Source: Alteracholeplasma palmae J233
Lineage (GTDB): Bacteria > Bacillota_I > Bacilli_A > Acholeplasmatales > Acholeplasmataceae
NCBI RefSeq assembly: GCF_000968055.1
Contig: NC_022538.1
Span: 903,499 to 967,498 of the forward strand
Length of the DNA: 64,000 bases
Direction of reading: 5' to 3'
Shown: positions 1-64,000 of the stretch, piece by piece
Numbering within the stretch: the first letter of the stretch is position 1
Layout of the letters: every line of letters begins with the position of its first letter
Made by a program: the position numbers and the translations under genes
Notes under the pieces: generated by a model
The model's database searches: none
Seen by the model: the letters and a program-made list of their open reading frames with translations, nothing else
Told to the model about the DNA's origin: nothing

Positions 1-3000
1 ATAGATAAAATGTTGACAACTGAGAAAGGTAAAAATGATTTTAATCAACTCATTCAATTATTAAGTGAAGGAAAAACAATCTCTAACTTAAGTAAAGGCA
101 TCAGTGGACCATTAATTAAGGAAAGTTTTTCAGATGGAACTGAAATGTCAAAAATTATTAGTCATACTACTAGCATAAAGAATTTTGATTTGATTTATGA
201 ATTAAAAGAATTAAGTCCAGTTTTAATAGACTTATATAAAGAAAAAGACTTTAGTTTAAAAAATAGCATTCAAGATAGTGAACAAAGTCAAAAAATGCTT
301 GATAAAATATTTAGTAATTTTATTGAAACTCAAAATAAAGAAACTATTTTAAATTCTAATATTGTATATGCAGTTATTGACCAAAGTATTAAAAATATCA
401 GAGAATTAGAAGTGCCAAATTTTGTTAAAGATAGCACGGGAAATTATCCAGATTTCATTGATAAGAAAGAAATTCAAACAATCTTAGGAATCATAGAACA
501 AATGAATTTTGATATCATTACTTTAATCAATGATCCTGATAGTGCTAAACTATTTACTGAAAAAGTGATGGCATATGCCCAAACAGAAAAAGGTATGGCA
601 ACTATTTTAGACTCAGGAATTTTATACAATAAAGTGAGTCAACTCATTAAAGAAAATAAAGACATGGTAACGCCTAAAGATGCTCTTGACATGATAAGTT
701 CTAGCCCATACTACGGCTTAGTGAAAAAAGAAGAAATATTTAAATTACTTAAAGTTGTTAAAATACTAGGGATTAATGATTTTACTGAGCTTAATGCTGA
801 ATTAATTAAAAATGAATTAACAAATGATAAATTAACAGATATTATTAATCTGGAATCAGCTTTTGTAAATGTTGAAATAACTAGTAAAATTAAGAAGATT
901 GATAGTATTATCATTCCTCAAAGTTCCTATACAAGCCAAACAAAAGAACAAATAAAAGCTAGTGAACTTGTTCATATTATTAAAATGTTAGATCAATTCA
1001 ATCTTAAATTAAATGATTTAGCAACAAAAAATGATTTCAATAAATTATTAACAGATATTAAAGTTAAAGAATTTGTTAAAATACCATATAAAACTTCATC
1101 AATCATTAGAGGCTTTATTACATCAAGTATCAATCATATCTCTAATCTAAAAGTACCAGGCGCTTATGATTCAGAAGGTGTTTTAACAGCTAATGAAATC
1201 GCAGAACTATTTAAAGTACTTAACAGACTTGATAATGGTAATGATAGTTTACTTGATTTAAAAAATAGAATAGACATCAACACGATGACAATTAAACGAG
1301 CTAGAAATATTTTGAACTATTCTCAATCAGCATTTATTTTAGGACTTGTATCAAATGAAATACTCAAAATAGATCAAATTAATGTTAATAAACTGCCAAG
1401 TACACTTTTTATAGATAAAGAAAAAACAGTATTAACTAAAAAAGAAGTAGAAAGTTTATTTAATATTTTAATTACATTAGATAATACAGAGGAAACTTTA
1501 ATAAAAGATGCAGTAAAAACTGTAAAAATAGATACATTAACATTGGGTCAGACAAAGGATATTCTTAATTCTAATTCAGAGCTTATGAGATATTTAATTT
1601 CAGACCAATTAACTGGTGGCTCTAATCAATTATTACTAAACTCAAGCCAAACAGTTTTAAGCAAAAAAGAATTAATAGAATTCATAGATGACTTGATCGG
1701 TAAACATGGTATAACTTATAAGTTTAATGAACTAAATAAGTACTATGAAAACATTACAATTACTGAACTAGAAAGTATGCTACTTTACGAATCTATTCTT
1801 ACAAAGAGCATTGCAAGTGCACAAATAGATAAACAACTAGGATCATCAGAGAGAACTAAAAATAGATATCTTACAAATGAACTTTTAGATACAAACAATA
1901 GATATATTACAGCATCTGAAGCCCGTAAATTAATTAATGCCTTATACATAATAGCTGATGTAGAAAAACAGAAAGTTAAGAGTCTTTTAGATTCAATTAA
2001 TACGCTAGATTTAGAAAAACTAACTGAAGTTTTAAAACTAAATTCAGAAATCATTAAACGTAAGGTTAGCGATGAATTAATCATTCAAGTAAAAGAAACA
2101 TCAATAGACTTTAGAACATTAGATAATCTAGGTTACATTGAAAATGATCAATTAGTCAATACTGTAGAAAAATTTAGCTATCTGTTTGGAAAACAAACCA
2201 ATGTTAGTCAAGTCAATCAATTAATGAATCAATTAAAAATTAGTAAAATAAAAAATATAGTGATTGATTCAAGTTCATTGATATATGGCATGATATCATC
2301 ATATGTACAAAAGAATTTAGATAAACAAATAAGACAAAGAGCATATGATAATACATATACGCATAAAGGAAAATACCTTAATAAAATTATCAAAATAGAT
2401 GAAGTTATAAATTTATTTAGTACGATAGAAAACTTATTTGGCGATATATCATTAAATGAAATCTCAAGCAAATTTAATGCTAGCGAACTAAAAATTAACC
2501 AAATAATTAATTTAAAAGATTCATATCATAAGATTTTAATCAAGGCACTTTTAAGTGATAATATTAAAAAAGCAATTAATCAAACTAAAAATCCAATTGA
2601 TAAGAGATCATATGAACAAACAACATACCAAGATGAAAAACAAGACTTAAGTTATGAAGAATTTAATAAATTGATAAGTGTTTTAAAAATACTTGATGGT
2701 AATCAAAATATGAGTTTAAAGAATGCTATCAGAAACTTAGAAAACTCTAACTTAAATATGAATAATATTAGAAAGATGATAGAAGAAGACTCATACATTG
2801 TAAGATCTCATCTTACAACAAGCATTAAAGAAATAAATCAAAACTTAGGTAATATAGATATATATGATGACAAATCATTTGATTTTAATGAAAAATCAAT
2901 CCAACTTATTAAGAAAGAAGAACTGATTAAGTTTATTGATGCTTTAAATGAAATAGGTAATAATAATCAAAAATTTAGTGAAGCGTTAAAATTAGACATT

Positions 3001-3210
3001 CTTAACATTCCTATAGAGAAAATAAAGAAAGCAGTCCAAAAAGATTCTCTTATTTTTCAACGAATCATTACGATTATTCTAGATAAAACAGGAATATATA
3101 GTGAACCAGCAAATCTTATTATTCCTAAATCAGATATAATAAATTTTTTAAATACGATGCTTCCTTACGGTAATACGATATATGAATACATAATGAAAAA
3201 TAACAGATAA
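1..3210 (+). CDS. Large helical repeat protein of unknown function, 5' end outside window
   Basis: The frame is open from base 1 (Ile-Asp-Lys before the first Met at base 10), so the true start probably lies upstream. At least 1,069 residues are visible. I see no membrane segment, signal peptide or catalytic motif. The sequence repeats a loose unit of roughly 90-110 residues: a helix with an LxxLD-like core, a run like 'idi..lti.q.ikiL', a short Ser/Asn stretch, then a 'Lxkxei' helix (for example around residues 390-470, 475-560 and 900-990). It is Lys/Asn/Ile-rich and looks like an all-helical scaffold. It lies just upstream of the AAA+/YDG operon on the same strand but is separated by 260 bases with its own promoter and terminator, so it may be a neighbour in function rather than in transcription. 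Function not recognised. Confidence 0.7.
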   Translation: MDKMLTTEKGKNDFNQLIQLLSEGKTISNLSKGISGPLIKESFSDGTEMSKIISHTTSIKNFDLIYELKELSPVLIDLYKEKDFSLKNSIQDSEQSQKMLDKIFSNFIETQNKETILNSNIVYAVIDQSIKNIRELEVPNFVKDSTGNYPDFIDKKEIQTILGIIEQMNFDIITLINDPDSAKLFTEKVMAYAQTEKGMATILDSGILYNKVSQLIKENKDMVTPKDALDMISSSPYYGLVKKEEIFKLLKVVKILGINDFTELNAELIKNELTNDKLTDIINLESAFVNVEITSKIKKIDSIIIPQSSYTSQTKEQIKASELVHIIKMLDQFNLKLNDLATKNDFNKLLTDIKVKEFVKIPYKTSSIIRGFITSSINHISNLKVPGAYDSEGVLTANEIAELFKVLNRLDNGNDSLLDLKNRIDINTMTIKRARNILNYSQSAFILGLVSNEILKIDQINVNKLPSTLFIDKEKTVLTKKEVESLFNILITLDNTEETLIKDAVKTVKIDTLTLGQTKDILNSNSELMRYLISDQLTGGSNQLLLNSSQTVLSKKELIEFIDDLIGKHGITYKFNELNKYYENITITELESMLLYESILTKSIASAQIDKQLGSSERTKNRYLTNELLDTNNRYITASEARKLINALYIIADVEKQKVKSLLDSINTLDLEKLTEVLKLNSEIIKRKVSDELIIQVKETSIDFRTLDNLGYIENDQLVNTVEKFSYLFGKQTNVSQVNQLMNQLKISKIKNIVIDSSSLIYGMISSYVQKNLDKQIRQRAYDNTYTHKGKYLNKIIKIDEVINLFSTIENLFGDISLNEISSKFNASELKINQIINLKDSYHKILIKALLSDNIKKAINQTKNPIDKRSYEQTTYQDEKQDLSYEEFNKLISVLKILDGNQNMSLKNAIRNLENSNLNMNNIRKMIEEDSYIVRSHLTTSIKEINQNLGNIDIYDDKSFDFNEKSIQLIKKEELIKFIDALNEIGNNNQKFSEALKLDILNIPIEKIKKAVQKDSLIFQRIITIILDKTGIYSEPANLIIPKSDIINFLNTMLPYGNTIYEYIMKNNR

Positions 3211-3223
3211 TTAACAATAATTA

Positions 3224-3323
3224 TAGGGACTTATATTAAGTAGCTAGAAGTTACTTAATATAAGACTTATAAAAATACAGTTTTTACTATATATTTACCA
3301 AAAATGATTTAAAAAAGTCCCTA
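3224..3323. repeat. TA-flanked inverted repeat, MITE-like
   Basis: AGGGACTT (3225-3232) and AAGTCCCT (3315-3322) are exact inverted repeats about 100 bases apart, each next to a TA dinucleotide (3224-3225 and 3322-3323). Outward similarity continues imperfectly (about 12 of 16). Inside is a perfect 13-bp inverted repeat (3230-3242 with 3252-3264). A short TA-flanked inverted-repeat element is what a Tc1/IS630-type MITE would look like; it could also simply be a structured intergenic region or weak terminator for the upstream gene. No second copy was noticed in this window. Confidence 0.35.
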
Positions 3324-3330
3324 AATATAG

Positions 3331-3336
3331 TATGAT
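3331..3336 (+). promoter_or_regulatory. -10 box of the leader/operon promoter
   Basis: TATGAT at 3331-3336 (continuing as TATGATAAT). The best -35 match 17 bases upstream is weak (TTTAAA at 3308-3313). A transcript starting near 3343 would carry the 15-codon leader ORF and then the terminator at 3412. Confidence 0.5.
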
Positions 3337-3364
3337 AATAGTAGGGAAAACAAGGGGAATTGAC

Positions 3365-3412
3365 ATGAACAAAAACAATAACACATTAAATATAAATAAA
3401 ATCAACATTTGA
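3365..3412 (+). CDS. Candidate 15-aa Asn-rich leader peptide
   Basis: ATG at 3365 has a strong ribosome-binding site (AAGGGG, 3352-3357, spacing 7) and the ORF ends with TGA at 3410-3412. The peptide has 15 residues of which 7 are Asn. Its stop codon touches the first base of the terminator stem at 3412-3418, so a ribosome at the end of this ORF would cover the 5' arm of the terminator. This is the geometry of a translation-coupled attenuator. The Asn content may only reflect AT-richness. Function inferred from layout only. Confidence 0.45.
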   Translation: MNKNNNTLNINKINI

Positions 3413-3438
3413 AGCAACTTTTTTTGTTGCTTTTTTTA
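3412..3438 (+). terminator. Intrinsic terminator/attenuator before the AAA+/YDG operon
   Basis: Stem AAGCAAC (3412-3418) / GTTGCTT (3426-3432) with a 7-T loop and a run of T from 3431. It lies between the operon promoter and the first operon gene, so it either ends a short leader RNA or attenuates the operon. Confidence 0.7.
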
Positions 3439-3470
3439 ATGCAAGAAATAAAAATTGAGAAAGCGTGAGT

Positions 3471-4808
3471 ATGATGAACAATAAAACAAATAAATTTAAC
3501 TGGAAAGTACTTCTTGCCATATTGGCAATTATTATATTTAATATTTTATTTTTAATGCTTTTAGGCAAAGTAAGAAGAGACAGTTATAAAATAACTATTA
3601 TTACAGTAGATGTTTTATTAACTCTTTTAGCTTTACTTATGACAAGAGGTTTATTGAAAAATAAAAAAACAAAAGAACTGAATCAAACAAAAAACAATGA
3701 GTTTATTCAGAAAGTTAAGTTACCAGAAGTCTCAGAACTTATTGTCTATGAAGAACAACAAGAAACTAAAGAAGAGTACAAAGCATATGTAGAAGACTTA
3801 GAAGTAACTAATTTAGAAATTCAAAAACCTAAACGTATAATTCAGACTAAACCAATCTATAATAAAAAAATTAATATGCTAGAATACGTTGAAGAACTAG
3901 AACAGTATTTTTTAGATCACGGGCTTCAAGTAAGTAAAAAATTAGTAAGAGAAGTACTCGCAGCTTTAACTGTTACAAAATCACTCATTTTTAAAAATGA
4001 AAATAACCAAGTTGCTAAATACTTTATTGAAGTTCTGTCCAATTTTATTGGGGCAAATGCTGATTTTATAACTCATAAAGATATTATTACTGATCTTAAC
4101 TACATTATGAATTCAGAAACAGCTTTCAGACTTTTAACATCAGCTCAACAAAGCGAAGAAAAATTACACATCCTTACAATTAGTAATATCAATGAAAAAG
4201 ATGATTTATCATACATGAAAGAATTATCACAATACATTTTAGATGCAAATGTTGATGAGTTAGTCTCAAAAGAATTGAACAATAAATATAGTCAGTTTCC
4301 TAAAAATATTTGGTTCTTATTTACAACTAACAGTAAAATCAATACTAGAAATTACCCACTATTAGGTAAATCAATCACAATCAGCTTAGACATATCACTT
4401 ACAACACCAAAAGAAGAAGTCATAGAAAATAGTATGAAACTATCATATACCATGCTTCTATCATCAATAGATAAGAATATCAGTAAATATTTATTAGAAG
4501 AATTCTACTGGAAACATTTTGATAAATTAGAAGGCGTACTAAAAGAAAATACTGATATTAGAATCAATAACTATACCCTAAACCTTATTGAAAGATATAC
4601 AGCTTATTATCAAATCTATGGCGGAGAGTTATTAGAGGCAGTAGATACTGCTATTGTTACAATTATATTACCAATGATAACCCAAGATGATTTTATTAAA
4701 TTTTCTTCTAATAAACTAAAGTTATCAGGTACATTTGAAGATATATTTGGGCTAAAAAAAATCAATCAAACAGTTGCAATACTAGATAAAATCGAACGAC
4801 AAAATTAA
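3471..4808 (+). CDS. Membrane-tethered AAA+-like protein lacking ATPase motifs
   Basis: 445 residues from ATG 3471, chosen because GAGAAAG (3457-3463) is well spaced; GTG 3465 and ATG 3474 are alternatives. Two N-terminal membrane helices (about 10-31 and 40-58) place a large C-terminal domain in the cytoplasm. That domain aligns by eye with the AAA+ domain of the two downstream ATPases: 'TVTKSLIF' matches 'SVTRIIIL', 'KNIWFLFTTNS' matches the sensor-1 stretch 'KNMWFIGTANN', and 'ITISLDIS' matches 'AMVLNLD'. The Walker A position reads KNENNQVAK (about 175-183) instead of GxxGxGKT/S, and the Walker B position reads ISNIN (about 237-241) instead of LDEMN. I infer a non-hydrolysing paralogue, perhaps a structural subunit of a mixed AAA+ ring. 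The homology call rests on visual alignment. Confidence 0.65.
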   Translation: MMNNKTNKFNWKVLLAILAIIIFNILFLMLLGKVRRDSYKITIITVDVLLTLLALLMTRGLLKNKKTKELNQTKNNEFIQKVKLPEVSELIVYEEQQETKEEYKAYVEDLEVTNLEIQKPKRIIQTKPIYNKKINMLEYVEELEQYFLDHGLQVSKKLVREVLAALTVTKSLIFKNENNQVAKYFIEVLSNFIGANADFITHKDIITDLNYIMNSETAFRLLTSAQQSEEKLHILTISNINEKDDLSYMKELSQYILDANVDELVSKELNNKYSQFPKNIWFLFTTNSKINTRNYPLLGKSITISLDISLTTPKEEVIENSMKLSYTMLLSSIDKNISKYLLEEFYWKHFDKLEGVLKENTDIRINNYTLNLIERYTAYYQIYGGELLEAVDTAIVTIILPMITQDDFIKFSSNKLKLSGTFEDIFGLKKINQTVAILDKIERQN

Positions 4809-4832
4809 AAAGAAATGGGAGATAAATAGACG

Positions 4833-6185
4833 ATGTATATATTAAATAAAATATTTTCACTACCATTTTTGATTGATTTTAATGAAATTTTAGAATCAAC
4901 TTGGAAAGTAATGACAAGCAAAATAGCAGTTTTAATTTATATAGCAGTTATTTTAATTTTTATTATTTTCAGCATTATTCTAGTTATATTAAATGAAACA
5001 AAGAAGGAAAACCTTAAAAAAGATATCACCGAAAAACAAGTGATGCTAAATTCTTCTAATAAAGAAGAAGTGCATACTAATAAATCTTCTCTTGAAACCT
5101 CAAGTGATAATAGATTTTCAATGTTATGCAAAATAGATGAAGAAATAGAAAATAGTGGCCCAATGAGTTTTGAAGATGAAACAACATTAAGCCAAATCTG
5201 TGAAGAATTTCGATTATATTCAGCTGATAAACTTAAACTCTATTATGATATAGAAGATATTAGAAGATTCATTGCAGGACTTTCTGTGACAAGAATTATT
5301 ATCCTACAAGGGATGTCTGGAACAGGTAAAACATCATTGGCCTATGCATTTGGTAAGTATCTTAAAAATGATACGACAGTTGTACCAATTCAACCTATGT
5401 GGAAAGAAAGAACTGACTTAATAGGATATTACAATGAATTTACAAGAAAGTTTAATGAAACAACTCTTCTTCAAAAAATCTATGAAGCAAACTACCTAGA
5501 CAAAATCTATATTACCGTATTAGATGAAATGAATATCGCGCGAATTGAATATTACTTCGCCGAATTCTTATCTTTATTAGAACTACCAGATTATAATAAA
5601 AGATATTTAGATGTCGTTTCAGATGAGTGGAACACTGATCCTAAACTACTTCAAAAAGGAAGAATTATCTTACCTAAAAATATGTGGTTTATAGGAACAG
5701 CTAATAACGATGACTCAACTTTTGCCATATCAGATAAAGTTTATGATAGAGCGATGGTATTAAACTTAGATAAAAAGGCAACCCCATTTAGAGTAAAAGA
5801 ATCAAATCAGAGAATGTTATCTGAAACTAAATTTGAAGAACTGATTAAAAAAGCTCAAAAAGTCTATAAGATAACAGAAAGAAACTTAAGAAGAATTAAA
5901 ACGATTGATAAATACTTAACAGATAAATATCAAATTACCTTTGGTAACCGTATTATGCAACAAATAAAAAATTACGTACCTGTAATGATTGCGTGTGGTG
6001 GAAGTGAACTAGGGGCAATCGATGATATCTTATCAAAAAAAGTTTTACGTAAACTAGAAACTAAAAATATGGTCTATGTAAAAAGTACTATTCCAGATTT
6101 AATATCATTTATAGAAGAATTATTTGGTGAAGAAGAAATGTTATTATGTAAAGAATATATTAAACAAATAGAAATTAACGCTTAA
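4833..6185 (+). CDS. Membrane-anchored AAA+ ATPase (McrB/AAA_5-like), copy 1
   Basis: 450 residues; RBS GGGAG at 4817-4821. One membrane helix (about 31-53) followed by a Lys-rich stretch puts the ATPase domain in the cytoplasm. Walker A is GMSGTGKTS (160-168), Walker B VLDEMN (229-234), sensor 1 GTANND, and VYDRA supplies a likely arginine finger. The order 'LDEMNIARIEYYF...FLSLLE' is typical of McrB/dynein-related AAA_5 ATPases. From Thr82 to the C-terminus (369 residues) it is identical to the protein at 7991-9427; only the membrane-proximal N-terminus differs. It lies 24 bases after the ATPase-dead paralogue. Substrate unknown; remodelling of envelope-locus components is inferred from the operon. 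Confidence 0.85.
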   Translation: MYILNKIFSLPFLIDFNEILESTWKVMTSKIAVLIYIAVILIFIIFSIILVILNETKKENLKKDITEKQVMLNSSNKEEVHTNKSSLETSSDNRFSMLCKIDEEIENSGPMSFEDETTLSQICEEFRLYSADKLKLYYDIEDIRRFIAGLSVTRIIILQGMSGTGKTSLAYAFGKYLKNDTTVVPIQPMWKERTDLIGYYNEFTRKFNETTLLQKIYEANYLDKIYITVLDEMNIARIEYYFAEFLSLLELPDYNKRYLDVVSDEWNTDPKLLQKGRIILPKNMWFIGTANNDDSTFAISDKVYDRAMVLNLDKKATPFRVKESNQRMLSETKFEELIKKAQKVYKITERNLRRIKTIDKYLTDKYQITFGNRIMQQIKNYVPVMIACGGSELGAIDDILSKKVLRKLETKNMVYVKSTIPDLISFIEELFGEEEMLLCKEYIKQIEINA

Positions 6186-6200
6186 ACTTATACTGAAAGG
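5074..6200 (+). repeat. 1,127-bp direct repeat, copy 1
   Basis: This segment, covering the AAA+ domain, the stop codon and 15 bases beyond, matches 8316-9442 base for base as far as I could compare. Divergence begins abruptly on both sides (5073/8315 and 6201/9443). Silent positions are also identical, so the event is very recent: gene conversion or duplication. Confidence 0.95.
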
Positions 6201-6210
6201 GGGAATCAAT

Positions 6211-7968
6211 ATGAAGAATATGAGTCTATACTATAAAGCATTTAAAGAACTCAAAAAAGTGACTGAAACACATAATGATGCTAAAAGAGCACGTAAAAAA
6301 TTAGTTGAAACACATAATGAACTAGACTCACTTATTGTTCTAAAGTATGACTGCATGATTGATTCAGACTGGATTACTGAAATTGAAAACACATTAGAAT
6401 TTATTGAAAAAGCTATTCGAGAAGATAGACAGTTCATTACATCAGAAGGTAATGTGTTGCCAATTGAAAAAGTAAAGAAGACATCAAAAGAAACTATTAA
6501 GCATTTATCGCAACATAGTGATTTAATTACCCATGTCCCAGAAAAAGAAAGTGATCCTTTAATTCCTGATAAGTTATATGTGGTAGAAAAATTAAGCGAT
6601 TACCTAGTTTATGAAAATAGATTTATTTTTATGTTACTGTCATATTTAAGAGACTTTATTGAATTAAGAATTACTAAAGTTAAAGAAAAAGTAACTACCT
6701 ATCATATGGAAGTTAAAATGAATAAACAAATCAATGATAACTATCGAAAAATGATTTATAAATTAGATTACGAAGATACTTTTAAAAATGATCCATATTT
6801 AACAGATAATTATTATAAAATACCCAATGTTAAACGTATGGAAAATGCTTATGCCCAAGTAATCTCAATGTTATCAACAGAACTTATGAAACAGGTTGCT
6901 AAAGCACCTATCATTAAACCACCTGTGGTTAAAACAAATGTGTTAAGAATGAACCAAAACTTTAAAAAATCGCTTGCATTATATGACTATATTACCTCTT
7001 ATACAAAAGATGGATATACATTAACAGAACATAAGAATGAATTTAATCCTTTTGATTTGAAAATGGCAGACAATATCGTTGAAACAATTGAATTATCTAC
7101 CTTAATTAGTTATAGTTTTGGACAAAATCTTTTGGAACAATTAGAACAGGAATATCAGATTGAACTAGAAAAATTACAACAAGAAGAAATCAAAAAATTC
7201 ACACTAGAAGTAAGTAAACTAAAAAACAAAGTAGAAAATGGTAAACTTGATCCTTTAGAGTACATTGTAAAACTAGAAAAGTTAGTAGAACTTAAAGATA
7301 AACAAATAGAAACCTTAAGTGCTGAAATAAAAGATAGTTTAAAACATCTAGATACAATCGAACAACTCAATGATAAAGTTGAAATAAATGAAAAACAAAT
7401 AGCTGCTCTAGAAAAAGTTATTGAAGAAAAAACAGATCAGTTAGTTCTTAATAGCCTAGAACATGAAACAACAATCAAGAATCTTAAAGAAGAACATCTA
7501 AATAACTTAAATACTCTAAAAAATGATTATTTAGAAGAACTTGAAAAGACTAAGATTGAACAAGATGAAACAATCAAACAAATAAAAGAAGAATTCACAG
7601 AAAAAGAAAATCATTATGAAGAAAAAGTGAAAACTTTAAATGAAACAAACGAGCAAAAAAATCAAGAAATATCTAAATATAAAGATGATCTTGAAACAAT
7701 TATCCATGAAAAAAGAGAACTTAATGCAAGATATTATGGATTAAGAGAAAAAAATGGATTGAATATCAATGAAGATTTTACCTCTAAAAAGGACTTTAAA
7801 GAACTAGAATTAGAAATGGATGCTTATAAGAAATTCTTCAAAGAACAATGGAAAAAAACAAAAATACGCATCAAAAAAGAAGTGAAAGAAGAATTAAATA
7901 CTAAGGGACAAAAAAGAAAAAATACCAAAGAGAATGAAAAAGAAGAAAATATCAATTTTGACGAATAA
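6211..7968 (+). CDS. Cytoplasmic coiled-coil protein of unknown function
   Basis: 585 residues; RBS AAGGGGG ahead of ATG 6211. No membrane segment or signal. The first ~310 residues are helical and charged with no motif I recognise; residues about 315-545 form a long Glu/Lys heptad coiled coil, and the C-terminus is strongly basic. It sits between the two identical AAA+ genes and would be lost if they recombined. A long rod partner for the AAA+ subunits is a reasonable guess from position alone. Confidence 0.7.
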   Translation: MKNMSLYYKAFKELKKVTETHNDAKRARKKLVETHNELDSLIVLKYDCMIDSDWITEIENTLEFIEKAIREDRQFITSEGNVLPIEKVKKTSKETIKHLSQHSDLITHVPEKESDPLIPDKLYVVEKLSDYLVYENRFIFMLLSYLRDFIELRITKVKEKVTTYHMEVKMNKQINDNYRKMIYKLDYEDTFKNDPYLTDNYYKIPNVKRMENAYAQVISMLSTELMKQVAKAPIIKPPVVKTNVLRMNQNFKKSLALYDYITSYTKDGYTLTEHKNEFNPFDLKMADNIVETIELSTLISYSFGQNLLEQLEQEYQIELEKLQQEEIKKFTLEVSKLKNKVENGKLDPLEYIVKLEKLVELKDKQIETLSAEIKDSLKHLDTIEQLNDKVEINEKQIAALEKVIEEKTDQLVLNSLEHETTIKNLKEEHLNNLNTLKNDYLEELEKTKIEQDETIKQIKEEFTEKENHYEEKVKTLNETNEQKNQEISKYKDDLETIIHEKRELNARYYGLREKNGLNINEDFTSKKDFKELELEMDAYKKFFKEQWKKTKIRIKKEVKEELNTKGQKRKNTKENEKEENINFDE

Positions 7969-7990
7969 TATTTTTTAAAGGAGCTATAGT

Positions 7991-9427
7991 ATGAATAAAA
8001 AATATAAACATATACTTACATTTTCATTAATTATGATTGTCATCATGAGTGTCTTGCTCATTGTTTCAATCTATAATCAAAAACAATTTATTGATGAAAA
8101 TGAAACAGCTTCTAATGCGAAAATTATTTATATTTTAGTAACAGCATTTCTTTTAGCTTCTTCCATTTTTTCTATTTTAATTATTCTCATTAAAAATCAT
8201 AAAAAAACAACTAAAAAAGCTATGAGAATGAGTCATAAAACTAAAAAAGTGGGCCCGATTAAAAATGAATTGATTGCTAAATATCAAAAAGAAGATAAAA
8301 ATATAGTCAAAGAAGATACTAATAAATCTTCTCTTGAAACCTCAAGTGATAATAGATTTTCAATGTTATGCAAAATAGATGAAGAAATAGAAAATAGTGG
8401 CCCAATGAGTTTTGAAGATGAAACAACATTAAGCCAAATCTGTGAAGAATTTCGATTATATTCAGCTGATAAACTTAAACTCTATTATGATATAGAAGAT
8501 ATTAGAAGATTCATTGCAGGACTTTCTGTGACAAGAATTATTATCCTACAAGGGATGTCTGGAACAGGTAAAACATCATTGGCCTATGCATTTGGTAAGT
8601 ATCTTAAAAATGATACGACAGTTGTACCAATTCAACCTATGTGGAAAGAAAGAACTGACTTAATAGGATATTACAATGAATTTACAAGAAAGTTTAATGA
8701 AACAACTCTTCTTCAAAAAATCTATGAAGCAAACTACCTAGACAAAATCTATATTACCGTATTAGATGAAATGAATATCGCGCGAATTGAATATTACTTC
8801 GCCGAATTCTTATCTTTATTAGAACTACCAGATTATAATAAAAGATATTTAGATGTCGTTTCAGATGAGTGGAACACTGATCCTAAACTACTTCAAAAAG
8901 GAAGAATTATCTTACCTAAAAATATGTGGTTTATAGGAACAGCTAATAACGATGACTCAACTTTTGCCATATCAGATAAAGTTTATGATAGAGCGATGGT
9001 ATTAAACTTAGATAAAAAGGCAACCCCATTTAGAGTAAAAGAATCAAATCAGAGAATGTTATCTGAAACTAAATTTGAAGAACTGATTAAAAAAGCTCAA
9101 AAAGTCTATAAGATAACAGAAAGAAACTTAAGAAGAATTAAAACGATTGATAAATACTTAACAGATAAATATCAAATTACCTTTGGTAACCGTATTATGC
9201 AACAAATAAAAAATTACGTACCTGTAATGATTGCGTGTGGTGGAAGTGAACTAGGGGCAATCGATGATATCTTATCAAAAAAAGTTTTACGTAAACTAGA
9301 AACTAAAAATATGGTCTATGTAAAAAGTACTATTCCAGATTTAATATCATTTATAGAAGAATTATTTGGTGAAGAAGAAATGTTATTATGTAAAGAATAT
9401 ATTAAACAAATAGAAATTAACGCTTAA
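7991..9427 (+). CDS. Membrane-anchored AAA+ ATPase (McrB/AAA_5-like), copy 2
   Basis: 478 residues; RBS AAAGGAG ahead of ATG 7991. The N-terminus has two membrane helices (about 8-28 and 45-66) where copy 1 has one, followed by a basic linker. From Thr110 on it is identical to copy 1, with Walker A Lys194 and Walker B Asp259/Glu260. Two ATPases with the same motor domain but different membrane anchors suggest either two complexes or two positions within one complex. Gene conversion keeping the motor domains identical is the simplest explanation. Confidence 0.85.
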   Translation: MNKKYKHILTFSLIMIVIMSVLLIVSIYNQKQFIDENETASNAKIIYILVTAFLLASSIFSILIILIKNHKKTTKKAMRMSHKTKKVGPIKNELIAKYQKEDKNIVKEDTNKSSLETSSDNRFSMLCKIDEEIENSGPMSFEDETTLSQICEEFRLYSADKLKLYYDIEDIRRFIAGLSVTRIIILQGMSGTGKTSLAYAFGKYLKNDTTVVPIQPMWKERTDLIGYYNEFTRKFNETTLLQKIYEANYLDKIYITVLDEMNIARIEYYFAEFLSLLELPDYNKRYLDVVSDEWNTDPKLLQKGRIILPKNMWFIGTANNDDSTFAISDKVYDRAMVLNLDKKATPFRVKESNQRMLSETKFEELIKKAQKVYKITERNLRRIKTIDKYLTDKYQITFGNRIMQQIKNYVPVMIACGGSELGAIDDILSKKVLRKLETKNMVYVKSTIPDLISFIEELFGEEEMLLCKEYIKQIEINA

Positions 9428-9442
9428 ACTTATACTGAAAGG
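8316..9442 (+). repeat. 1,127-bp direct repeat, copy 2
   Basis: Exact partner of 5074-6200 in the same orientation, offset 3,242 bases. Homologous recombination between the copies would delete the coiled-coil gene and leave a single chimeric ATPase with the copy-1 anchor. Confidence 0.95.
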
Positions 9443-9452
9443 AGTTTATCAT

Positions 9453-11990
9453 ATGCATAGAAAAAAATTAATCTTTAGTGGTATTATACTCATTACTACC
9501 TTAATGGGAGTCTTAATGTATGTTTTATTTACTACATTTGGCATTATTAATGGCGAATCTACTAAAAAACAATTAACAATTAAAACTGAATCTGCTCAAA
9601 AAATATATGATGGAACCCCTTTAACTAGTGAGTTATTTACATTGTTTGAAGGCGAATTGGGAAAAGAAGAAAGAATTGAACCTAAAGAGTATACAAAAAT
9701 AACAAATGTTGGTAAAGCTGATAATATCATTCAATTTGTTATCTTGAATAAAAATAATTCGGATGTCACTAAAAAATATGAGATAAATTATTTATTCGGA
9801 AAATTAGAAGTTATCCCTAAAACTATCTATATTGAAACAAAAGAAGAAAGTAAGATATATGATGGAGAAGAACTTACTTCAGATGAATATATTTTAGATG
9901 AAAAAGCATTAATTAAAGGTGATGCAGTTAAAGTTATCGGGACAACAAAAATAACTGATGTAGGAACTAAACTTAATGAAATTGTCACAACAATTTTAAA
10001 TCATCAAAATATAGATGTTACTAAAAACTACGATATAAAGTATAAAAATAATAATCTAACAATAAAGAAGATACCTATAACAATCGCATCAAGGGGTAAA
10101 TCTAAAGTTTATGACGGAGAAGAACTTACTGGAAGTGATGACGATATTATTCCAATTCAAGGACTTTTAGAAGGACATCAAGTAGAAAATCAATTTACAG
10201 GTACTATAACAGAACCTGGTAGTGCAGAAAATCAATTTGTTACAACTATAAAAGATAACAATGGTAAAGATGTGACTGCGCAATATGATATTAAATATGG
10301 ATTTGGAAATTTAACAGTACTTACAAGTATTTATTCAGATGGAAAAATAGAAAATAAAAATGTAGAAGAATATGAAAATACAATTGTTGCAAGCATCGAG
10401 ACAGACCATAATGGATCAACTTATTTAAGATATAAATCATTTGGAGATTTTTTTGAAGGCAGTTGGCAAGACAATAATATTCAAACAGACAGTATAAGCC
10501 CACTTTTATTTACAAGTTTATCAATTGAAAAAAATTCAAAGGCAATCAAAAGACAAACAATGAACCTTGTTTATGAAAAAGATCAAGTGCCATTTTTAGC
10601 ACCATACTATATTAGCTCACAAATTAAAGATGAGCTTAATATAACGAATGACAGTTATATCAAAAATACTAAGTTGGACTCTTATAAATTTGTATTTACA
10701 GCTTATAATACACTAGTTAATGGTGCTTCTAATATTATTGAAGAATATAGTGCTGAAGAAGCCCAATATTATGAAAATATTAAAGCATATTATTTAAGTA
10801 TTCCTGAAGAAATTAAACCAATATTAGACAAACTTATACAAAATATAAAAATAACTCCAACTGAACTAGGTGATAAAAAAGAACTTGTATCAGTTGTGAA
10901 AAAAGTGTCTAAATACTTCAAAGAAAATTTTAATCAGTCAAATAAGTCTGATTATGCAAAAAGTACTTTGAAAGAAGTATTTGAAACTAATGAAGGCAGT
11001 GCAGATCAGCTTGCTACATTAGCAACTTTACTGTTAAGAAGACTAGATATACCTGCTAGATACACAACAGGTTATTACACAGATATACGAAATAACCTAG
11101 GTAGTTTACATGAAGAAAATGCTCATTCATGGGTTGAATTTTATATTCAAAATATGGGTTGGATTCCATTAGAAGTGACACCAGGAATAGCAGATAAAAT
11201 TGAAATTACTGTTACTCCAAATAAAGTTACAAAACAATGGGATGGTAATGATTTAGAGTTTGATCCTAAAAATATTAGAGTTACTAACTTTCAAGAGTAT
11301 AAAAATCTTGGATATACCTATGAAGCAATAATTAATAAAATGAAGAAACCAGAAACTGGTAAATATAAATATTCTGTGAATGATTTTAAAATTTATGATG
11401 AAAATAATAATGATGTAACAGAGTTATTTGAAATTATTTATAAAGAAGCCGATCTACAAATATATAAAGAAAAACTAATAATTGAAACAGAAAGTATATA
11501 TTCTGACTATGATGGTAGTACAGAATGGAGAAATGATGAGCGAGGACAAATTAAAGTAATTGGTGAAGAACTTCTTACTGACTATGATGTAAAAGTTAGC
11601 TTTTCTAGTTTAAGTAAAACTGTGTTTCAAAAAAATAACAGCGCTATTCTTAAGATTTATGATAAAAATAATAATGATGTAACTGACCACTATTTGATCA
11701 CTGAAAATTTTGGTAAAGCAGTTATGCGTCGAAAACCTATTACAGTTAGATCTAAGTCTAAAACTGTTAAACATGAGCCTGAAACAGGACAAATTTTAGA
11801 ATATAAAGAATTAGAAGAAATAATAGGACTTGTAGAAGGTGATGAAATAAAAGAAGTAATCTTTACTGGTCAACAAGTAGACTTAGGAAGTAGTCCAAAT
11901 ACATTTAGTATAGTTATTTATAGAGGAAACTTAGATGTTACTCAATATTATGAAATAATGTATATACCTGGAGAATTAGAAATAAGATAG
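9453..11990 (+). CDS. Membrane-anchored YDG/MBG protein with a Cys-less transglutaminase domain
   Basis: 845 residues; RBS AAAGGAG. An N-terminal signal anchor (about 6-28) should leave the rest outside the cell. Three YDG/MBG-type repeats follow (IYDGTPLTS, IYDGEELTS, VYDGEELTG, each about 80 residues), then a transglutaminase-like core (about 480-580), then three weaker repeats. The core keeps 'LLLRRLDIPARYTTGY', His558 in 'AHSWVEFY' and 'GWIPLEVTPG', but the usual catalytic Cys is Ala517 (EGSADQLA where families have GxCxxxA), and the usual Asp is Glu574. Established transglutaminase-fold chemistry needs the Cys, so I infer a non-catalytic binding domain. MoxR/AAA+ genes next to transglutaminase-domain genes are a known pairing, which this operon resembles. 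No LPXTG motif or C-terminal membrane helix. Confidence 0.8.
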   Translation: MHRKKLIFSGIILITTLMGVLMYVLFTTFGIINGESTKKQLTIKTESAQKIYDGTPLTSELFTLFEGELGKEERIEPKEYTKITNVGKADNIIQFVILNKNNSDVTKKYEINYLFGKLEVIPKTIYIETKEESKIYDGEELTSDEYILDEKALIKGDAVKVIGTTKITDVGTKLNEIVTTILNHQNIDVTKNYDIKYKNNNLTIKKIPITIASRGKSKVYDGEELTGSDDDIIPIQGLLEGHQVENQFTGTITEPGSAENQFVTTIKDNNGKDVTAQYDIKYGFGNLTVLTSIYSDGKIENKNVEEYENTIVASIETDHNGSTYLRYKSFGDFFEGSWQDNNIQTDSISPLLFTSLSIEKNSKAIKRQTMNLVYEKDQVPFLAPYYISSQIKDELNITNDSYIKNTKLDSYKFVFTAYNTLVNGASNIIEEYSAEEAQYYENIKAYYLSIPEEIKPILDKLIQNIKITPTELGDKKELVSVVKKVSKYFKENFNQSNKSDYAKSTLKEVFETNEGSADQLATLATLLLRRLDIPARYTTGYYTDIRNNLGSLHEENAHSWVEFYIQNMGWIPLEVTPGIADKIEITVTPNKVTKQWDGNDLEFDPKNIRVTNFQEYKNLGYTYEAIINKMKKPETGKYKYSVNDFKIYDENNNDVTELFEIIYKEADLQIYKEKLIIETESIYSDYDGSTEWRNDERGQIKVIGEELLTDYDVKVSFSSLSKTVFQKNNSAILKIYDKNNNDVTDHYLITENFGKAVMRRKPITVRSKSKTVKHEPETGQILEYKELEEIIGLVEGDEIKEVIFTGQQVDLGSSPNTFSIVIYRGNLDVTQYYEIMYIPGELEIR

Positions 11991-12026
11991 GAAGGAGAAA
12001 CAGTCAGAGACTGTAAATAAATTATG
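11991..12026 (+). promoter_or_regulatory. Distant Shine-Dalgarno with hairpin in the spacer
   Basis: The only Shine-Dalgarno (AGGAG, 11993-11997) lies 26 bases before ATG 12024, and a stop codon (TAA 12018-12020) rules out an earlier in-frame start. A perfect hairpin ACAGTC-AGA-GACTGT (12000-12014) fills the gap; folding it brings the effective spacing to about 11 bases. Confidence 0.5.
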
Positions 12027-15000
12027 TTATACGATAAATATGAAACACGAGTTAGAAAAAATATCTTAATTCAAAAAATAATTATTAAACATAAAATACC
12101 TATTTTAATTACATTAGCTGTTCTGATAATCCTTTTTGTAATTTATTCGTTCACAAAAGGAAATATTTCTAATGTGAAATATGAAGCAAGTATTCAATAT
12201 GGAGAAAATTTTGAGATAAATTCCCAAGCACTGATGTCAAATGTTAGTTATGAATATAAAAAAATAGGTGATGATACATGGACAACGCAAGTACCTAAAA
12301 TAGCTGGCGAATATGAAGTAAAAATAACTAGTAAAAAAGTCTTTGGTATTAAAAATTCCAAAACATACGCATTCACAATTATCCCTAGAGAACTAGATAT
12401 AGAAATAAAAGAAGATACAATTCTTTTTGGAACTAAATTATCAACTAGGCAAGCACTCATCAATGGCGATCGTATTGCAAGTATTAAGTATACTTATGGA
12501 GATATTACACAAAAAGAAACAAGTGTAATCGGAAAAGAAGCTGTTATTATCGATAATAACGGTGATGATATAACAAGTTCATATCAAATAAACTATATTG
12601 AAAAAAATATAAAATTTACTACATCTACTTTAGGGTTGAAACTGAAAGATAAAAAAATAATTTATGACGGAAAAGAACTTACATCAAAAGAATATGATTT
12701 AATAGGAAATCTTTCTGATGAATTTACTATTAAGTATGAAACGATGGGATCACAAACTAATGTAGGAACTAGCGAAAATAAAATTAGTTCATTTAGTATC
12801 TATTATGGTGATATTGATGTTACACATCAAATTAATCCTAATCATACTGCAGGGAAACTTGAAGTTACAAAAAGAGATATAACAGTTAAACCAAAGGATG
12901 TTACTAAGGAGTATGATGGACTTTCTCTTACAAGCAACGATGCTGAAACTACTAATTTAGTAAAAGAGCATAAGGCTTCTATAACTACTAATGGATCAAT
13001 TACAGATGCTAACTATAGCCAAAATACAATAAAATCATTAGAAATTACTGATAAGAATGGTAATGATGTAACAACCAACTACAATATTAAAACGCTACCA
13101 GGAACCCTAACTATTAAAAAAAGAAATATTGAAATTAAAACAAGCGATTTAAATGATATAGAATACGATAGAAACTATTATTCTAATAATCAGTATGAAA
13201 TTGTTGGTAGTTTGGCACCTAATCAAAAAGAAAATATAAATTTTATTGTATCTGTTACTAATGCAGGTACTCACAATAATGTTATGAGTTTTAAAATCAA
13301 AGATATAAATCAAAACGATGTAACATCAAACTATGATATCAGTTATATATATGGGAAAATAACAATTAGTCCTAGAAAATTAGTTATAAAAACTAATGAC
13401 TATATTTCTACATATAATGGGGGCTCACACTATGATAAAGAAATAAATATTGTTGAAGGAACACTTGCTTATCAACAAAATATAAGACTTAATAGTTTTA
13501 CTAGCATTATAAATGTAGGAACAAAAATAAATAAGTTTACTGTGGATGTTATTGATGAAAATTTAAATATAAATACGAAGAACTATGACATAAAATTCAT
13601 TGAAGGAACAATTACAGTTAACCCTCTTGAAATTACTGTAACTTCAGAAAATTTAGAAGGAATTTATGATAGTTATGTACATTCTAATTTAAAGTATAAA
13701 ATTGATAATGAAATTGTAAAAGGTCATATGGCTGAAATAGTGGACTTTACTACAATTAAAAATGTGGGACAAACTTTAAATAAAATTGAAATTAGGATTT
13801 ATAATCAAAATGAAGATGTGACGCCAAACTATAAGATAAACTACAATTTTGGTACACTAAAAATTAATAAAAGAGATATTACAATTAAACCCAAAGATAT
13901 AAAACGCACCTATGATGGCACAATATTGACATCTAAGACAGTAGAATATATCAAGGGCTATCTTGGTTATAATGATTTAATAAGTATTGACACAAAAGGA
14001 AGCATCATTGATGTTGGTAAGATTGATAACGAAATAAGAGCTATCTCTATTATAGATACTACTAATGGTACAGAAGTAAACAATAATTATAATATTTTAA
14101 ATGAACTAGGAACTTTAACAATTACCCAACAACCTATAACAGTTAAACCACTTGATATAAGCAAAGTTTATGACGGAAAAGAGCTTACAAGTGCTCTTCC
14201 TGAAGTAGTTGGAACTGGTCTTGCTGAAGGTGATTTTATTGAAATTATAACAAATGGACAAATTACTGATGCTGGTACTAGTAATAATGAAATAATCGGG
14301 ACACCCAAAATTATTTCAAGAAGTAGAAACTTAGATGTTTCTAATAATTATGAAATTACAAATCAAATAGGTGAACTAAGAATTACACAAAAATCAATTA
14401 CAATCAAACCAAAAGATGAAACAAAAATTTACGATGGTAAGGAATTAATAAGCATTGTAGCACTTGATTTTAATAAAGATCTCATAGATACTGAAAATAT
14501 TTTTATTAAAACAGATGGTAAGCCTATAAATGTTTTGGATAACAAGATAAATACAATTACAAGTGTTAAAATTGAAAAGGCTGATGGAACTGATTCAACA
14601 GGTAATTATAATATTACAAAACAAACAGGACTCTTAACGATTAGCCCAAGACCAATAACAATTACTACAGGTAGTGCGACTAAAGAATATGATGGTACTC
14701 CATTATCAATAGATTATAATTATCTTTCAAGTGGAGCAATTATAGAATCAGAAGAATTAGAGGTAATTATAAATGTAACTATTACAGATGCTATTAGTGT
14801 AAGTAATTCTATAAATAGTATTTCAATAACTAAGCTTGACGGTACTTCTTCAAGAGATAACTATAAGATTACAGAACAACTTGGAACTTTAACAATTACT
14901 CCAAGAGCTATTACAATCAAACCAAAAGATGAAACAAAAGTATATGACGGTAAGGAATTAATAAGCAATACACCAGAATATGATAATGATAGACTTGTAT

Positions 15001-18000
15001 CTGGAGAGACGATTATCCTTACAACAAAAGGTAAGCCTGTAAATGTTGTAGAAAATCATGAAAATGAAATTGATAAAATAGCTATTCTAAACTCAAATGG
15101 TACGTCTTCAATAAACAATTATACAATTACCAAACAAAAAGGGTTCTTAACAATTACTCCAAGACCAATTACTATCAGACCAAAAGAAGAAACAAAAGTA
15201 TATGATGGTAAGGAATTAGTAAGCAATACGCCAGAATATGATAATGATAGACTTATATTTGGAGAACATCTTATTATCACAACAGATAATAAACTCATCG
15301 ATGTTGGTTCGATTACTGAAAATAATATTGTGACTGCTAACATTTATAAGTCTAGTGGCGAGGATTCAACAAACAACTATAATATTACAAGAAAAACAGG
15401 CTCCTTAACAATTACTCCAAGAGATATTACAATCAAACCAAAAGATGAAATAAAAATTTATGATGGGCAACCATTTGTAAGTAACAAGGCTGTAGATGTT
15501 AATGGTGAACTTGTATTTGGAGAAACAATTATTCTTAAAACAAAAGGTAAACCTGTAGATGTTGTAGAAAATTACGAAAATGAAATTGATGAAGTAACTA
15601 TTACAAAATCAGATGGCACTCAATCAACAAACAATTATACAATTACCAAACAAATAGGGTCCTTAACAATCACTAAAAGACCAATCACAATCAAACCAAA
15701 AGATGAATCAAAAGCATATGATGGTAAGGAATTAGTAAGTAATGATCCTGTAGATGTTAATAGTGAACTTGTATTTGGAGAACGCATTGTTATTACAACA
15801 GATAAGAAAATCATCGATGTTGGTTCAACTAACCAAAATAATATTGTAACCACTGATATTTATAAAGCAAATGAGGGTACTTCAACGAATAACTATCATA
15901 TTACAATTTTGCCTGGAACACTAACTATCACAAAAAAACAAGTCACAATTATAACTTTGGGATTAGAACTAGCATATGATGGTAATATACATTCTAATAA
16001 AGAATATACTACTGAAGGATTAATACATGAACATGAAACAAGTTTAGATCCAGATAAATCTATCCCAACGATTAAAAATGTAGGTCGATTTGATAATGAT
16101 CTGACGGTTATTATTAAAGATTCTAAAGAAAATGATGTCTCTGACAATTATGATATCATTTATGTATACGGAAAATTGGTTATTACCAGACGTGAAATAA
16201 CAGTTATAACTGGTTCTAAAACTGCGATCTATGACGGAACTGAACATTATAATGAGAAAATAGAAATTGATAAAGGGAGCCTAGTTTCTGGACAAAAGTA
16301 TAATGTTACAAGCTATACTAAACAAATTAATGCAACGGATTCAACTGGCATTTCTAATAAGGTAACAGTTGAAATTATTGGACAAAATGAGACTGATGAT
16401 TACACTAATAACTATATGATTAACTTTATAGAAGGCAGAATCATTGTTAATAAGAAACCCATAACTGTAAAAACAAGCAGCCATTCAATCGAATTTGATG
16501 GGAAATATCACAGAGGAGACTATGAAATTGTGGGAGAGTTGTCTTCTGAATATGAAAGTCAGATCAATAGCTATGTTAGTGGTTATGGTGTTGATAAGCA
16601 TGTAAACAAAATAAAAATTTGGATTTACAAAGATCGTTTAGATGTTACTGATAACTTTGATATTACATACTTATATGGAATAATTGAAATTACAAAACGC
16701 CAAATAACAATAATAAGTGGTTCTAAAATAAAAGAATATGATGGAACTGAAATTAATTCATTTGATACAAAAACGACTTCTGAAAACTTAGTAGTTAATC
16801 ATAGAATAGAAATAACTAAGTCTACAAGAATTACTAATGTTGGAGAAACTACTAATACAATTGAAATTAGTATCATTGATGATTCATTAAGTGAACTAAC
16901 CGGGAAGACAGGAAATGTGACATATTGTTATGATATTTCATATGAAAATATTGGCAAATTAGAAATAACAAAGAGAAGTATTAATATTAAACCAGAAGAT
17001 AGCTATAAAGAATATGATGGTCAACCGTTAATAGCTTCCAAGGCTCAAGTTATTAGTGATAAGCTATTAGCTCTTGGTGATGAAATTACTGCTATTATTA
17101 CAAGTGGATCACAAACTGATATAGGAAAAAGTACTACTAAGATAATAAGTTATACAATAAAAAATAAAAATGGAAATGATGTAACTAAAAACTATAATGT
17201 AGAGGCTAATACAGAAGGAACATTAACAGTTAATAAACGAGAAATAGCAATCAAGATAAAAGATGAACAAAAAGTTTATGATGGTAAATCTTTAGTATTT
17301 AAAGAGACACAGGACTTAAATAAAAAACTACTTGAAGGTCATAAAATAGTACATCAGTTTGATACTAGTGATATTATTAAAAACGCTGGAACATTAAGCA
17401 GTGATAAAGGAACTTTTGAAATCTATGATGGTAATAAAAAGGTATCATATCTATACAATATAAGTATTATAGAAGGTCAGTTACAAATTGACCCACTAAA
17501 AATCAATGTTCAAGCTGCTTCAAAAACAACTGTTTATAATGGAACAAATTATATATATGAAACAACTAGTTACTACATTAACCCTGAATCATTTATTGAT
17601 AACCACAGTCATAAATTGAAATTTGGGGCAGTTTTAGAAGGAACTGGAATAAAACAACTAGAATTTGTTAAAGAAGGCTCTAAAATTGTCAACAGTCTCA
17701 ATGAAGATATGTCTATGAACTATACTTTTAACATTAAAGGTGAACTAAAAATAACAAAAGCTACCTTAATAATAACTGCTGCATCTGAAGAAAAGGAGTA
17801 TGATGAAAAAGAATTAACAAATAATTCGTACACCACTTCTGGCCTTTTAGGAGGTCATGAAGTAACAGTTGAAATAATAGGTAATATTACAGATGTTGGA
17901 AGAGAAGTTAATAAAGTAGGTACCGTAGTAGTTAAAGATGGCAATTTAGATGTAACAGCATATTACGAGATTACAAGAATTGATGGTATGCTAAGAATTA

Positions 18001-18017
18001 CTGATTCAATAGAATAG
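12024..18017 (+). CDS. Giant membrane-anchored YDG/MBG repeat surface protein
   Basis: 1,997 residues. A cytoplasmic basic N-terminus is followed by one membrane helix (about 29-48); the rest should be extracellular. It is built of about 22 YDG/MBG-type modules of 75-90 residues, each opening with 'ITIKPKD..K.YDGKEL'-like sequence and closing with 'NYNIT...GTLTITPR'-like sequence; 21 show a recognisable YDG/YNG/FDG motif. Modules 8-13 (about 14399-15900) are close to identical at DNA level. Such repeats form strings of beta-sandwich domains in bacterial adhesins and stalk proteins. There is no LPXTG, no C-terminal membrane helix and no enzymatic domain. Likely a long fibre held by its N-terminal anchor; ligand unknown. 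Start fixed by the upstream stop codon. Confidence 0.85.
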   Translation: MLYDKYETRVRKNILIQKIIIKHKIPILITLAVLIILFVIYSFTKGNISNVKYEASIQYGENFEINSQALMSNVSYEYKKIGDDTWTTQVPKIAGEYEVKITSKKVFGIKNSKTYAFTIIPRELDIEIKEDTILFGTKLSTRQALINGDRIASIKYTYGDITQKETSVIGKEAVIIDNNGDDITSSYQINYIEKNIKFTTSTLGLKLKDKKIIYDGKELTSKEYDLIGNLSDEFTIKYETMGSQTNVGTSENKISSFSIYYGDIDVTHQINPNHTAGKLEVTKRDITVKPKDVTKEYDGLSLTSNDAETTNLVKEHKASITTNGSITDANYSQNTIKSLEITDKNGNDVTTNYNIKTLPGTLTIKKRNIEIKTSDLNDIEYDRNYYSNNQYEIVGSLAPNQKENINFIVSVTNAGTHNNVMSFKIKDINQNDVTSNYDISYIYGKITISPRKLVIKTNDYISTYNGGSHYDKEINIVEGTLAYQQNIRLNSFTSIINVGTKINKFTVDVIDENLNINTKNYDIKFIEGTITVNPLEITVTSENLEGIYDSYVHSNLKYKIDNEIVKGHMAEIVDFTTIKNVGQTLNKIEIRIYNQNEDVTPNYKINYNFGTLKINKRDITIKPKDIKRTYDGTILTSKTVEYIKGYLGYNDLISIDTKGSIIDVGKIDNEIRAISIIDTTNGTEVNNNYNILNELGTLTITQQPITVKPLDISKVYDGKELTSALPEVVGTGLAEGDFIEIITNGQITDAGTSNNEIIGTPKIISRSRNLDVSNNYEITNQIGELRITQKSITIKPKDETKIYDGKELISIVALDFNKDLIDTENIFIKTDGKPINVLDNKINTITSVKIEKADGTDSTGNYNITKQTGLLTISPRPITITTGSATKEYDGTPLSIDYNYLSSGAIIESEELEVIINVTITDAISVSNSINSISITKLDGTSSRDNYKITEQLGTLTITPRAITIKPKDETKVYDGKELISNTPEYDNDRLVSGETIILTTKGKPVNVVENHENEIDKIAILNSNGTSSINNYTITKQKGFLTITPRPITIRPKEETKVYDGKELVSNTPEYDNDRLIFGEHLIITTDNKLIDVGSITENNIVTANIYKSSGEDSTNNYNITRKTGSLTITPRDITIKPKDEIKIYDGQPFVSNKAVDVNGELVFGETIILKTKGKPVDVVENYENEIDEVTITKSDGTQSTNNYTITKQIGSLTITKRPITIKPKDESKAYDGKELVSNDPVDVNSELVFGERIVITTDKKIIDVGSTNQNNIVTTDIYKANEGTSTNNYHITILPGTLTITKKQVTIITLGLELAYDGNIHSNKEYTTEGLIHEHETSLDPDKSIPTIKNVGRFDNDLTVIIKDSKENDVSDNYDIIYVYGKLVITRREITVITGSKTAIYDGTEHYNEKIEIDKGSLVSGQKYNVTSYTKQINATDSTGISNKVTVEIIGQNETDDYTNNYMINFIEGRIIVNKKPITVKTSSHSIEFDGKYHRGDYEIVGELSSEYESQINSYVSGYGVDKHVNKIKIWIYKDRLDVTDNFDITYLYGIIEITKRQITIISGSKIKEYDGTEINSFDTKTTSENLVVNHRIEITKSTRITNVGETTNTIEISIIDDSLSELTGKTGNVTYCYDISYENIGKLEITKRSINIKPEDSYKEYDGQPLIASKAQVISDKLLALGDEITAIITSGSQTDIGKSTTKIISYTIKNKNGNDVTKNYNVEANTEGTLTVNKREIAIKIKDEQKVYDGKSLVFKETQDLNKKLLEGHKIVHQFDTSDIIKNAGTLSSDKGTFEIYDGNKKVSYLYNISIIEGQLQIDPLKINVQAASKTTVYNGTNYIYETTSYYINPESFIDNHSHKLKFGAVLEGTGIKQLEFVKEGSKIVNSLNEDMSMNYTFNIKGELKITKATLIITAASEEKEYDEKELTNNSYTTSGLLGGHEVTVEIIGNITDVGREVNKVGTVVVKDGNLDVTAYYEITRIDGMLRITDSIE
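14399..15920 (+). repeat. Tandem near-identical YDG-module DNA repeats
   Basis: Six consecutive modules of about 250 bp repeat with high DNA identity; for example ACAATCAAACCAAAAGATGA recurs near 14400, 14917, 15430 and 15683, followed by closely matching 'gatggtaaggaatta' stretches. Slippage or recombination here would change protein length in whole domains while keeping frame. Confidence 0.8.
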
Positions 18018-18031
18018 GGAGGCTTTTAAAA

Positions 18032-18910
18032 ATGAATAAAAGCATGTTTCAATTAATAAAATATGGAATGAAAGAAACAAGAAAAGCATTTAAAACTAAT
18101 AGGGCATCATTTTATAGTTATCTTACATATGTACTATCGATGATTATAAGTATGGCTAGCGTATTTTTATATCCACTATTTGCCTTATCAGAAGTAAAAA
18201 TAGTAAAAATGATGGAAGAAGATAATCAATTTTCAGTTGAATCTTCTTTCTCAAATACAGATAAACCTAATAAGTATTGGACTGCCTTAGGTTATTTTGC
18301 TGTAAAATTACTAAGATCAATAGTAACAACTGGTATCTTCGTTGGCCTAATTTTCTTATTTAAAGAACTTGGTTTTCAAATAGATATATTACTAGAATTT
18401 GAAAAAGAATATGTTACTTTTATCTTTACTTTAATAACAGCTATTGTAGGGCTTATTGTCTTAGTAAGACAAAATTTGCTCATGGCACCCATTTTTTATA
18501 TTATCGCAACAGAAAATACAAGTATGTCACAAGCGTATTCTAAAGGGATAGAAGTAATGAAAAAAAGAGGTAAAACTAAACTTTTACTCATTCAAATCAT
18601 TAGTTTAATTAGAGCAGCATTCTATATAGGATTTTTTGTAGGATTTCTAATGATTGGAAAAGAATACCTAGAAACTGAATTGCTTGTCTCATTAACAGTG
18701 ATTTTTATCCTGATGCTAATCTTTATCTTACCTAAAATTTGGTTAGCCTATAAAGTTTCTAGTATCACTCATTTTAAACAACTAGTAGATGATTATAATA
18801 ATGAAAATATTGAGATTACAGAAGAAACATATATTGAAAGACAAGTGAAAGAATCAAGAGAAAAATTAGACATATTGTTTAGAGCTGATGAACCTGATTC
18901 TAACTTATAG
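18032..18910 (+). CDS. Polytopic membrane protein, unknown function
   Basis: 292 residues; RBS GGGAGG ahead of ATG 18032. About five to six hydrophobic helices (roughly 28-50, 85-108, 125-145, 150-165, 188-210, 215-238) with a charged C-terminal tail of about 50 residues. Family not recognised. It follows the giant repeat protein by 14 bases; a channel or platform for the surface proteins is a guess from context. Confidence 0.7.
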   Translation: MNKSMFQLIKYGMKETRKAFKTNRASFYSYLTYVLSMIISMASVFLYPLFALSEVKIVKMMEEDNQFSVESSFSNTDKPNKYWTALGYFAVKLLRSIVTTGIFVGLIFLFKELGFQIDILLEFEKEYVTFIFTLITAIVGLIVLVRQNLLMAPIFYIIATENTSMSQAYSKGIEVMKKRGKTKLLLIQIISLIRAAFYIGFFVGFLMIGKEYLETELLVSLTVIFILMLIFILPKIWLAYKVSSITHFKQLVDDYNNENIEITEETYIERQVKESREKLDILFRADEPDSNL

Positions 18911-18915
18911 GTGAA

Positions 18916-19611
18916 ATGATGGAACTAAATATAATTGCCTACATAAGTCTAGGTATTGGGATTCTTTCAATGATCTTTGCAATTATACTAAGAATCTTAT
19001 ATAAAAAGAAATATGAATTAAAAAGAAATATGAATGACTTTTTTGAAGACTATAAACTATCTGAAAGTTATATAGGTGATGTGAAGTATAATTTATTTAA
19101 ACCACAATCACTATCTATGGAACTTATGAGCCATTATGCTATTGCATACGAAGAGACACAAACATATTTAATTTGTAAGTTTTCTAAAGAAATCCCCAAT
19201 GTTACATTAAAAGTTTATGCCTACACTACATATAAACAACTCATCGATATCATATTTGTAGAACAAACAGGAAAGTTTGATCACACATCAAAAATAACCT
19301 TGCCACAAGAAACTGCCTATGTTAACATTGAAGTTTTAGAAACTAACGAAAATAAGGTTCCTGATATAATTGAGCATAAGTACTTCATTAATAAAGTGAT
19401 TGCTAAATTAGCAACCGTTTCTTTATTTCATTTATTAATTGGGATATCGTACCTTACGATGTATTTGATAGATGATGATATGATAGATAGTTTTCTTACA
19501 ACTGAAAATAATTCTATCTTACTTTCAGTGCTGATAGTTGTTTGTCTTATTAACTATCTACTTGTTAATAAAACATTAAAAAAAAGAGCTAAAGTAGGTA
19601 TGAAAAAATGA
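18916..19611 (+). CDS. Small membrane protein, unknown function
   Basis: 231 residues; RBS AGGTGA just before tandem ATGs at 18916 and 18919. Membrane helices at about 4-27, 165-185 and 195-215 flank a soluble domain of about 130 residues rich in beta-type sequence. Its segment 'ATVSLFHLLIGISYLT' resembles 'HQVSMFHKNKNISFYIT' in the next protein, suggesting a distant pair. Ends in an ATGA overlap with the next gene. Confidence 0.65.
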   Translation: MMELNIIAYISLGIGILSMIFAIILRILYKKKYELKRNMNDFFEDYKLSESYIGDVKYNLFKPQSLSMELMSHYAIAYEETQTYLICKFSKEIPNVTLKVYAYTTYKQLIDIIFVEQTGKFDHTSKITLPQETAYVNIEVLETNENKVPDIIEHKYFINKVIAKLATVSLFHLLIGISYLTMYLIDDDMIDSFLTTENNSILLSVLIVVCLINYLLVNKTLKKRAKVGMKK

Positions 19612-20090
19612 ATAATCTTAATTTGATATCTAAAAAAACATATGTTATTAAAGAAGAATCTAACCTTGAATTACTAGAACATATTATTTGTATGGATCAA
19701 GATAAATTACAATATACCTTTTTAAAACTTAAAAATAATATTAATAAAAAAATATCTCATCTTAAATTAGAAATAACCTTCTATGATGCTCCAAATAACC
19801 CTGTTCAAAAGGCTTTATACACATTTAATGATATTAGCCATATTAAGAATTACATACTCTTAAATGAGGGAATAGGAGTTCATAGAAAGTATGAAACGAT
19901 ATCTATTCAAGTGATGTCCTATGATAGTGAAGTATTTGAAACTCAAAATGAAATAGATCTAACAAAAGAATCTTTACATCAAGTAAGTATGTTTCATAAA
20001 AATAAGAATATTAGTTTTTACATTACATTAATGTTCTTTATACTATTTTTAGCAGGAATTATTATTAGTTATTTTCTTTTTATTGCATAA
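19608..20090 (+). CDS. Tail-anchored small protein, last gene of the operon
   Basis: 160 residues. The start overlaps the preceding stop by four bases (ATGA), implying translational coupling. A soluble domain of about 130 residues is followed by one C-terminal membrane helix (about 137-158), so the domain is probably cytoplasmic. Family not recognised. Confidence 0.65.
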   Translation: MNNLNLISKKTYVIKEESNLELLEHIICMDQDKLQYTFLKLKNNINKKISHLKLEITFYDAPNNPVQKALYTFNDISHIKNYILLNEGIGVHRKYETISIQVMSYDSEVFETQNEIDLTKESLHQVSMFHKNKNISFYITLMFFILFLAGIIISYFLFIA

Positions 20091-20095
20091 AGAAT

Positions 20096-20143
20096 AAAAA
20101 CCTCAACAAGAATCCTTATATGGAAAACTGTTGAGGTTTTTTT
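20096..20143 (+). terminator. Terminator ending the AAA+/YDG operon
   Basis: AAAAACCTCAACA (20096-20108) pairs perfectly with TGTTGAGGTTTTT (20129-20141), followed by more T. A stable rho-independent terminator just after the last operon gene. Confidence 0.9.
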
Positions 20144-20204
20144 ATAGAAATGAGCATATAAAAAAGGGACTGTAACGAAATAAAAGTAACAGTCTATAAA
20201 ACAA

Positions 20205-20237
20205 AAAAGCCGCTCTAGAATCCTAGGGCGGTTTTTT
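20205..20237 (+). terminator. Terminator just inside the left end of the IS
   Basis: AAAAGCCGCTCTAG (20205-20218) pairs with CTAGGGCGGTTTTT from 20223 (two G-T pairs, loop AATC), with a T run to 20237. It would stop outside transcription from entering the transposase gene. Confidence 0.8.
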
Positions 20238-20252
20238 GGTATAATTATAGTA
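20237..20252 (+). promoter_or_regulatory. Extended -10 promoter giving a leaderless transposase transcript
   Basis: TGGTATAAT (20237-20245) is an extended -10 box ending six bases before the transposase ATG (20252), so transcription should start at or next to the start codon. There is no Shine-Dalgarno; the upstream region is the terminator. Confidence 0.6.
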
Positions 20253-21748
20253 TGCAAACACAACAAAATATACAACATAATTTTAACCCAAAACAGTTAA
20301 AATTACCACTACAATTAGACATAAAAATTCCTTTTGATAGTGAAGTTCGTACATTTGATGAAGTATTTAGAAAATTGGAGATAAAAAAATACTTAAATAG
20401 CTCAAAAGACCCAAGAGGTCGTATGGGTTATAATCCGGTTCAAATGTTAAAACTGATCATGTTTTGTCAAATGGAAAAGATTCAATCTTTAAGAGATATG
20501 GCAAAAGCTGCTAAAAATGATATTAGAATCATGTGGCTTACAGATGAATTAATGCCAAGTCATCAAACAATAAAAACCTTTATGGATAAATACTTAGTTA
20601 AAGGAATAGATGAAATCTTTTATGAACTAAGTAAGTACTTAATAAAAAAAGAATCTATTGATACAGATAAATTATATATAGATGGTACTAAAATAGAATC
20701 GGTGGCTAATAAATATAGTTTTACATGGCGTGGTTCTATTGAAAAGTTTAGAGATAAGTTATATAAAAAAATAACCAAACAGATAGAATCCTTAAATAAA
20801 AGATATGAAGACTCAGATATCTTCTTTTCCATACATGAAACATATAACACTGATAATTTAAATAGCATCAAAGACTTTCTACTTAATGAGATAGATAGGG
20901 AATTAATAGAGTTTAAATATGGTAAAGGAAAAAGAAAAACTACTTTACAAAGAGATTATGAACATATCTTAGAATATTTAGCTAAACTTGTAGAGTATGA
21001 AAGACATTTAAAGATTATGGGTAATGATAGAAACTCATATGCTAAAACAGATATAGACGCGACTTTTATGCATATGAAAGAAGATCATATGCGTAATAGT
21101 CAATTAAAACCAGGGTATAATATACAAATTGGTGTATCAAATGAATATATCCTACATCTAGATATCTATAAAGAACGTAGTGATTATAAAACTTTGATTC
21201 CTTTTTTAGAAGGATTTAAGAAAAGTTATGACTTCTATCCAAAATATCCAGTAGCGGATGCTGGATATGGTGGATTAACGAATTATCGTTATTTAAAACT
21301 AAACGATATGGAGCTTTATCAAAAATATGCAATGTATGCTAAAGATACGCATGACAAAAAAAGAATGAAAGATCCATATTTTCCATTTAACCTTACTAAA
21401 TCAGGTAATGATTATTTAACACCTAATGGAGATACTTTAAAGTATCTGTATAGAAATAATCGAGGTAATGATGTATATGAATTACCAAATGGTAAGCGTA
21501 AAGAGATTAATGATGAAAATCTTACATACCAAAAAGAGGTTATTAAAAATCTTACATCACCATTAGGAATTGAATTAAGAGTTCAAAGGTCAATTCAAGT
21601 TGAGGGTGCCTTTGGAGTGATTAAAGAAGCATTTAAAGTAAGAAGATTTAGACGAAGATTAACTCATAATGTTAAAATGGAGTTTTATTTAACAGCGATT
21701 GGGTATAATTTGAGAAAATATCATAATAAAAAGTATAGAATAACATAA
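20252..21748 (+). CDS. IS1182-family DDE transposase
   Basis: 498 residues, intact. The N-terminal DNA-binding region carries 'GYNPVQMLKLIMFCQ' and '..SHQTIKTFMDKY', typical of the IS1182/DUF772 type. The catalytic DDE triad is visible as Asp144 in 'IDGTKIES', the Asp of 'PVADAGYGG' and the Glu of 'QVEGAFGVIKEAF'. It catalyses cut-and-paste or copying of the IS. The start has no ribosome-binding site but lies directly behind an extended -10 box, so translation is probably leaderless. Confidence 0.92.
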   Translation: MQTQQNIQHNFNPKQLKLPLQLDIKIPFDSEVRTFDEVFRKLEIKKYLNSSKDPRGRMGYNPVQMLKLIMFCQMEKIQSLRDMAKAAKNDIRIMWLTDELMPSHQTIKTFMDKYLVKGIDEIFYELSKYLIKKESIDTDKLYIDGTKIESVANKYSFTWRGSIEKFRDKLYKKITKQIESLNKRYEDSDIFFSIHETYNTDNLNSIKDFLLNEIDRELIEFKYGKGKRKTTLQRDYEHILEYLAKLVEYERHLKIMGNDRNSYAKTDIDATFMHMKEDHMRNSQLKPGYNIQIGVSNEYILHLDIYKERSDYKTLIPFLEGFKKSYDFYPKYPVADAGYGGLTNYRYLKLNDMELYQKYAMYAKDTHDKKRMKDPYFPFNLTKSGNDYLTPNGDTLKYLYRNNRGNDVYELPNGKRKEINDENLTYQKEVIKNLTSPLGIELRVQRSIQVEGAFGVIKEAFKVRRFRRRLTHNVKMEFYLTAIGYNLRKYHNKKYRIT

Positions 21749-21851
21749 TAGATATCTACAATAAACTTAAGATTTTAATAGAATCTTCTTTTTTGACGCC
21801 TAAAAGTAGATGTTTTTTGATTTTATCCACATAGTTCACGGTAGATATAAG

Positions 21852-21874
21852 AAAAAAAGAACTGTTAAGTTCTT
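21852..21874 (-). terminator. Terminator on the minus strand after the P-type ATPase
   Basis: On the minus strand AAGAAC-TTAACA-GTTCTT is followed by a T run. It lies within the putative right end of the IS, so it either belongs to the IS or is the ATPase terminator, in which case the IS right end is shorter than proposed. Confidence 0.6.
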
Positions 21875-21919
21875 GAAGTAGTGAATTACTTCATTTCTTT
21901 ACAGCTCCTTTAATTAAAA

Positions 21920-24688
21920 TTATAAATTAGTTTTTTTCTTCTTACTTACTTTATTAAAGATTTTAGTAATCTCAACAACAATTAATGGAGTAACTGATAA
22001 TGCAACAATTAAACCCCATTCAAGTAATGTAGGAACTTGAATTCCAAAAATATTTCTTGTAAATGGAATAGCAACCGTAACAAGTTGTAAGACTAAACTA
22101 ATAAAGAATGCCATAATTAAGAATTTATTCATCTTTAATTTAAATGGTGAATGAGTTTCACTTCTAGCATTAAATGCATGAATTAATTGAGAAATAGCTA
22201 ACACCATGAAAGTCAATGTTTGAGCATAAGTTTGAGCTTGTTCAGAAGCAGCTAAATGCCCTTGTGATGCAGCGATTGCTTCATCAAAGTGAAGTGTATA
22301 ACCGATATAGTAAGCAGCGAATGTTAATAAGCCGATCATTAGACCTTGCCAAGCAATCTTAAATCCAAGACCATCGCTGAAAATTGACTTCTTAGAGTCT
22401 CTAGGAGCATAGTCCATAATATCTGGTTCTTTTGGTTCTAAACCTAATCCAATAGCCATTAATGAGTCTGTAACTAAGTTTACCCATAAAATTTGAGCAG
22501 CAGTAAGAGTTGTTACTGTTTCACCAAATAAAAGGATACCTAATGTTGTACCAAGGAAAATTGTTACAATTTCACCAATATTACAACTTAATAAGAAATG
22601 AATAGACTTTTTAATATTTGAGAAGATTGCACGACCTTCAGAAACTGCATTAACGATTGTAGCAAAGTTATCGTCTGTTAAGACCATATCAGCAGCACCT
22701 TTAGCAACTTCTGTACCAGTGATACCCATAGCAATACCAATATCTGCTTGCTTGATAGAAGGAGCATCATTTACACCATCACCAGTCATCGCAACAACTA
22801 AACCAGTTGCTCGCCATGCTTTAACAATTCTAACTTTATTTTCTGGACTTACACGAGCATATACTCTAATATGAGCTAAGCGTTGAGCAAATTCATCATC
22901 TGATAATAAATCAAGTTCATGACCAGTGATAGCAATATCATCTTTACCTAAAATACCTAATTCAGTAGCAATCGCAACTGCAGTGTTTTTATGGTCACCA
23001 GTAATCATAATAGTAGTGATACCAGCTTTTTTACATTGAACGATTGCGTCTTTAGCTTCTGGTCTTGCAGGGTCAATCATTCCAACTAAACCTAATAAAG
23101 TCACATCAGTTTCTAAATCAGCATATGATAATTTTGAAACATCTTTAACATTATCTACTTTTTTATAAGCAATTGCTAAAACTCTTAAAGCTTTATCAGC
23201 CATGTTATTATTAGCAGTTTCAAATTCTTTTATTGTATGAGCATCGTTTGGAATTAATGAGCCGTTGTCATCAATAAATTTTGTACGTTTGAATAAAACA
23301 TCAGGAGCACCTTTAATTACTGCGTAGATACCGTCTTTAAATTTATGAACAGTAGTCATTAACTTACGTTCTGAATCAAATGGTAATTCATGAATTCTAT
23401 CATAAGAAGCATTGATTGTAATAGGATTTTCTTTTAAAGTAATTGCTAAGTCAACAAATGCGATTTCAGTTGGATCTCCAATTTTAACAAAACTATCATT
23501 TTCTTCTCTAATTTTAGTATCGTTACATAAAACACCGTATGAAACTAAGCGTTCAATTTGTGGGGTCATTTTCAAGTTAGAAACTTTTTGAGTATTTTTA
23601 TTTAAGTATAACTCTTGAACAGTCATTACGTTTTGAGTTAAAGTACCAGTCTTGTCAGAACAAATAATAGTAGTTGAACCAAGTGTTTCAACTGCAGGCA
23701 ATGTTCTCATAATAGCACGTTGTTTAACAAGGTTTTGCATACCAAGTGCTAATACAATAGTAATAATTGCAGGAAGGCCTTCTGGAATAGCAGCAACTGC
23801 AAGCGCAACTGATGTTAATAAAGCATCTTTCCAAACTTCAAATGTAACAGGAGCATTACTAAATGCGTAAGCTTCAATAATAGTAATAGCAAAAATTACA
23901 GCAGTGATAGCTAATGCGATGATTGCTAAAAATTTACCTAATTGAGCAATGTTTTTTTGTAATGGAGTCGTATCAGACTCTGTTTCATTAAGCATTGCAG
24001 CGATTTTACCAATTTCTGTATCCATACCAACAGAAGTAACAACTGCTAGTCCTCTACCATAAGTAACAACAGTTCCCATAAAACCTAAGTTAACTCTATC
24101 ACCTAAAGGGATATTTAAATCTTCTAAAGGTAAAGCACTTTTTTCAACTGGAACAGCTTCCCCAGTTAAAGCACTCTCATCAGCTTTTAAGTTAACTGAT
24201 TGAATAATTCTAACATCAGCAGGCATATAGTCACCAGCTTCTAAAACAACAATATCACCAATAACTAAATCAGCAACATCAATAATTAAGTCTTTACCAC
24301 CTCTAATTACTTTTGCATGAGGTGAAGACATAGCTTTAATAGATTCTAGTGCTTTTTCAGCTTTTGATTCTTGCATAATACCTAATAAAGCATTAATCAA
24401 GACGATTGCGATAATTAATCCACCTTCAAACATTTCTTCAGGCTTCTTTTCTAAAATAGCCATTAAGAATGAAAGAAGTGATGCACCAATCAATATAAGA
24501 ACCATGAAGTCCTTTAATTGATCAATGAAACGTAAGAATAATGAACGTTTCTTTGCTTCAGCAAGCTTGTTCTTGCCGTATTTTTCAGTTCTAATAAGAA
24601 CTTCTTGTTCAGATAAGCCTAATTTTTCGTTTGTATCGAAACTCTTTAGTAACTCATCTTTTGTTTGCTGGTAAACTTGTTTTTCCAT
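21920..24688 (-). CDS. P-type cation-transporting ATPase (P2A, Ca2+/Mn2+ type)
   Basis: 922 residues, full length for bacterial SERCA/PMCA-like pumps. It has the N-terminal cation-ATPase domain, the TGEA loop of the actuator domain, the phosphorylation motif DKTGTLT, 'TGDGVNDAPS' at the hinge, 'AIPEGLPAI' in M4, 'NLVTDSLMAIGLGLEP' in M6 and a four-helix C-terminal block. M4 and M6 residues fit Ca2+ or Mn2+ pumps. It should expel the cation from the cytoplasm using ATP. The upstream yybP-ykoY riboswitch argues for Mn2+ as at least one substrate, since that RNA class turns on Mn2+ export genes. RBS AGGAGG precedes the ATG. Monocistronic. Confidence 0.92.
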   Translation of the reverse strand: MEKQVYQQTKDELLKSFDTNEKLGLSEQEVLIRTEKYGKNKLAEAKKRSLFLRFIDQLKDFMVLILIGASLLSFLMAILEKKPEEMFEGGLIIAIVLINALLGIMQESKAEKALESIKAMSSPHAKVIRGGKDLIIDVADLVIGDIVVLEAGDYMPADVRIIQSVNLKADESALTGEAVPVEKSALPLEDLNIPLGDRVNLGFMGTVVTYGRGLAVVTSVGMDTEIGKIAAMLNETESDTTPLQKNIAQLGKFLAIIALAITAVIFAITIIEAYAFSNAPVTFEVWKDALLTSVALAVAAIPEGLPAIITIVLALGMQNLVKQRAIMRTLPAVETLGSTTIICSDKTGTLTQNVMTVQELYLNKNTQKVSNLKMTPQIERLVSYGVLCNDTKIREENDSFVKIGDPTEIAFVDLAITLKENPITINASYDRIHELPFDSERKLMTTVHKFKDGIYAVIKGAPDVLFKRTKFIDDNGSLIPNDAHTIKEFETANNNMADKALRVLAIAYKKVDNVKDVSKLSYADLETDVTLLGLVGMIDPARPEAKDAIVQCKKAGITTIMITGDHKNTAVAIATELGILGKDDIAITGHELDLLSDDEFAQRLAHIRVYARVSPENKVRIVKAWRATGLVVAMTGDGVNDAPSIKQADIGIAMGITGTEVAKGAADMVLTDDNFATIVNAVSEGRAIFSNIKKSIHFLLSCNIGEIVTIFLGTTLGILLFGETVTTLTAAQILWVNLVTDSLMAIGLGLEPKEPDIMDYAPRDSKKSIFSDGLGFKIAWQGLMIGLLTFAAYYIGYTLHFDEAIAASQGHLAASEQAQTYAQTLTFMVLAISQLIHAFNARSETHSPFKLKMNKFLIMAFFISLVLQLVTVAIPFTRNIFGIQVPTLLEWGLIVALSVTPLIVVEITKIFNKVSKKKKTNL

Positions 24689-24708
24689 TATTTTCCTCCT
24701 ATATAATT

Positions 24709-24747
24709 AAAAAAGACCAACAAGACCTTTTAAGGTCTAGAAGGTCT
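24709..24747 (-). terminator. Riboswitch expression-platform terminator
   Basis: On the minus strand AGACC (24747-24743) pairs with GGTCT (24718-24714), enclosing AGACCT/AGGTCT (24738-24733 / 24728-24723), then six T (24714-24709). The outer 5' arm is part of the conserved GAGACC of the aptamer, so ligand-bound aptamer and terminator exclude each other. Confidence 0.8.
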
Positions 24748-24830
24748 CGTTACAAGTTAATGACTTGAAATTAACCGGGCTTAACGCCGTATTGACGATT
24801 AATTTAATTGGGAAACTACTCCCCTTCACT
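24743..24830 (-). promoter_or_regulatory. yybP-ykoY (Mn2+) riboswitch aptamer
   Basis: The minus strand carries the hallmark GGGGAGTAG (24824-24816), a CGTCA..ACGG stem region, CCCGG (about 24779-24775) and GAGACC (24748-24743), in the order seen in the yybP-ykoY family. That family is established as a Mn2+-sensing ON switch. Here GAGACC is needed both by the aptamer and by the terminator, so Mn2+ should permit read-through into the ATPase gene. Confidence 0.82.
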
Positions 24831-24836
24831 GATATA

Positions 24837-24865
24837 ATCATATCATAAAGAAAAAATAACTTCAA
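24837..24865 (-). promoter_or_regulatory. Promoter of the riboswitch/P-type ATPase unit
   Basis: On the minus strand TTGAAG (24865-24860), a 17-base spacer and TATGAT (24842-24837). Transcription would start near 24830, immediately upstream of the aptamer. Confidence 0.75.
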
Positions 24866-24903
24866 GAAAAAAATATGTAAAAATGTTAATATAGTGGGAT
24901 TCA

Positions 24904-24932
24904 TTGACAAAACTGCTAACTTATAGTATGAT
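24904..24932 (+). promoter_or_regulatory. Consensus promoter of the CNNM/CBS gene
   Basis: TTGACA (24904-24909), exactly 17 bases, TATGAT (24927-24932). Transcription starts near 24939, leaving a leader of about 95 bases. Confidence 0.85.
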
Positions 24933-24939
24933 ATTCCTA

Positions 24940-25043
24940 TCATATTTTATAGAAGTCGGAGGAAAAAATTCATAAATATGGACGAGAGCAGTAATGGGCA
25001 AAGGTATCAAATAGTCAACTGGGGGACAAAATTATGCAAATAG
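24940..25043 (+). other. Leader of the CNNM/CBS gene with an overlapping 21-codon ORF
   Basis: The 95-base leader contains GGAGGA (24958-24963) and an ATG at 24978 opening a 21-codon ORF that runs past the main start codon (25034) in another frame and ends with TAG at 25041-25043. The spacing from GGAGGA to that ATG (14) is long, so translation is uncertain. I do not recognise a riboswitch class here. Confidence 0.35.
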
Positions 25044-26374
25044 TATTAATTATTGTCTTTATAGGGTTAAATGCGATATTCGCTGCCAGTGAAATAGCTT
25101 TAGTTTCAGTAAACGAAAATAAAGTTAATGCGGATGCTGAAAATGGAAATAAGAAAGCAATTAAAGTACAATACTTTATGCATAAATCTACAAATTTCTT
25201 ATCAGCAATTCAAATTGGTATTACATTATTAGGTTTCTTAAATGGTGCGCTTGCCGCAGATGCCTTTTCAGAAGCACTTGTAAACAGTATAACAAATGCA
25301 ACATCAAGCATTCCTGTGAACATACTAAGACCAGTAATCACCTTTCTAGTAATGTTAGTTTTAACGTATTTCCAAGTAGTTTTTGGAGAAATCGTTCCTA
25401 AACGTTTAGCAATGAGAGCACCTGAAAAGGTATCATATGCTACAGTTTCAATAGTTAAAGTGATCGCCACGATCATGAGACCGTTTGTTTGGGTATTAAC
25501 AGCTTCAGCTAATTTAGTTTTAAGAATTTTTGGGGTTAAACCTGGAGATGATGAAAATCAAATTACAGAAGAAGAAATTCGTTTAATGTTATCTTCTAGT
25601 GAGAAAAAGGGAGTTATCGATGAAAACGAAAATGAAATGATTCAAAATATATTTGAGTTTGATAACACAACTGTTTCTGAAATTATGACACACAGAACAG
25701 AAGTATCAGCTGTAAATATTAAAATAACAAAAGAGGAATTAATCCAATTCATTAACAGTGAAAGATATACAAGATTTCCTGTATATGATGAAAGTATTGA
25801 TAATATTGTAGGAATTATTCACGTTAAAGATGTCTTTAGATATTTTTCAAAAAAACAAGAGACATTTGAAATTCAAAATGTCATTAGAGAAGCTTATTAT
25901 GTTCCAGATTCTAAGAATGTTAGTGAATTATTTAAAGAGATGAAAGCACAAAAGATTCATATTGCAGTTGTCATAGATGAATACGGCGGAACAGCTGGTA
26001 TCGTTACAATCGAAGATTTAATTGAAGAAATCTTAGGTGATATTGATGATGAATATGATGATGAAGAAATTGAAATTGAACATGTTTCTAATGATGAATA
26101 TCTCATTGATGGATTAACTGATTTAGACGATGTTGAAGATGAAATACACGCTAACTTGCCAGTTGAAGATTATGATACTTTAAGTGGATTTATGTTAGGA
26201 CAACTAGGAAGATTTCCAGAAGATGATGAAAAAATTGTTGTCGAATATAATGGCTATCAATTTGAAGGTATTACTTATGAAGATAGAGTAGTTGTAAGTG
26301 TTAAGGTGACTAAATTAGAACCTAAAGAAGAAATAACAGAAACTGAAATAAAAGAAGAAAATGGCAACCAATAA
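25034..26374 (+). CDS. HlyC/CorC family transporter (CNNM + CBS + CorC_HlyC)
   Basis: 446 residues; RBS GGGGGA at 25021-25026. The N-terminal CNNM/DUF21 domain (1 to about 175) has three to four membrane helices with 'NAIFAASEIALVSV' and 'EIVPKRLA', then an acidic helix, two CBS motifs (about 205-325, 'MTHRTEV.A' and 'DEYGGTAGIVTIEDL'), an Asp/Glu-rich stretch and a C-terminal CorC_HlyC transporter-associated domain (about 345-430). Members are linked to Mg2+ and other divalent-cation efflux or homeostasis; the name haemolysin is historical. It lies divergent from the Mn2+-regulated ATPase, a cation-handling pair. Confidence 0.9.
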   Translation: MQIVLIIVFIGLNAIFAASEIALVSVNENKVNADAENGNKKAIKVQYFMHKSTNFLSAIQIGITLLGFLNGALAADAFSEALVNSITNATSSIPVNILRPVITFLVMLVLTYFQVVFGEIVPKRLAMRAPEKVSYATVSIVKVIATIMRPFVWVLTASANLVLRIFGVKPGDDENQITEEEIRLMLSSSEKKGVIDENENEMIQNIFEFDNTTVSEIMTHRTEVSAVNIKITKEELIQFINSERYTRFPVYDESIDNIVGIIHVKDVFRYFSKKQETFEIQNVIREAYYVPDSKNVSELFKEMKAQKIHIAVVIDEYGGTAGIVTIEDLIEEILGDIDDEYDDEEIEIEHVSNDEYLIDGLTDLDDVEDEIHANLPVEDYDTLSGFMLGQLGRFPEDDEKIVVEYNGYQFEGITYEDRVVVSVKVTKLEPKEEITETEIKEENGNQ

Positions 26375-26393
26375 GGTTGCCATTAATTTTTTT
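26360..26393. terminator. Shared terminator between convergent genes
   Basis: AATGGCAACC (26360-26369) / GGTTGCCATT (26375-26384) with a loop of five and a T run at 26387-26393. The stop codon of the CNNM gene lies in the loop, and the end of the minus-strand regulator (26383) overlaps the 3' arm. Confidence 0.85.
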
Positions 26394-26973
26394 GATGTCT
26401 AGGTTTATAAATAATATAAAATAGCATGAACATACATATTTGTACTGCAGCAGCAAATATAAATATAAAGTAGGATCCATTAAAATTAAGATGTAAAAAT
26501 AATAGTAATGCAGAAGTCCAAAGGAGAATTATTTGATAAAAGATAATCTCTTTTTTTCTTTTCCAAACGATATTAAAAATAAGCAAATTTAAAGATGATC
26601 CAACAACAGCCCATATAAATAAAAGCCAATTTTCATACTCAACATTAAACCAAGTAAATAGACCAAAAATAAGGGTTGCTACAGCGAATATAATACTTGC
26701 ATAAAAATAGCTTAATAATGTTCTACTACGTTTTTTAGTTGCGTTTTTCCTAGGTTCTTTAAAGACTAATTGATCTAAGGTAACACCGAATAGTTTAGAT
26801 AAATCTACTAGTGTAGCAACATCAGGTATACCATCTGCCCTTTCCCACTTAGAAATTGATTTATCAGAGTAGTTTAGTTTCTCTGCTAACTCAAATTGAG
26901 TTAAATTAAGTTGTTTACGATAAAAAGTGATGTTTTTGGCTATCGTAAGTGCCATAATGTCTTTATTTTCCAT
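26383..26973 (-). CDS. XRE-family regulator with C-terminal membrane domain
   Basis: 196 residues. Residues about 10-70 are a classic HTH_3/XRE DNA-binding domain ('LTQFELAEKLNYSDKSISKWERADGIPDVATL'-type layout, cited here only by its key LTQ..LA..L..S...ISKWE pattern). Four hydrophobic helices follow (about 88-108, 115-132, 140-160, 165-187). Membrane-bound XRE regulators of this shape are common in Firmicutes and sense envelope or small-molecule signals; target genes unknown. Divergent from the SGNH-like gene, which it may control. Confidence 0.85.
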   Translation of the reverse strand: MENKDIMALTIAKNITFYRKQLNLTQFELAEKLNYSDKSISKWERADGIPDVATLVDLSKLFGVTLDQLVFKEPRKNATKKRSRTLLSYFYASIIFAVATLIFGLFTWFNVEYENWLLFIWAVVGSSLNLLIFNIVWKRKKEIIFYQIILLWTSALLLFLHLNFNGSYFIFIFAAAVQICMFMLFYIIYKPRHQKN

Positions 26974-27104
26974 AAAAGTATTATAACATAAAGCTATTCT
27001 ACTGTCAGTAGATTATAATAAAAAAACTCTATTTTTGTCAAAATGATAAGTAGGTAGGAATAAAATTGGAAAAATAGTATAGTAATAGGGTGAGGTGAAG
27101 TAAT

Positions 27105-27737
27105 ATGGAAAAAATACTTTTATTAGGAAATTCATTGATTAGTAAGAAGACAATTGAAGCAAATAAAGCATTAGAATATAATATTGAAGATGTTACTGAG
27201 ATTGGAATGACAATTGATACTGGGTATAAAAAGTTAAAACAAATCTTAAAGATTAATAAAAGCTTTGATTTTGTTGTATTATCTTTTGGTGGTAATGATT
27301 GGGAATATGTTTGGAAAACTACTGATGATAAAAGAATATTTTTACCTAAAACATCATTTGAAAAGTTTAAAAAAACATATAAAAAGATTATTAAATTATT
27401 GAAGAAAAATCATATTAAACCAGTGTTGATTAGTTTACCACCACTTGAGGCTAAAAAATATTATGATTGGATTTTAACTCAAATTGAAGATAAAAATAAT
27501 TTAGCAAGTACATTGAAAACAGAAGAAAAAGTTGCTAGATATCATGAATTATATAATCTAACAATATATGAATTGTTTGTTAAGTATGATACAAAACTAA
27601 TAGATCTAAATAAAGAATTCATGAATGATAATAAGAAAGAAACTTTATTAAGTGAAGATGGCGTTAGTTTAAATCTTCTTGGTCAAGATAAAGCTAATAG
27701 TATCTTAATGAACAAATTGAGAAATCTAGTTCTATAA
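27105..27737 (+). CDS. SGNH/GDSL-like protein with Ser at the catalytic His position
   Basis: 210 residues; RBS GAGGTGAAG. It shows SGNH blocks: GNS (Ser10) in 'ILLLGNSLI', a Gly in 'EIGMTIDTG', 'FGGND' and the C-terminal 'EDGVSLNLLGQ'. In active SGNH hydrolases the last block is DxxH; here it reads D-G-V-S, so the general base His is absent. No signal peptide, so cytoplasmic. It may be a binding protein, use another residue, or be decaying; the rest of the fold looks intact. Confidence 0.7.
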   Translation: MEKILLLGNSLISKKTIEANKALEYNIEDVTEIGMTIDTGYKKLKQILKINKSFDFVVLSFGGNDWEYVWKTTDDKRIFLPKTSFEKFKKTYKKIIKLLKKNHIKPVLISLPPLEAKKYYDWILTQIEDKNNLASTLKTEEKVARYHELYNLTIYELFVKYDTKLIDLNKEFMNDNKKETLLSEDGVSLNLLGQDKANSILMNKLRNLVL

Positions 27738-27789
27738 ATATAGATATTACTTTACATTTCCTACGTATTAGTATAAAATACTAATGCAT

Positions 27790-28130
27790 GGGGATGTCCT
27801 GGATTCGCCATGGTTAGGAACTTTATATGTGCATGTCTTGGTTACGCAAGTAAAAACGTTGAGGTTTTTAATAACCGGAAATCAAAGATTACAATTCGCT
27901 GCTTAAGAAAAAGCATGCGCCGACCTTAAATTTTCTTACGATTTAAGTAAGGCCAATTTAGTAAGATATATAAACTATAGTGCCTTGGATAGTTTATGAA
28001 TATAAAAGGCTGGTATAAACATTTTTTGTTCATTTAAAGTGTTTGTATGAGATTAAGAAATGAACTAAACATGTAGACCATATAAACAGAATAATCGTGT
28101 ACAGGGGTTCGATTCCCCTCATCTCCACCA
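27790..28130 (+). ncRNA. ssrA: tmRNA
   Basis: The 5' end GGGGATG (27790-27796) pairs with CATCTCC just before the encoded CCA (28128-28130) to form the acceptor stem; the T arm GGGGTTCGATTCCCC is at 28104-28118. The interior has a tag reading frame ending ...LQFAA with TAA at 27904-27906. GGTTA (27840-27844) can pair with TAACC (27872-27876) as part of a pseudoknot. tmRNA with SmpB rescues stalled ribosomes. I could not fix the resume codon. Confidence 0.93.
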
Positions 28131-28140
28131 TCCATATATT

Positions 28141-28198
28141 CAATTGGTTGACACGAAGAGGGTTGAACCCCTAAAAATGCCAACTGTTTTGTTTATTT
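28141..28198 (+). terminator. Probable tmRNA terminator region
   Basis: A nested stem with GGTTG/CAACT outside and GGGTT/AACCC inside (about 28146-28186) is followed by T-rich sequence. The tail is interrupted, so this is a weak call; the region could also carry an old island junction. Confidence 0.4.
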
Positions 28199-28284
28199 TG
28201 GATAGTGTCTTATTTTTTTATGATATTTTATAAAAAAATAGCAAGATTTTCTTATAGAACTATAATAATAAAGGGGTTGTAAAA

Positions 28285-30654
28285 ATGAGTGAGAGAATAA
28301 CTGAAGAGATATTCATACGCGAAAGTGGTGTGCAGCTAGGGGAAAATGATTTTGGGTATGTATTTCCGCAGGGAGATGCCAAAAACTTTGAAAAGATTAT
28401 TTCAAGTTTGAAAAAAATGGGTGGAAAACCAGATTTTTCTGATTTGAAAGATTTGACCTCAGTTAGCACCGGGAAAGCAAAACCTGAGTTTATCATTACA
28501 TTTAATAAAGATAAAAATACAATTCTAGTAGTTGAGTGCAAGCCAAAGGCAAGATTACATTCAAGTGCTGATTTTAATATGCCTAAAAAATTTGCTGTTG
28601 ATGGAGCGTTGTTTTATGCTAAACATCTTAAGGATGATTACAATGTTATTGCTGTGGCAGTTAGTGGTGATTCTAAGGATAATATAAAGGTTAATACATT
28701 TTATTGGAAAAAAGGTTTTGAAAGTCCTGAAGAATTAAATAAAGCCAAAGATACCATATTAGAACCCTTGAACTATTTAAATTTGGCTAATGGAATGAAA
28801 CTACAAAGAAAATTTTCTCTGCAAGAAATACGAGAATTATCTTTAATTATGCATGAAAAATTAAGACAAATTAAAATTTCCGAAAAAGACAAACCGATTT
28901 TTATTGCAGGTATTCTAATAGCACTTCAGGATGCTGGTTTTAGGAATTCATGGAACAACATATCGGATGTATCGGTACTTATCAACACTTTAATTGGATC
29001 TATTGAACGCATACTCAATGACAGCGACATTAAAAGAGAAAAAATAGATTCAATAAAACTATCATTTACAAAAATACAAACTAATGAAAAATTAAAGACC
29101 ATTTCTCTAGGAGAAAGTGGATCACTTGCTTGGTTCATAGAGCAATTAGAATTGCGCATTCTACCGATGATGAATCACTATGAATATACTGAAGATGCAC
29201 TAAGCATTTTCTATCATGAATTTATTAAATACAGTGGTGGAGATGGTAAGGGACTAGGAATTGTTTTAACTCCAAAACATTTGACAGAATTTATGTGTGA
29301 TTTGGGTGAAATAAACAAAAACACTAATGTTTTAGATATATGTTGTGGTTCAGCATCGTTTTTGGTTACAGCTATGGCAAAAATGTGTAAAAATGCAAAT
29401 GCTGAAGAAATAGTGAATATTAAGAAGAATCAAATACATGGTGTTGAGTTAGATATGGATTTGTATACATTAGCCATCACTAATATGATTATTAGAAAAG
29501 ATGGTAAATCTAACATTTTTCATGGTGACTGTTTCGATCCTAAAATTTTTAATCAAATAAGTAAAAAAAATATCACTTTAGGACTAATTAATCCACCATA
29601 CTCTCAAGAAGATAAAAATGAATTAGAATTTGTTGAACAACACTTAAAATATATTCAACCTAGAGGATTGGTAGTAGCTGTTGTACCAAAAAGTTCTGCA
29701 ATAGGAACTAAGTACAAGGAAGTCAGAGAAAGATTGATGAGAAATCATACACTTAAAGCTGTATTTAGTATGCCTGAAGACATATTTTATCCAACAGGTG
29801 TAATGGTGTCGGTAATGGTATGGCAAGCTCATACACCACATGATTCTACAAAGCCAACCTTTTTTGGATACTATGCAGATGATGGATTTGTAAAGAGAAA
29901 AAAAATGGGTAGAATCGATTATTATAACAAATGGGAAGAAATTAAAAAAGAATGGCTGGAATTATATGAATTAAAGAGAGCAGTTGATGGAAAAACTGCA
30001 TTACAATGTGTAACACACGAAGATGAGTGGTTATGTGAAGCATATATGAACGTCGACTTCTCAAATCTATCAACTAATGATATTAAAAAAACAATGAGAT
30101 CTTATATGGCATATACTATTCAATCAGGTAGTATGACATCTGAAGATATGAAATATTTGAATAACTATATCAAAAATCTAAATTCTTCAAAAAATAGAGT
30201 TATTGATACAACTAATTGGCAAAGAATTCCTATAAGCATGTTGTTTGATGTAAAAAGAGGAAAAGTTAGCAGTTTAAATAGTATTGAAGAAGGCGATACA
30301 CCAGTAGTATCAACTACTGAAATAAATAATGGAGTTATAGGTTACTATAATGTTGAAGCAATGTACGAAAATCTTATGACCGTTTCATTTAATGGATCAT
30401 GCGGATATTTTGCGTATCATCCTTATGCTTTTAATGCTAATTCAGATGTGGGGATTTTATTTCCAAAGTTTGATATTAGTATTAATAGAGCAATGTTTAT
30501 AGCATCGTTAGCCAATAAAATTGCCTTTAAGTATTCATATGGAAGAAAGTTGACTCTGGATAGACTTTATAATGAAAATATCTTGCTTCCAGTAAAAGAT
30601 AAAAATATTGATTTTGAAAAAATTGATTCAATTATGGATAAAGTTTGGGAGTAA
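28285..30654 (+). CDS. Fused restriction-modification enzyme (type IIG-like): nuclease, N6-methylase, specificity
   Basis: 789 residues; -10 TATAAT at 28261-28266 and RBS AAAGGGG. The N-terminus (about 50-100) has a PD-(D/E)xK-like pattern, Pro67-Glu68 then Glu84-Cys-Lys86 ('VVECKPK'), resembling the HSDR_N nuclease. A helical region leads to an N6-adenine methylase domain (about 300-540): SAM motif DICCGSASFL (351-360) and catalytic NPPYS (436-440). The C-terminal 150 residues resemble one half of a type I specificity subunit ('WQRIPISMLFDVKRGK', 'TPVVSTTEINNGVIGYY'). This order fits a type IIG enzyme that methylates and cuts one asymmetric site. First gene of a three-gene cassette next to tmRNA. 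The nuclease motif is convincing but unaligned. Confidence 0.82.
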   Translation: MSERITEEIFIRESGVQLGENDFGYVFPQGDAKNFEKIISSLKKMGGKPDFSDLKDLTSVSTGKAKPEFIITFNKDKNTILVVECKPKARLHSSADFNMPKKFAVDGALFYAKHLKDDYNVIAVAVSGDSKDNIKVNTFYWKKGFESPEELNKAKDTILEPLNYLNLANGMKLQRKFSLQEIRELSLIMHEKLRQIKISEKDKPIFIAGILIALQDAGFRNSWNNISDVSVLINTLIGSIERILNDSDIKREKIDSIKLSFTKIQTNEKLKTISLGESGSLAWFIEQLELRILPMMNHYEYTEDALSIFYHEFIKYSGGDGKGLGIVLTPKHLTEFMCDLGEINKNTNVLDICCGSASFLVTAMAKMCKNANAEEIVNIKKNQIHGVELDMDLYTLAITNMIIRKDGKSNIFHGDCFDPKIFNQISKKNITLGLINPPYSQEDKNELEFVEQHLKYIQPRGLVVAVVPKSSAIGTKYKEVRERLMRNHTLKAVFSMPEDIFYPTGVMVSVMVWQAHTPHDSTKPTFFGYYADDGFVKRKKMGRIDYYNKWEEIKKEWLELYELKRAVDGKTALQCVTHEDEWLCEAYMNVDFSNLSTNDIKKTMRSYMAYTIQSGSMTSEDMKYLNNYIKNLNSSKNRVIDTTNWQRIPISMLFDVKRGKVSSLNSIEEGDTPVVSTTEINNGVIGYYNVEAMYENLMTVSFNGSCGYFAYHPYAFNANSDVGILFPKFDISINRAMFIASLANKIAFKYSYGRKLTLDRLYNENILLPVKDKNIDFEKIDSIMDKVWE

Positions 30655-30666
30655 AGGAGAACTAAT

Positions 30667-31809
30667 ATGACTAATAAAGAAATACTTTTAGATAGAGATG
30701 AAATGATAGATTTGATAGATTTATCTGACGATCCTCAAGTTGCAGAGAATGATATAGAATCACTAGATTTGGATGATAAAGATTATTACTCAAATAAAAG
30801 AGAAAAACTTAATAGTTTGGGTATTGTCAAACAATCTTGGAGTGTTGGTGAAATTGTAGATAAATTGAGAAGCAAAACATTCTCTATGGAACCTTCTTAT
30901 CAACGATCTTTAACGTGGAATAAAGAAAGGAAAGATTCCTTTATTGAATCATTATTCATGCGTATAATTGTTCCACCTATATACTTGGCTGAAATTAGAG
31001 ATAAGGGACGCACACTTTATGAGGTGGTTGATGGGAAACAGAGATTAAGTACTTTACAAGAGTTTATTAATGATCCTAAATATACACTTAAAAAAAAATA
31101 CATGGATTATTATGATAATTTTGATAACAAGTCTTTTGATGAAATATATAGAGATTATCAAGAAATTGCTGATGAAATGCTTTCTCACACTTTGGATTGC
31201 TATGTCATAACAACCAAAACAGATGATGAAATTAAATACGATATATTTTCTAGGATAAATAAAGGCGCGGTAATATTAACTCCAGATGAGATAAGGTTGG
31301 CACTATATAATTCACCACTGATGAAGTATATCTCCGATAAAATGAAATCATTAGAGAATGATGAAAGATATAAAAATATGTTCACAAAGCAAGCAATTAA
31401 AAAGAAAAAAGACTTTGGAAGATTTTTTAGAAGTATCGCATTTTCATATTCTATAACTAATCAAAATAACGAGATAAAAGCAGTTAATTATAATTCAAGA
31501 CCAAAAGATTTTATCAATTCTGTTCTACTTAAATTTAAAAAAGAGGGTGATTTCAAGTCTAATGAAATTGATAGAATTATTGATTTAACTTTAGACTCAC
31601 ATGAGTTTTTGAAATCACATTCAAACATAAGTAAAGACTACTACATTGATGCAATTTCTTCGATATTTACTAATCTTAATGCCAATAATTTGAAAGATGT
31701 TTTACAAAAAGCAATAGATTCTGAGAAGTTTAACAAAACATTAGAAATTTCTCCAGCAACTACGTCAAATGTGAACATGAGACTGAATCTTATAAAGAGT
31801 TTTTTATAA
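30667..31809 (+). CDS. DUF262 (ParB-like/GmrSD-type) protein
   Basis: 380 residues; RBS AGGAGA, 12 bases after the RM gene. It has the DUF262 signatures 'MEPSYQRSLTWNKERKDSF', 'IIVPPIYLAE' and 'VVDGKQRLSTLQEF' (Asp122-Gly-Lys-Gln-Arg126), followed by 'FSRINKGAVILTPDEIRLALY'. In GmrSD and relatives the DGQQR motif supports nucleotide-dependent activity against modified DNA. This protein lacks the DUF1524 HNH domain. Likely an effector or sensor in a defence cassette; its cut substrate cannot be told from sequence. Confidence 0.85.
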   Translation: MTNKEILLDRDEMIDLIDLSDDPQVAENDIESLDLDDKDYYSNKREKLNSLGIVKQSWSVGEIVDKLRSKTFSMEPSYQRSLTWNKERKDSFIESLFMRIIVPPIYLAEIRDKGRTLYEVVDGKQRLSTLQEFINDPKYTLKKKYMDYYDNFDNKSFDEIYRDYQEIADEMLSHTLDCYVITTKTDDEIKYDIFSRINKGAVILTPDEIRLALYNSPLMKYISDKMKSLENDERYKNMFTKQAIKKKKDFGRFFRSIAFSYSITNQNNEIKAVNYNSRPKDFINSVLLKFKKEGDFKSNEIDRIIDLTLDSHEFLKSHSNISKDYYIDAISSIFTNLNANNLKDVLQKAIDSEKFNKTLEISPATTSNVNMRLNLIKSFL

Positions 31810-31810
31810 T

Positions 31811-32425
31811 ATGAATTTAGAGTTCTTTTATCCATTAATTGGTAAGTACATATATTTATTTAATATTTTAGAGACAAAGTTAAAAGATAAATTTGGTCTT
31901 TACTTTTCATTGTGCTCTGAAAGAAGTGAGAATCATAAACTTATATCGACAATAAAGACGTTATTATTTTTACAGTCTAAGGCTGATTTATATCATTTTA
32001 ATCAACTAAAGATATCAACACAGGCAATGGATTTAACAGATGTTGAAAAAATTAGTATAAATTCTATAAGAACTATTCAAATTTTGAAGTTACATGAAGT
32101 TGACAACTTAAGTAATGATAAATTTAATTTACTAGATTTTAATGTTTATAAGAAAAAAGGCAATCAAGTTAATATGAGAAGTGCATTGTTAAAGCTCAAT
32201 GAACTCAGAAATAAACTGGCACATCCTAATCATCAAATCCTTGAAAACTTAGTAAGCATGGAAGTAAGCAATTCTATGGTTAGAGAATATGTTAGCAATG
32301 AAAATATTCTCGAGTGCAATATTTACTGGATTGAGAACATAATTATTCCATTCTTAGACTTAGAAGATATTGACAAAAATAACACATATGAAATAAAAGA
32401 ATTTAGTCTAAGCACTTCTGACTAA
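31811..32425 (+). CDS. HEPN-domain protein (putative RNase)
   Basis: 204 residues, starting one base after the DUF262 stop. It is all-helical with 'LRNKLAHPN', a HEPN Rx4H motif (Arg133 and His138), typical of metal-independent HEPN RNases. HEPN genes of the MAE_28990 type are known neighbours of DUF262 genes. No strong Shine-Dalgarno, suggesting coupling to DUF262. Probably a toxin-like effector or RNA-binding partner. Confidence 0.7.
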   Translation: MNLEFFYPLIGKYIYLFNILETKLKDKFGLYFSLCSERSENHKLISTIKTLLFLQSKADLYHFNQLKISTQAMDLTDVEKISINSIRTIQILKLHEVDNLSNDKFNLLDFNVYKKKGNQVNMRSALLKLNELRNKLAHPNHQILENLVSMEVSNSMVREYVSNENILECNIYWIENIIIPFLDLEDIDKNNTYEIKEFSLSTSD

Positions 32426-32465
32426 TAGTAGATTAGTATGTTATGTAAAGCAAACGGTAAAAGAA

Positions 32466-32479
32466 CCGCATTTTTGCGG
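32466..32479. terminator. Short hairpin after the HEPN gene
   Basis: CCGCA-TTTT-TGCGG (32466-32479). Read on the minus strand it is followed by TTCTTTT, so it could end transcription from the IS3 remnant; the plus-strand tail is poor. Confidence 0.4.
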
Positions 32480-32503
32480 AAGTCCAATACTTAGACTTAA
32501 AGA

Positions 32504-32528
32504 CAAGCGTTTAGGCGTTTGTTTTTTT
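32504..32528 (+). terminator. Terminator of the RM-DUF262-HEPN cassette
   Basis: CAAGCG (32504-32509) pairs with CGTTTG (32516-32521), followed by seven T. It overlaps the 3' end of the IS3 remnant on the other strand. Confidence 0.6.
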
Positions 32529-32954
32529 ATAGTCATTTTCAAATGCTAAAGGTGTTTTAAATCCAAGTGATTCATGTGGACTTTTCTCATTGTAATACTT
32601 TATATAATCATAAACAGCAAGTTTTAAATCATCTAGAAAAGTAAAAGTTCTATTATTTAAGTAACCTTGTTTCATATTAGTGAAGAATGCTTCAATAACT
32701 GAGTTATCATAAGTGGTGCCTCGTTTTGAAAATGACTGTTCTATTTTTAAAGTTGTTAGAAGATCTTGATATTGATGAGAAGTATAATTCGAACCTTGAT
32801 CGCTGTGGAAAGTAACACCCTCAGGAGCATCTCTATTTTCATAGGCAGTTTTAAAGGCATTGATTATAATATTATTATCAATTCTACAAGAAACAGCATA
32901 TCCAATAATCATTCTAGAAAATAAATTCATGACAACTGCAATATAGAACTTATT
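32511..32954 (-). pseudogene. IS3-family transposase (OrfB) remnant
   Basis: About 145 residues of the C-terminal part of an IS3/IS150-type integrase. The second catalytic Asp ('FHSDQGSNYTS') and Glu ('VIEAFFTNMKQGYLNNRTF'-type, key residues N-S-V-I-E) are present, and 'YYNEKSPHESLGFKTPL' closes it. Homology continues upstream of the first Met as NKFYIAVV, then stops near 32954; OrfA and the N-terminal half are missing. A truncated, dead element marking the right edge of the defence cassette. Confidence 0.88.
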
Positions 32955-32973
32955 GTTTATGAGAGGTCAGCAA

Positions 32974-33309
32974 ATGAATAAATATAAAGTAAAAATAATT
33001 ATTACTGCTATTTCTATATTACTTCTTAATATGGTCATCTTATTTTATTTCATCGATAATTCTATGAGTTGGAATATAAGTAAGATTAGTTCTTGCATAT
33101 TTGTATCTCTTTGGATCAGTTTTATTCCACAAATGATAACTTATTACCTTTTTAAAATAAAAAATTCTGGATTAGGATATAGTGTGAGCCTTGGGTATGA
33201 AATTGGGATAAGAGGATTTATTGGACTATTATTTGCACCATACTATGGAATTAAGTTTTATTTTGTAGATTTAAAAAAATTGAAATATGATGGCGAGTTC
33301 TTTTTGTAG
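32974..33309 (+). CDS. Small membrane protein, unknown
   Basis: 111 residues from ATG 32974, chosen because GAGAGG (32961-32966) is spaced seven bases upstream; in-frame TTG 32953 and ATG 32959 are less likely. Three hydrophobic segments (about 6-28, 35-58, 70-92). The RBS abuts the broken end of the IS3 remnant. Family not recognised. Confidence 0.55.
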   Translation: MNKYKVKIIITAISILLLNMVILFYFIDNSMSWNISKISSCIFVSLWISFIPQMITYYLFKIKNSGLGYSVSLGYEIGIRGFIGLLFAPYYGIKFYFVDLKKLKYDGEFFL

Positions 33310-33710
33310 TTTTTAAATAAGTAAATTATTTAATTGTTCATATAAAAAGAAAAGTATGAATAAAAAAGATATAGGTCCTTTTAATCTTTATGGTAAAATT
33401 GAAATAAGTGCATGCCAATTCCAATAATCATTTATAAAGATTAATTTCAAGAAAATGAGATAATTACTGCCTTGAGTAACACTTTAATGAATAATGATTT
33501 AGTTTCAATGATTGCTTATTTTAATATATACAAGAAAGAAACTATAGAAACAGTGAATGTGTAATAATCTTTAAATATTAAGATAAGAAAATTTATTTAA
33601 ATAGTGAGCATGGAAACATGCTATTAAAAATAAAAAAATCACGTCACTTTGCAATTTGCTAAAAAATTCAAATAAAAAATAGCGTATCACAGTATTTGGT
33701 ATCGCATATT
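33310..33710 (+). other. Non-coding stretch with a decayed ORF
   Basis: No intact gene. A short ORF (33358-33429) starting MNKKDIGPFNLYG is followed, after stops and a frame change, by an open stretch ending 'DLVSMIAYFNIYKKETIETVNV' at 33564. Together they look like pieces of one eroded small gene. The rest is AT-rich with no clear signal. Confidence 0.35.
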
Positions 33711-33720
33711 GGAGGAACTT

Positions 33721-33930
33721 ATGATTGAGATGTTTTTAAATAAAGAAGTATTTGTTAAAGTAGCTTTTAGTAGACATTTTGTTGAAGCGTCTATACCAGA
33801 AGAATATGTAGGAACTTTAATGGAATTTGATGAATCATTCATTAAAATTAAAGTAATCAATGCGAGAAAAAATACAGTTAAGTATATTTTAATATCCCGA
33901 AAGTACTTGATTTCAATTAGTGAAGTATAA
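33721..33930 (+). CDS. Small protein, possibly SH3/Sm-like fold
   Basis: 69 residues from ATG 33721 with RBS GGAGGA at 33711-33716; an in-frame TTG at 33709 would sit inside the RBS. 'YVGTLMEFDESFIKIKV' and 'VKYILISRKYLISISEV' have the five-strand rhythm of small SH3/Sm-like domains. No family recognised. Confidence 0.55.
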   Translation: MIEMFLNKEVFVKVAFSRHFVEASIPEEYVGTLMEFDESFIKIKVINARKNTVKYILISRKYLISISEV

Positions 33931-34025
33931 GAAATATTTAAAAATCACCTTTTAATATTTTTTATGTAGTAAAGGTGAATATAAGATTGAAGGTAACTAT
34001 TAATGGTAATAGATTATTTTATTAA

Positions 34026-34122
34026 TTGACATAAGTAATCATATACTATAAAATATACCTGATGAGATATCAAGGTGTTCCCTTGTTATTGGGAAGCACT
34101 CCGAATACGTGAGTGCTTTTTC
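34026..34122 (+). ncRNA. Candidate small RNA 1
   Basis: Promoter TTGACA (34026-34031), 17 bases, TAAAAT (34049-34054); terminator AAGCACTC/GAGTGCTT (34094-34101 / 34111-34118) plus T run. The predicted RNA of about 62 bases (from about 34061) holds a CAAGG/CCTTG hairpin and no ORF with an RBS. The next gene has its own TGATATAAT promoter near 34158, so this looks like a free-standing transcript. Promoter spacing and -10 match candidate small RNA 2. Confidence 0.55.
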
Positions 34123-34208
34123 TATTTTTAAAAAACACAATGTATGAGCAAATTTTATGATATAATAAATAAAAATATTTTTAAAATAATGCAGATTGAA
34201 GGTAACTT

Positions 34209-34826
34209 ATGAAAAAAATAGTGACAATGTTAATAATTATATGTTTTTCCATTTTATTAGTTAGCTGTAATAAAGTAGAAGAAAAAAAAGAACTAAAAGA
34301 TTTACCATATTATACATATCTAGAAGACTCAAATCCTGAAATATTAATTGAGGTTAAAGGATTTGGAACTATGAAAGCCCAATTGTTTCCAAAGGTTGCT
34401 GCTAATACTGTTAATAATTTTATAGACTATATAACAGAAAAAGCGTATACTAAAAGCACTTTTCACAGAATAATTAGTGACTTTATGATTCAAGGCGGAA
34501 TTGTGAACAACACTAAAGATTCTATTAATGGAGAATTTATGAGTAATGGATTTAAAAATAAACTTAATCATAATAGAGGCGTATTATCTATGGCAAGAAC
34601 CAACTATTTTAATAGTGCAACCAGTCAATTTTTCATTATGCACAAAGATTCACCTCACTTAGATGGTAACTATGCAACTTTTGGTGCTTTAACAAGTGGT
34701 TTTGATGTCCTTGATAAAATTGCTAATGTTAATACAATAAATGATGCTCCCATAAAAGATGTTGTCATTGAAAGTATTACTGTTGAGCTAAATGGATATA
34801 AACCATCAAGTGTAGTTTATAGTTAA
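34209..34826 (+). CDS. Cyclophilin-type peptidyl-prolyl isomerase lipoprotein
   Basis: 205 residues; RBS GAAGGT ahead of ATG 34209, extended -10 TGATATAAT at about 34158-34166. The N-terminus is a lipoprotein signal with lipobox LVSC at about 18-21. The mature domain is a cyclophilin: 'FHRIISDFMIQGG', 'GVLSMAR', 'ATSQFFIMHKDSPHLDGNYATFG' in outline. It should catalyse prolyl isomerisation on the outer face of the membrane, helping secreted proteins fold. Confidence 0.9.
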   Translation: MKKIVTMLIIICFSILLVSCNKVEEKKELKDLPYYTYLEDSNPEILIEVKGFGTMKAQLFPKVAANTVNNFIDYITEKAYTKSTFHRIISDFMIQGGIVNNTKDSINGEFMSNGFKNKLNHNRGVLSMARTNYFNSATSQFFIMHKDSPHLDGNYATFGALTSGFDVLDKIANVNTINDAPIKDVVIESITVELNGYKPSSVVYS

Positions 34827-34862
34827 TTACCAAAAGATAAAATAATGAATAAAAATAATAGA

Positions 34863-35280
34863 AACTTTTTACAAATACTGTTCATAAGGTAAATAATAAA
34901 GACTATTCAAATGCACAATTAGAAGTTTGAGATTCGAAGAGAATCGATAGGTTTTCTTGGAATAAGTCACTTAGAAACAATATGACCATCGTTGCCGTTA
35001 TTAATGACGAAATAGTGGGTTTTGGTGATATTAGCCATAGCAGATATTTAAATCATCTATTTGTTAGCTATGAGCATCAAAGAAGAAGCATTGATATACT
35101 TATTTGCAACCATCTTGAAAGTAGTGTTAAATCTCAAAGTATAACAACAGACGTAAGTATTACCGCTATACTGTTTTTGAAAAGAGAAACTCTATTATGG
35201 TTAAAGAACACGAAATTATTAGGGATGGGATTTCTCTTATAATTTATAAGATGGAACTCTTAAAATTAACTCATCAATAA
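34863..35280 (+). pseudogene. GNAT acetyltransferase pseudogene
   Basis: Readable GNAT sequence in three pieces. 'NTVHKVNNKDYSNAQLEV' is stopped by TGA (34928-34930) exactly where related proteins have a conserved Trp; then 'FSWNKSLRNNMTIVAVINDEIVGFGDI'-type sequence runs from about 34931; after a frameshift near 35170-35185 the end reads 'EKRNSIMVKEHEIIRDG..' to TAA near 35280. No intact start. Pseudogene under the standard code. Confidence 0.8.
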
Positions 35281-35404
35281 TATTAGTTGGTAAAGTCACT
35301 AAAGATTAAAATATATACCTATATAACAAAATAACTTACTTTATTGGAAAAGTGTGCGTAGAATAAAAAATATTATTAGTAAGTTTAGAAAGTGGTGGTT
35401 ATTA

Positions 35405-35893
35405 ATGAATAATAGTAACTTAAATAAAGAAGCAATAGATGCTTTTATTATAGCTAAAGACAAAAGATTTAGAGTTAGATCTTGCGGAATTATCATTAAG
35501 CAAGGACATGTTTTAATGATCAAAAACGATATAGATGACTATTATTATTCAGTAGGCGGAGCAATTCATATCGGAGAAACAATTGAAGAAGCTTGCTTAC
35601 GTGAGGTATTTGAAGAAACAGGTTATCGTTATGAGATTGATAGACTCCAATTTATACATGAAAATTTTTTTGAAAATAATGGTGAGTTATGTCATGAAAT
35701 TGCATTTTACTTTTTAATGAAGCAAAATGATAATGATAAATTTATAATTAGCCAAGGTTCATTTGGTGCAATGGAAGAAAAAGTATGGATACCTATTAAG
35801 AATTTTTCTGATTATAAAGCATATCCCCTATTCTTTGCAGATGAGCTAAAGGAAATTAAAGATAAAATTAAAGTTATAACAACATTTGAATAG
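35405..35893 (+). CDS. NUDIX hydrolase
   Basis: 162 residues from ATG 35405 (RBS GTGGTGG just upstream); GTG 35354 would add 17 residues without an RBS. The NUDIX box is complete: G-x5-E-x7-REVFEETG ('GAIHIGETIEEACLREVFEE', with the following TGY). It cleaves nucleoside-diphosphate-linked compounds with Mg2+; exact substrate unknown. Stands alone among eroded sequence. Confidence 0.88.
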   Translation: MNNSNLNKEAIDAFIIAKDKRFRVRSCGIIIKQGHVLMIKNDIDDYYYSVGGAIHIGETIEEACLREVFEETGYRYEIDRLQFIHENFFENNGELCHEIAFYFLMKQNDNDKFIISQGSFGAMEEKVWIPIKNFSDYKAYPLFFADELKEIKDKIKVITTFE

Positions 35894-36009
35894 GCATATC
35901 TTGCGATATAATAAAAAAAGGTTAAGGATAGCTTGGTTTATAAGTTTAAAAAAGAAAAATAGGAAACATATTCGTCTCACTTAAAACTAATTCAACTATA
36001 AAAAACACA

Positions 36010-36135
36010 TTGACATTAATTTTATAATCATATAAAATATAGATACAAGGGTAACCAGTCCCGGCCTCTAGAAATAGAGCGCGTCAATTATTAAATAATT
36101 GATGTAAAAAGTCACTTTTTAGTGGCTTTTTTTAT
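36010..36135 (+). ncRNA. Candidate small RNA 2 (structured)
   Basis: Promoter TTGACA (36010-36015), 17 bases, TAAAAT (36033-36038). The RNA of about 90 bases (from about 36045) has a GAAA-tetraloop hairpin CTCTA-GAAA-TAGAG (36066-36079), a second hairpin TCAATTA/TAATTGA (36084-36102) and a terminator AAAAAGTCACT/AGTGGCTTTTT (36106-36116 / 36121-36131). No family recognised. The downstream region is a decayed gene, so it may also be the orphan leader of a lost gene. Confidence 0.6.
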
Positions 36136-36686
36136 TGTTATTTGGTGGATTCTTTGTTGGTGGTGGCATGGAAGTTTATCGAAAAATTATTAGTCAAAAA
36201 TTAAATATTCCATTTTTATTTGTTTTGTACTTTACAGATGGGTAGTCATTTTATTAGACATGACAACAATTATAAATCTCAAAAAAAATTTCATAAAATA
36301 ACCAAAGTGCATTTACATTTATTACAAAAACAAATGAGGTTATTGGTGAAGGTTTTTAGAAAGAAAACTAAAATGAACTATTGCAATACCAACAATTCTT
36401 ATAACTCCTTTATTTGAATTAGGGTACTTATTAGCCCCCCCCTTAAACGATTAGTACAATCAAATAGTTAAATTGAAAGTATTACAGTATAGTTAAAACA
36501 ATATAAAATATCGTTTGTTATTGATAATTAAATATAAAAAAATGTTGAAATTGACTATAATAATTGCTTATAAGAGCTCTTTGGATTTGATTTATTTGGA
36601 CATTTTCACATTAATATGCTATTTCTTTACTATAATATTACGAAAAAATCAAAATGCATTGAAAATTTTATCTTTTTAAGATAATC
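36136..36686 (+). other. Eroded coding relics, no intact gene
   Basis: Several frames carry hydrophobic fragments: 'LFGGFFVGGGMEVYRKII' near 36140-36200, 'VIGEGF' near 36340, and 'AIPTILITPLFELGYLLA' ending in a stop near 36469. They read like a frameshifted membrane-protein gene. The last fragment contains a run of eight C (36435-36442), unusual in this genome. A 65-codon ORF at 36220-36417 is in a different frame and probably spurious. Confidence 0.4.
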
Positions 36687-36720
36687 TATAATAGAACTTA
36701 ACAAACTAAGTTCAGGAGGA
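36687..36720 (+). promoter_or_regulatory. Promoter -10 and dyad before the BMP lipoprotein
   Basis: TATAAT at 36687-36692 is followed at once by GAACTT (36694-36699) / AAGTTC (36708-36713), an inverted repeat overlapping the transcription start, then RBS AGGAGGAGA. The dyad could be an operator or 5' hairpin. No good -35 at 17 bases. Confidence 0.5.
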
Positions 36721-36730
36721 GACCGAATAC

Positions 36731-37807
36731 ATGAAAAAATTACTAAGTCTATTAGTAGTTCTTTTAGCCATAGTTACACTTGTAGCATGTGGCGGAGAAA
36801 AATATGAAATTGCCATGATCACTGATACAGGCGACATCGATGATGGATCGTTTAATCAAGGAACATGGGAGGGCATTAAAGACTATGCTAAAGAAAATAA
36901 TAAAACGCATAAGTACTATAAGCCAGCTGGGGAAACAGATACTGATTATTTAACATCAATTGACTTAGCAGTTGCTGGTGGAGCAAAAATTATTTTAACA
37001 CCAGGTTTTTATTTTGAAGTGCCTGTATATCAAGCACAAGCAAAATATCCTAATGTTAAATTTGTTATTTTAGATGGGGCACCTAAAAAATCTTCAAACG
37101 ATAGTGCAACAGTAGGTGCTAATACCTTATCAATCTTTTTTAAAGAACAAGAAGCCGGCTTTTTAGCAGGATATGCTTCTGTTAAAGAAGGGTTTAGTAA
37201 ACTAGGATTTATGGGTGGAATTGCAGTTCCAGCTGTAAGATCATTTGGTGTCGGTTTTATTGCAGGAGCATATTATGCAGCTAAGGAAAAAGCTCTAAGC
37301 GATTTTTCATTTAAAGCAGAAAATTATGATTATCTAGGAACATTCAACCCAAGTGATGCATATAAGAGCAAAGCATCTAGCTGGTACTCAGGTGGCGTTG
37401 AAGTGATTCATGCTGCAGCAGGTGGCGCTGGTTCATCAGTAATGAGTGCTGCAAAAGAAGCAAGCAAATGGGTAATTGGGGTTGATAGTGACCAAGCAGA
37501 TGATTCAGATTCAGTTTTAACTTCAGCACTTAAAAAAGTAGGAGAAGCAGCTATCAAAGCTTTAGGCGCATTTTATAAAGACGAATTTCCAGGCGGAATG
37601 ACATGGAGATTAGATGTCCATGATAAAGCAGTAGGACTTCCAATGGAAACAAGTAGATTTGAAAACTTCACAGTTGCTCAATATAACAAAATCTTAAAAA
37701 AAGTAGAAGAAAATATTATAGTTCCTAATTCAGGAACAGAATTAAAGACATTTATTGAAGGTCTTGACTATACAGTAGATCCACAGTTAATTACTAAAAT
37801 TGGATAA
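36731..37807 (+). CDS. BMP-family substrate-binding lipoprotein (nucleoside uptake)
   Basis: 358 residues. Signal with lipobox LVAC at about 17-20, then a BMP/PnrA-Med periplasmic-binding-type fold: 'MITDTGDIDDGSFNQGTWEG', 'GFMGGIAVPAVRSFGVGFIAG', 'EVIHAAAGGAG' and 'WVIGVDSDQ'. Relatives bind nucleosides and deliver them to an ABC importer; the three following genes encode that importer. Anchored on the outer face of the membrane. Confidence 0.92.
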   Translation: MKKLLSLLVVLLAIVTLVACGGEKYEIAMITDTGDIDDGSFNQGTWEGIKDYAKENNKTHKYYKPAGETDTDYLTSIDLAVAGGAKIILTPGFYFEVPVYQAQAKYPNVKFVILDGAPKKSSNDSATVGANTLSIFFKEQEAGFLAGYASVKEGFSKLGFMGGIAVPAVRSFGVGFIAGAYYAAKEKALSDFSFKAENYDYLGTFNPSDAYKSKASSWYSGGVEVIHAAAGGAGSSVMSAAKEASKWVIGVDSDQADDSDSVLTSALKKVGEAAIKALGAFYKDEFPGGMTWRLDVHDKAVGLPMETSRFENFTVAQYNKILKKVEENIIVPNSGTELKTFIEGLDYTVDPQLITKIG

Positions 37808-37821
37808 TATATTTTAAATTA

Positions 37822-37846
37822 AGAGGGTATTGTTAAAATACCCTCT
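37822..37846 (+). terminator. Hairpin between binding protein and ABC genes
   Basis: AGAGGGTATT (37822-37831) pairs perfectly with AATACCCTCT (37837-37846); the following GTTTT is a weak T tail. Probably partial termination or 3'-end protection, giving more binding protein than transporter. Confidence 0.6.
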
Positions 37847-37875
37847 GTTTTAAATTATCTTTGGAGGGTATAAAT

Positions 37876-39384
37876 ATGTTAGAAATGAAAAATATAACAA
37901 AATCCTTTGGTCCTTTAGTAGCTAACAATCATGTTGATTTTACTGCTAAAAAAGGAGAAATTCATGCATTATTAGGCGAAAATGGTGCGGGTAAAAGCAC
38001 TTTAATGTCTATTCTTTTTGGTCTATATCAAGCAGATTTAGGCGATATATTCATAAATGGACAAAAAGTTAACATTAAAACACCAAATGATGCAACTAAA
38101 TATAAAATAGGAATGGTTCATCAACATTTCAAATTAGTAGATATTTTTACAGTTTTAGAAAACATTATTTTAGGATCAGAAGATAGTAAAAATGGTTTTC
38201 TAAAAACTAAAAAGGCAAGAAAAAAAGTAGAAGACATTATGGAAAAATACCATATGGAATTAAACTTAGATGCTAAAATTCAAGACTTAACTGTTGGGCA
38301 ACAACAAAAAGTAGAAATCATAAAAATGCTATATAAAGATAGTGATATTCTAGTTTTTGATGAACCAACTGCTGTTTTGACACCACAAGAAATTGATGAA
38401 TTTTTATCTATTATCAAAGGATTTTCTAATGAAGGAAAAGTTGTTATTCTTATCACACACAAATTAAATGAAATAAAAAAGGCAGCACAACAATGCACAA
38501 TTTTAAGAAGAGGTAAAAAAATAGCTACTGTTGATGTTGAAACAACATCAACTGATAAAATGGCTGAATTAATGGTTGGTAGACCCATTCAAAAAAATTA
38601 TGATAAGAATGATTATGAAAAATCAGAAACAGTTTTACAAATAGATAAGTTAACTTTAGAAGGAAAGCATAAAAAAATATTAGACCAAATTTCCTTTAGT
38701 GTTAGTAGAGGAGAAATAGTAGGGATAGCAGGTATTGATGGTAATGGTCAAACTGAATTAGTCAGATGTCTTACAGGATTAACACGTATCACATCAGGTA
38801 AAATAGAACTAAATTCAATTGATATTACCAACCTAAATGTTAGAAGAAAAAACGAACATGGTATTTCTCATATACCTGAAGACAGACATAAATTTGGACT
38901 TGTTTTAGACTTTAGTTTAGCAGAAAATTTAGTTTTAGAAAGATATTATCAAAAAGATTTTCAAAAATATGGTTTGATAGATTATAAAAAAGTAAATCAG
39001 TACGCGGAAACATTAAGTGAAAAATATGATATTAGATCTGCTTACGGCATTTCAACAAAAGTGAGAAGTATGAGTGGTGGTAACCAGCAAAAAGCAATTA
39101 TCGCCAGAGAAATTGAGAAAGATCACGATTTATTAATTGCATTTCAACCTACAAGAGGACTTGATGTAGGGGCAATTGAAATGATTCATAACGAATTATT
39201 AGAACAGAGAAAAAATAAAAAGGGAGTTTTACTTATTTCTTACGAATTAGATGAAATTATTAACTTATCTGATCGAATCCTTGTGATATACGAAGGTAGA
39301 ATCGTCGGAAATTTTGATGCCAAAAAAGTTACTCCTGAAATACTAGGATGTTACATGTCTGGTGGAGGTGTTAAAAATGAATGA
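37876..39384 (+). CDS. Nucleoside ABC transporter, double ATPase subunit
   Basis: 502 residues from ATG 37876; RBS GGAGGG lies at an alternative in-frame TTG 37861, so that earlier start is wrong. Two ATPase domains as in RbsA/NupO-type importers: first Walker A GENGAGKST with 'DILVFDEPTAVLTP'; second 'GIDGNGQTELVRCLTG', signature MSGGNQQK and 'FQPTRGLDVGAIE'. As usual in this family the second site is degenerate. Energises nucleoside import with the two permeases downstream. Confidence 0.93.
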   Translation: MLEMKNITKSFGPLVANNHVDFTAKKGEIHALLGENGAGKSTLMSILFGLYQADLGDIFINGQKVNIKTPNDATKYKIGMVHQHFKLVDIFTVLENIILGSEDSKNGFLKTKKARKKVEDIMEKYHMELNLDAKIQDLTVGQQQKVEIIKMLYKDSDILVFDEPTAVLTPQEIDEFLSIIKGFSNEGKVVILITHKLNEIKKAAQQCTILRRGKKIATVDVETTSTDKMAELMVGRPIQKNYDKNDYEKSETVLQIDKLTLEGKHKKILDQISFSVSRGEIVGIAGIDGNGQTELVRCLTGLTRITSGKIELNSIDITNLNVRRKNEHGISHIPEDRHKFGLVLDFSLAENLVLERYYQKDFQKYGLIDYKKVNQYAETLSEKYDIRSAYGISTKVRSMSGGNQQKAIIAREIEKDHDLLIAFQPTRGLDVGAIEMIHNELLEQRKNKKGVLLISYELDEIINLSDRILVIYEGRIVGNFDAKKVTPEILGCYMSGGGVKNE

Positions 39385-40489
39385 GAAATTTAAAAAGGCA
39401 GTTAATACTATTAATAAAAACTTGCTTAAATTATTTACAATTATAAAACCCAGTTTAATAGCTATTGGTATTGGACTTTTAATCGGTTTTATTATAATGT
39501 TAGTATTTAATCCAGCAGGTGCTTTCCCAGGTTTAATTAAGATGCTTTCTGGTGGATTAGGTATCGGAATGAAAGGTGTCGGTGACGTTATTGTTAAAGC
39601 GACTCCGATTATTTTAACAGGTATTTCTTTAGTGGTTGCCTTTAAATCAGGTCTTTTTAATATAGGAACTCCAGGACAAATGATTATCGGTGGTTATGTA
39701 GCTGTTCATATTGGTGTATTATGGAATCTGCCATCTGGTATTCATTGGATAGTAGCATTAATTCTGGGAACTCTAGCGGGTGCAATCTGGGGAGCTATTC
39801 CAGGTATTTTAAAAGCATTCACTAATACTAATGAAGTTGTTTCAAGTATTATGTTGAATTATATTGGTACACTTCTTGTAGTATTTTTAGTCAAGACTAA
39901 TGTTTATAATGTAGATTATGCCAAGTCACTTAATATCAAAGCTAGTGCTGAACTGCCTAAACTTAAGTTTCTTTTTGGAAGTTCTGATGCTAATATAGGT
40001 ATTTTTATTGCAATTATAGTGGGTATATTAATTTACTATCTATTTAAAAAAACAACGCTGGGCTATGAATTAAAGGCATCTGGATTTAATCCTGATGCGA
40101 GTAAATACGCTGGAATGAATGCTAAAAAAAGCATTATTAGTTCAATGACTATAGCAGGTGGTATCGCAGGGCTAGCAGGAGCGATTAATTATTTAGTAAT
40201 TGGTACCAATTTAGGAACAACATATGACTTACTGCCTGCAGGATTTGATGGAATCTCTGTGGCTCTAATAGGTTTAACTAATCCAATCGGATCTATTTTT
40301 TCTGGACTATTTTTAAGCCACATTAGACAAGGTGGTTTCTACATGCAAATTAATGGTTATCCACCACAAATCATTGATATCATTATTTCTGTTATCGTTT
40401 ATACAATTTCTATTTCAATAGGGCTTCAAATGATATTTAAGAGATTAAAAGATAAACGCATGAAAAAAACAGTTAAGGAGGAAAATTAA
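39377..40489 (+). CDS. Nucleoside ABC transporter permease 1
   Basis: 370 residues from ATG 39377; RBS GGAGGTG at 39364-39370; overlaps the ATPase gene by eight bases. About eight to ten membrane helices of the BPD_transp_2 family, with 'FNIGTPGQMIIGGYVA' and 'NEVVSSIMLNYIG'. NupB/YufP-like. Pairs with the next permease. Confidence 0.92.
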   Translation: MNEKFKKAVNTINKNLLKLFTIIKPSLIAIGIGLLIGFIIMLVFNPAGAFPGLIKMLSGGLGIGMKGVGDVIVKATPIILTGISLVVAFKSGLFNIGTPGQMIIGGYVAVHIGVLWNLPSGIHWIVALILGTLAGAIWGAIPGILKAFTNTNEVVSSIMLNYIGTLLVVFLVKTNVYNVDYAKSLNIKASAELPKLKFLFGSSDANIGIFIAIIVGILIYYLFKKTTLGYELKASGFNPDASKYAGMNAKKSIISSMTIAGGIAGLAGAINYLVIGTNLGTTYDLLPAGFDGISVALIGLTNPIGSIFSGLFLSHIRQGGFYMQINGYPPQIIDIIISVIVYTISISIGLQMIFKRLKDKRMKKTVKEEN

Positions 40490-40491
40490 CT

Positions 40492-41436
40492 ATGGAATTA
40501 ATTAGATTATCTTTTATTAGTATAATTCCTTTATTAATAGTTGCCTTAGGTGGTTTGATGTCTGAAAAAAGTGGTGTTACCAATATAGCCTTAGAAGGAA
40601 TTATGTTATTGGGAGCTTTTTGTGGAATATGGATAATAAAAGGACTAGAAGCAAGTAACATGCCTATTCAGTTTATTTATTTTATAGGTATTTTAGCAGG
40701 AGGGTTTATAGGTGCTTTAGTCGCAAGCCTACATGCTTATGCATCTATTTCTATGAAAGCAGACCAAACCATTAGTGCTACAGCAATCAATTTATTTGCC
40801 CCAGCTTTTGCAATCTTTACTGCAAGAATTGTGATTGGAGCACAACAAATTAAATTCAAATCAAACTTTAGAATAGATAAAGTGCCTTTGTTAGGGGATA
40901 TACCTTTTATTGGAGATTTATTCTTTAAAAATACATATCTTAGTTTTTATATAGGTATTGTGATTTTAATTATCGTCTGGGTCTTTTTATATAAAACCAA
41001 AACTGGTTTAAGAATTAGAGCTGTTGGTGAAAATCCACATGCTGCTGATTCACAAGGGGTATCAGTTAAAAAAATAAGATACTTATCAGTTATTTTATCA
41101 GGAGTTCTAGCAGGAATGGGTGGCGTGATATTTGTAGCAACCACTTCAAATTCTTTTGATGCCACAGTTGCAGGAATGGGGTTTTTAGCTATAGCTGTTT
41201 TAATATTTGGTAACTGGCGTCCAGGAAGAATTTTATTTGCAGCAGTGTTCTTTGGATTTTTTAGAACAGTAGCAAGTGCTCCAACGCTAATTCCTTTTTT
41301 ACAAGGAGTAAGTATTCCAAGTGAAATATATCAAATGCTTCCATATGTTATTACCTTAGTGGTATTAGCATTTACTTCTAAAAATAGTAGGGCTCCGAAA
41401 TCAATTGGACAAGTTTATGAGAAAGATAAAAGATAG
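40492..41436 (+). CDS. Nucleoside ABC transporter permease 2
   Basis: 314 residues; RBS AAGGAGG, two bases after the previous stop. BPD_transp_2 family with 'EKSGVTNIALEGIMLLGAF' and 'GLRIRAVGENPHAADSQGV' near the coupling loop. NupC/YufQ-like second half of the channel. Last gene of the importer operon. Confidence 0.92.
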   Translation: MELIRLSFISIIPLLIVALGGLMSEKSGVTNIALEGIMLLGAFCGIWIIKGLEASNMPIQFIYFIGILAGGFIGALVASLHAYASISMKADQTISATAINLFAPAFAIFTARIVIGAQQIKFKSNFRIDKVPLLGDIPFIGDLFFKNTYLSFYIGIVILIIVWVFLYKTKTGLRIRAVGENPHAADSQGVSVKKIRYLSVILSGVLAGMGGVIFVATTSNSFDATVAGMGFLAIAVLIFGNWRPGRILFAAVFFGFFRTVASAPTLIPFLQGVSIPSEIYQMLPYVITLVVLAFTSKNSRAPKSIGQVYEKDKR

Positions 41437-41700
41437 AAATTCATTTTAAATATACTATCAGATAGATGGGTCTTTAGGATATAAAATTTTATCTAAATAA
41501 TCTGAATAAATAATGATAATATGCTCTTAACCCACTTTTCTTTTAATAGAATATGGTATATAATAAAGCCATAGGTCAATATAAGGTCTATTTACATATA
41601 AACTGCCAAATAAGTTGCTTTTTTATCAACAGATATAAAGTAAATTAACCCCGTTAAAGACATTGTTTTTGACAATAAAAATTAAGAAAGGGTGAATAAA
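41437..41700 (+). other. Long leader region before the Pro-rich small ORF
   Basis: No gene. An extended -10 (TGGTATATAAT, TATAAT at 41559-41564) would start transcription near 41571, giving a leader of about 130 bases with short dyads (for example ATTGT/ACAAT near 41664). No known riboswitch recognised. Confidence 0.4.
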
Positions 41701-41763
41701 ATGGCAGTGAAACCAGTAGCTAAACCTGCAGGTAAACCAGCTCCAAAACCAGTTAAAAAATAA
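41701..41763 (+). CDS. 20-aa Pro/Lys/Ala-rich small ORF
   Basis: ATG 41701 with RBS AAGAAAGGG, stop TAA 41761-41763. Composition is extreme: five Pro, six Lys, four Ala in 20 residues, with a repeating A/V-K-P pattern. A strong terminator follows ten bases later, then a proline-iminopeptidase-like gene. Either a genuine small basic protein or a leader peptide whose Pro codons sense proline supply; layout supports both. Confidence 0.5.
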   Translation: MAVKPVAKPAGKPAPKPVKK

Positions 41764-41772
41764 ATAAATAAG

Positions 41773-41806
41773 ATGTTAACACAAAAGTGTTAACATTTTA
41801 TATTTT
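41773..41806 (+). terminator. Terminator/attenuator between small ORF and peptidase gene
   Basis: ATGTTAACAC (41773-41782) pairs perfectly with GTGTTAACAT (41787-41796), loop AAAA, then TTTATATTTT. Confidence 0.8.
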
Positions 41807-41820
41807 AAGAGGTATATAAA

Positions 41821-42735
41821 ATGAAAGTAGATTTATATTTACAAACAAATGACGGACATGAACTAGCTATCTATACAAGAGGAAATAGTAAAAACCCATC
41901 AGTTATTTTCCTACATGGAGGGCCTGGAGGAAGTATTAACGAAAAGTCTTTTTCATTCTTTGATTTAAACAAATGGTATGTAATCGCCTTTGATCAAAGA
42001 GGGTGCGGTAATTCTAAACCTTTTGCCAGCTTACATAATAATACAATTAAGCATAGTGCATCTGATATTGAATTAATTAGACAATACTTTAATTTAAATA
42101 AAATAACTGTCTTTGGTGGAAGTTACGGAAGTACGCTGGCCCTTTATTATGCAATTGAGCATCCAGAAAAAATCGAATCACTTGTTTTAAGAGGTATCTT
42201 TTTAGGGAGAAATGAAGATGTTTCATGGCTATATCAAGAAGGAGCTTCATACTTTTATCCAGAAGAACATAATAAGTTTAAAGAATTTATTAAAAAAGAT
42301 AAACAAGGAAATTTAGTGAATGCTTATTATCAAATTTTCACCTCAAATGATGAAGAAAATAAAATGAAGGCTTGTAAAATATGGTCTGATTGGGAATCTT
42401 CAGTCGTGAATTTGGTTCAAAAAAAGGAATTTATTAAAGAAGAGATTACTAAAAGAGATATTAGTATTGCCTTATTAGAATGTTACTATTTTGAAAATAA
42501 AATGTTTTGGAATGATGATAATTATATTTTAAATAAGGTAGATAAAATTAAAGATATTCCTATTTACACAGTTCATGGCAGATATGATGTTGACTGTAGA
42601 TTAAGTGGTGCATATCAGTTACATGAAAAATTAAATAACGGAATATTATATACAGCTGAAAGAAGCGGACATAGTCCTTATGAGGAAGAATCTTTTAGAC
42701 TTTTAAAAAATATAATGAAAGATCTAGAAAGTTAA
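41821..42735 (+). CDS. pip: Proline iminopeptidase-like alpha/beta hydrolase
   Basis: 304 residues; RBS AAGAGG. The oxyanion motif HGGPGG, 'FDQRGCGNS', nucleophile elbow GGSYGS, acid in 'HGRYDVDC' and His in 'RSGHSP' match prolyl aminopeptidases (S33 family), which remove N-terminal Pro from peptides in the cytoplasm. The family also includes other hydrolases, so substrate specificity is likely but not certain. Confidence 0.85.
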   Translation: MKVDLYLQTNDGHELAIYTRGNSKNPSVIFLHGGPGGSINEKSFSFFDLNKWYVIAFDQRGCGNSKPFASLHNNTIKHSASDIELIRQYFNLNKITVFGGSYGSTLALYYAIEHPEKIESLVLRGIFLGRNEDVSWLYQEGASYFYPEEHNKFKEFIKKDKQGNLVNAYYQIFTSNDEENKMKACKIWSDWESSVVNLVQKKEFIKEEITKRDISIALLECYYFENKMFWNDDNYILNKVDKIKDIPIYTVHGRYDVDCRLSGAYQLHEKLNNGILYTAERSGHSPYEEESFRLLKNIMKDLES

Positions 42736-42798
42736 AAATTCATTAATATATTAAAATAAAGGTATAATAAAGTAAAGCTTCATAAAAGGAGTGTTCAC

Positions 42799-43338
42799 AT
42801 GGAATCTATTTTAAAGATATTAGAAACAAGATTTAAAAATAATATGCATAGACACCCTAATGTTAGTTGGGATATTGTTGTAAAAATGATTGAAAAAGAT
42901 CCATCGAAAATAGAATCACTTTCTAACATGGAAAAAACTGGTGGAGAACCCGATGTTATTTTTTACGATCCTGATCATGCTAAATTGATATTTATGGATT
43001 GTTCTAAAGAAACACCTAAAGGAAGAAGAAGTTTATGCTATGATAATGATGCTCTTATAGGTAGAAAAAAGTTTCCTCCTAAAGATAGTGCCCTTAATCT
43101 TTCTGAAACTATGGGAGTAGAACTCCTAAATCAAGAAGACTACTTATACTTACAAACATTAGAACCAGTTGATTTAAAAACTTCTAGTTGGATTTTAACG
43201 CCGAAAGAGATTAGAGAGTTAGGTGGCGCACTTTTTTGTGATAATAGATATAATAAAGTGTTTACTTATCATAATGGGGCAGATTCATATTATGAAGCTA
43301 GAGGTTTTAGAACTAAACTAGTCTTTGTGGAAAGGTAA
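42799..43338 (+). CDS. DUF4256 family protein
   Basis: 179 residues; RBS AAAGGAG. 'SLSNMEKTGGEPDVI', 'FMDCSKETPKGRRSLCYD', 'SWILTPKEIRELGGALFCD' and the C-terminal 'YYEARGFR' match DUF4256 as I know it. Soluble; function unknown. Directly ahead of a HAD hydrolase gene. Confidence 0.8.
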   Translation: MESILKILETRFKNNMHRHPNVSWDIVVKMIEKDPSKIESLSNMEKTGGEPDVIFYDPDHAKLIFMDCSKETPKGRRSLCYDNDALIGRKKFPPKDSALNLSETMGVELLNQEDYLYLQTLEPVDLKTSSWILTPKEIRELGGALFCDNRYNKVFTYHNGADSYYEARGFRTKLVFVER

Positions 43339-43370
43339 TCTAAAGCAAGCGCTTTAGCAAAAAAATGTAA

Positions 43371-44096
43371 ATGGAAAAGAAAATCATTATTTCTGATTTT
43401 GATGGCACTTTTTATAGAACAAAAGAAGAACTTATCAAAAATATTAAAATAATTAATAAGTTTAGAACAGACAAAAATGTATTCATGATTGCTACAGGTA
43501 GATCGTATGTTGGTTTTTTAGAACAAATAAAAGATTATCCTGTCTTTTATGACTACATTATTTTATGCAATGGTGCACTTATCCTAAATAATAAAAATGA
43601 ATATATAAAACATTACAGTATAGAAAGAGATCTAATTAATCAGATTAACACATTTTTAATTCAGTTTTCTTCATTTATAAAAAAGTTTACCTATGTTTCA
43701 AAATATAAAAATTTTGATAATGATCAATTAGATATTGAAATGTTAAAAATTAAGTTACATCTTGATGATGATCAAATAGCACCCAAAATTTGTGCAGCAC
43801 TCCTTTCTAAATTTAAAAATATAAATGCTTATATCATTCCCTTAAATAAAGGATGCTTAATAGAAATAATTTCTAATGAAACAAGCAAATCTAAAGCAAT
43901 TAAATACCTTAGTGGTAAGTTAGAATATTCTCAGAAAGAAATAATTACTATAGGAGACTCTGATAATGATTTAGAAATGATTCTTGATTTTAATGGATAT
44001 GCCATAAACTCAGCTACTAATGAATTTATAAGTAAAGCAGGAAGAACAATAGAGGATATTTCCACATTAATAGAAAAACATGCAAAGATACTTTGA
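43371..44096 (+). CDS. HAD-superfamily hydrolase (Cof-type, IIB)
   Basis: 241 residues. HAD motif I is DFDGTF (nucleophile Asp), motif II 'IATGRS', motif IV GDSDNDLEM; the C2B cap lies between. Usually sugar- or flavin-phosphate phosphatases. No Shine-Dalgarno: the start ATG 43371 is preceded by the minimal frame ATGTAA and an A-run, and by an inverted repeat CTAAAGC/GCTTTAG (43340-43346 / 43351-43357). Confidence 0.85.
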   Translation: MEKKIIISDFDGTFYRTKEELIKNIKIINKFRTDKNVFMIATGRSYVGFLEQIKDYPVFYDYIILCNGALILNNKNEYIKHYSIERDLINQINTFLIQFSSFIKKFTYVSKYKNFDNDQLDIEMLKIKLHLDDDQIAPKICAALLSKFKNINAYIIPLNKGCLIEIISNETSKSKAIKYLSGKLEYSQKEIITIGDSDNDLEMILDFNGYAINSATNEFISKAGRTIEDISTLIEKHAKIL

Positions 44097-44114
44097 GTGT
44101 TTTTTTTTGCCTAT

Positions 44115-44161
44115 TTTACAAAAAAAAATAAAAATGATATAATATATACTATACAGTATAT
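44115..44161 (+). promoter_or_regulatory. Promoter with operator-like dyad
   Basis: TTTACA (44115-44120), 17 bases, TATAAT (44138-44143, extended by TG). Just downstream, over the transcription start, is ATATACT-ATAC-AGTATAT (44144-44161), a perfect 7-bp dyad; a third half-site CATATACTATA follows at about 44164. Good repressor geometry; regulator not identified. Confidence 0.7.
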
Positions 44162-44183
44162 GACATATACTATAAAGAGGTGA

Positions 44184-47100
44184 ATGAACCAGATGGGTAC
44201 TAATTCTTTTATTGAAGTAAAAAATTTTAAGATGGGTAAACTAAAATGGATTTTTACAGGAGTCCTATTTTCATTAATGATTTTTATCGTTAACTCAACA
44301 ATGAAATCTACGGCTAAAAGACCTTTAGATCCGCTTGATTCTAGCGAAAAGCTAGTAGAAACACTTAATAAACCTAAAAATGGTACACCATCAGAATACT
44401 CAGCTTTTGAAAATTATCAGATTGCGGCGGGTATTATTTATAATGCAACTTACTTTGAGGCAAAAACTGCTGGAGAAGTAGTAGCAAATGCTCCTGTCAT
44501 TGGAAATGTCACACAAAAACTAGAATCACTTAGAATCAAAAAATATCACCAATTGTACACAGAGCTTAAGTCAACTGGTACTGTTAATGCAGCCGAACAA
44601 AAATTTATCTCAAAAAGCAATGACAATGTTCAAGTATTTTATGCAAAAGGAGATTTTAATAAAAATAATGTAACGTGGTCAGATCCATCTAGTTTAAGCA
44701 TGGAAACTTATCTTAATAATTATGGGGCCTTCCCTTTTGAAATTGGTAAGTACCGAATTAATTTAAAAACAATTCTTGATCAAAAAATGACCAAAGAAAA
44801 AGATCATTACATCTTAACCTTTAAAATAGATGTAGCAGACGTAACTGAAGCAGGAATTACCTCTTTTAATCCTTCAATTAGTAGTTACTATAGAGAATTA
44901 GAAACTGTTGGTGATGCAGTAGTAGAAAGTTTCAATTCATTAAAAGTAGTCTTAACAATAGATGAAAATTGGTTACCTATTTCATCACAGGTAGAAGAGT
45001 CTTACACCGTTAAAAAGTTTGGTTTTTCAGTTTTAACTAAAGGAAATATGACTGAAACTTATACGGATATTAATGCAGATAAGCCATTTCCAGAATACGT
45101 AGATAAATACCTAGAACTTGCTGATAAAAATGAAACCTTACCAGAGTATAAAGAAGAAAAAACTGCTTCTAATTATATAATGGATGTTATTAATTCAATC
45201 ATGGCTAAACCTATAGTGTTTGATGCAAATATTAAGATGAATCAAATAACACAAGATTTATCTCTTGGTATAAACATTGACACTAAAGAAGGCTTAAATT
45301 TCAATTTAGCAGCCCAAATAGATAATATCGGACGATTCTTATACAAGAATAATCAAATCTATTTTAAAGTTGATTCTAATCAAAGTTTAAATGGTTATAT
45401 CAATCAAGATAGTATTAAAAAATTACTAGATAAATTTGGGGTAGAAATCTCTACTGAAACACTTGATTTAAATGCTTTATTAACAGATATAACAGAAAAT
45501 GCTACCTTAGAAAAAATTAATAACGATATAAACATTCTATTAGCATTAAGATTAGGTGATAAAAATATAAATATTAATCTTCAATTAAATGAACAAAATG
45601 CTACAGTAACTATCAAGAAAATACAAATTACTATGGATGATATAGTAGAAATAACTTTAAAAGTGTCTGATAAAGAATATCAATCATTAGAATTTAATAT
45701 AAGTGATCTTACAAATAAAGACTTATATTTAGAACAACTAGAAAAAATATATGAACTAATTATGTTTGAAACAGTTCAATTTAACGGTGGATTTAAGGTA
45801 AACTCTACTGATATTAAACTATTTGGACAATTAAATAGAAATAAAGAATTGGATGTGGACCTTTTAGTTAACGATAGTCTAGAAATTAATTTTTCATTTA
45901 GACAAAATATTCTTTATATAAGAATTGGTAGTATGAGAATATCAGGAACAATCAATCAACTAAAAGAGATATTAGAAATTATAAAAGACTACTCAGAGAT
46001 TAATATCCCAGAGTTTACACTAAATGAAGAAGTACTAAAAGAAATTGTTTCTGTATTTAATACACTGCAAATTGATTCGCAAACAATTAGCATAGCGATT
46101 AAAGATTTAATAGCTTCATTAAAGTTTAATAACGAAAATAATGAATATCAATTTAACTTAGACTTTAATAATATTAGTGGTAATATCAACTTAGTTATTA
46201 ATGAAGAGATTAAACTAAAAGAAATTGATATAGATTATATTGAAATAAATCAATTTATACCACTTATTAAAAATATTTTACCCATCATAAAAAATAAGCA
46301 AGCGCACTTAGAACTGCCAGAACTAGTTTTAAATGTAAATAACAAAGAATTACTGATAAGTGCTTCATTAAATATAGACTTTGATAAAAATATCTATCAA
46401 TTAGAATTGAAATATTCTAATAACAAAGTCAAACTTACTTACGAAAATGAAAATATTTACCTAAGTTTAAACGATAAACTTAAACTTAAAACTAGTAAAG
46501 ATGAACTCATACATCATCTGAAAAAATTGACAGACTTACCAGAATTATCAGATTTAATTGAAAAAATAGATATCAAGGAAATCTTAAATCAATTAGTATT
46601 TAAAACAAATAATGACGTATTAGAAATCACGTATGATAACATCAAACTTGATATCATCACTACTGATAATCATATAGATTTAATGAATATTCATTTTAAG
46701 GATATTAAAATACCTAAATTAAGAATAGATTCAAACTATACATATCAATCAATTGATATTACGGAATATAAAGAACCAGACTTTCTTTATAGTATTTTTG
46801 ATGATATTAAAACAATATTAGACTCAAAAACAGTTTATGCAAAGATTGAGTTAAGTATAGACGGTGAAATAGTTAAAGGTATGATCTATCTTGACTTTAA
46901 TGAAGGATTAAAGATAGATATTGAAGCTTACTATAAAAACCAATTATTTGAGTTAATGATTAGAAATAAAGATATTTACTTTAAAACAGGTCATATCAAG
47001 TTAAGAGCGCATCTTGATGATTTATCAGAAATAGTAAAAGAGCTAAAGACCTTCATTCCTAATATTGATGAAAATCAAATTAAAAGTATGATGAATCTAG

Positions 47101-49589
47101 ACATAGATAAGATAATTGAATATATAACAAACATAGAATTAACAAAAGAGAGTCTTTCACTTAATATTGAAACTCATATGATAAAACTAATTAAAACTGA
47201 TACACTCAATATAAGTTATGTTGGAAAAGTAGATCTCTTAAATATTAACGGTAACCTCAGTTTAATTACTAATGAAGAAATTAAACTAAAAGTAATAAAC
47301 TCAGAAGAATTTAATCAATTAAAAGATCTTACAAATAAACTAGATGAAGTTAAGAACTTTTTAAAACAGCTAGAAGAGAATAAAGAAGTAACGATTTATC
47401 TTGATGGTATACTTAATGTTGCTGGAGTAAGTGATTATCTTGAATTTAATAAAATCAAAGGATTTATAAATATTAAAAAAACTGACGACTCAACTAGTGA
47501 TAAATATACCGTATATATGAGTTTTGACGAAATATTTGGGCAGAAAATCACTGTTCATTACATGACAGATGGGTTTATATATATTAGCATTAATGATGGT
47601 ATAAAATTAAAAGTAGAACTTAGTCAATTAGAAAGTATAATTAAAGAAATCAATAGCTATTTACCTGAAGGTTTAGCACCAATTCCAGAGATAAACCTTA
47701 ACGAAATAACTGATTCTATTAGAAATACTGAAATTGATTTTATTAAACTTATAAATAGTATAATGAAATTAAACTGGACAAATGAATGGTTGGCATTGAA
47801 CTTAGAACAAAATTCAATTAAAACAAATATAATGATGTTACTTTATAATCTTGAAGCAGTTAACTTATCAGGAAACTTAAAATACATCAATAACAATCAA
47901 AAAGAAGTCTTTAGATTAGATTTTGAAAGCTTAATAATCAGCTTAAATAAAAATAATATATCAAATAACATAAATACAGAGGATTATATAAATATTGAGG
48001 AGTTAATGGAGTTTATACCAGCAATCATCAATACACTAGACTATTCATATTACGGAATTGAAATTAATACAAGACTTTTGAATAACCAGACAAAAGAGTC
48101 GTTATATATAGTAGGTAGAACTGAAGTCTTACCAACAACTAAAATATCAGAAGTTAGTTTTCCAGAACTTTACTTAGAACTGTTTATTGATACAAAACTA
48201 ATTAATGATGTTAAAAATGCTCAACATAGAATCAAAGTACTTATTAGAAAAAATAATAATGATACTATAATTTCTGTGAATTATAATGATATGAAAATAG
48301 AAATTGGATATGAAAAAGCATTACAAATTGTTGATACAATATTAAAGATATTAGATTTGAGAATTCCACCAATTCAAAACCTACTAAAAAATATAGATTC
48401 ATATGAACCAATAGATACTAAAGCATTTGAAAAGATGGAATTTGCCTCATTAAATGAGTTAAGAGATAAAGTAAATACCTTCTTTGAAAATAATAATGAA
48501 ACATCTAACTATCAAGAAATGATAAAAAATGTATTAACAACCTCACTTGATCGCATTCTAAAAACAACAGTATTAGAATATAGTAATGGCCAAGTAATTT
48601 TTAAAATAGAAAATGATGTCTTAACAAAAGAAGGTAATGGCCAAGCAATTATTACTATTTCTAAAGCAAAAGAACAGTATAAAGATAGACTATTTAGTCT
48701 AAACATTGATAACTTAAATATTTCAAATACGATTATTAACGCTAATGTTATACTAGACTCTGTGAATGGAAATATAGATAAACGAAAAAATCAAGAAGAC
48801 TTTAAAGATAGCATGAACTTTGATACCATTTACGACTTCTTAAGATCAACTAGTAAACTAGCGACCCTAAGTGATTATCATATACATGGAAATATAAAAG
48901 TGAATATGAAAGTCATAGGCATACCTCTAAACTGGTCTATTCCGTTAGAACTACACATGAAGGTATTAGACGGGAAAGTAGAGCTTTACGGAACACTTCT
49001 TGGTATACCAGTTGTAACTGGTGTTAACAATGACGTGCCATATAAAGTAGGAGATACGGGTCCAGGTCATGATAGAAATCTCTATTTTTATTATTCACAA
49101 GGAACGCTTTATCTACATAGAAAAGAAAAAGTAAGTAGATTTCTTCAAAAAGATAGAGACTATGAAAAGAAGACTAAAGTTACTTTGGAAGAATTTAATA
49201 ATAATCCATATCAAATCATTAAGTGGATTGTTGGATTTAGTGATACAATCATGAATGCAATCCAAGATGCATTCCAAAAACCAAGAGAAGTGCCATATGT
49301 ACCAGAAAAAATTCTAACAAATTATCAATATGACAATAAGAGTACTACTCTTACATTAGATATGGGCGTTATATCAGGCAATAAAGATTTAAAGAAAATG
49401 GATTTAACCCTATCTGCGATAAATAATACTAACAATAAGTATTATAACTATTTATATCAAGCTAAGTTTAATTTAAATATTAATGTATCTGTATTAAATA
49501 TGGATTTAGGAACAGATAACTTAGAAGTATATGATATGGGTAAACCAGTAGACTTAAAGCCACTTAAGGATTATATTGCAAAAAACTAA
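44184..49589 (+). CDS. Giant membrane-anchored repeat protein, unknown function
   Basis: 1,801 residues; RBS AGAGGTGA. A single N-terminal membrane helix (about 19-38) should leave the rest outside. An N-terminal domain (about 50-330) is followed by five repeats of about 180 residues beginning near bases 45340, 45900, 46440, 46960 and 47560. Each has a beta stretch like 'N.IYFK....LK', a helix 'L..L.EIL..L....PE..LNE..L' and another beta stretch ending 'SL.LNIE'. Alternating hydrophobic residues give amphipathic strands. A C-terminal domain (about 1500-1801) lacks a second anchor. No YDG motif, LPXTG or enzyme motif. Could be an adhesin, scaffold or lipid-binding groove; function not recognised. 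Confidence 0.75.
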   Translation: MNQMGTNSFIEVKNFKMGKLKWIFTGVLFSLMIFIVNSTMKSTAKRPLDPLDSSEKLVETLNKPKNGTPSEYSAFENYQIAAGIIYNATYFEAKTAGEVVANAPVIGNVTQKLESLRIKKYHQLYTELKSTGTVNAAEQKFISKSNDNVQVFYAKGDFNKNNVTWSDPSSLSMETYLNNYGAFPFEIGKYRINLKTILDQKMTKEKDHYILTFKIDVADVTEAGITSFNPSISSYYRELETVGDAVVESFNSLKVVLTIDENWLPISSQVEESYTVKKFGFSVLTKGNMTETYTDINADKPFPEYVDKYLELADKNETLPEYKEEKTASNYIMDVINSIMAKPIVFDANIKMNQITQDLSLGINIDTKEGLNFNLAAQIDNIGRFLYKNNQIYFKVDSNQSLNGYINQDSIKKLLDKFGVEISTETLDLNALLTDITENATLEKINNDINILLALRLGDKNININLQLNEQNATVTIKKIQITMDDIVEITLKVSDKEYQSLEFNISDLTNKDLYLEQLEKIYELIMFETVQFNGGFKVNSTDIKLFGQLNRNKELDVDLLVNDSLEINFSFRQNILYIRIGSMRISGTINQLKEILEIIKDYSEINIPEFTLNEEVLKEIVSVFNTLQIDSQTISIAIKDLIASLKFNNENNEYQFNLDFNNISGNINLVINEEIKLKEIDIDYIEINQFIPLIKNILPIIKNKQAHLELPELVLNVNNKELLISASLNIDFDKNIYQLELKYSNNKVKLTYENENIYLSLNDKLKLKTSKDELIHHLKKLTDLPELSDLIEKIDIKEILNQLVFKTNNDVLEITYDNIKLDIITTDNHIDLMNIHFKDIKIPKLRIDSNYTYQSIDITEYKEPDFLYSIFDDIKTILDSKTVYAKIELSIDGEIVKGMIYLDFNEGLKIDIEAYYKNQLFELMIRNKDIYFKTGHIKLRAHLDDLSEIVKELKTFIPNIDENQIKSMMNLDIDKIIEYITNIELTKESLSLNIETHMIKLIKTDTLNISYVGKVDLLNINGNLSLITNEEIKLKVINSEEFNQLKDLTNKLDEVKNFLKQLEENKEVTIYLDGILNVAGVSDYLEFNKIKGFINIKKTDDSTSDKYTVYMSFDEIFGQKITVHYMTDGFIYISINDGIKLKVELSQLESIIKEINSYLPEGLAPIPEINLNEITDSIRNTEIDFIKLINSIMKLNWTNEWLALNLEQNSIKTNIMMLLYNLEAVNLSGNLKYINNNQKEVFRLDFESLIISLNKNNISNNINTEDYINIEELMEFIPAIINTLDYSYYGIEINTRLLNNQTKESLYIVGRTEVLPTTKISEVSFPELYLELFIDTKLINDVKNAQHRIKVLIRKNNNDTIISVNYNDMKIEIGYEKALQIVDTILKILDLRIPPIQNLLKNIDSYEPIDTKAFEKMEFASLNELRDKVNTFFENNNETSNYQEMIKNVLTTSLDRILKTTVLEYSNGQVIFKIENDVLTKEGNGQAIITISKAKEQYKDRLFSLNIDNLNISNTIINANVILDSVNGNIDKRKNQEDFKDSMNFDTIYDFLRSTSKLATLSDYHIHGNIKVNMKVIGIPLNWSIPLELHMKVLDGKVELYGTLLGIPVVTGVNNDVPYKVGDTGPGHDRNLYFYYSQGTLYLHRKEKVSRFLQKDRDYEKKTKVTLEEFNNNPYQIIKWIVGFSDTIMNAIQDAFQKPREVPYVPEKILTNYQYDNKSTTLTLDMGVISGNKDLKKMDLTLSAINNTNNKYYNYLYQAKFNLNINVSVLNMDLGTDNLEVYDMGKPVDLKPLKDYIAKN

Positions 49590-49590
49590 A

Positions 49591-49626
49591 TTTAAGGGTG
49601 CATTCGTAAGCGAATGTACCTTTAAA
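49591..49626 (+). terminator. Long hairpin after the giant repeat gene
   Basis: A 16-bp stem (49591-49606 with 49611-49626, two G-T pairs, loop TAAG) right after the stop codon. T tail is short, so it may act as a terminator or an mRNA 3' stabiliser. Confidence 0.6.
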
Positions 49627-49632
49627 TATGAA

Positions 49633-49663
49633 TTGACAAAAAAGTTATATTTTGTGCGATAAT
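49633..49663 (+). promoter_or_regulatory. Promoter of the HAD-IA phosphatase
   Basis: TTGACA (49633-49638) and extended -10 TGCGATAAT (49655-49663), spacer 19. Confidence 0.6.
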
Positions 49664-49695
49664 ATAATTATAAGAAACTAGGAGGAATTTATAAA

Positions 49696-50346
49696 ATGAT
49701 AAAAGGAATTATATTTGACTTAGATGGGACTTTGCTTGATACAACTAAAGATATTCAAAATAGTCTAAACCAGGCACTTACAACTTATAATCTCCCTAAA
49801 CTAGATTTATTGAATGTAAAAAGAAACTTAGGTAATGGATCAGGAGCTTTAATTAAAGCATCAGTCCCACAAAATACAAATATAGAGATAATAGAAAAAG
49901 TAAAAGAATATTATGACAACTACTATAAAGAACACAATAATATATTAACTAAACCTTATGATGGTATAGTAGAACTTTTAAGAGAACTCAAAAAACTTAA
50001 TCTAAAACTAGGAATCGCATCTAATAAATACCAAGAAGGTGTAACAAACTTAAATGAAACACTATTTGAAGGTCTATTTGATGTTGCCTTAGGTGAAACT
50101 AAGGGAATGCCATTAAAACCAGATCCATCTATTATACATTTAGCGCTTGCTAAAATGAAATTAGCGCCTCATGAAGTACTTTACATAGGTGATACTGAAG
50201 TGGATTATAAAACCGCTATAAACAGCAATCTTGATTGTGTTTTAGTAACTTGGGGGTTTAGAGAAAAAAAAGACTTAGAAGCATTAAACCCAAATTATAT
50301 AATAGATGAACCAGGAGAAATTATAGATATTATTAAAAAAAGATAA
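49696..50346 (+). CDS. HAD-IA phosphatase (phosphoglycolate phosphatase-like)
   Basis: 216 residues; RBS AGGAGG. Motif I DLDGTLLDT, motif II 'IASNK', Lys in 'LKPDPS', motif IV GDTEVD, with an alpha-helical cap. Gph/PpaX-like; substrate unproven. Confidence 0.88.
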   Translation: MIKGIIFDLDGTLLDTTKDIQNSLNQALTTYNLPKLDLLNVKRNLGNGSGALIKASVPQNTNIEIIEKVKEYYDNYYKEHNNILTKPYDGIVELLRELKKLNLKLGIASNKYQEGVTNLNETLFEGLFDVALGETKGMPLKPDPSIIHLALAKMKLAPHEVLYIGDTEVDYKTAINSNLDCVLVTWGFREKKDLEALNPNYIIDEPGEIIDIIKKR

Positions 50347-50358
50347 GGGGAATAGAAA

Positions 50359-50543
50359 TTGAGTTTACTAAAATTAGAAAATATTTCTAAATATTACCGT
50401 TCTGAAAACACTGTTTCAATTGGTGTTGAGAAGTACTAGGTATATTTGTCATGCATTTTATATTTGTATCTATTGGTATTCTACCAGTTAAACTTTTGTT
50501 AAGAAAAACACCCGCGGATATTATCACTAAATATGATATTTAA
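50359..50543 (+). pseudogene. ABC exporter (ATPase-permease fusion) relic
   Basis: Starts TTG with a weak GGGG RBS and reads 'LSLLKLENISKYYRSENTVS', the start of a MacB-type ABC ATPase, to TAG 50437-50439. A second frame then reads '..IGILPVKLLLRKTPADII', ending KYDI at TAA 50541-50543, typical of the C-terminus of the FtsX-like permease. Everything between is deleted. Confidence 0.75.
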
Positions 50544-50547
50544 TAAA

Positions 50548-50593
50548 AAAACTATAAGTGCTAAATTTACTAGCATTTATAGTTTTATTTTTT
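50548..50593. terminator. Bidirectional terminator
   Basis: AAAACTATAAGTGCTA (50548-50563) / TAGCATTTATAGTTTT (50571-50586), one mismatch, T-rich on both strands. Serves yaaA on the minus strand. Confidence 0.8.
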
Positions 50594-51271
50594 GTATATG
50601 TAATAAGAATCATTTGAAAGTTCAGCATCAAAAGTATAATTTAGTAGAGATACTGATTTTAATTGTTCTAAAGATGAGATATTATTTTGAATGATATAGT
50701 TAGCCATCAGCCCTCTTAGTTTCTTTAAATTCATATTAGACTCTTTTTTATCACCAATCCTAAAATCTACTTTAATGTAATGAGTATTTCTTGGAATCAG
50801 TCTTCCAAATTCAGAAGATGCTAAATCAATAAGAATTTCATTTGAGTGTTTATTATGAATATAGTCACTAATTAATCTTGACCAGTAATTATATAAATCT
50901 ATTTCAAGGTTCATTATAAAATCTAATCTATATCTAGAAATTTTATCAGTAGGTCTTAAAATTCCATAGTAGGCATCTAAAATATATAATTTATTAGACT
51001 GATAAGTTAAGTTTTTAGCATCAAGATACTTAAATGCTTGCCCAGAATAAAGCAATTGGGCTTGGTATGTTTCTTCTAAACTATGATAAAAAGAATATAC
51101 CTCAGTCGCAATCTTATCTGATACTTTCATAATTTCTATGATATCAGATTTGCTCAAACTCTCTAAATGATTTCTTAAAAAGTCATTTTCTTTTTTAAAT
51201 AATATAGATGTGCCAGAAGTACTAATAGGATCTTTTGTAAAAGTCTTGCTGGGAGAAATAAAAACTATCAT
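50585..51271 (-). CDS. yaaA: Peroxide stress protein YaaA (DUF328)
   Basis: 228 residues; RBS GAGGTGA. 'MIVFISPSKT', 'LLYSGQAFKYLDA', 'ILDAYYGILRPTDKISRYRL', 'IDLASSEFGRLI' and 'LKKLRGLMANYII' follow the YaaA family from end to end. YaaA limits free iron and DNA damage during peroxide stress in E. coli; the molecular activity is only partly known. Likely cotranscribed with the nitroreductase upstream (52-base gap). Confidence 0.88.
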   Translation of the reverse strand: MIVFISPSKTFTKDPISTSGTSILFKKENDFLRNHLESLSKSDIIEIMKVSDKIATEVYSFYHSLEETYQAQLLYSGQAFKYLDAKNLTYQSNKLYILDAYYGILRPTDKISRYRLDFIMNLEIDLYNYWSRLISDYIHNKHSNEILIDLASSEFGRLIPRNTHYIKVDFRIGDKKESNMNLKKLRGLMANYIIQNNISSLEQLKSVSLLNYTFDAELSNDSYYIYKK

Positions 51272-51323
51272 ACTTAAGGGTCACCTCACTTAAACCATTA
51301 ATTAATCTATTTTTTAAATAGAA

Positions 51324-51926
51324 CTAAAGCCAAGTCGTAAGCTCATCATTAGATAAGCGAACAGATTCATAACCTGATTCATTTGCCTTTCCAATTGAAA
51401 CAATTAAAACTGGAATGAAGTTTTTATCAATATTTAAAGCGTCATTGATAGCCAAATGATTAAAACCACCTATTGGACATGTATCTAGGCCGTAAGATTT
51501 TGCTACTTGCATTAACTGCATCGCAACTATCCCGCCATCAATATAAATATCCTTTTTAGCTTTTTCTTCAGTAATAGTAGGAACTATTACTTTAAATTTC
51601 TCAAGTTGAGCTTCTTTTACCTCAACTGACATTTTACCTTCACTAACAGCTTTAGAATATAGTTTTTCTGCAATGTCAAATTTTTTCATATTACCAAAAA
51701 TAACAATCATGGCAGAAGAAGTATCAAGTTGTGTTTGATTACCATATAGTACAGGTCTTAATTTTTCTTTCGCTTCTTGCGATTCAATGACAAAAAATCT
51801 CCATGGTTGCATATTCATAGAAGATGGTGCTCTGTAAACATCTGCTAATAGTTTATTAAATAAATCTCTTGGTATTTTATAATTACTATCATAAACTCTA
51901 ATACTTCGACGATCTGTTAAGTTCAT
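51324..51926 (-). CDS. Nitroreductase-family FMN oxidoreductase
   Basis: 200 residues; RBS AAAGGAA. N-terminal 'RRSIRVYDSNYKIP', 'APSSMNMQPWRFFVIES' and 'GIVAMQLMQVAKSYGLDTCPIGGF' are the FMN-binding landmarks of the nitroreductase family. Uses NAD(P)H to reduce nitro compounds or quinones. Divergent from mutY. Confidence 0.88.
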   Translation of the reverse strand: MNLTDRRSIRVYDSNYKIPRDLFNKLLADVYRAPSSMNMQPWRFFVIESQEAKEKLRPVLYGNQTQLDTSSAMIVIFGNMKKFDIAEKLYSKAVSEGKMSVEVKEAQLEKFKVIVPTITEEKAKKDIYIDGGIVAMQLMQVAKSYGLDTCPIGGFNHLAINDALNIDKNFIPVLIVSIGKANESGYESVRLSNDELTTWL

Positions 51927-52008
51927 AATTCAATTCCTTTCATAAAATCTTAACTTATTCTAACATTAAATTACATAAGGTGCTTAGTGATATGCTTTTA
52001 ATTCTTTG

Positions 52009-52025
52009 TGATATAATAAAAAATA
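52009..52025 (+). promoter_or_regulatory. Extended -10 promoter giving leaderless mutY
   Basis: TGATATAAT (52009-52017) ends seven bases before ATG 52025, with no Shine-Dalgarno between, so the transcript should begin at or next to the start codon. An earlier in-frame ATG (51991) would lie upstream of the -10 box. Confidence 0.6.
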
Positions 52026-53023
52026 TGAACAGTAAAGAATTATTTAAGTGGTATGAAAAAAACCATAGAAAACTAAAATTTAGAGAAACTAAAAATCCAT
52101 ACCATATTTGGATTAGTGAAGTTATGTTACAACAAACGCAGGTAGACACAGTGTTACCTTATTTTTCTTCTTTTATAGAAAAGTACCCAGATGTTAAAAC
52201 ACTTGCTAAAACAGATTTAGAAACAGTATTAAAATCTGTTGAGGGATTAGGTTATTATAGAAGATTTAGAAACATGCATAAAGCAGCAGTATATATTCAT
52301 GAAAATCTAGAAGATATTTTCCCAAGTACATATAAGGATTTATTAAAACTACCTGGTATTGGTAGATATACTGCAGGAGCTATCATGTCTATTGCCTATG
52401 ATCAACCTTATAGCGCACTAGATGGTAATGTCATTAGAGTTTTGACTAGATATTTTAATATCGATTGGGATATGTCATTAGAAAAAAATAGAAAATTACT
52501 TGATCAAAAAAATCAAGAAATCATTGAAAATATGCCTAGCGCAAACATTTATACCCAAAGTATGATGGAAATTGGTGCTTTAGTCTGTAGACCAACAGAA
52601 ACTAAATGTATGGTTTGTCCTTTTAAAGATGAGTGTTTGGGATATAAAAACAATAATGCTTTAGAATATCCAATTTCACTTAAAAAAATAGCAAAAGTAG
52701 AATTAACATATTTTGTATTTATAGTCACTTATCATACGAAATATGTTTTAAGAAAAAGAACTGAGAAATTACTAGAAGGGTTTTATGAATTCTTACAAGT
52801 AGAATCAGAATCTTTATCAGAGGCAATAGAAAGTTTAGAAAAATTAGGAATATCTATAAAAAATCCTAAATATTCAAAAAAGGTGAAGCATGTTTTCACC
52901 CATCAATTTTGGAGTATGGAGGTTTATGAAGCAGTAGTTAATGAAAATCCAGAACCTGAGTATTATTTAATTGATGATTTGGAAAAAATACCAATTGCGA
53001 TTGCACACAGAAAAATCATATAA
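52025..53023 (+). CDS. mutY: A/G-specific adenine glycosylase MutY
   Basis: 332 residues from ATG 52025. 'SEVMLQQTQVDTVLPYF' and the helix-hairpin-helix 'LPGIGRYTAGAIMSIAY' with catalytic Asp in 'ALDGNV' mark the HhH-GPD domain. Four Cys in C-x6-C-x2-C-x5-C ('VCRPTETKCMVCPFKDEC') bind a 4Fe-4S cluster. The C-terminal third is the NUDIX-like domain that recognises 8-oxoG. Removes A opposite 8-oxoG. The start is set by the promoter, implying leaderless translation. Confidence 0.93.
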   Translation: MNSKELFKWYEKNHRKLKFRETKNPYHIWISEVMLQQTQVDTVLPYFSSFIEKYPDVKTLAKTDLETVLKSVEGLGYYRRFRNMHKAAVYIHENLEDIFPSTYKDLLKLPGIGRYTAGAIMSIAYDQPYSALDGNVIRVLTRYFNIDWDMSLEKNRKLLDQKNQEIIENMPSANIYTQSMMEIGALVCRPTETKCMVCPFKDECLGYKNNNALEYPISLKKIAKVELTYFVFIVTYHTKYVLRKRTEKLLEGFYEFLQVESESLSEAIESLEKLGISIKNPKYSKKVKHVFTHQFWSMEVYEAVVNENPEPEYYLIDDLEKIPIAIAHRKII

Positions 53024-53024
53024 A

Positions 53025-53054
53025 AAAAGAGGAGAAAATTAATTTTCCTCTTTT
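53025..53054. terminator. Terminator between convergent mutY and queT
   Basis: AAAAGAGGA (53025-53033) / TCCTCTTTT (53046-53054), A- and T-rich flanks on both strands. Confidence 0.75.
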
Positions 53055-53061
53055 GCTTATT

Positions 53062-53577
53062 TTATTGTATTAATTCTAATAAATGATCATTGCGTTTGAT
53101 TGTGTAATATAAAGGAATACCAACACAATATAATACGACAAACTCTCCTAAAAATACCCATCCAAAGTTTGCCCAATATAAACTTGACTGAAACATTTCA
53201 AGTATAGGCATACCAGGATTAAATTCTACTTGAATTAAAACTATTGGAATAATAATTGCGTTGCTTAGTGCTGGAAATACGAGTGAAACCCACCATATTT
53301 TTTTAAACAGTATCATGAATAAAATAGCCACTAAACTAGCTAAACTACCAAAAGTAGCATCTATGATTCCAAAAGGACTCGCAAGATTTGCTAAAAAAGT
53401 TCCTAGTAGTAATCCAACAGTGTACTTAGAATTAAAAAGTACTAGTATAAGTAAGACTTCAGCAATTCTAAATTGAATAAAGTCAAAACTTAAAAAATAA
53501 AATGCAAAAACTAAAGCTACATACATAGCTGCGACTATAACCTGTTTGGTTATGTCTTTTACGGTAAAATCTTTCAT
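53062..53577 (-). CDS. queT: Queuosine-precursor transporter QueT
   Basis: 171 residues; RBS GGGAG, nine bases before ATG. About five membrane helices with the QueT/DUF988 pattern ('FRIAEVLLILVLFNSKYTVG', 'SPFGIIDATFGSLASLVA'). It is the substrate-binding component of an ECF importer for preQ1/queuine-type bases. Divergent from tgt, the enzyme using the base. No de novo preQ1 genes are seen here, consistent with salvage. Confidence 0.88.
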   Translation of the reverse strand: MKDFTVKDITKQVIVAAMYVALVFAFYFLSFDFIQFRIAEVLLILVLFNSKYTVGLLLGTFLANLASPFGIIDATFGSLASLVAILFMILFKKIWWVSLVFPALSNAIIIPIVLIQVEFNPGMPILEMFQSSLYWANFGWVFLGEFVVLYCVGIPLYYTIKRNDHLLELIQ

Positions 53578-53585
53578 TTAATTGT

Positions 53586-53636
53586 CTCCCTGTTTTTATT
53601 TTTAATGAAGCTAGCTGGTTTCCTAGGGTACAGCTA
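53586..53636 (-). promoter_or_regulatory. Candidate preQ1 riboswitch before queT
   Basis: On the minus strand TAGCTG (53636-53631) pairs with CAGCTA (53617-53612). The 13-base loop contains CCCT (53628-53625), which can pair with AGGG (53591-53588) in the queT Shine-Dalgarno, across an A-rich linker. This is an H-type pseudoknot that hides the RBS, the principle of preQ1 riboswitches. Sequence matches no class perfectly; class II-like or variant. Confidence 0.5.
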
Positions 53637-53652
53637 ACTTTTACCACTACTA

Positions 53653-53680
53653 ATTATAGCAAATTATGATATAATTACAA
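53653..53680. promoter_or_regulatory. Overlapping divergent promoters of queT and tgt
   Basis: queT (minus): TTGTAA (53680-53675), 16 bases, TATAAT (53658-53653). tgt (plus): extended -10 TGATATAAT (53667-53675). The two overlap, so polymerases compete. Confidence 0.7.
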
Positions 53681-53698
53681 GGTGAAAGAGGTTATATT

Positions 53699-54814
53699 AT
53701 GAGCATTAAATTTGAAATAACACATATATGTAAACAAAGTGGTGCAAGATTAGGCAAATTAACTACTCCACACGGAGTATTTGAAACCCCAATTTTTATG
53801 CCTGTAGGCACATTAGCTACTGTAAAAACATTAACACCAGAAGAAATTAAAGAAGTATCTGAAGGACTAATTTTAGGAAATACTTATCACCTTTGGCAAC
53901 AACCAGGTGAACAACTAGTTAAAAAACACGGTGGAATTCGTGGCTTTATGAATTGGGATGGAGCCCTTTTAACTGATAGTGGAGGCTTTCAAGTATTTAG
54001 TTTAGCTAAAATGAGAGATATCAAAGAAGAAGGTGTTTATTTTAAACACCATAAAAGTGGCGCACCTTTATTCTTATCACCAGAAAAAGCAATTGAAATT
54101 CAAGAAGCTTTAGGTGCTGATATTATTATGAGCTTTGATGAATGTCCGCCTCCATATGAAACAACTGATTACATGAAAAAATCAGTTGAACGTACTTTAA
54201 GATGGGCTAAAAGAGGAAAAGATGCTTTAACTACAGATCAAGCTTTATTCGGTATTGTACAAGGTGGCTTAGACAAAGAAATTAGAAAATACTGTGCTGA
54301 AAAATTAGCTGAGATGGATTTTCCGGGATATTCTATCGGGGGTCTTTCAGTTGGTGAAACAAAAGAAGAAATGTATGAAATGACTGAATATCTAAATGAC
54401 ATTATACCTAAAAATAAACCAAGATATTTAATGGGTGTAGGAGCTCCTGAAGACTTAGTCGAAAATGTTATTAACGGAGTAGATATGTTTGATTGCGTAT
54501 TACCAACAAGAATTGCTAGACATGGTACTGCACTCACAACAGAAGGTAAAGTAGTTATTAAAAATAATATCTACGCAGAAGATTTTAGTTCGATTGACCC
54601 TAATTTAAAAACGCCTGTATCTAAGTATACAAAATCATACTTAAGACACTTATTTAAGGCAAATGAAATATTAGGGATGAGACTTATTTCTTATCAAAAC
54701 CTGGCTTATTTAAAGCATTTGATGGCAGAAATTAGACAAGCAATCAAAGAAGATAGATTGTTAGATTTTAAAGAAGAATTTTATAAAAAAACAAATTACC
54801 CTAAAGTAAGATAA
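53699..54814 (+). CDS. tgt: tRNA-guanine transglycosylase Tgt without zinc ligands
   Basis: 371 residues; RBS GAAAGAGG. The TIM-barrel enzyme exchanges guanine 34 for preQ1 (or queuine) in GUN tRNAs. Catalytic features are intact: '[11 protein letters not shown]' and the nucleophile Asp265 in '[16 protein letters not shown]'. The C-terminal zinc site, normally C-x-C-x2-C and a distant His (E. coli 302, 304, 307, 333), is gone: the positions are Leu303, Thr305, Ser308 and Gln333, while flanking 'DPN' and 'SYLRHLF' align without gaps. Substrate comes from queT, divergently transcribed. Confidence 0.93.
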
Positions 54815-54878
54815 TAATCTTTATTTTAACTGTAATTTGTTATACAATAGTAGTGAATATAATATTAGGAGGGGTATC

Positions 54879-56015
54879 ATGGTGTTTAATCGTTCCGATG
54901 AATTTAATCAAAAACCAGTCATCAAAGTTATTGGTGTTGGTGGCGGAGGAAATAGTGCCGTTAATCGTATGATTGAAAACGATGTAAAGGGTGTTTCTTT
55001 TGTTGCGATGAATACTGATGCTCAAGTTTTAAAAGTATCTAAAGCAGATGAACGTTTACAACTGGGTAAAAGATTAACAAGAGGACTAGGTGCAGGGGCA
55101 AAACCAGAAGTTGGTAAACAAGCAGCCTTAGAATCAGAAGATGAAATTAGAGAAGTATTAAGCGATGCTGATATGGTCTTTATTACAGCAGGAATGGGTG
55201 GCGGAACAGGTACTGGTGCAGCTCCAATTATTGCTAGAATAGCAAAAGAGATGGGTTGTTTAACAATTGGTATTGTGACTAAACCATTTGTTTTTGAAGG
55301 TCCAGGAAGAACTCAAGCAGCTTTATACGGATTAGAAGAATTAAGACCGCACGTTGATACATTAATTGTTATTCCAAATGAACGATTATTATCAATTGCC
55401 GATCAACATACACAATTACTTGATGCATTTAGAGAATCAGACAATGTATTAAGACAAGGTGTACAAGGTATTGCAGAAATTATTGCAATTCCAGGGATGA
55501 TTAATGTTGACTTTGCAGATGTTAGAACTGTTATGGAAAATAAAGGAACAGCATTAATGGGTATTGGTATTGCAGCAGGTGAAACACGTGCAGTTGAAGC
55601 AGCAAGAAAAGCCATTCATTCAAGGCTCTTAGAAGTAAGTATTGATGGAGCAACCGATGCTATTGTCAATATTACAACTGGACCTAATGTTGGGCTACTT
55701 GAAATTGAAGAAGCGTTAACTGAAATAAGAAATGCTACATCAAATGAACTAAACATTATTTATGGAACAACTATTAATGGTGATTTAGAAGATGAAATGA
55801 TCGTGACTGTTATTGCTACAGGCTATGAATTAAAAGCTAAAGACAATACTGTTGAAAATTTAGTTAATGAAATATTTACTAACACATCATCAGAACAAAT
55901 GGTTGTACATGGTAGTTCATTACGTAAAAAAGAAGATGTTTTAGAAAAAGAACAACCTAAAGAATCAACTAAAGAAAAAAATCTACCATCTTGGTTGAAA
56001 AAAACAAAATTTTAA
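54879..56015 (+). CDS. ftsZ: Cell division protein FtsZ
   Basis: 378 residues from ATG 54879 with RBS AGGAGGGG; an in-frame start at 54837 lacks an RBS and would add 14 non-conserved residues. Tubulin-like GTPase: '[16 protein letters not shown]', tubulin signature '[10 protein letters not shown]', '[11 protein letters not shown]'. A variable linker ends in the conserved tail [10 protein letters not shown] that binds SepF/membrane partners. Forms the division ring; first gene of a cluster that includes sepF. Confidence 0.96.
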
Positions 56016-56034
56016 AAAGGCTAAATGCCTTTTT
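56014..56034 (+). terminator. Weak terminator after ftsZ
   Basis: AAAAAGGC-TAAAT-GCCTTTTT (56014-56034), starting at the ftsZ stop. Partial termination before ychF is likely. Confidence 0.55.
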
Positions 56035-56055
56035 TCATGAAAGAGGTCAACTAAT

Positions 56056-57150
56056 ATGAAAGTTGGAATAGTTGGATTACCAAACGTAGGAAAATCTACA
56101 TTATTTAATGCATTAACAAAATCAAAAGTATTAGCAGCTAACTATCCGTTTGCGACAATCGATCCAAACGTAGGCGTAGTAAATGTAAATGATTTAAGAT
56201 TAGATGTTTTATTTGAAATATATAAACCTGAAAGAGTGATACCTACATCAATAGAATTTATTGATATTGCGGGATTAGTACAAGGAGCATCTAAAGGTGA
56301 AGGATTAGGAAATCAATTTTTAAGTCATATTAGAGAAGTAGACGCAATCTGTCAAGTAGTTAGATGTTTTGAAGATGGAAACATCACTCACGTTGAAGGT
56401 TCAATTGATCCTTTACGTGATTTAGAAATTATCAAAATCGAACTTAGATTAGCTGACTTAGATGTAATCGATAAAAGAATCCCGAAAATAGAAAAAAAAG
56501 CTAAAGCTAAAATCAAAGAAGCAGTTTTAGAATATGATGCTTTAATTAAAGTTCGTAAAATGATAGAAGAAGAAAAACACTTAAAAGATTTAGATATGTC
56601 AGAAGATGAATTAAAAATGATTAAAAACTTTAATTTATTATCACTTAAACCAATGATTTACATTGCTAATTTAGCTGATACTGACTTAGAAAATCCTGAA
56701 AGTAATCATTTCTATACTAGATTAATTGAAAAAGCTAATACTGAAGGTATCCAAGTAGTTCCAGTTTCAGCTCAAGTTGAATATGAAATTGCTAATCTAA
56801 CTAAAGAAGAACAATTAGATTTCCTTGAAGCTTATGGCTTAACTGCTTCAGGTTTAGATGAAGTAATTAGAAGTAGTTATGCATTGCTTGGTTTAAAAAC
56901 ATACTTTACAGCTGGAGTAAAAGAAGTACGTGCCTGGACTTTTATTGATGGCATGAAAGCACCTCAATGTGCAGGAATTATTCATACTGATTTTGAAAGA
57001 GGATTCATTAAAGCAGAAACAATAGCATATGATGATTTAGTTGAAGCTAAAACACCACAAGCAGCAAAAGAAAAAGGTAAAGTCCGTCTTGAAGGTAAAG
57101 AATATGTAGTTAAAGATGGAGATATCATGGTATTTAGATTCAATGTTTGA
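56056..57150 (+). CDS. ychF: Obg-family ATPase YchF
   Basis: 364 residues; RBS AAAGAGG. Walker A 'GLPNVGKSTLFNALT', 'DIAGLVQGASKGEGLGN', coiled-coil insert and C-terminal TGS-like domain ending 'VKDGDIMVFRFNV'. YchF binds ATP rather than GTP, associates with ribosomes and is linked to stress responses. Confidence 0.95.
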   Translation: MKVGIVGLPNVGKSTLFNALTKSKVLAANYPFATIDPNVGVVNVNDLRLDVLFEIYKPERVIPTSIEFIDIAGLVQGASKGEGLGNQFLSHIREVDAICQVVRCFEDGNITHVEGSIDPLRDLEIIKIELRLADLDVIDKRIPKIEKKAKAKIKEAVLEYDALIKVRKMIEEEKHLKDLDMSEDELKMIKNFNLLSLKPMIYIANLADTDLENPESNHFYTRLIEKANTEGIQVVPVSAQVEYEIANLTKEEQLDFLEAYGLTASGLDEVIRSSYALLGLKTYFTAGVKEVRAWTFIDGMKAPQCAGIIHTDFERGFIKAETIAYDDLVEAKTPQAAKEKGKVRLEGKEYVVKDGDIMVFRFNV

Positions 57151-57733
57151 TATCCCTTGTTTAGATAATATTGTATGTGCTTCTAAGTACTTTTCAGTTG
57201 AAGAAATTGAAAAAATTCATTTTCTAGGAATCACAAATTTTGGAGAAAATAGAGTCTCTAGTTTATTAGAAAAAAAAGAACTATTAAGTCATTTAAATCT
57301 AACGTGGCATTTTATTGGTCATCTTCAAAAAAACAAAGTTAAATTAATTATTAATGAAATAGACTATTTACATAGTCTAGATTCTTTAGAGTTAGCAAAA
57401 CAAATTCAAAAATATAGAATTTCTCCGTTGTTTTGTTTCATTCAAGTGAATTTAACTGAAGAAGTGTCTAAAAGTGGCATTAGTAGCAATAAATTAGCTT
57501 CTTTTTTAGAAGAAATCAAAAAATATGATAAAATTAAAGTACTAGGATTAATGACTATCGGAAAAAATAATGATTTAGAATTAACAAAAAACGTTTTTTC
57601 CAAGCTAAATGACTTAAAAAATGAATTTCAACTAGAAACTCTTTCTATTGGAATGAGTCAAGATTATCATTTAGCATTGCCTTTTAACCCTAAATACATA
57701 AGAATTGGCAGTCTATTCAAAGGAGTAATCTAA
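57143..57733 (+). CDS. yggS: PLP-binding protein YggS/YlmE
   Basis: 196 residues from ATG 57143, which overlaps the ychF stop (coupling likely); an earlier in-frame ATG 57116 lies well inside ychF. 'VCASKYFSVEEI' holds the PLP Lys, followed by 'NFGENRV', 'WHFIGHLQKNKVK', 'GLMTIG' and 'SIGMSQDY'. The N-terminus is shorter than in typical members. PLP homeostasis; commonly next to sepF in Firmicutes, as here. Confidence 0.9.
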   Translation: MFDIPCLDNIVCASKYFSVEEIEKIHFLGITNFGENRVSSLLEKKELLSHLNLTWHFIGHLQKNKVKLIINEIDYLHSLDSLELAKQIQKYRISPLFCFIQVNLTEEVSKSGISSNKLASFLEEIKKYDKIKVLGLMTIGKNNDLELTKNVFSKLNDLKNEFQLETLSIGMSQDYHLALPFNPKYIRIGSLFKGVI

Positions 57734-58048
57734 ATGTTTTTTAAGAAAAAGAAGAAGCAAAATACAAACTATATCAAATCATCTGATAAGATTATTATTA
57801 AACAACTAGAAACTGATGAAGACTCTGTCATTTTAGATTTAGCTGATAAATTGATTGATGGTGCACCACTGATATTAAACTTTGATTTATTAAATGTGGA
57901 CGCAGCTAATAAAGTCATTGCGTTTTTCTCAGGCGTTGTTTATACGCTTAAAGGAAATATTGAAACAATTAACGAAACTGTCTTTTTGTTTGCGAATGAA
58001 GAAGCATTTTTAGATGGCAGTTTAAAAAGATTTCTAGAAAATCTATAA
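57734..58048 (+). CDS. sepF: Cell division protein SepF
   Basis: 104 residues, starting one base after yggS; RBS AAAGGAG inside yggS. Basic N-terminus then the SepF core 'VILDLADKLIDGAPLILNFD', 'RVIAFFSG'-like (here 'KVIAFFSGVVY'), 'FLFAN'. Anchors FtsZ to the membrane. The N-terminal amphipathic helix is replaced by a Lys-rich stretch. Confidence 0.88.
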   Translation: MFFKKKKKQNTNYIKSSDKIIIKQLETDEDSVILDLADKLIDGAPLILNFDLLNVDAANKVIAFFSGVVYTLKGNIETINETVFLFANEEAFLDGSLKRFLENL

Positions 58049-58250
58049 TTAAATATTGCGATGAAAAGAACACGTTTATTAAATTTAAGTATTAAAAGCG
58101 ATCTAGGATATGGTGTGAGCCTAGAAAATACCTTTAATAAATATCATCTTGGAGCATTAATTAAATTTGAGTGCTATAACTTTTGTTATAGAACTAAGGT
58201 GGTACCGCGAATTTTTCATCCTTAGCGTTTTTAAGGACGATTTTATTTTA
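58044..58250 (+). promoter_or_regulatory. T-box leader controlling ileS
   Basis: -10 TATAAT at 58044-58049. Long stem I region (about 58058-58155) with an AUC isoleucine codon at 58143-58145 as likely specifier, the T-box AAGGTGGTACCGCG (58196-58209), antiterminator pairing GAACTAAGG with CCTTAG (58220-58225), and terminator TCCTTA/TAAGGA (58219-58224 / 58232-58237) with T-rich tail. Uncharged tRNA-Ile should switch ileS on. Confidence 0.92.
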
Positions 58251-58279
58251 TAAAAACAACATAAAAGGAGCAATCATAT

Positions 58280-60979
58280 ATGGATTTTAAAGACACATTA
58301 CTTATGCCAAAAACAGATTTTCCAATGCGAGGGAATCTAGGTGTAAATGAAATTAACATTCAGGAATACTGGAAAAAAATAGACTTATACAAAAAAGTTT
58401 TAGAGCAAAATAAAGATAATGAACCGTTTATATTACACGATGGTCCACCTTATGCAAATGGAGATATTCACGTTGGACATGCTTTCCAAAAAACATTAAA
58501 AGATTTTGTTTTAAGATACCAAACAATGAAAGGTCGTTATGTTCCATATATACCAGGTTGGGATACACACGGACTTCCAATTGAAACAGCAGTAACTAAA
58601 AAGGGAATTAACAGAAAAGAAATTTCTCGTTCTGAATTTAGAAAACACTGTAGAGAATTTGCCTTACAACAAGTAGAAAGACAAAAAGCACAATTTATGC
58701 GTATTGGTATTTTAGGCGATTGGGATAATCCTTATTTAACATTAGATAAGAGTTTTGTTTCAGATCAAGTTAAAATATTTAGTCAAATGGTTGCTCGTGG
58801 TTTAATTTATAAAGGATTAAAACCAATCTACTGGTCTCCATCATCTGAATCTGCATTAGCAGAAGCTGAAATTGAATATCATGACAAGCAATCTAAATCT
58901 ATATACTTTACATTTAAATTAACTGATAAGAAAAAATTTAAAGATACTTCACTTATCATATGGACTACAACTCCTTGGACACTCCCTGCAAACTTAGCTG
59001 TCTCAGTTCATCCAACAATGAATTATAATCATATTTTAGTAGATGGTAAAAAATATATTGTCGCAGAAGCTTTACTTGGAAGTTTAAAGGATAAACTATC
59101 ATTTAATTCAGTAGAAGTTCTAGATACATTTAAAGGACAAACTCTAGAAAACCTTACTTATAAACATCCGATATTTGATAGAACCTCTCCTATTATTTTA
59201 GGAGAACATGTTACAGATACTGATGGTACTGGACTTGTTCATACCGCACCTGGACATGGAGAAGATGATTATATTGTTGGTAAAAAATATAATTTAGATA
59301 TATTATGCCCTGTGAATGAAACAGGTATGATGACAAATGAAGCAGGAAAATATGAAGGATTATTCTATGAAAAAGCAAATGATGCTATTATAGAAGATTT
59401 AAAAGAAACAAATTCACTTTTAAGAGTTGATACAATCACCCACTCATATCCACATGATTGGAGAACTAAAAAACCAGTTATCTTTAGAGCAACCCCACAA
59501 TGGTTCGCATCAGTTAAGATGATTCGTGAAGAATTATTAAAAGAAGTAGAAAAAACAACTTGGCTACCTAAATGGGGTGAAGTTAGAATTGGAAATATGT
59601 TAAAAGACAGAGAAGATTGGGTAATTAGCCGTCAACGTGCTTGGGGTGTACCAATTCCAATATTCTATGCTGAAAATGAAACTCCAATACTAGATTCAAA
59701 AGTAATTGATCATGTTGCTGATTTATTCTTAGAACACGGTTCAGATATTTGGTATGAATGGGATGCAAAAGATTTATTACCAAAAGGATATAAAAATGTA
59801 GATAGCCCAAATAATCAATTCAAAAAAGAAGTAGATATTATGGATGTTTGGTTTGATTCAGGAACAAGCTATTCAGTACTAAAAAGAAGAAACTTACCAT
59901 TCCCTGCAGATTTATATTTAGAAGGGGCTGACCAACATAGAGGTTGGTTTAACTCTTCATTAATTACTTCAACAGCTGCCTTTAATCAAGCACCATATAA
60001 AGCAGTTGTTACTCATGGTTTCGTTTTTGATGGTCAAGGAAGAAAAATGAGTAAGTCATTAGGAAATGTAGTTGATCCGCTTGTTGTAATGAAGCAAAAA
60101 GGTGCAGACCTTTTAAGACTATGGGTCGCAAACGTTGATTACCAAAGTGATGTGAGAATTAGTAATGAAATGATGGATCAAGTTGCTGAAATGTACCGTA
60201 AGATTAGAAATACACTAAGATTTATGGTAGGTAACTTAAATGACTTTGACCCTAAAAAAGATTATGTTGGATATTCAATGAGAGGTCAAATCAATCGAGC
60301 AATCACAATTGATTTTAGATACTTAATAAACGATATCTTAAATGCCTATGAAAACTATGAATTTGATAAAGTATCAAGACTAGTTGTACCATTTATTACA
60401 AATGAAATTAGTGCTTTCTATCTTGACTATACAAAAGATATTTTATATATAGAAAAAGCAAATAATTTTGAAAGAAGAGCTATTCAATCAACTATTTATG
60501 ATATGACTATGGGATTATTAAAAGTATTAACACCAATTATCCCTCATACAACATCGGAAGTTTATTCATATTTACCATTTGAAAAATTAGAAGATATCTA
60601 TTTAGAAAAAATGCCAACTAAAAATGAATTCAAAGATGAAAACTTAATGAATAATTATCGTGCATTTAGAGATTTAAGAGAAAACATCTTAAAACAACTA
60701 GAATTAGCACGTGATCAAAAAATTATTGGTAAATCATTACAAGCTGAAGTTGATTTGACAATAACTAAAGCATTACATGAAACATTAGAACAATTAGATG
60801 CTTTAAAAAACTTACACCAATTATTAATTGTTTCAAAAGTAAATATAACTATTGGAGAAAATGTAGACATATTAGTTAAAAAAGCAAATGGCCATGTATG
60901 TGCTAGATGCTGGAATATCGTATCAAATGTTAATAGCGATGAACTATGTTCACGTTGTGAAAAAGCACTGGAGGAATAA
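58280..60979 (+). CDS. ileS: Isoleucyl-tRNA synthetase
   Basis: 899 residues; RBS AAAGGAG. HIGH region 'PPYANGDIHVGHA', KMSKS in 'GRKMSKSLGN', the CP1 editing domain between them ('TTTPWTLPANLAV', 'GTGLVHTAPGHGEDD') and a C-terminal zinc ribbon with four Cys ('CARCW', 'CSRC'). Full bacterial length. Controlled by the T-box upstream. Confidence 0.97.
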   Translation: MDFKDTLLMPKTDFPMRGNLGVNEINIQEYWKKIDLYKKVLEQNKDNEPFILHDGPPYANGDIHVGHAFQKTLKDFVLRYQTMKGRYVPYIPGWDTHGLPIETAVTKKGINRKEISRSEFRKHCREFALQQVERQKAQFMRIGILGDWDNPYLTLDKSFVSDQVKIFSQMVARGLIYKGLKPIYWSPSSESALAEAEIEYHDKQSKSIYFTFKLTDKKKFKDTSLIIWTTTPWTLPANLAVSVHPTMNYNHILVDGKKYIVAEALLGSLKDKLSFNSVEVLDTFKGQTLENLTYKHPIFDRTSPIILGEHVTDTDGTGLVHTAPGHGEDDYIVGKKYNLDILCPVNETGMMTNEAGKYEGLFYEKANDAIIEDLKETNSLLRVDTITHSYPHDWRTKKPVIFRATPQWFASVKMIREELLKEVEKTTWLPKWGEVRIGNMLKDREDWVISRQRAWGVPIPIFYAENETPILDSKVIDHVADLFLEHGSDIWYEWDAKDLLPKGYKNVDSPNNQFKKEVDIMDVWFDSGTSYSVLKRRNLPFPADLYLEGADQHRGWFNSSLITSTAAFNQAPYKAVVTHGFVFDGQGRKMSKSLGNVVDPLVVMKQKGADLLRLWVANVDYQSDVRISNEMMDQVAEMYRKIRNTLRFMVGNLNDFDPKKDYVGYSMRGQINRAITIDFRYLINDILNAYENYEFDKVSRLVVPFITNEISAFYLDYTKDILYIEKANNFERRAIQSTIYDMTMGLLKVLTPIIPHTTSEVYSYLPFEKLEDIYLEKMPTKNEFKDENLMNNYRAFRDLRENILKQLELARDQKIIGKSLQAEVDLTITKALHETLEQLDALKNLHQLLIVSKVNITIGENVDILVKKANGHVCARCWNIVSNVNSDELCSRCEKALEE

Positions 60980-60982
60980 TCT

Positions 60983-61717
60983 ATGAATATTTTAGTTGTT
61001 AATGATGACGGAATTGAATCAGAAGGTTTAAAGATGCTTGTTAAAGCTTGTGCTCATTTTGGACAAGTCTATGTTTCAGCCCCAAAGTATCAACAAAGTG
61101 CTCAAAGCCATGCAATGACACTTACTGAATACTTAGAGATAGAAGAAGTAAAAGATATCATAGGTGCACTTAAAGCAATTAAAGTAACAGGAAGCCCTGT
61201 TGATTGTGTAAGAGCTGGTATGAGTATTTTTGATGCTGAATTTGACTTAATCGTTTCAGGAATTAATGACGGATCAAACCTTGGAACAGATATTCTTTAT
61301 TCAGGAACTGTTGCTGCTGCAATGGAAGGTCATTTATACCATGTTCCTGCAATTGCCTTTTCAGCACCTACTCTAGATTTACCATATTTATATGATGAAG
61401 TAATTAAATTATTAGATGAAATGATAGAATCTGAGTTATACAACAATACTGCTTTACTTAACATTAATTTTCCAAAACCAAGTTTTGCAAAACCACTAGG
61501 GACAAAAATTACAAAACAAGGTCGTAGAGTTTATGAATCTGATTTAGTTAAATCAGATAAACCTAATTTGTATCACCAATCATTTAGTATCATCAGATAT
61601 CAAGAAGAAGCTGATACGGATGTTACTGCATATGAAGAAGGCTATGTTTCAATTACACCATTAATGATTGAACAAACAGATTTCAAAAAAATAAAAGCTA
61701 TTTTAAAAAATGAATAG
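60983..61717 (+). CDS. surE: 5'/3'-nucleotidase SurE
   Basis: 244 residues; RBS GGAGG inside the end of ileS. 'ILVVNDDGIESEG' supplies metal-binding Asp, followed by 'APKYQQSAQSHAMTL', 'VTGSPVDCV' and 'SGINDGSNLGTDILYSGTV'. Dephosphorylates nucleoside monophosphates, feeding salvage with DeoC and the likely DeoD downstream. Confidence 0.94.
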   Translation: MNILVVNDDGIESEGLKMLVKACAHFGQVYVSAPKYQQSAQSHAMTLTEYLEIEEVKDIIGALKAIKVTGSPVDCVRAGMSIFDAEFDLIVSGINDGSNLGTDILYSGTVAAAMEGHLYHVPAIAFSAPTLDLPYLYDEVIKLLDEMIESELYNNTALLNINFPKPSFAKPLGTKITKQGRRVYESDLVKSDKPNLYHQSFSIIRYQEEADTDVTAYEEGYVSITPLMIEQTDFKKIKAILKNE

Positions 61718-61737
61718 TTAAAAAGGAGGTATTTTTA

Positions 61738-62601
61738 ATGTCTGTATTTCACTTACACTTTTTTAAAGAGAAAAGTAGAAAGATTGATGTTAATGCATTA
61801 ATTGAGTTTTTTGACCGTTATGAAGAAGTGACTGTTGAAATGGATGAAGAAAGTGTTAGATTTTTATACCAACATCCAAGACTTGGCAGTAAAGCTACTT
61901 TCTATATTACAAGAAAATCAAATGTTCCTAACATCTATAGATTAAATCCTAAATTTTTAGATTTAAATTTTAGAATGGATATACCAATTATTACCTCCGA
62001 TTATGGTGTAGAAAAAATTTTGAATTTAGTAAAAAATGTAGTTAACGTTTTTGATATGTATGTTTATAGCGAAGCATTTGAAGATGTTTTAGCATTTAAA
62101 GCAGAAACAGTCTTAAAAGCTTTTGCCTTAGTTAAGGAAGCATACTTTAAAAAATATCCAGAAATGCTTGATGGATTTTATCAAATATCTAAAACTAGAC
62201 TTAATGAAATTTCTAGATATATAGATGAATCTTTGGAATTACAACTATATTATAAAGATTTAAAAACCTATGTTCCAAAATATGTATTTTACACAACTCC
62301 TAACAAAAGTGTTTTAGTATTAGTTGAATGGCAAGAAGGAACTTTAACGGTTTTTCCTCCATCAACTGACTATATCTTGTTAAGACAAAATAATCAGATA
62401 AAAGAATTAAACTATAATGAATTTTTATCAGTTACAAACAAATTTTTACTAGACGTACCAGGTTTTTTAAAAGATACAAAAGTAATTGTTAAGAAAAATG
62501 CTAGAAAAGTATTTAAACTAACAAAAAAACATAAATTCACAAAAACTGAATTTGATATTAAAGACTTAAAACATATTACATATCAACAATTGATTGATTA
62601 A
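61738..62601 (+). CDS. Conserved-looking soluble protein, unknown function
   Basis: 287 residues; RBS AAGGAGG. No signal, membrane segment or motif recognised. N-terminal alpha/beta stretch 'HLHFFKEKSRKIDVNALIEF', a helical middle and a C-terminal beta-rich part. Lies in tight array between surE and a membrane protein gene. Confidence 0.7.
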   Translation: MSVFHLHFFKEKSRKIDVNALIEFFDRYEEVTVEMDEESVRFLYQHPRLGSKATFYITRKSNVPNIYRLNPKFLDLNFRMDIPIITSDYGVEKILNLVKNVVNVFDMYVYSEAFEDVLAFKAETVLKAFALVKEAYFKKYPEMLDGFYQISKTRLNEISRYIDESLELQLYYKDLKTYVPKYVFYTTPNKSVLVLVEWQEGTLTVFPPSTDYILLRQNNQIKELNYNEFLSVTNKFLLDVPGFLKDTKVIVKKNARKVFKLTKKHKFTKTEFDIKDLKHITYQQLID

Positions 62602-62610
62602 AGGAGCACT

Positions 62611-63279
62611 ATGCTAAAACGTACCACGATTCATATTTTTGGGCTCATACTGATCGCACTAGGTGTTGCCTTGATTATAAGCCAAAAAAAAGGTGTCTTC
62701 CCATGGGATGCGGCAGGTTTAAACTTAGTTGATTTATTTGCTAGAATAAATATTCATATTGAAGTTGGAATTGCATCACTTATTTTAAACTCACTATTAG
62801 GAGTTATTTGTATAGCGGTGACTAAGAACTTTAAATACTTATATAGCTATATCAACATTGCCATTTTTTCCTTGGCACTAGGACTTATTAACTGGGCTTT
62901 AGGATTAATCAATTGGCCAGTATCAGATCAGATTACAGTTTTAAATGTAGTCATGCTATTTTCAGGACTCTTAACAATTGCAATAGGAACTAATTTTGTG
63001 GTGTTTTCTAAGTTAGTACCTTCTCCAGCAGAAGCGGCAATGCTTATTATTCACGAAAAATGGTTCCCAAAAAGTATTGGACTATCCAAAGTTGCCTTAG
63101 AAATCATGTTCTTCTTAGTCGCAATTACTTTTGGAGCTATCAATGGTAACGTTATGAGCAATATTTCGTGGTTTACTTTTATAGCAGTTGCTATTTTAAG
63201 CCCAATGATACAAATAACACATAAACCTATTAAACTACTATTTGGAGGAATGAAAAATGAGTCAAATGAAATTAAATGA
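62611..63279 (+). CDS. YczE/YitT-type membrane protein
   Basis: 222 residues; RBS AAAGGAG. Five to six hydrophobic helices; 'GLILIALGVALIISQKKGVFPWDA' resembles the start of YczE/YyaS family proteins (COG2364). Function unknown; overlaps deoC by 23 bases. Confidence 0.78.
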   Translation: MLKRTTIHIFGLILIALGVALIISQKKGVFPWDAAGLNLVDLFARINIHIEVGIASLILNSLLGVICIAVTKNFKYLYSYINIAIFSLALGLINWALGLINWPVSDQITVLNVVMLFSGLLTIAIGTNFVVFSKLVPSPAEAAMLIIHEKWFPKSIGLSKVALEIMFFLVAITFGAINGNVMSNISWFTFIAVAILSPMIQITHKPIKLLFGGMKNESNEIK

Positions 63280-63928
63280 GTATATCGATCATACTAAATT
63301 AGGTCCTATTGTTAGTAAAGAAGATATCGATAAATTAACACAAGAAGCAATCGAATACAGCTTTAAAAGCGTGTGTGTTTCACCAGTTTGGGTGTCATAT
63401 GCAGCATCATTACTAAAAGGAAAAAGTCCATTAGTATGTACAGTGATTGGTTTTCCTCACGGAACACATACAAAAGAAGTAAAGGCTTATGAAACTGCTG
63501 ATGCTATAAAAAATGGGGCTGATGAAATTGATATGGTTGTTAATGTAGCTTTAGTTAAAGCACATGATGCAAAAGGAATTTTTGAAGATATCAGTTCAGT
63601 TGTTAAAGCAGCATCTGGTAAAACAGTAAAAGTTATTATAGAAACTGCCTATTTATCAAAAGAAGAAATTATTTTAGTTTGTGAACAAGCAGTAAAAGCT
63701 AAAGCAAACTTTGTTAAAACATCAACAGGATATGCTTCAAGTGGTGCTACAAAAGATGATGTCGCACTTATGAAAGAAATTGTAAAAGATCATGCATTTG
63801 TTAAAGCCTCAGGTGGGGTTAGAACTTTTGAAGATGCGATGATTATGATTAATGCAGGAGCATCACGTATTGGGACTTCAAATGGAGTAGCGCTTGTAAA
63901 TCACAAAGAAGCTACATCAGGATATTAA
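63257..63928 (+). CDS. deoC: Deoxyribose-phosphate aldolase
   Basis: 223 residues; RBS GGAGGAATG lies within the preceding gene; ATG 63257 or in-frame ATG 63266 could start. 'YIDHTKLGP', 'CTVIGFPHG', 'GADEIDMVVN', Schiff-base Lys in 'NFVKTSTGY' and 'VKASGGVRT' define DeoC. Splits deoxyribose-5-phosphate to acetaldehyde and glyceraldehyde-3-phosphate, moving nucleoside carbon into glycolysis. Confidence 0.96.
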   Translation: MSQMKLNEYIDHTKLGPIVSKEDIDKLTQEAIEYSFKSVCVSPVWVSYAASLLKGKSPLVCTVIGFPHGTHTKEVKAYETADAIKNGADEIDMVVNVALVKAHDAKGIFEDISSVVKAASGKTVKVIIETAYLSKEEIILVCEQAVKAKANFVKTSTGYASSGATKDDVALMKEIVKDHAFVKASGGVRTFEDAMIMINAGASRIGTSNGVALVNHKEATSGY

Positions 63929-63952
63929 AAAAAAGAAAAGGAAGGTCATATT

Positions 63953-64000
63953 ATGTCAACACCACATATTGGATTAGAAGATAAGACTTTAGTAGCAAAA
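63953..64000 (+). CDS. deoD: Start of a gene, probably purine nucleoside phosphorylase (DeoD), cut by window end
   Basis: Only 16 codons are visible after RBS AGGAAGG. They begin MSTPHI, the usual DeoD N-terminus, but the following 'GLEDKTLVAK' is less typical. Position after deoC, and the nucleoside importer elsewhere in the window, support nucleoside salvage. Confidence 0.5.
   Translation, partial: MSTPHIGLEDKTLVAK

Follow-up and report, generated by a model that had tools for sequence, protein, structure and literature searches.

A nine-gene McrB/McrC-type cassette with predicted membrane anchors and surface-fibre proteins in Alteracholeplasma palmae

The closest described relatives of the locus are the CoCoPALM systems, a combination of McrBC, a coiled coil and pilus assembly that was named in 2024 with its details deferred (Bell et al. 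2024, PMC11090510). CoCoPALMs feature an NxD McrB-type NTPase, an FtsB-like TM/coiled-coil fusion, a DUF2357 McrC homolog and a signal peptidase family protein (PMC11090510). The cassette described here resembles them in its membrane-anchored NxD McrB-type NTPases, its DUF2357 partner with a coiled coil and its association with surface fibres, and differs from them in having two McrB genes plus a pseudo-McrB, three additional membrane proteins (M1–M3), and MBG fibres that occur with or without a transglutaminase domain. Neither the nine cassette genes nor the upstream gene W1 gave a signal peptidase match in Pfam and NCBIfam scans, and we classify the cassette, by sequence, as a signal-peptidase-less variant of the CoCoPALM theme. 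The original prediction knew of no described system with this set, and our literature search likewise found no published description of the nine genes together; because the parent theme has been named in one paper (PMC11090510), however, the cassette is not wholly unprecedented.

CoCoNuT type IV restriction systems have the NxD McrB branch, a McrC-like DUF2357 protein and long coiled coils, whereas the cassette has membrane and extracellular parts and no nuclease, HEPN or RNA-binding domain was found in it. E. coli McrBC shares the McrB-type AAA+ domain and the McrC N-terminal domain family, but it has an NxxD motif where the cassette has NxD, and the cassette carries membrane anchors and no DNA-binding or endonuclease domain that we could find. 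The McrB-family protein PcdA, co-opted for division-plane selection in Staphylococcus aureus (PMC10602043), is a precedent for a shift from restriction to a cell-biological role, although PcdA works with FtsZ and the present locus is a multi-gene envelope cassette with a McrC partner. TasA/SipW fibre loci also have dedicated surface-fibre genes, and loci paralogous to the cassette carry SipW-like peptidases and VFAWF-type signals; the cassette itself instead uses N-terminal TM anchors and MBG repeats, with no peptidase.

Gene content and distribution

The window, a stretch of 64,000 nucleotides, contains the cassette at 3465–20090 in the order A0, A1, CC, A2, TG, FIB, M1, M2, M3 (Table 1). All nine ORFs are uninterrupted and read in one direction, separated by intergenic gaps of −4 to 33 bp, as expected from the original prediction of nine closely spaced genes. 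Its division of these into three membrane-tethered AAA+ proteins (one dead, two with intact motifs), two N-anchored YDG/MBG proteins and three small membrane proteins was also supported. NCBIfam gave no family name for any cassette protein, tmRNA was the only match in an Rfam scan of the window, and a promoter scan was uninformative, returning fewer sites than shuffled sequence.

Table 1. Positions of the cassette genes and neighbouring features in the window
Feature	Positions	Strand	Description
W1, 3′ part of 1629-aa ORF	1..3210	+	N-terminal TM region, long helical repeats
Terminator-like hairpin	3411..3433	+	Between W1 and A0
A0, degenerate McrB-like AAA+ pseudo-NTPase	3465..4808	+	Two N-terminal TM helices, by eye
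A1, McrB-type AAA+ NTPase	4833..6185	+	Single N-terminal TM anchor
AAA core of A1, 1,127-bp stretch	5074..6200	+	Identical to 8316–9442 (blastn 1127/1127)
CC, McrC-type protein (DUF2357 N-terminal half)	6211..7968	+	~170-residue coiled coil replaces nuclease
A2, McrB-type AAA+ NTPase	7991..9427	+	Core same as A1; two N-terminal TM helices
AAA core of A2, 1,127-bp stretch	8316..9442	+	Identical to 5074–6200 (blastn 1127/1127)
TG, YDG/MBG-like repeats and Cys-less transglutaminase domain (residues 474–574)	9453..11990	+	Predicted N-in/C-out
FIB, 1997 aa, ~20 MBG/YDG repeats	12024..18017	+	Predicted N-in/C-out surface fibre
M1, ~5-TM membrane protein	18032..18910	+	HMM match 8e-38; same place in relatives
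M2, 3-TM protein	18916..19611	+	Central domain predicted cytosolic; HMM match 3e-13
M3, one TM, N-terminal predicted cytosolic domain	19608..20090	+	HMM match 7e-12
Terminator-like perfect 13-bp hairpin with T-run	20096..20141	+	After M3; inverted repeat

The gene-order search suggested along with the original prediction recovered A0-A1-CC-A2-TG-FIB in about 30 loci, more than expected by chance and extending beyond the Acholeplasmatales to Anaeroplasma, Haloplasma, Clostridia and Oscillospiraceae. M1-M2-M3 follow these genes in eight relatives. The Haloplasma cassette lacks them, so M1–M3 are not essential to the core. The cassette is rare and patchily distributed: a sample of 392 genomes of the phylum contained it in 11. 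Most relatives lack it, so it is no core factor of the cell cycle. Many gut bacteria carry it, and its hosts include walled organisms as well as wall-less ones such as A. palmae. This distribution bears on whether the McrB/McrC-like proteins build a scaffold or cytoskeletal element, linked to the membrane, for shape, polarity or division, with the surface proteins only marking or anchoring the site. The PcdA precedent (PMC10602043), the long coiled coil of CC and the TM anchors fit such a role, but most relatives do without the cassette, and among the ~30 loci the core is accompanied by large MBG genes in nearly all and by division or MreB-type genes in none, which makes this scaffold unlikely.

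McrB-type NTPases and their McrC-type partner

Walker A (GMSGTGKT), Walker B (LDEMN) and the sensor motif are all intact in A1 and A2, and in nearly all loci both proteins carry the NxD motif as TANNDD, with the second D. The original prediction had likened the AAA+ genes to MoxR-type ones. A1 does match Pfam AAA_5 (E 3.1e-7), but no MoxR family appeared among the Pfam and NCBIfam matches of the cassette, and a profile search of the PDB at E<=0.01 returned only McrB chains, the best being 6hz4 (E 4.8e-5), 6ut6 and 7vsr. These matches and the NxD motif place A1 and A2 as predicted McrB-type NTPases of the NxD (CoCoNuT/CoCoPALM) branch. The A0 family is related to the A1/A2 family (hhalign prob 99.9, E 2.7e-32; window A0 against the AAA core HMM, E 2.6e-15) and occupies the A0 place in 26 of 30 loci, and motif inspection found neither Walker A (P-loop) nor Walker B in A0.

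Where the original prediction saw only a long coiled coil, the coil was confirmed (helix 348–514 in the AF2 model), but the identity of CC as a probable McrC homolog had been overlooked. CC orthologs of 13 genomes, including the Haloplasma-type G122, exceed the Pfam cut-off for DUF2357, which is matched by 9 of 27 CC members; the window's CC is itself below the cut-off and is 26–41% identical to other members. No PD-(D/E)xK nuclease match was obtained for CC, whose C-terminal half is coiled coil. McrC was not among the matches listed by Foldseek/VIA-align with AF2 models of full-length CC or its N-terminal 312 residues, in part because the DUF2357 core of the models is of low confidence (pLDDT <50) and the coiled coil dominated the fold searches; the McrC assignment therefore rests on sequence.

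An McrB/McrC ancestry raises the question of whether the cassette serves anti-phage defence in the manner of McrBC or the CoCoNuTs; infection would then be sensed at the membrane and the surface proteins would act as receptors or effectors. In PADLOC, the AAA+ cores hit the candidate family PDC-M26A (1.1e-41), and the patchy distribution and adjoining transposase would suit defence. Scans with Pfam, NCBIfam and PADLOC, however, found no nuclease, HEPN, methylase or toxin domain in the cassette, unlike CoCoNuTs without the McrC nuclease, which are reported to be accompanied in every case by HEPN or other nucleases (PMC11090510), and large predicted extracellular MBG proteins are ill-suited to DNA or RNA restriction. 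We thus regard defence as improbable.

The perfect identity of the A1 and A2 cores in the window (Table 1), also missed originally, is part of a general pattern. Within-locus core identity is 98.9–100% in 22 of 27 loci, whereas cores of distant loci are only ~65–75% identical, and an ML tree groups A1 cores with the A2 cores of the same locus, a pattern indicative of recurrent gene conversion between the two. The membrane anchors, by contrast, follow the position of the gene in 58 of 59 cases. In five loci A1 and A2 have remained divergent; identical cores are therefore no absolute requirement. In some loci A1 and A2 differ by 35/2, 53/0 and 39/0 synonymous/amino-acid changes; amino-acid selection beyond gene conversion was considered and set aside, as comparisons of close loci with each other gave similar ratios (87/5 and 92/3).

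Surface and membrane proteins

FIB matches MBG_2, with a YDG-like motif every ~85 residues and internal DNA repeats 75–81% identical. An HMM of its 26-residue N-terminal tail found the FIB gene of ~38 loci and no other ORF, and topology prediction places this conserved tail in the cytosol and orients the MBG proteins N-in/C-out. TG is the sole Transglut_core match in the genome (E 1.5e-18). It contains no Cys in its entire length, the catalytic position reading GSADQLA, in agreement with the original description of a Cys-less transglutaminase; the catalytic Cys is kept by 17 of 21 related domains, so the loss is lineage-specific and local.

AAA_5 ATPases adjoining transglutaminase-domain proteins are a known pairing, as in MoxR/DUF58/transglutaminase clusters. 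This pairing, together with the Cys retained in most of the related domains, could mean that a MoxR-like AAA+ chaperone matures the transglutaminase and MBG proteins before or during export, leaving the fibres passive thereafter. The cassette differs from those clusters in having no MoxR match or DUF58 and in its McrB/McrC ancestry, with McrB-like ATPases accompanied by a McrC partner. Moreover, many cassette loci have no transglutaminase domain at all, and the only one in this genome is Cys-less. We consider a chaperone role quite improbable.

The HMM for M1 was built from eight syntenic relatives. In relatives, the TM helix of M3 is followed by BspA-type LRRs (LRR_5 E 2.8e-24 and 5.6e-7), which the window's M3 lacks. 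A transposase gene adjoins the locus, and truncation of M3 by this gene was considered and set aside, since a terminator lies between the two and no remnant was seen.

Proposed envelope complex and related loci

A surface-fibre role for the cassette is supported by synteny, topology and the LRR region in relatives. We consider it moderately probable that the products form an envelope complex, with an NTPase ring of McrB and McrC type bound to the membrane and organising both an adhesin and the TM-anchored MBG fibres. A McrBC-type ancestor would have lost its nuclease and relocated to the membrane, where A1 and A2, perhaps with A0, may form a mixed ring at the cytosolic face. The McrC-like CC would dock in the ring and stimulate NTP hydrolysis in the way that McrC acts on McrB, and its coiled coil would serve to space, cluster or link rings. 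By engaging the cytosolic portions of FIB, M2 and M3, the ring could assemble, position or tension attachment fibres and adhesin. Gene conversion would keep the A1 and A2 cores interchangeable and their anchors distinct, and predicts mixed rings in which cores must match and anchors differ. In this complex a restriction-type pair of NTPases would have become an envelope machine, one whose parts are all listed here and whose synteny spans walled and wall-less bacteria.

Movement of a fibre by internal AAA+ motors, as in the original prediction, remains an inference. That the McrBC-derived membrane machine uses NTP to position or pull giant surface fibres mechanically via their cytosolic tails is a tentative and rather doubtful extension of the envelope complex; if true, bacterial machinery for surface fibres or attachment would gain a new class, built from two gene-converted NTPases with different anchors and a pseudo-NTPase. 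The cassette, a simple variant of the CoCoPALM theme without signal peptidase, is found in cultured species, among them Anaeroplasma bactoclasticum, which makes its function directly testable.

Two CoCoPALM-like loci of this genome (L074 and L075) are separate from the cassette, their NTPases being 41–45% identical to those of the cassette. Paralogous McrB-McrC pairs in this genome and relatives adjoin signal-peptidase-like proteins, proteins with TasA-like signals ('VFAWF') and a GGDEF-EAL gene, with sub-threshold S24/S26 matches marking the signal peptidase beside L074 and L086; McrBC relatives of this type have been linked to pilus assembly (PMC11090510). The upstream gene W1, a further feature overlooked originally, matches a 1524-aa protein encoded directly downstream of M3 in L095 (blastp 3e-27), although hhalign gave a prob of only 48. 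A W1-related gene also lies directly downstream of M3 in L094 and L097, and W1, just upstream of A0, is a tenth related gene and probably an accessory component.

Layout and distribution of the cassette

The cassette consists of nine ORFs in the same direction, separated by -4 to 33 bp, bearing out the original prediction of nine closely spaced genes. In order, they encode A0 (a degenerate McrB-like AAA+ protein), A1 (a membrane-anchored AAA+ NTPase), CC (a coiled-coil protein), A2 (the second NTPase), TG (a Transglut_core-domain protein), FIB (a giant repeat-containing fibre protein) and the small membrane proteins M1, M2 and M3.

Features of the cassette, its surroundings and related loci (window coordinates, or G000:C1 for this genome's contig)
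Feature	Position	Remarks
Window	G000:C1:903499-967498	source genome 1.55 Mb, single contig; its relatives indicate Acholeplasmataceae
W1	1680 bp precede window	1629 aa; upstream of A0
Terminator-like hairpin	3411-3433	just 5' of first gene A0
Nine ORFs, A0 to M3	3465-20090	
FIB tandem DNA repeats	14343-15906	75-81% identity
Perfect 13-bp hairpin + T-run	20096-20141	3' of last gene M3
DDE transposase gene	20252-21748	directly beyond cassette terminator
tmRNA gene	27790-28130	
Methylase and restriction genes	28285-31809	adjoins tmRNA gene
1801-aa ORF	44184-49589	no Pfam match
L074	G000:C1 571000-590900	McrB-McrC pair elsewhere in same genome
L075	G000:C1 748000-767900	McrB-McrC pair elsewhere in same genome

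A single scan of genome contigs with A1 as query gave 60 loci, and parsing these together with fetched genome stretches revealed the A-CC-A pattern in about 30. The gene order looked for in relatives does recur: in nearly all sufficiently long loci, A-CC-A is tightly flanked by one gene upstream and two large genes downstream. The hosts are Acholeplasmatales, Anaeroplasma, Haloplasma, Clostridia and Oscillospiraceae, and gut MAGs account for many of them. In longer downstream stretches, M1-M2-M3 follow in conserved order in eight loci (L089, L090, L091, L094, L095, L097, L100, L101), and HMMs built from these eight relatives only recovered the window M1, M2 and M3 in single-sequence searches (8e-38, 3e-13 and 7e-12). 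A Haloplasma-type genome (G122) carries A0 to FIB and no M1-M3. Few genomes carry the cassette: at E<=1e-60, strong CC matches occurred in 11 of 392 sampled genomes, compared with 108 of 395 in the class for weaker CC relatives (E<=1e-20). In another Acholeplasmataceae genome (L115, G022:C193), A0 and CC are intact and the region of A1 is interrupted by several stop codons (7 TGA); either this copy is decaying or the sequence is at fault.

The McrBC-related core and concerted evolution of A1 and A2

Searched against the PDB, the A1/A2 profile matched only McrB chains at E<=0.01 (6hz4, 6ut6, 7vsr), and the sensor motif TANNDD takes the NxD form with another D after it, as described for the CoCoNuT/CoCoPALM branch (PMC11090510). 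Judged by sequence, these AAA+ domains are McrB-type. A0 aligns with A1/A2 across the whole core (hhalign E 2.7e-32) and has lost both P-loop and Walker B, as expected of the ATPase-dead member originally predicted; an A0-family gene occupies the same position in 26 of 30 loci. The window CC falls below the Pfam DUF2357 cut-off, whereas orthologs at the same position in 13 genomes exceed it (best 32.7 bits vs 23.3), as do two CC paralogs of the same genome, and these matches identify CC as a putative McrC-type protein. In its AF2 model the N-terminal half is folded and a helix spans 167 residues, in agreement with the long coiled coil claimed; fold searches with the CC models listed no McrC, and the DUF2357 core of these models is of low confidence.

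Window A1 and A2 have 1,127 identical bases in common. In 22 of 27 loci, A1 and A2 of the same locus are 98.9-100% identical over their 355-residue cores, whereas cores of distant loci are about 65-75% identical to each other, and in the ML tree A1 pairs with the A2 of its own locus (exceptions L060/L064 and L050). The anchors usually comprise one TM in A1 and two in A2, and leave-one-out HMMs placed 58 of 59 N-termini correctly by position. Between close loci, A1 and A2 have diverged by the same number of residues (27 and 27, 45 and 45), with identity kept inside each locus. The pattern is that of recurrent gene conversion, which ends at the anchor.

Surface proteins and W1

TG and FIB each begin with a short segment and a single TM, after which comes a long stretch with YDG/MBG motifs every ~85 residues, and flanking charges predict an N-in/C-out orientation. 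FIB residues 1-26 make up a conserved tail (Y..Y...+I.K.A..K) whose HMM matches the FIB gene of ~38 loci and zero other ORFs; at 35%, the mean pairwise identity of the tail exceeds that of the remaining protein (27%) only modestly. The tandem DNA repeats within FIB are a sign of recent domain duplication. A transglutaminase domain occurs in about half of the loci, and 17 of 21 such domains keep the catalytic Cys. Window TG, predicted to have a Cys-less transglutaminase fold, is indeed among the four that lack it and is the sole Transglut_core match in its genome, so this species does not require cross-linking by this family. In relatives, M3 carries BspA-type LRRs after the TM (E 2.8e-24, 5.6e-7); window M3 ends at the TM.

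W1 resembles a 1524-aa protein directly 3' of M3 in locus L095 (hhalign prob 48; blastp 3e-27, composition correction off), and L094 and L097 also have related genes 3' of M3. With moderate confidence, W1 is a probable accessory component. In these three loci, from Clostridia and Acholeplasmatales relatives, the protein after M3 is a ~1500-aa membrane protein with helical repeats.

Relation to CoCoPALM and a proposed mechanism

CoCoPALM was named by Bell et al. 2024 for McrBC relatives associated with signal peptidases and with the assembly of pili, with details deferred (PMC11090510). L074 and L075, and L086 in a relative, hold CoCoPALM-like McrB-McrC pairs paralogous to the cassette's. Signal-peptidase-like genes and VFAWF-type secreted proteins occur in L074 (several VFAWF) and L086, and a GGDEF or GGDEF-EAL gene lies near all three; L074 and L075 are possibly under c-di-GMP control. 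The window cassette has the core in common with CoCoPALM but contains no signal peptidase, and we therefore do not file it as a member; it likely works in a similar way. Pfam, NCBIfam and PADLOC scans also showed no nuclease in it, which places it outside CoCoNuT.

Beyond gene content, order, homology, motif loss and gene conversion, which are established at the sequence level, we propose that A1 and A2, possibly with A0, would form a ring at the cytosolic membrane face, that McrC-like CC would stimulate it, and that the ring would work on cytosolic parts of FIB, M2 and M3, such that fibres and adhesin are assembled, positioned or tensioned. We lean slightly towards explanations of this class, in which a membrane A1/A2 ring with CC acts on fibres and an adhesin; force generation by the ring is the less certain part.

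Elsewhere in the window, a tmRNA insertion site may host a defence island: the tmRNA gene is adjoined by genes for a protein that fuses type I methylase and specificity parts and for a restriction protein of the GmrSD type.

Follow-up and report, generated by a model that had tools for sequence, protein, structure and literature searches.

Probable recurrent gene conversion between the motor halves of two differently anchored AAA+ ATPases encoded beside surface-protein genes in Bacilli and Clostridia

Within the 64,000-nucleotide stretch of the Alteracholeplasma palmae J233 genome analyzed here (the window), two genes, AAA1 and AAA2, encode AAA+ ATPases that are identical in their motor halves and unrelated in their membrane anchors. 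We conclude that the two genes descend from an old duplication, after which homologous recombination (gene conversion) has time and again overwritten the motor half of one with that of the other while the anchors remained separate; in gene conversion itself our confidence is high. From the comparison with relatives, this homogenization appears to have occurred separately in at least 32 lineages.

Nucleotide comparison of positions 5074–6200 with positions 8316–9442, both on the plus strand, gave 1127 bp with zero mismatches, in agreement with the first-pass annotation of this DNA, and the edges of the block are sharp, as identity is at background level immediately outside both ends. The block starts about 13 codons ahead of the conserved AAA+ core and ends 15 nt beyond the stop codon, inside the ribosome-binding site of the next gene. 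The annotation had described it as a duplicated AAA+ motor domain, which is right as to the domain, but the block also spans the linker and the few bases after the stop codon. A search of the whole genome, which is a single contig of 1,554,229 bp, identified exactly two copies of the block (copy 1 in AAA1, copy 2 in AAA2) and paralogues at ~70% nucleotide identity to it at C1:581426 and C1:757905; a 40-bp probe from the block start matched only the two block copies (chance expectation 0). At the protein level the N-terminal membrane segments of AAA1 and AAA2, comprising their first 80–110 residues, are wholly different and the remainder is letter-for-letter equal.

AAA1 (450 aa, 4833–6185, plus strand) was assigned anchor type 1 by profile HMM, with one transmembrane (TM) helix at residues ~34–52, followed by an AAA_5/McrB-like core that matches AAA_5 (PF07728) above the cut-off and has intact Walker A (GMSGTGKT), Walker B (LDEMN), and sensor-1 (GTANNDDS) motifs. 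AAA2 (478 aa, 7991–9427, plus strand) was assigned anchor type 2, with two TM helices and a short outside loop between them, and its AAA+ core is identical to that of AAA1. Between the two lies the gene of a soluble coiled-coil partner protein (6211–7968, plus strand), which is conserved over its N-terminal ~300 residues; in the paired loci examined it likewise separates AAA1 from AAA2. The gene immediately preceding AAA1 encodes a membrane protein, protein A (3465–4808, plus strand), with two TM segments and no Pfam match. An hhalign comparison gave protein A a 326-column alignment to the AAA+ core (probability 99.8%, E 3.8e-28), and all five of its aligned orthologues lack the Walker A and Walker B residues; with this combination of profile match and missing Walker residues, protein A looks like a catalytically dead AAA+ paralogue of AAA1 and AAA2. 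In Clostridia, a similar degenerate AAA stretch forms the C-terminus of a protein of ~1100 aa with GH3-C and Fn3-like domains.

Downstream of AAA2 are genes for a one-TM protein that combines Ig-like segments with a transglutaminase-like domain (9453–11990, plus strand; PF01841, E 1.5e-18) and for a giant one-TM protein of 1997 aa with Ig-like (MBG_2-type) repeats (12024–18017, plus strand; PF18676, E 1.3e-6), in which 258-bp tandem repeats at 14336–15922 encode Ig-like units. Three small membrane proteins (18032–18910, 18916–19611, and 19608–20090) form the putative end of the operon, their membership being taken from position and strand only; every gene from protein A through these three is on the plus strand. 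An insertion sequence (IS) with a DDE transposase (DUF772), one of 11 near-identical full copies in the genome, lies directly downstream of the putative operon at 20252–21748. Farther along the window, positions 28285–32425 contain N-6 DNA methylase-like and ParB/DUF262-like reading frames, judged by eye to be a possible restriction or defense cluster, and positions 44184–49589 encode a membrane-anchored, repeat-like protein of 1801 aa to which no family was given.

The order AAA1, coiled-coil gene, AAA2, transglutaminase gene, Ig giant recurs across Bacilli and Clostridia and is common to Acholeplasmataceae, Anaeroplasmataceae, Haloplasma, and many metagenome-assembled genomes (MAGs) of Clostridia, with a spacing of 2.9–3.8 kb; named carriers include Haloplasma contractile and the isolate Anaerocaecibacter muris CLA-AA-M11. 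Among relatives in the window's own order, the arrangement is present on single contigs in two genomes (G047 and G057) and in pieces in two others (G041 and G022), whose contigs break inside the repeat. In G022 (contig C193, locus L046, 5112–6191), several stops interrupt the AAA1 frame, reflecting either decay or an assembly error at the repeat. The wider paralogous family has a single AAA gene followed by a homologue of the coiled-coil gene, and two such loci, both beside EAL/GGDEF genes, occur in the window's genome. One (L036:3930–12503, within C1:572000–591999) has EAL/GGDEF upstream, then the AAA gene and the coiled-coil homologue, together with short secreted-looking proteins and a signal-peptidase-like gene; the other (L037:7966–12592, within C1:748000–767999) has the EAL/GGDEF gene directly upstream of the AAA gene and then the coiled-coil homologue. 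This layout suggests that the AAA family is linked to c-di-GMP or to surface structures. No description of the paired gene cluster was found in the open-access literature searched.

Codon-level comparison covered the cores of 44 complete, non-redundant pairs, and five further diverged pairs from an evenly drawn order sample brought the total to 49. Homogenized pairs, with a core identity of 92.3–100% within the genome, make up 32 of these 49 and diverged pairs 17, proportions that are not a census because the main collection was enriched for sequences close to the window. The cores are exactly identical in nine of the homogenized pairs, and the nearest other genome has only 68–90% core identity (70.4% for the window). 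A core is closer to its own partner than to that of any other genome in 36 of the 44 pairs, and among pairs that are at least 94% identical the differences comprise 184 synonymous and 15 non-synonymous codons. In a maximum-likelihood tree of the cores, each of the 32 homogenized pairs forms its own cherry. The anchors behave in the opposite way, grouping by gene position and not by genome: profile HMMs, cross-validated with the tested genomes excluded from training, placed 87 of the 88 anchors correctly as AAA1 or AAA2, and hydropathy identified one TM helix in anchor 1 in 41 of 44 pairs and two in anchor 2 in 40 of 44. Because the anchors classify by position and the cores pair by genome, the anchors are the record of an old duplication and the cores that of later copying between the genes. 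The outcome that the first-pass annotation had named as telling against conversion, diverged copies in relatives with no conversion tract, is not what most of these pairs show.

The distribution of the residual differences is also consistent with conversion. Of the homogenized pairs, 23 show some difference, and in 16 of these the differences are confined to the first 60 or the last 40 core codons; in most pairs the long difference-free runs exceed random expectation. Two mosaic pairs (L089 and L097) have divergent stretches separated by uninterrupted identity over 129 and 126 codons (p 0.0002). Such edge and mosaic patterns are the expected residue of conversion in a homologous block with unrelated flanks. 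Short-read assemblers can smooth the interior differences of near-identical copies, which may exaggerate the edge pattern in MAGs, and for this reason we treat the pattern there as supporting, not decisive. The safer cases with regard to such smoothing are the closed window genome and the isolate A. muris, whose pair is 98.5% identical with differences spread along the core; the isolate locus L133 has 14 differing codons, which are scattered across the core.

In the 17 diverged pairs, core identity is 59–83% and both genes are kept. Nine of them constitute one well-supported clade of the core tree, within whose subclades the cores group by gene position, and three (L139, L151, and L152) are placed outside that clade; the five added pairs are absent from the tree. 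Walker A, Walker B, and sensor-1 are kept in both copies of all 12 diverged pairs checked, and a search for lost ATPase motifs in one copy of the escaped clade found none. Since neither gene has been lost from the diverged pairs, and the pairs checked have intact ATPase motifs, identity of the cores is not strictly required.

The main rival to a functional reading of the identity is neutral concerted evolution, whereby a close direct repeat has been homogenized simply because it is one, AAA1 and AAA2 act in separate complexes, and the sameness of their motors has no function. Near-identity could indeed persist in this way, since close direct repeats convert easily and selection is unnecessary. 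The differences are retained at the edges that adjoin non-homologous sequence, as the mechanics alone would predict, one large clade escaped with both genes still in place, and more distant paralogues are not homogenized, as in a control pair from the wider AAA family in G015 (14.8 kb apart, 75% identical). However, homogenization was either maintained or repeated in 32 or more lineages belonging to two classes, whereas paralogous pairs usually diverge (Wang and Chen, 2018, PMC6053082), and the diverged pairs are spaced 2.7–3.5 kb apart, about like the homogenized ones, so that proximity alone is insufficient to decide whether a pair is homogenized. On balance we consider the neutral reading rather unlikely, though it is the most serious of the alternatives. 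Far less probable is a recent origin, either as one duplication in this strain or as independent duplications of the motor in each lineage. The identity of the block would be accounted for, and the first-pass annotation had proposed very recent gene conversion or duplication, of which conversion stands and a single recent event or duplication does not, given that the pair is ancient and was homogenized separately in 32 or more lineages. Each of the two anchor types is an old family common to all lineages, and the gene order is conserved; this anchor orthology and synteny led us to reject a single recent duplication. The parallel version would need at least 32 events, each fusing the motor to the same pair of anchors, and the partial tracts in the mosaic pairs L089 and L097 argue against it also. 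We hold it to be just as improbable that the assembler duplicated one motor copy or collapsed two diverged ones, an artefact that the annotation had raised. That the contigs of relatives break inside the repeat (G041, G117, and G143) indicates that it disturbs assemblers, and polishing could have contributed to exactness over 1127 bp; yet the one-contig window genome places 11 near-identical full copies of a 1.7-kb IS (some ten beyond the first), and the same pair is present in dozens of independent assemblies, often with few synonymous differences, including that of the isolate L133.

The annotation had further suggested that the direct repeats, 3.2 kb apart, could delete the coiled-coil gene, giving an on/off or two-state locus. 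As considered here, crossover between the repeats would remove one motor as well and leave on/off or long/short forms in a population. The predicted 3.2-kb deletion product does have a counterpart in four loci (L113, L125, L128, and L134), in which the transglutaminase gene comes immediately after an anchor-1 AAA gene; their bins contain no coiled-coil gene, and close relatives of these four in the tree have full pairs. All four are from MAGs, however, where an unresolved repeat gives the same false join and short contigs often go unbinned; other bins contain contigs that end inside the repeat, and contigs of 3–4 kb with the coiled-coil gene and pieces of AAA at one or both ends. The deletion form may thus be either the product of repeat crossover or a short-read misassembly. 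A deletion of this kind cannot reverse itself, the analysis turned up neither a recombinase nor a control element, and losses follow other routes too, in that two loci have kept anchor 2. One is L132, in which the anchor type only was checked; the other (L102:7926–11074, Candidatus Borkfalkia) retains the anchor-2 AAA gene and the coiled-coil gene and is missing the anchor-1 copy, a loss that recombination between the repeats does not explain. We consequently see little likelihood of a recombinational two-state locus: no regulated two-state behavior was found, and a reversible or regulated switch is not supported. As the coiled-coil gene is conserved in the clusters of relatives, it looks like part of a machine and not like a cassette.

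A close published precedent for recurrent conversion of part of a gene is that of mtrA-1 and mtrA-2 in Methanococcales and Methanomicrobiales, two paralogues of one operon that have different TM segments and a soluble domain homogenized by long-lasting gene conversion (Wang et al., 2015, PMC4632066). The AAA+ pair is similar in its contrast between a diverged TM part and a homogenized soluble part. The paralogues within a genome are likewise more alike than orthologues between genomes, synonymous sites included, the fixed gene order and anchor orthology place the duplication before the species, and the differences have the edge or mosaic structure of tracts, with the caveat of short-read smoothing in MAGs. 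Unlike mtrA, which encodes an archaeal corrinoid protein of the Mtr complex and no ATPase, the pair analyzed here encodes AAA+ proteins of Bacilli and Clostridia and brackets a coiled-coil gene, and the escaped clade serves as an internal contrast. Wang and Chen (2018, PMC6053082) surveyed 682 prokaryote species and tabulated 26 genes under long-lasting concerted evolution, tuf, psbD, and ftsH among them. The AAA+ pair shares with these the history of old paralogues in fixed synteny that were recurrently homogenized, but it is absent from the 26, most of which are identical over nearly the whole gene and not over a motor half only.

Among solved structures, the active core comes closest in sequence to the McrB GTPase (PDB 6hz4, 6ut6, and 7vsr), a very weak match (E 0.001–0.0024). 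McrB has a DNA-binding domain where AAA1 and AAA2 have TM anchors, and Pfam gave no match to McrC or to the N-terminal DNA-binding domain of McrB among the genes at 10–20090 of the window; with the McrC partner missing and a TM anchor at the N-terminus, we rejected assignment to the McrBC restriction system. MoxR AAA+ loci with VWA partners (such as NorQ/NorD) encode an ATPase beside membrane or surface proteins, including a transglutaminase-like protein. The present locus is similar in that an AAA+ gene adjoins membrane and surface genes, a transglutaminase-like one among them, but the partner here is a coiled-coil protein; no VWA domain was matched by Pfam among the genes at 10–20090, and a MoxR–VWA chaperone module was rejected for lack of an adjacent VWA-domain protein. 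The PADLOC model of the anti-phage candidate PDC-M26A matched in two stretches, the best of them in the AAA part (residues 105–250 against model positions 283–430, E 1.1e-41). This candidate was also rejected, as only the AAA part matches and a protein of 450 aa cannot cover a model of 724 aa.

The reading we favor, as reasonably probable, is that AAA1 and AAA2 are the two active subunits of a membrane-anchored, hetero-oligomeric AAA+ machine, sharing one motor that gene conversion keeps interchangeable. In this picture both belong to a single assembly anchored in the membrane, where they would be neighbors; protein A, catalytically dead, and the coiled-coil protein would likely be further components. 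Through its two anchors the assembly would offer one and the same motor to two distinct membrane partners, or place it at two sites in the ring. Identical motors would be favored because a subunit must suit a common ring, partner, and substrate whichever anchor it has. The ATP would probably be spent in placing or remodeling the surface complex encoded alongside, that is, the transglutaminase-like and giant Ig-like proteins. More tentative, and to our minds somewhat short of an even chance, is the broader proposal of a membrane machine, widespread in Bacilli and Clostridia, whose single AAA+ ring combines a dead paralogue with two active subunits on different anchors, in which gene conversion actively keeps the motors identical, and from which one clade has departed by adopting two specialized motors. 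The repeat is also a warning, as it breaks or distorts metagenome assemblies. The cluster points to a conserved, apparently undescribed AAA+ surface machine in wall-less bacteria and gut Clostridia. It is a rare instance of recombination holding one half of two proteins identical, over a very wide range of bacteria, while the other half is free to diverge. The homogenized lineages and the escaped clade provide a built-in contrast for asking whether the matching of subunits drives concerted evolution.
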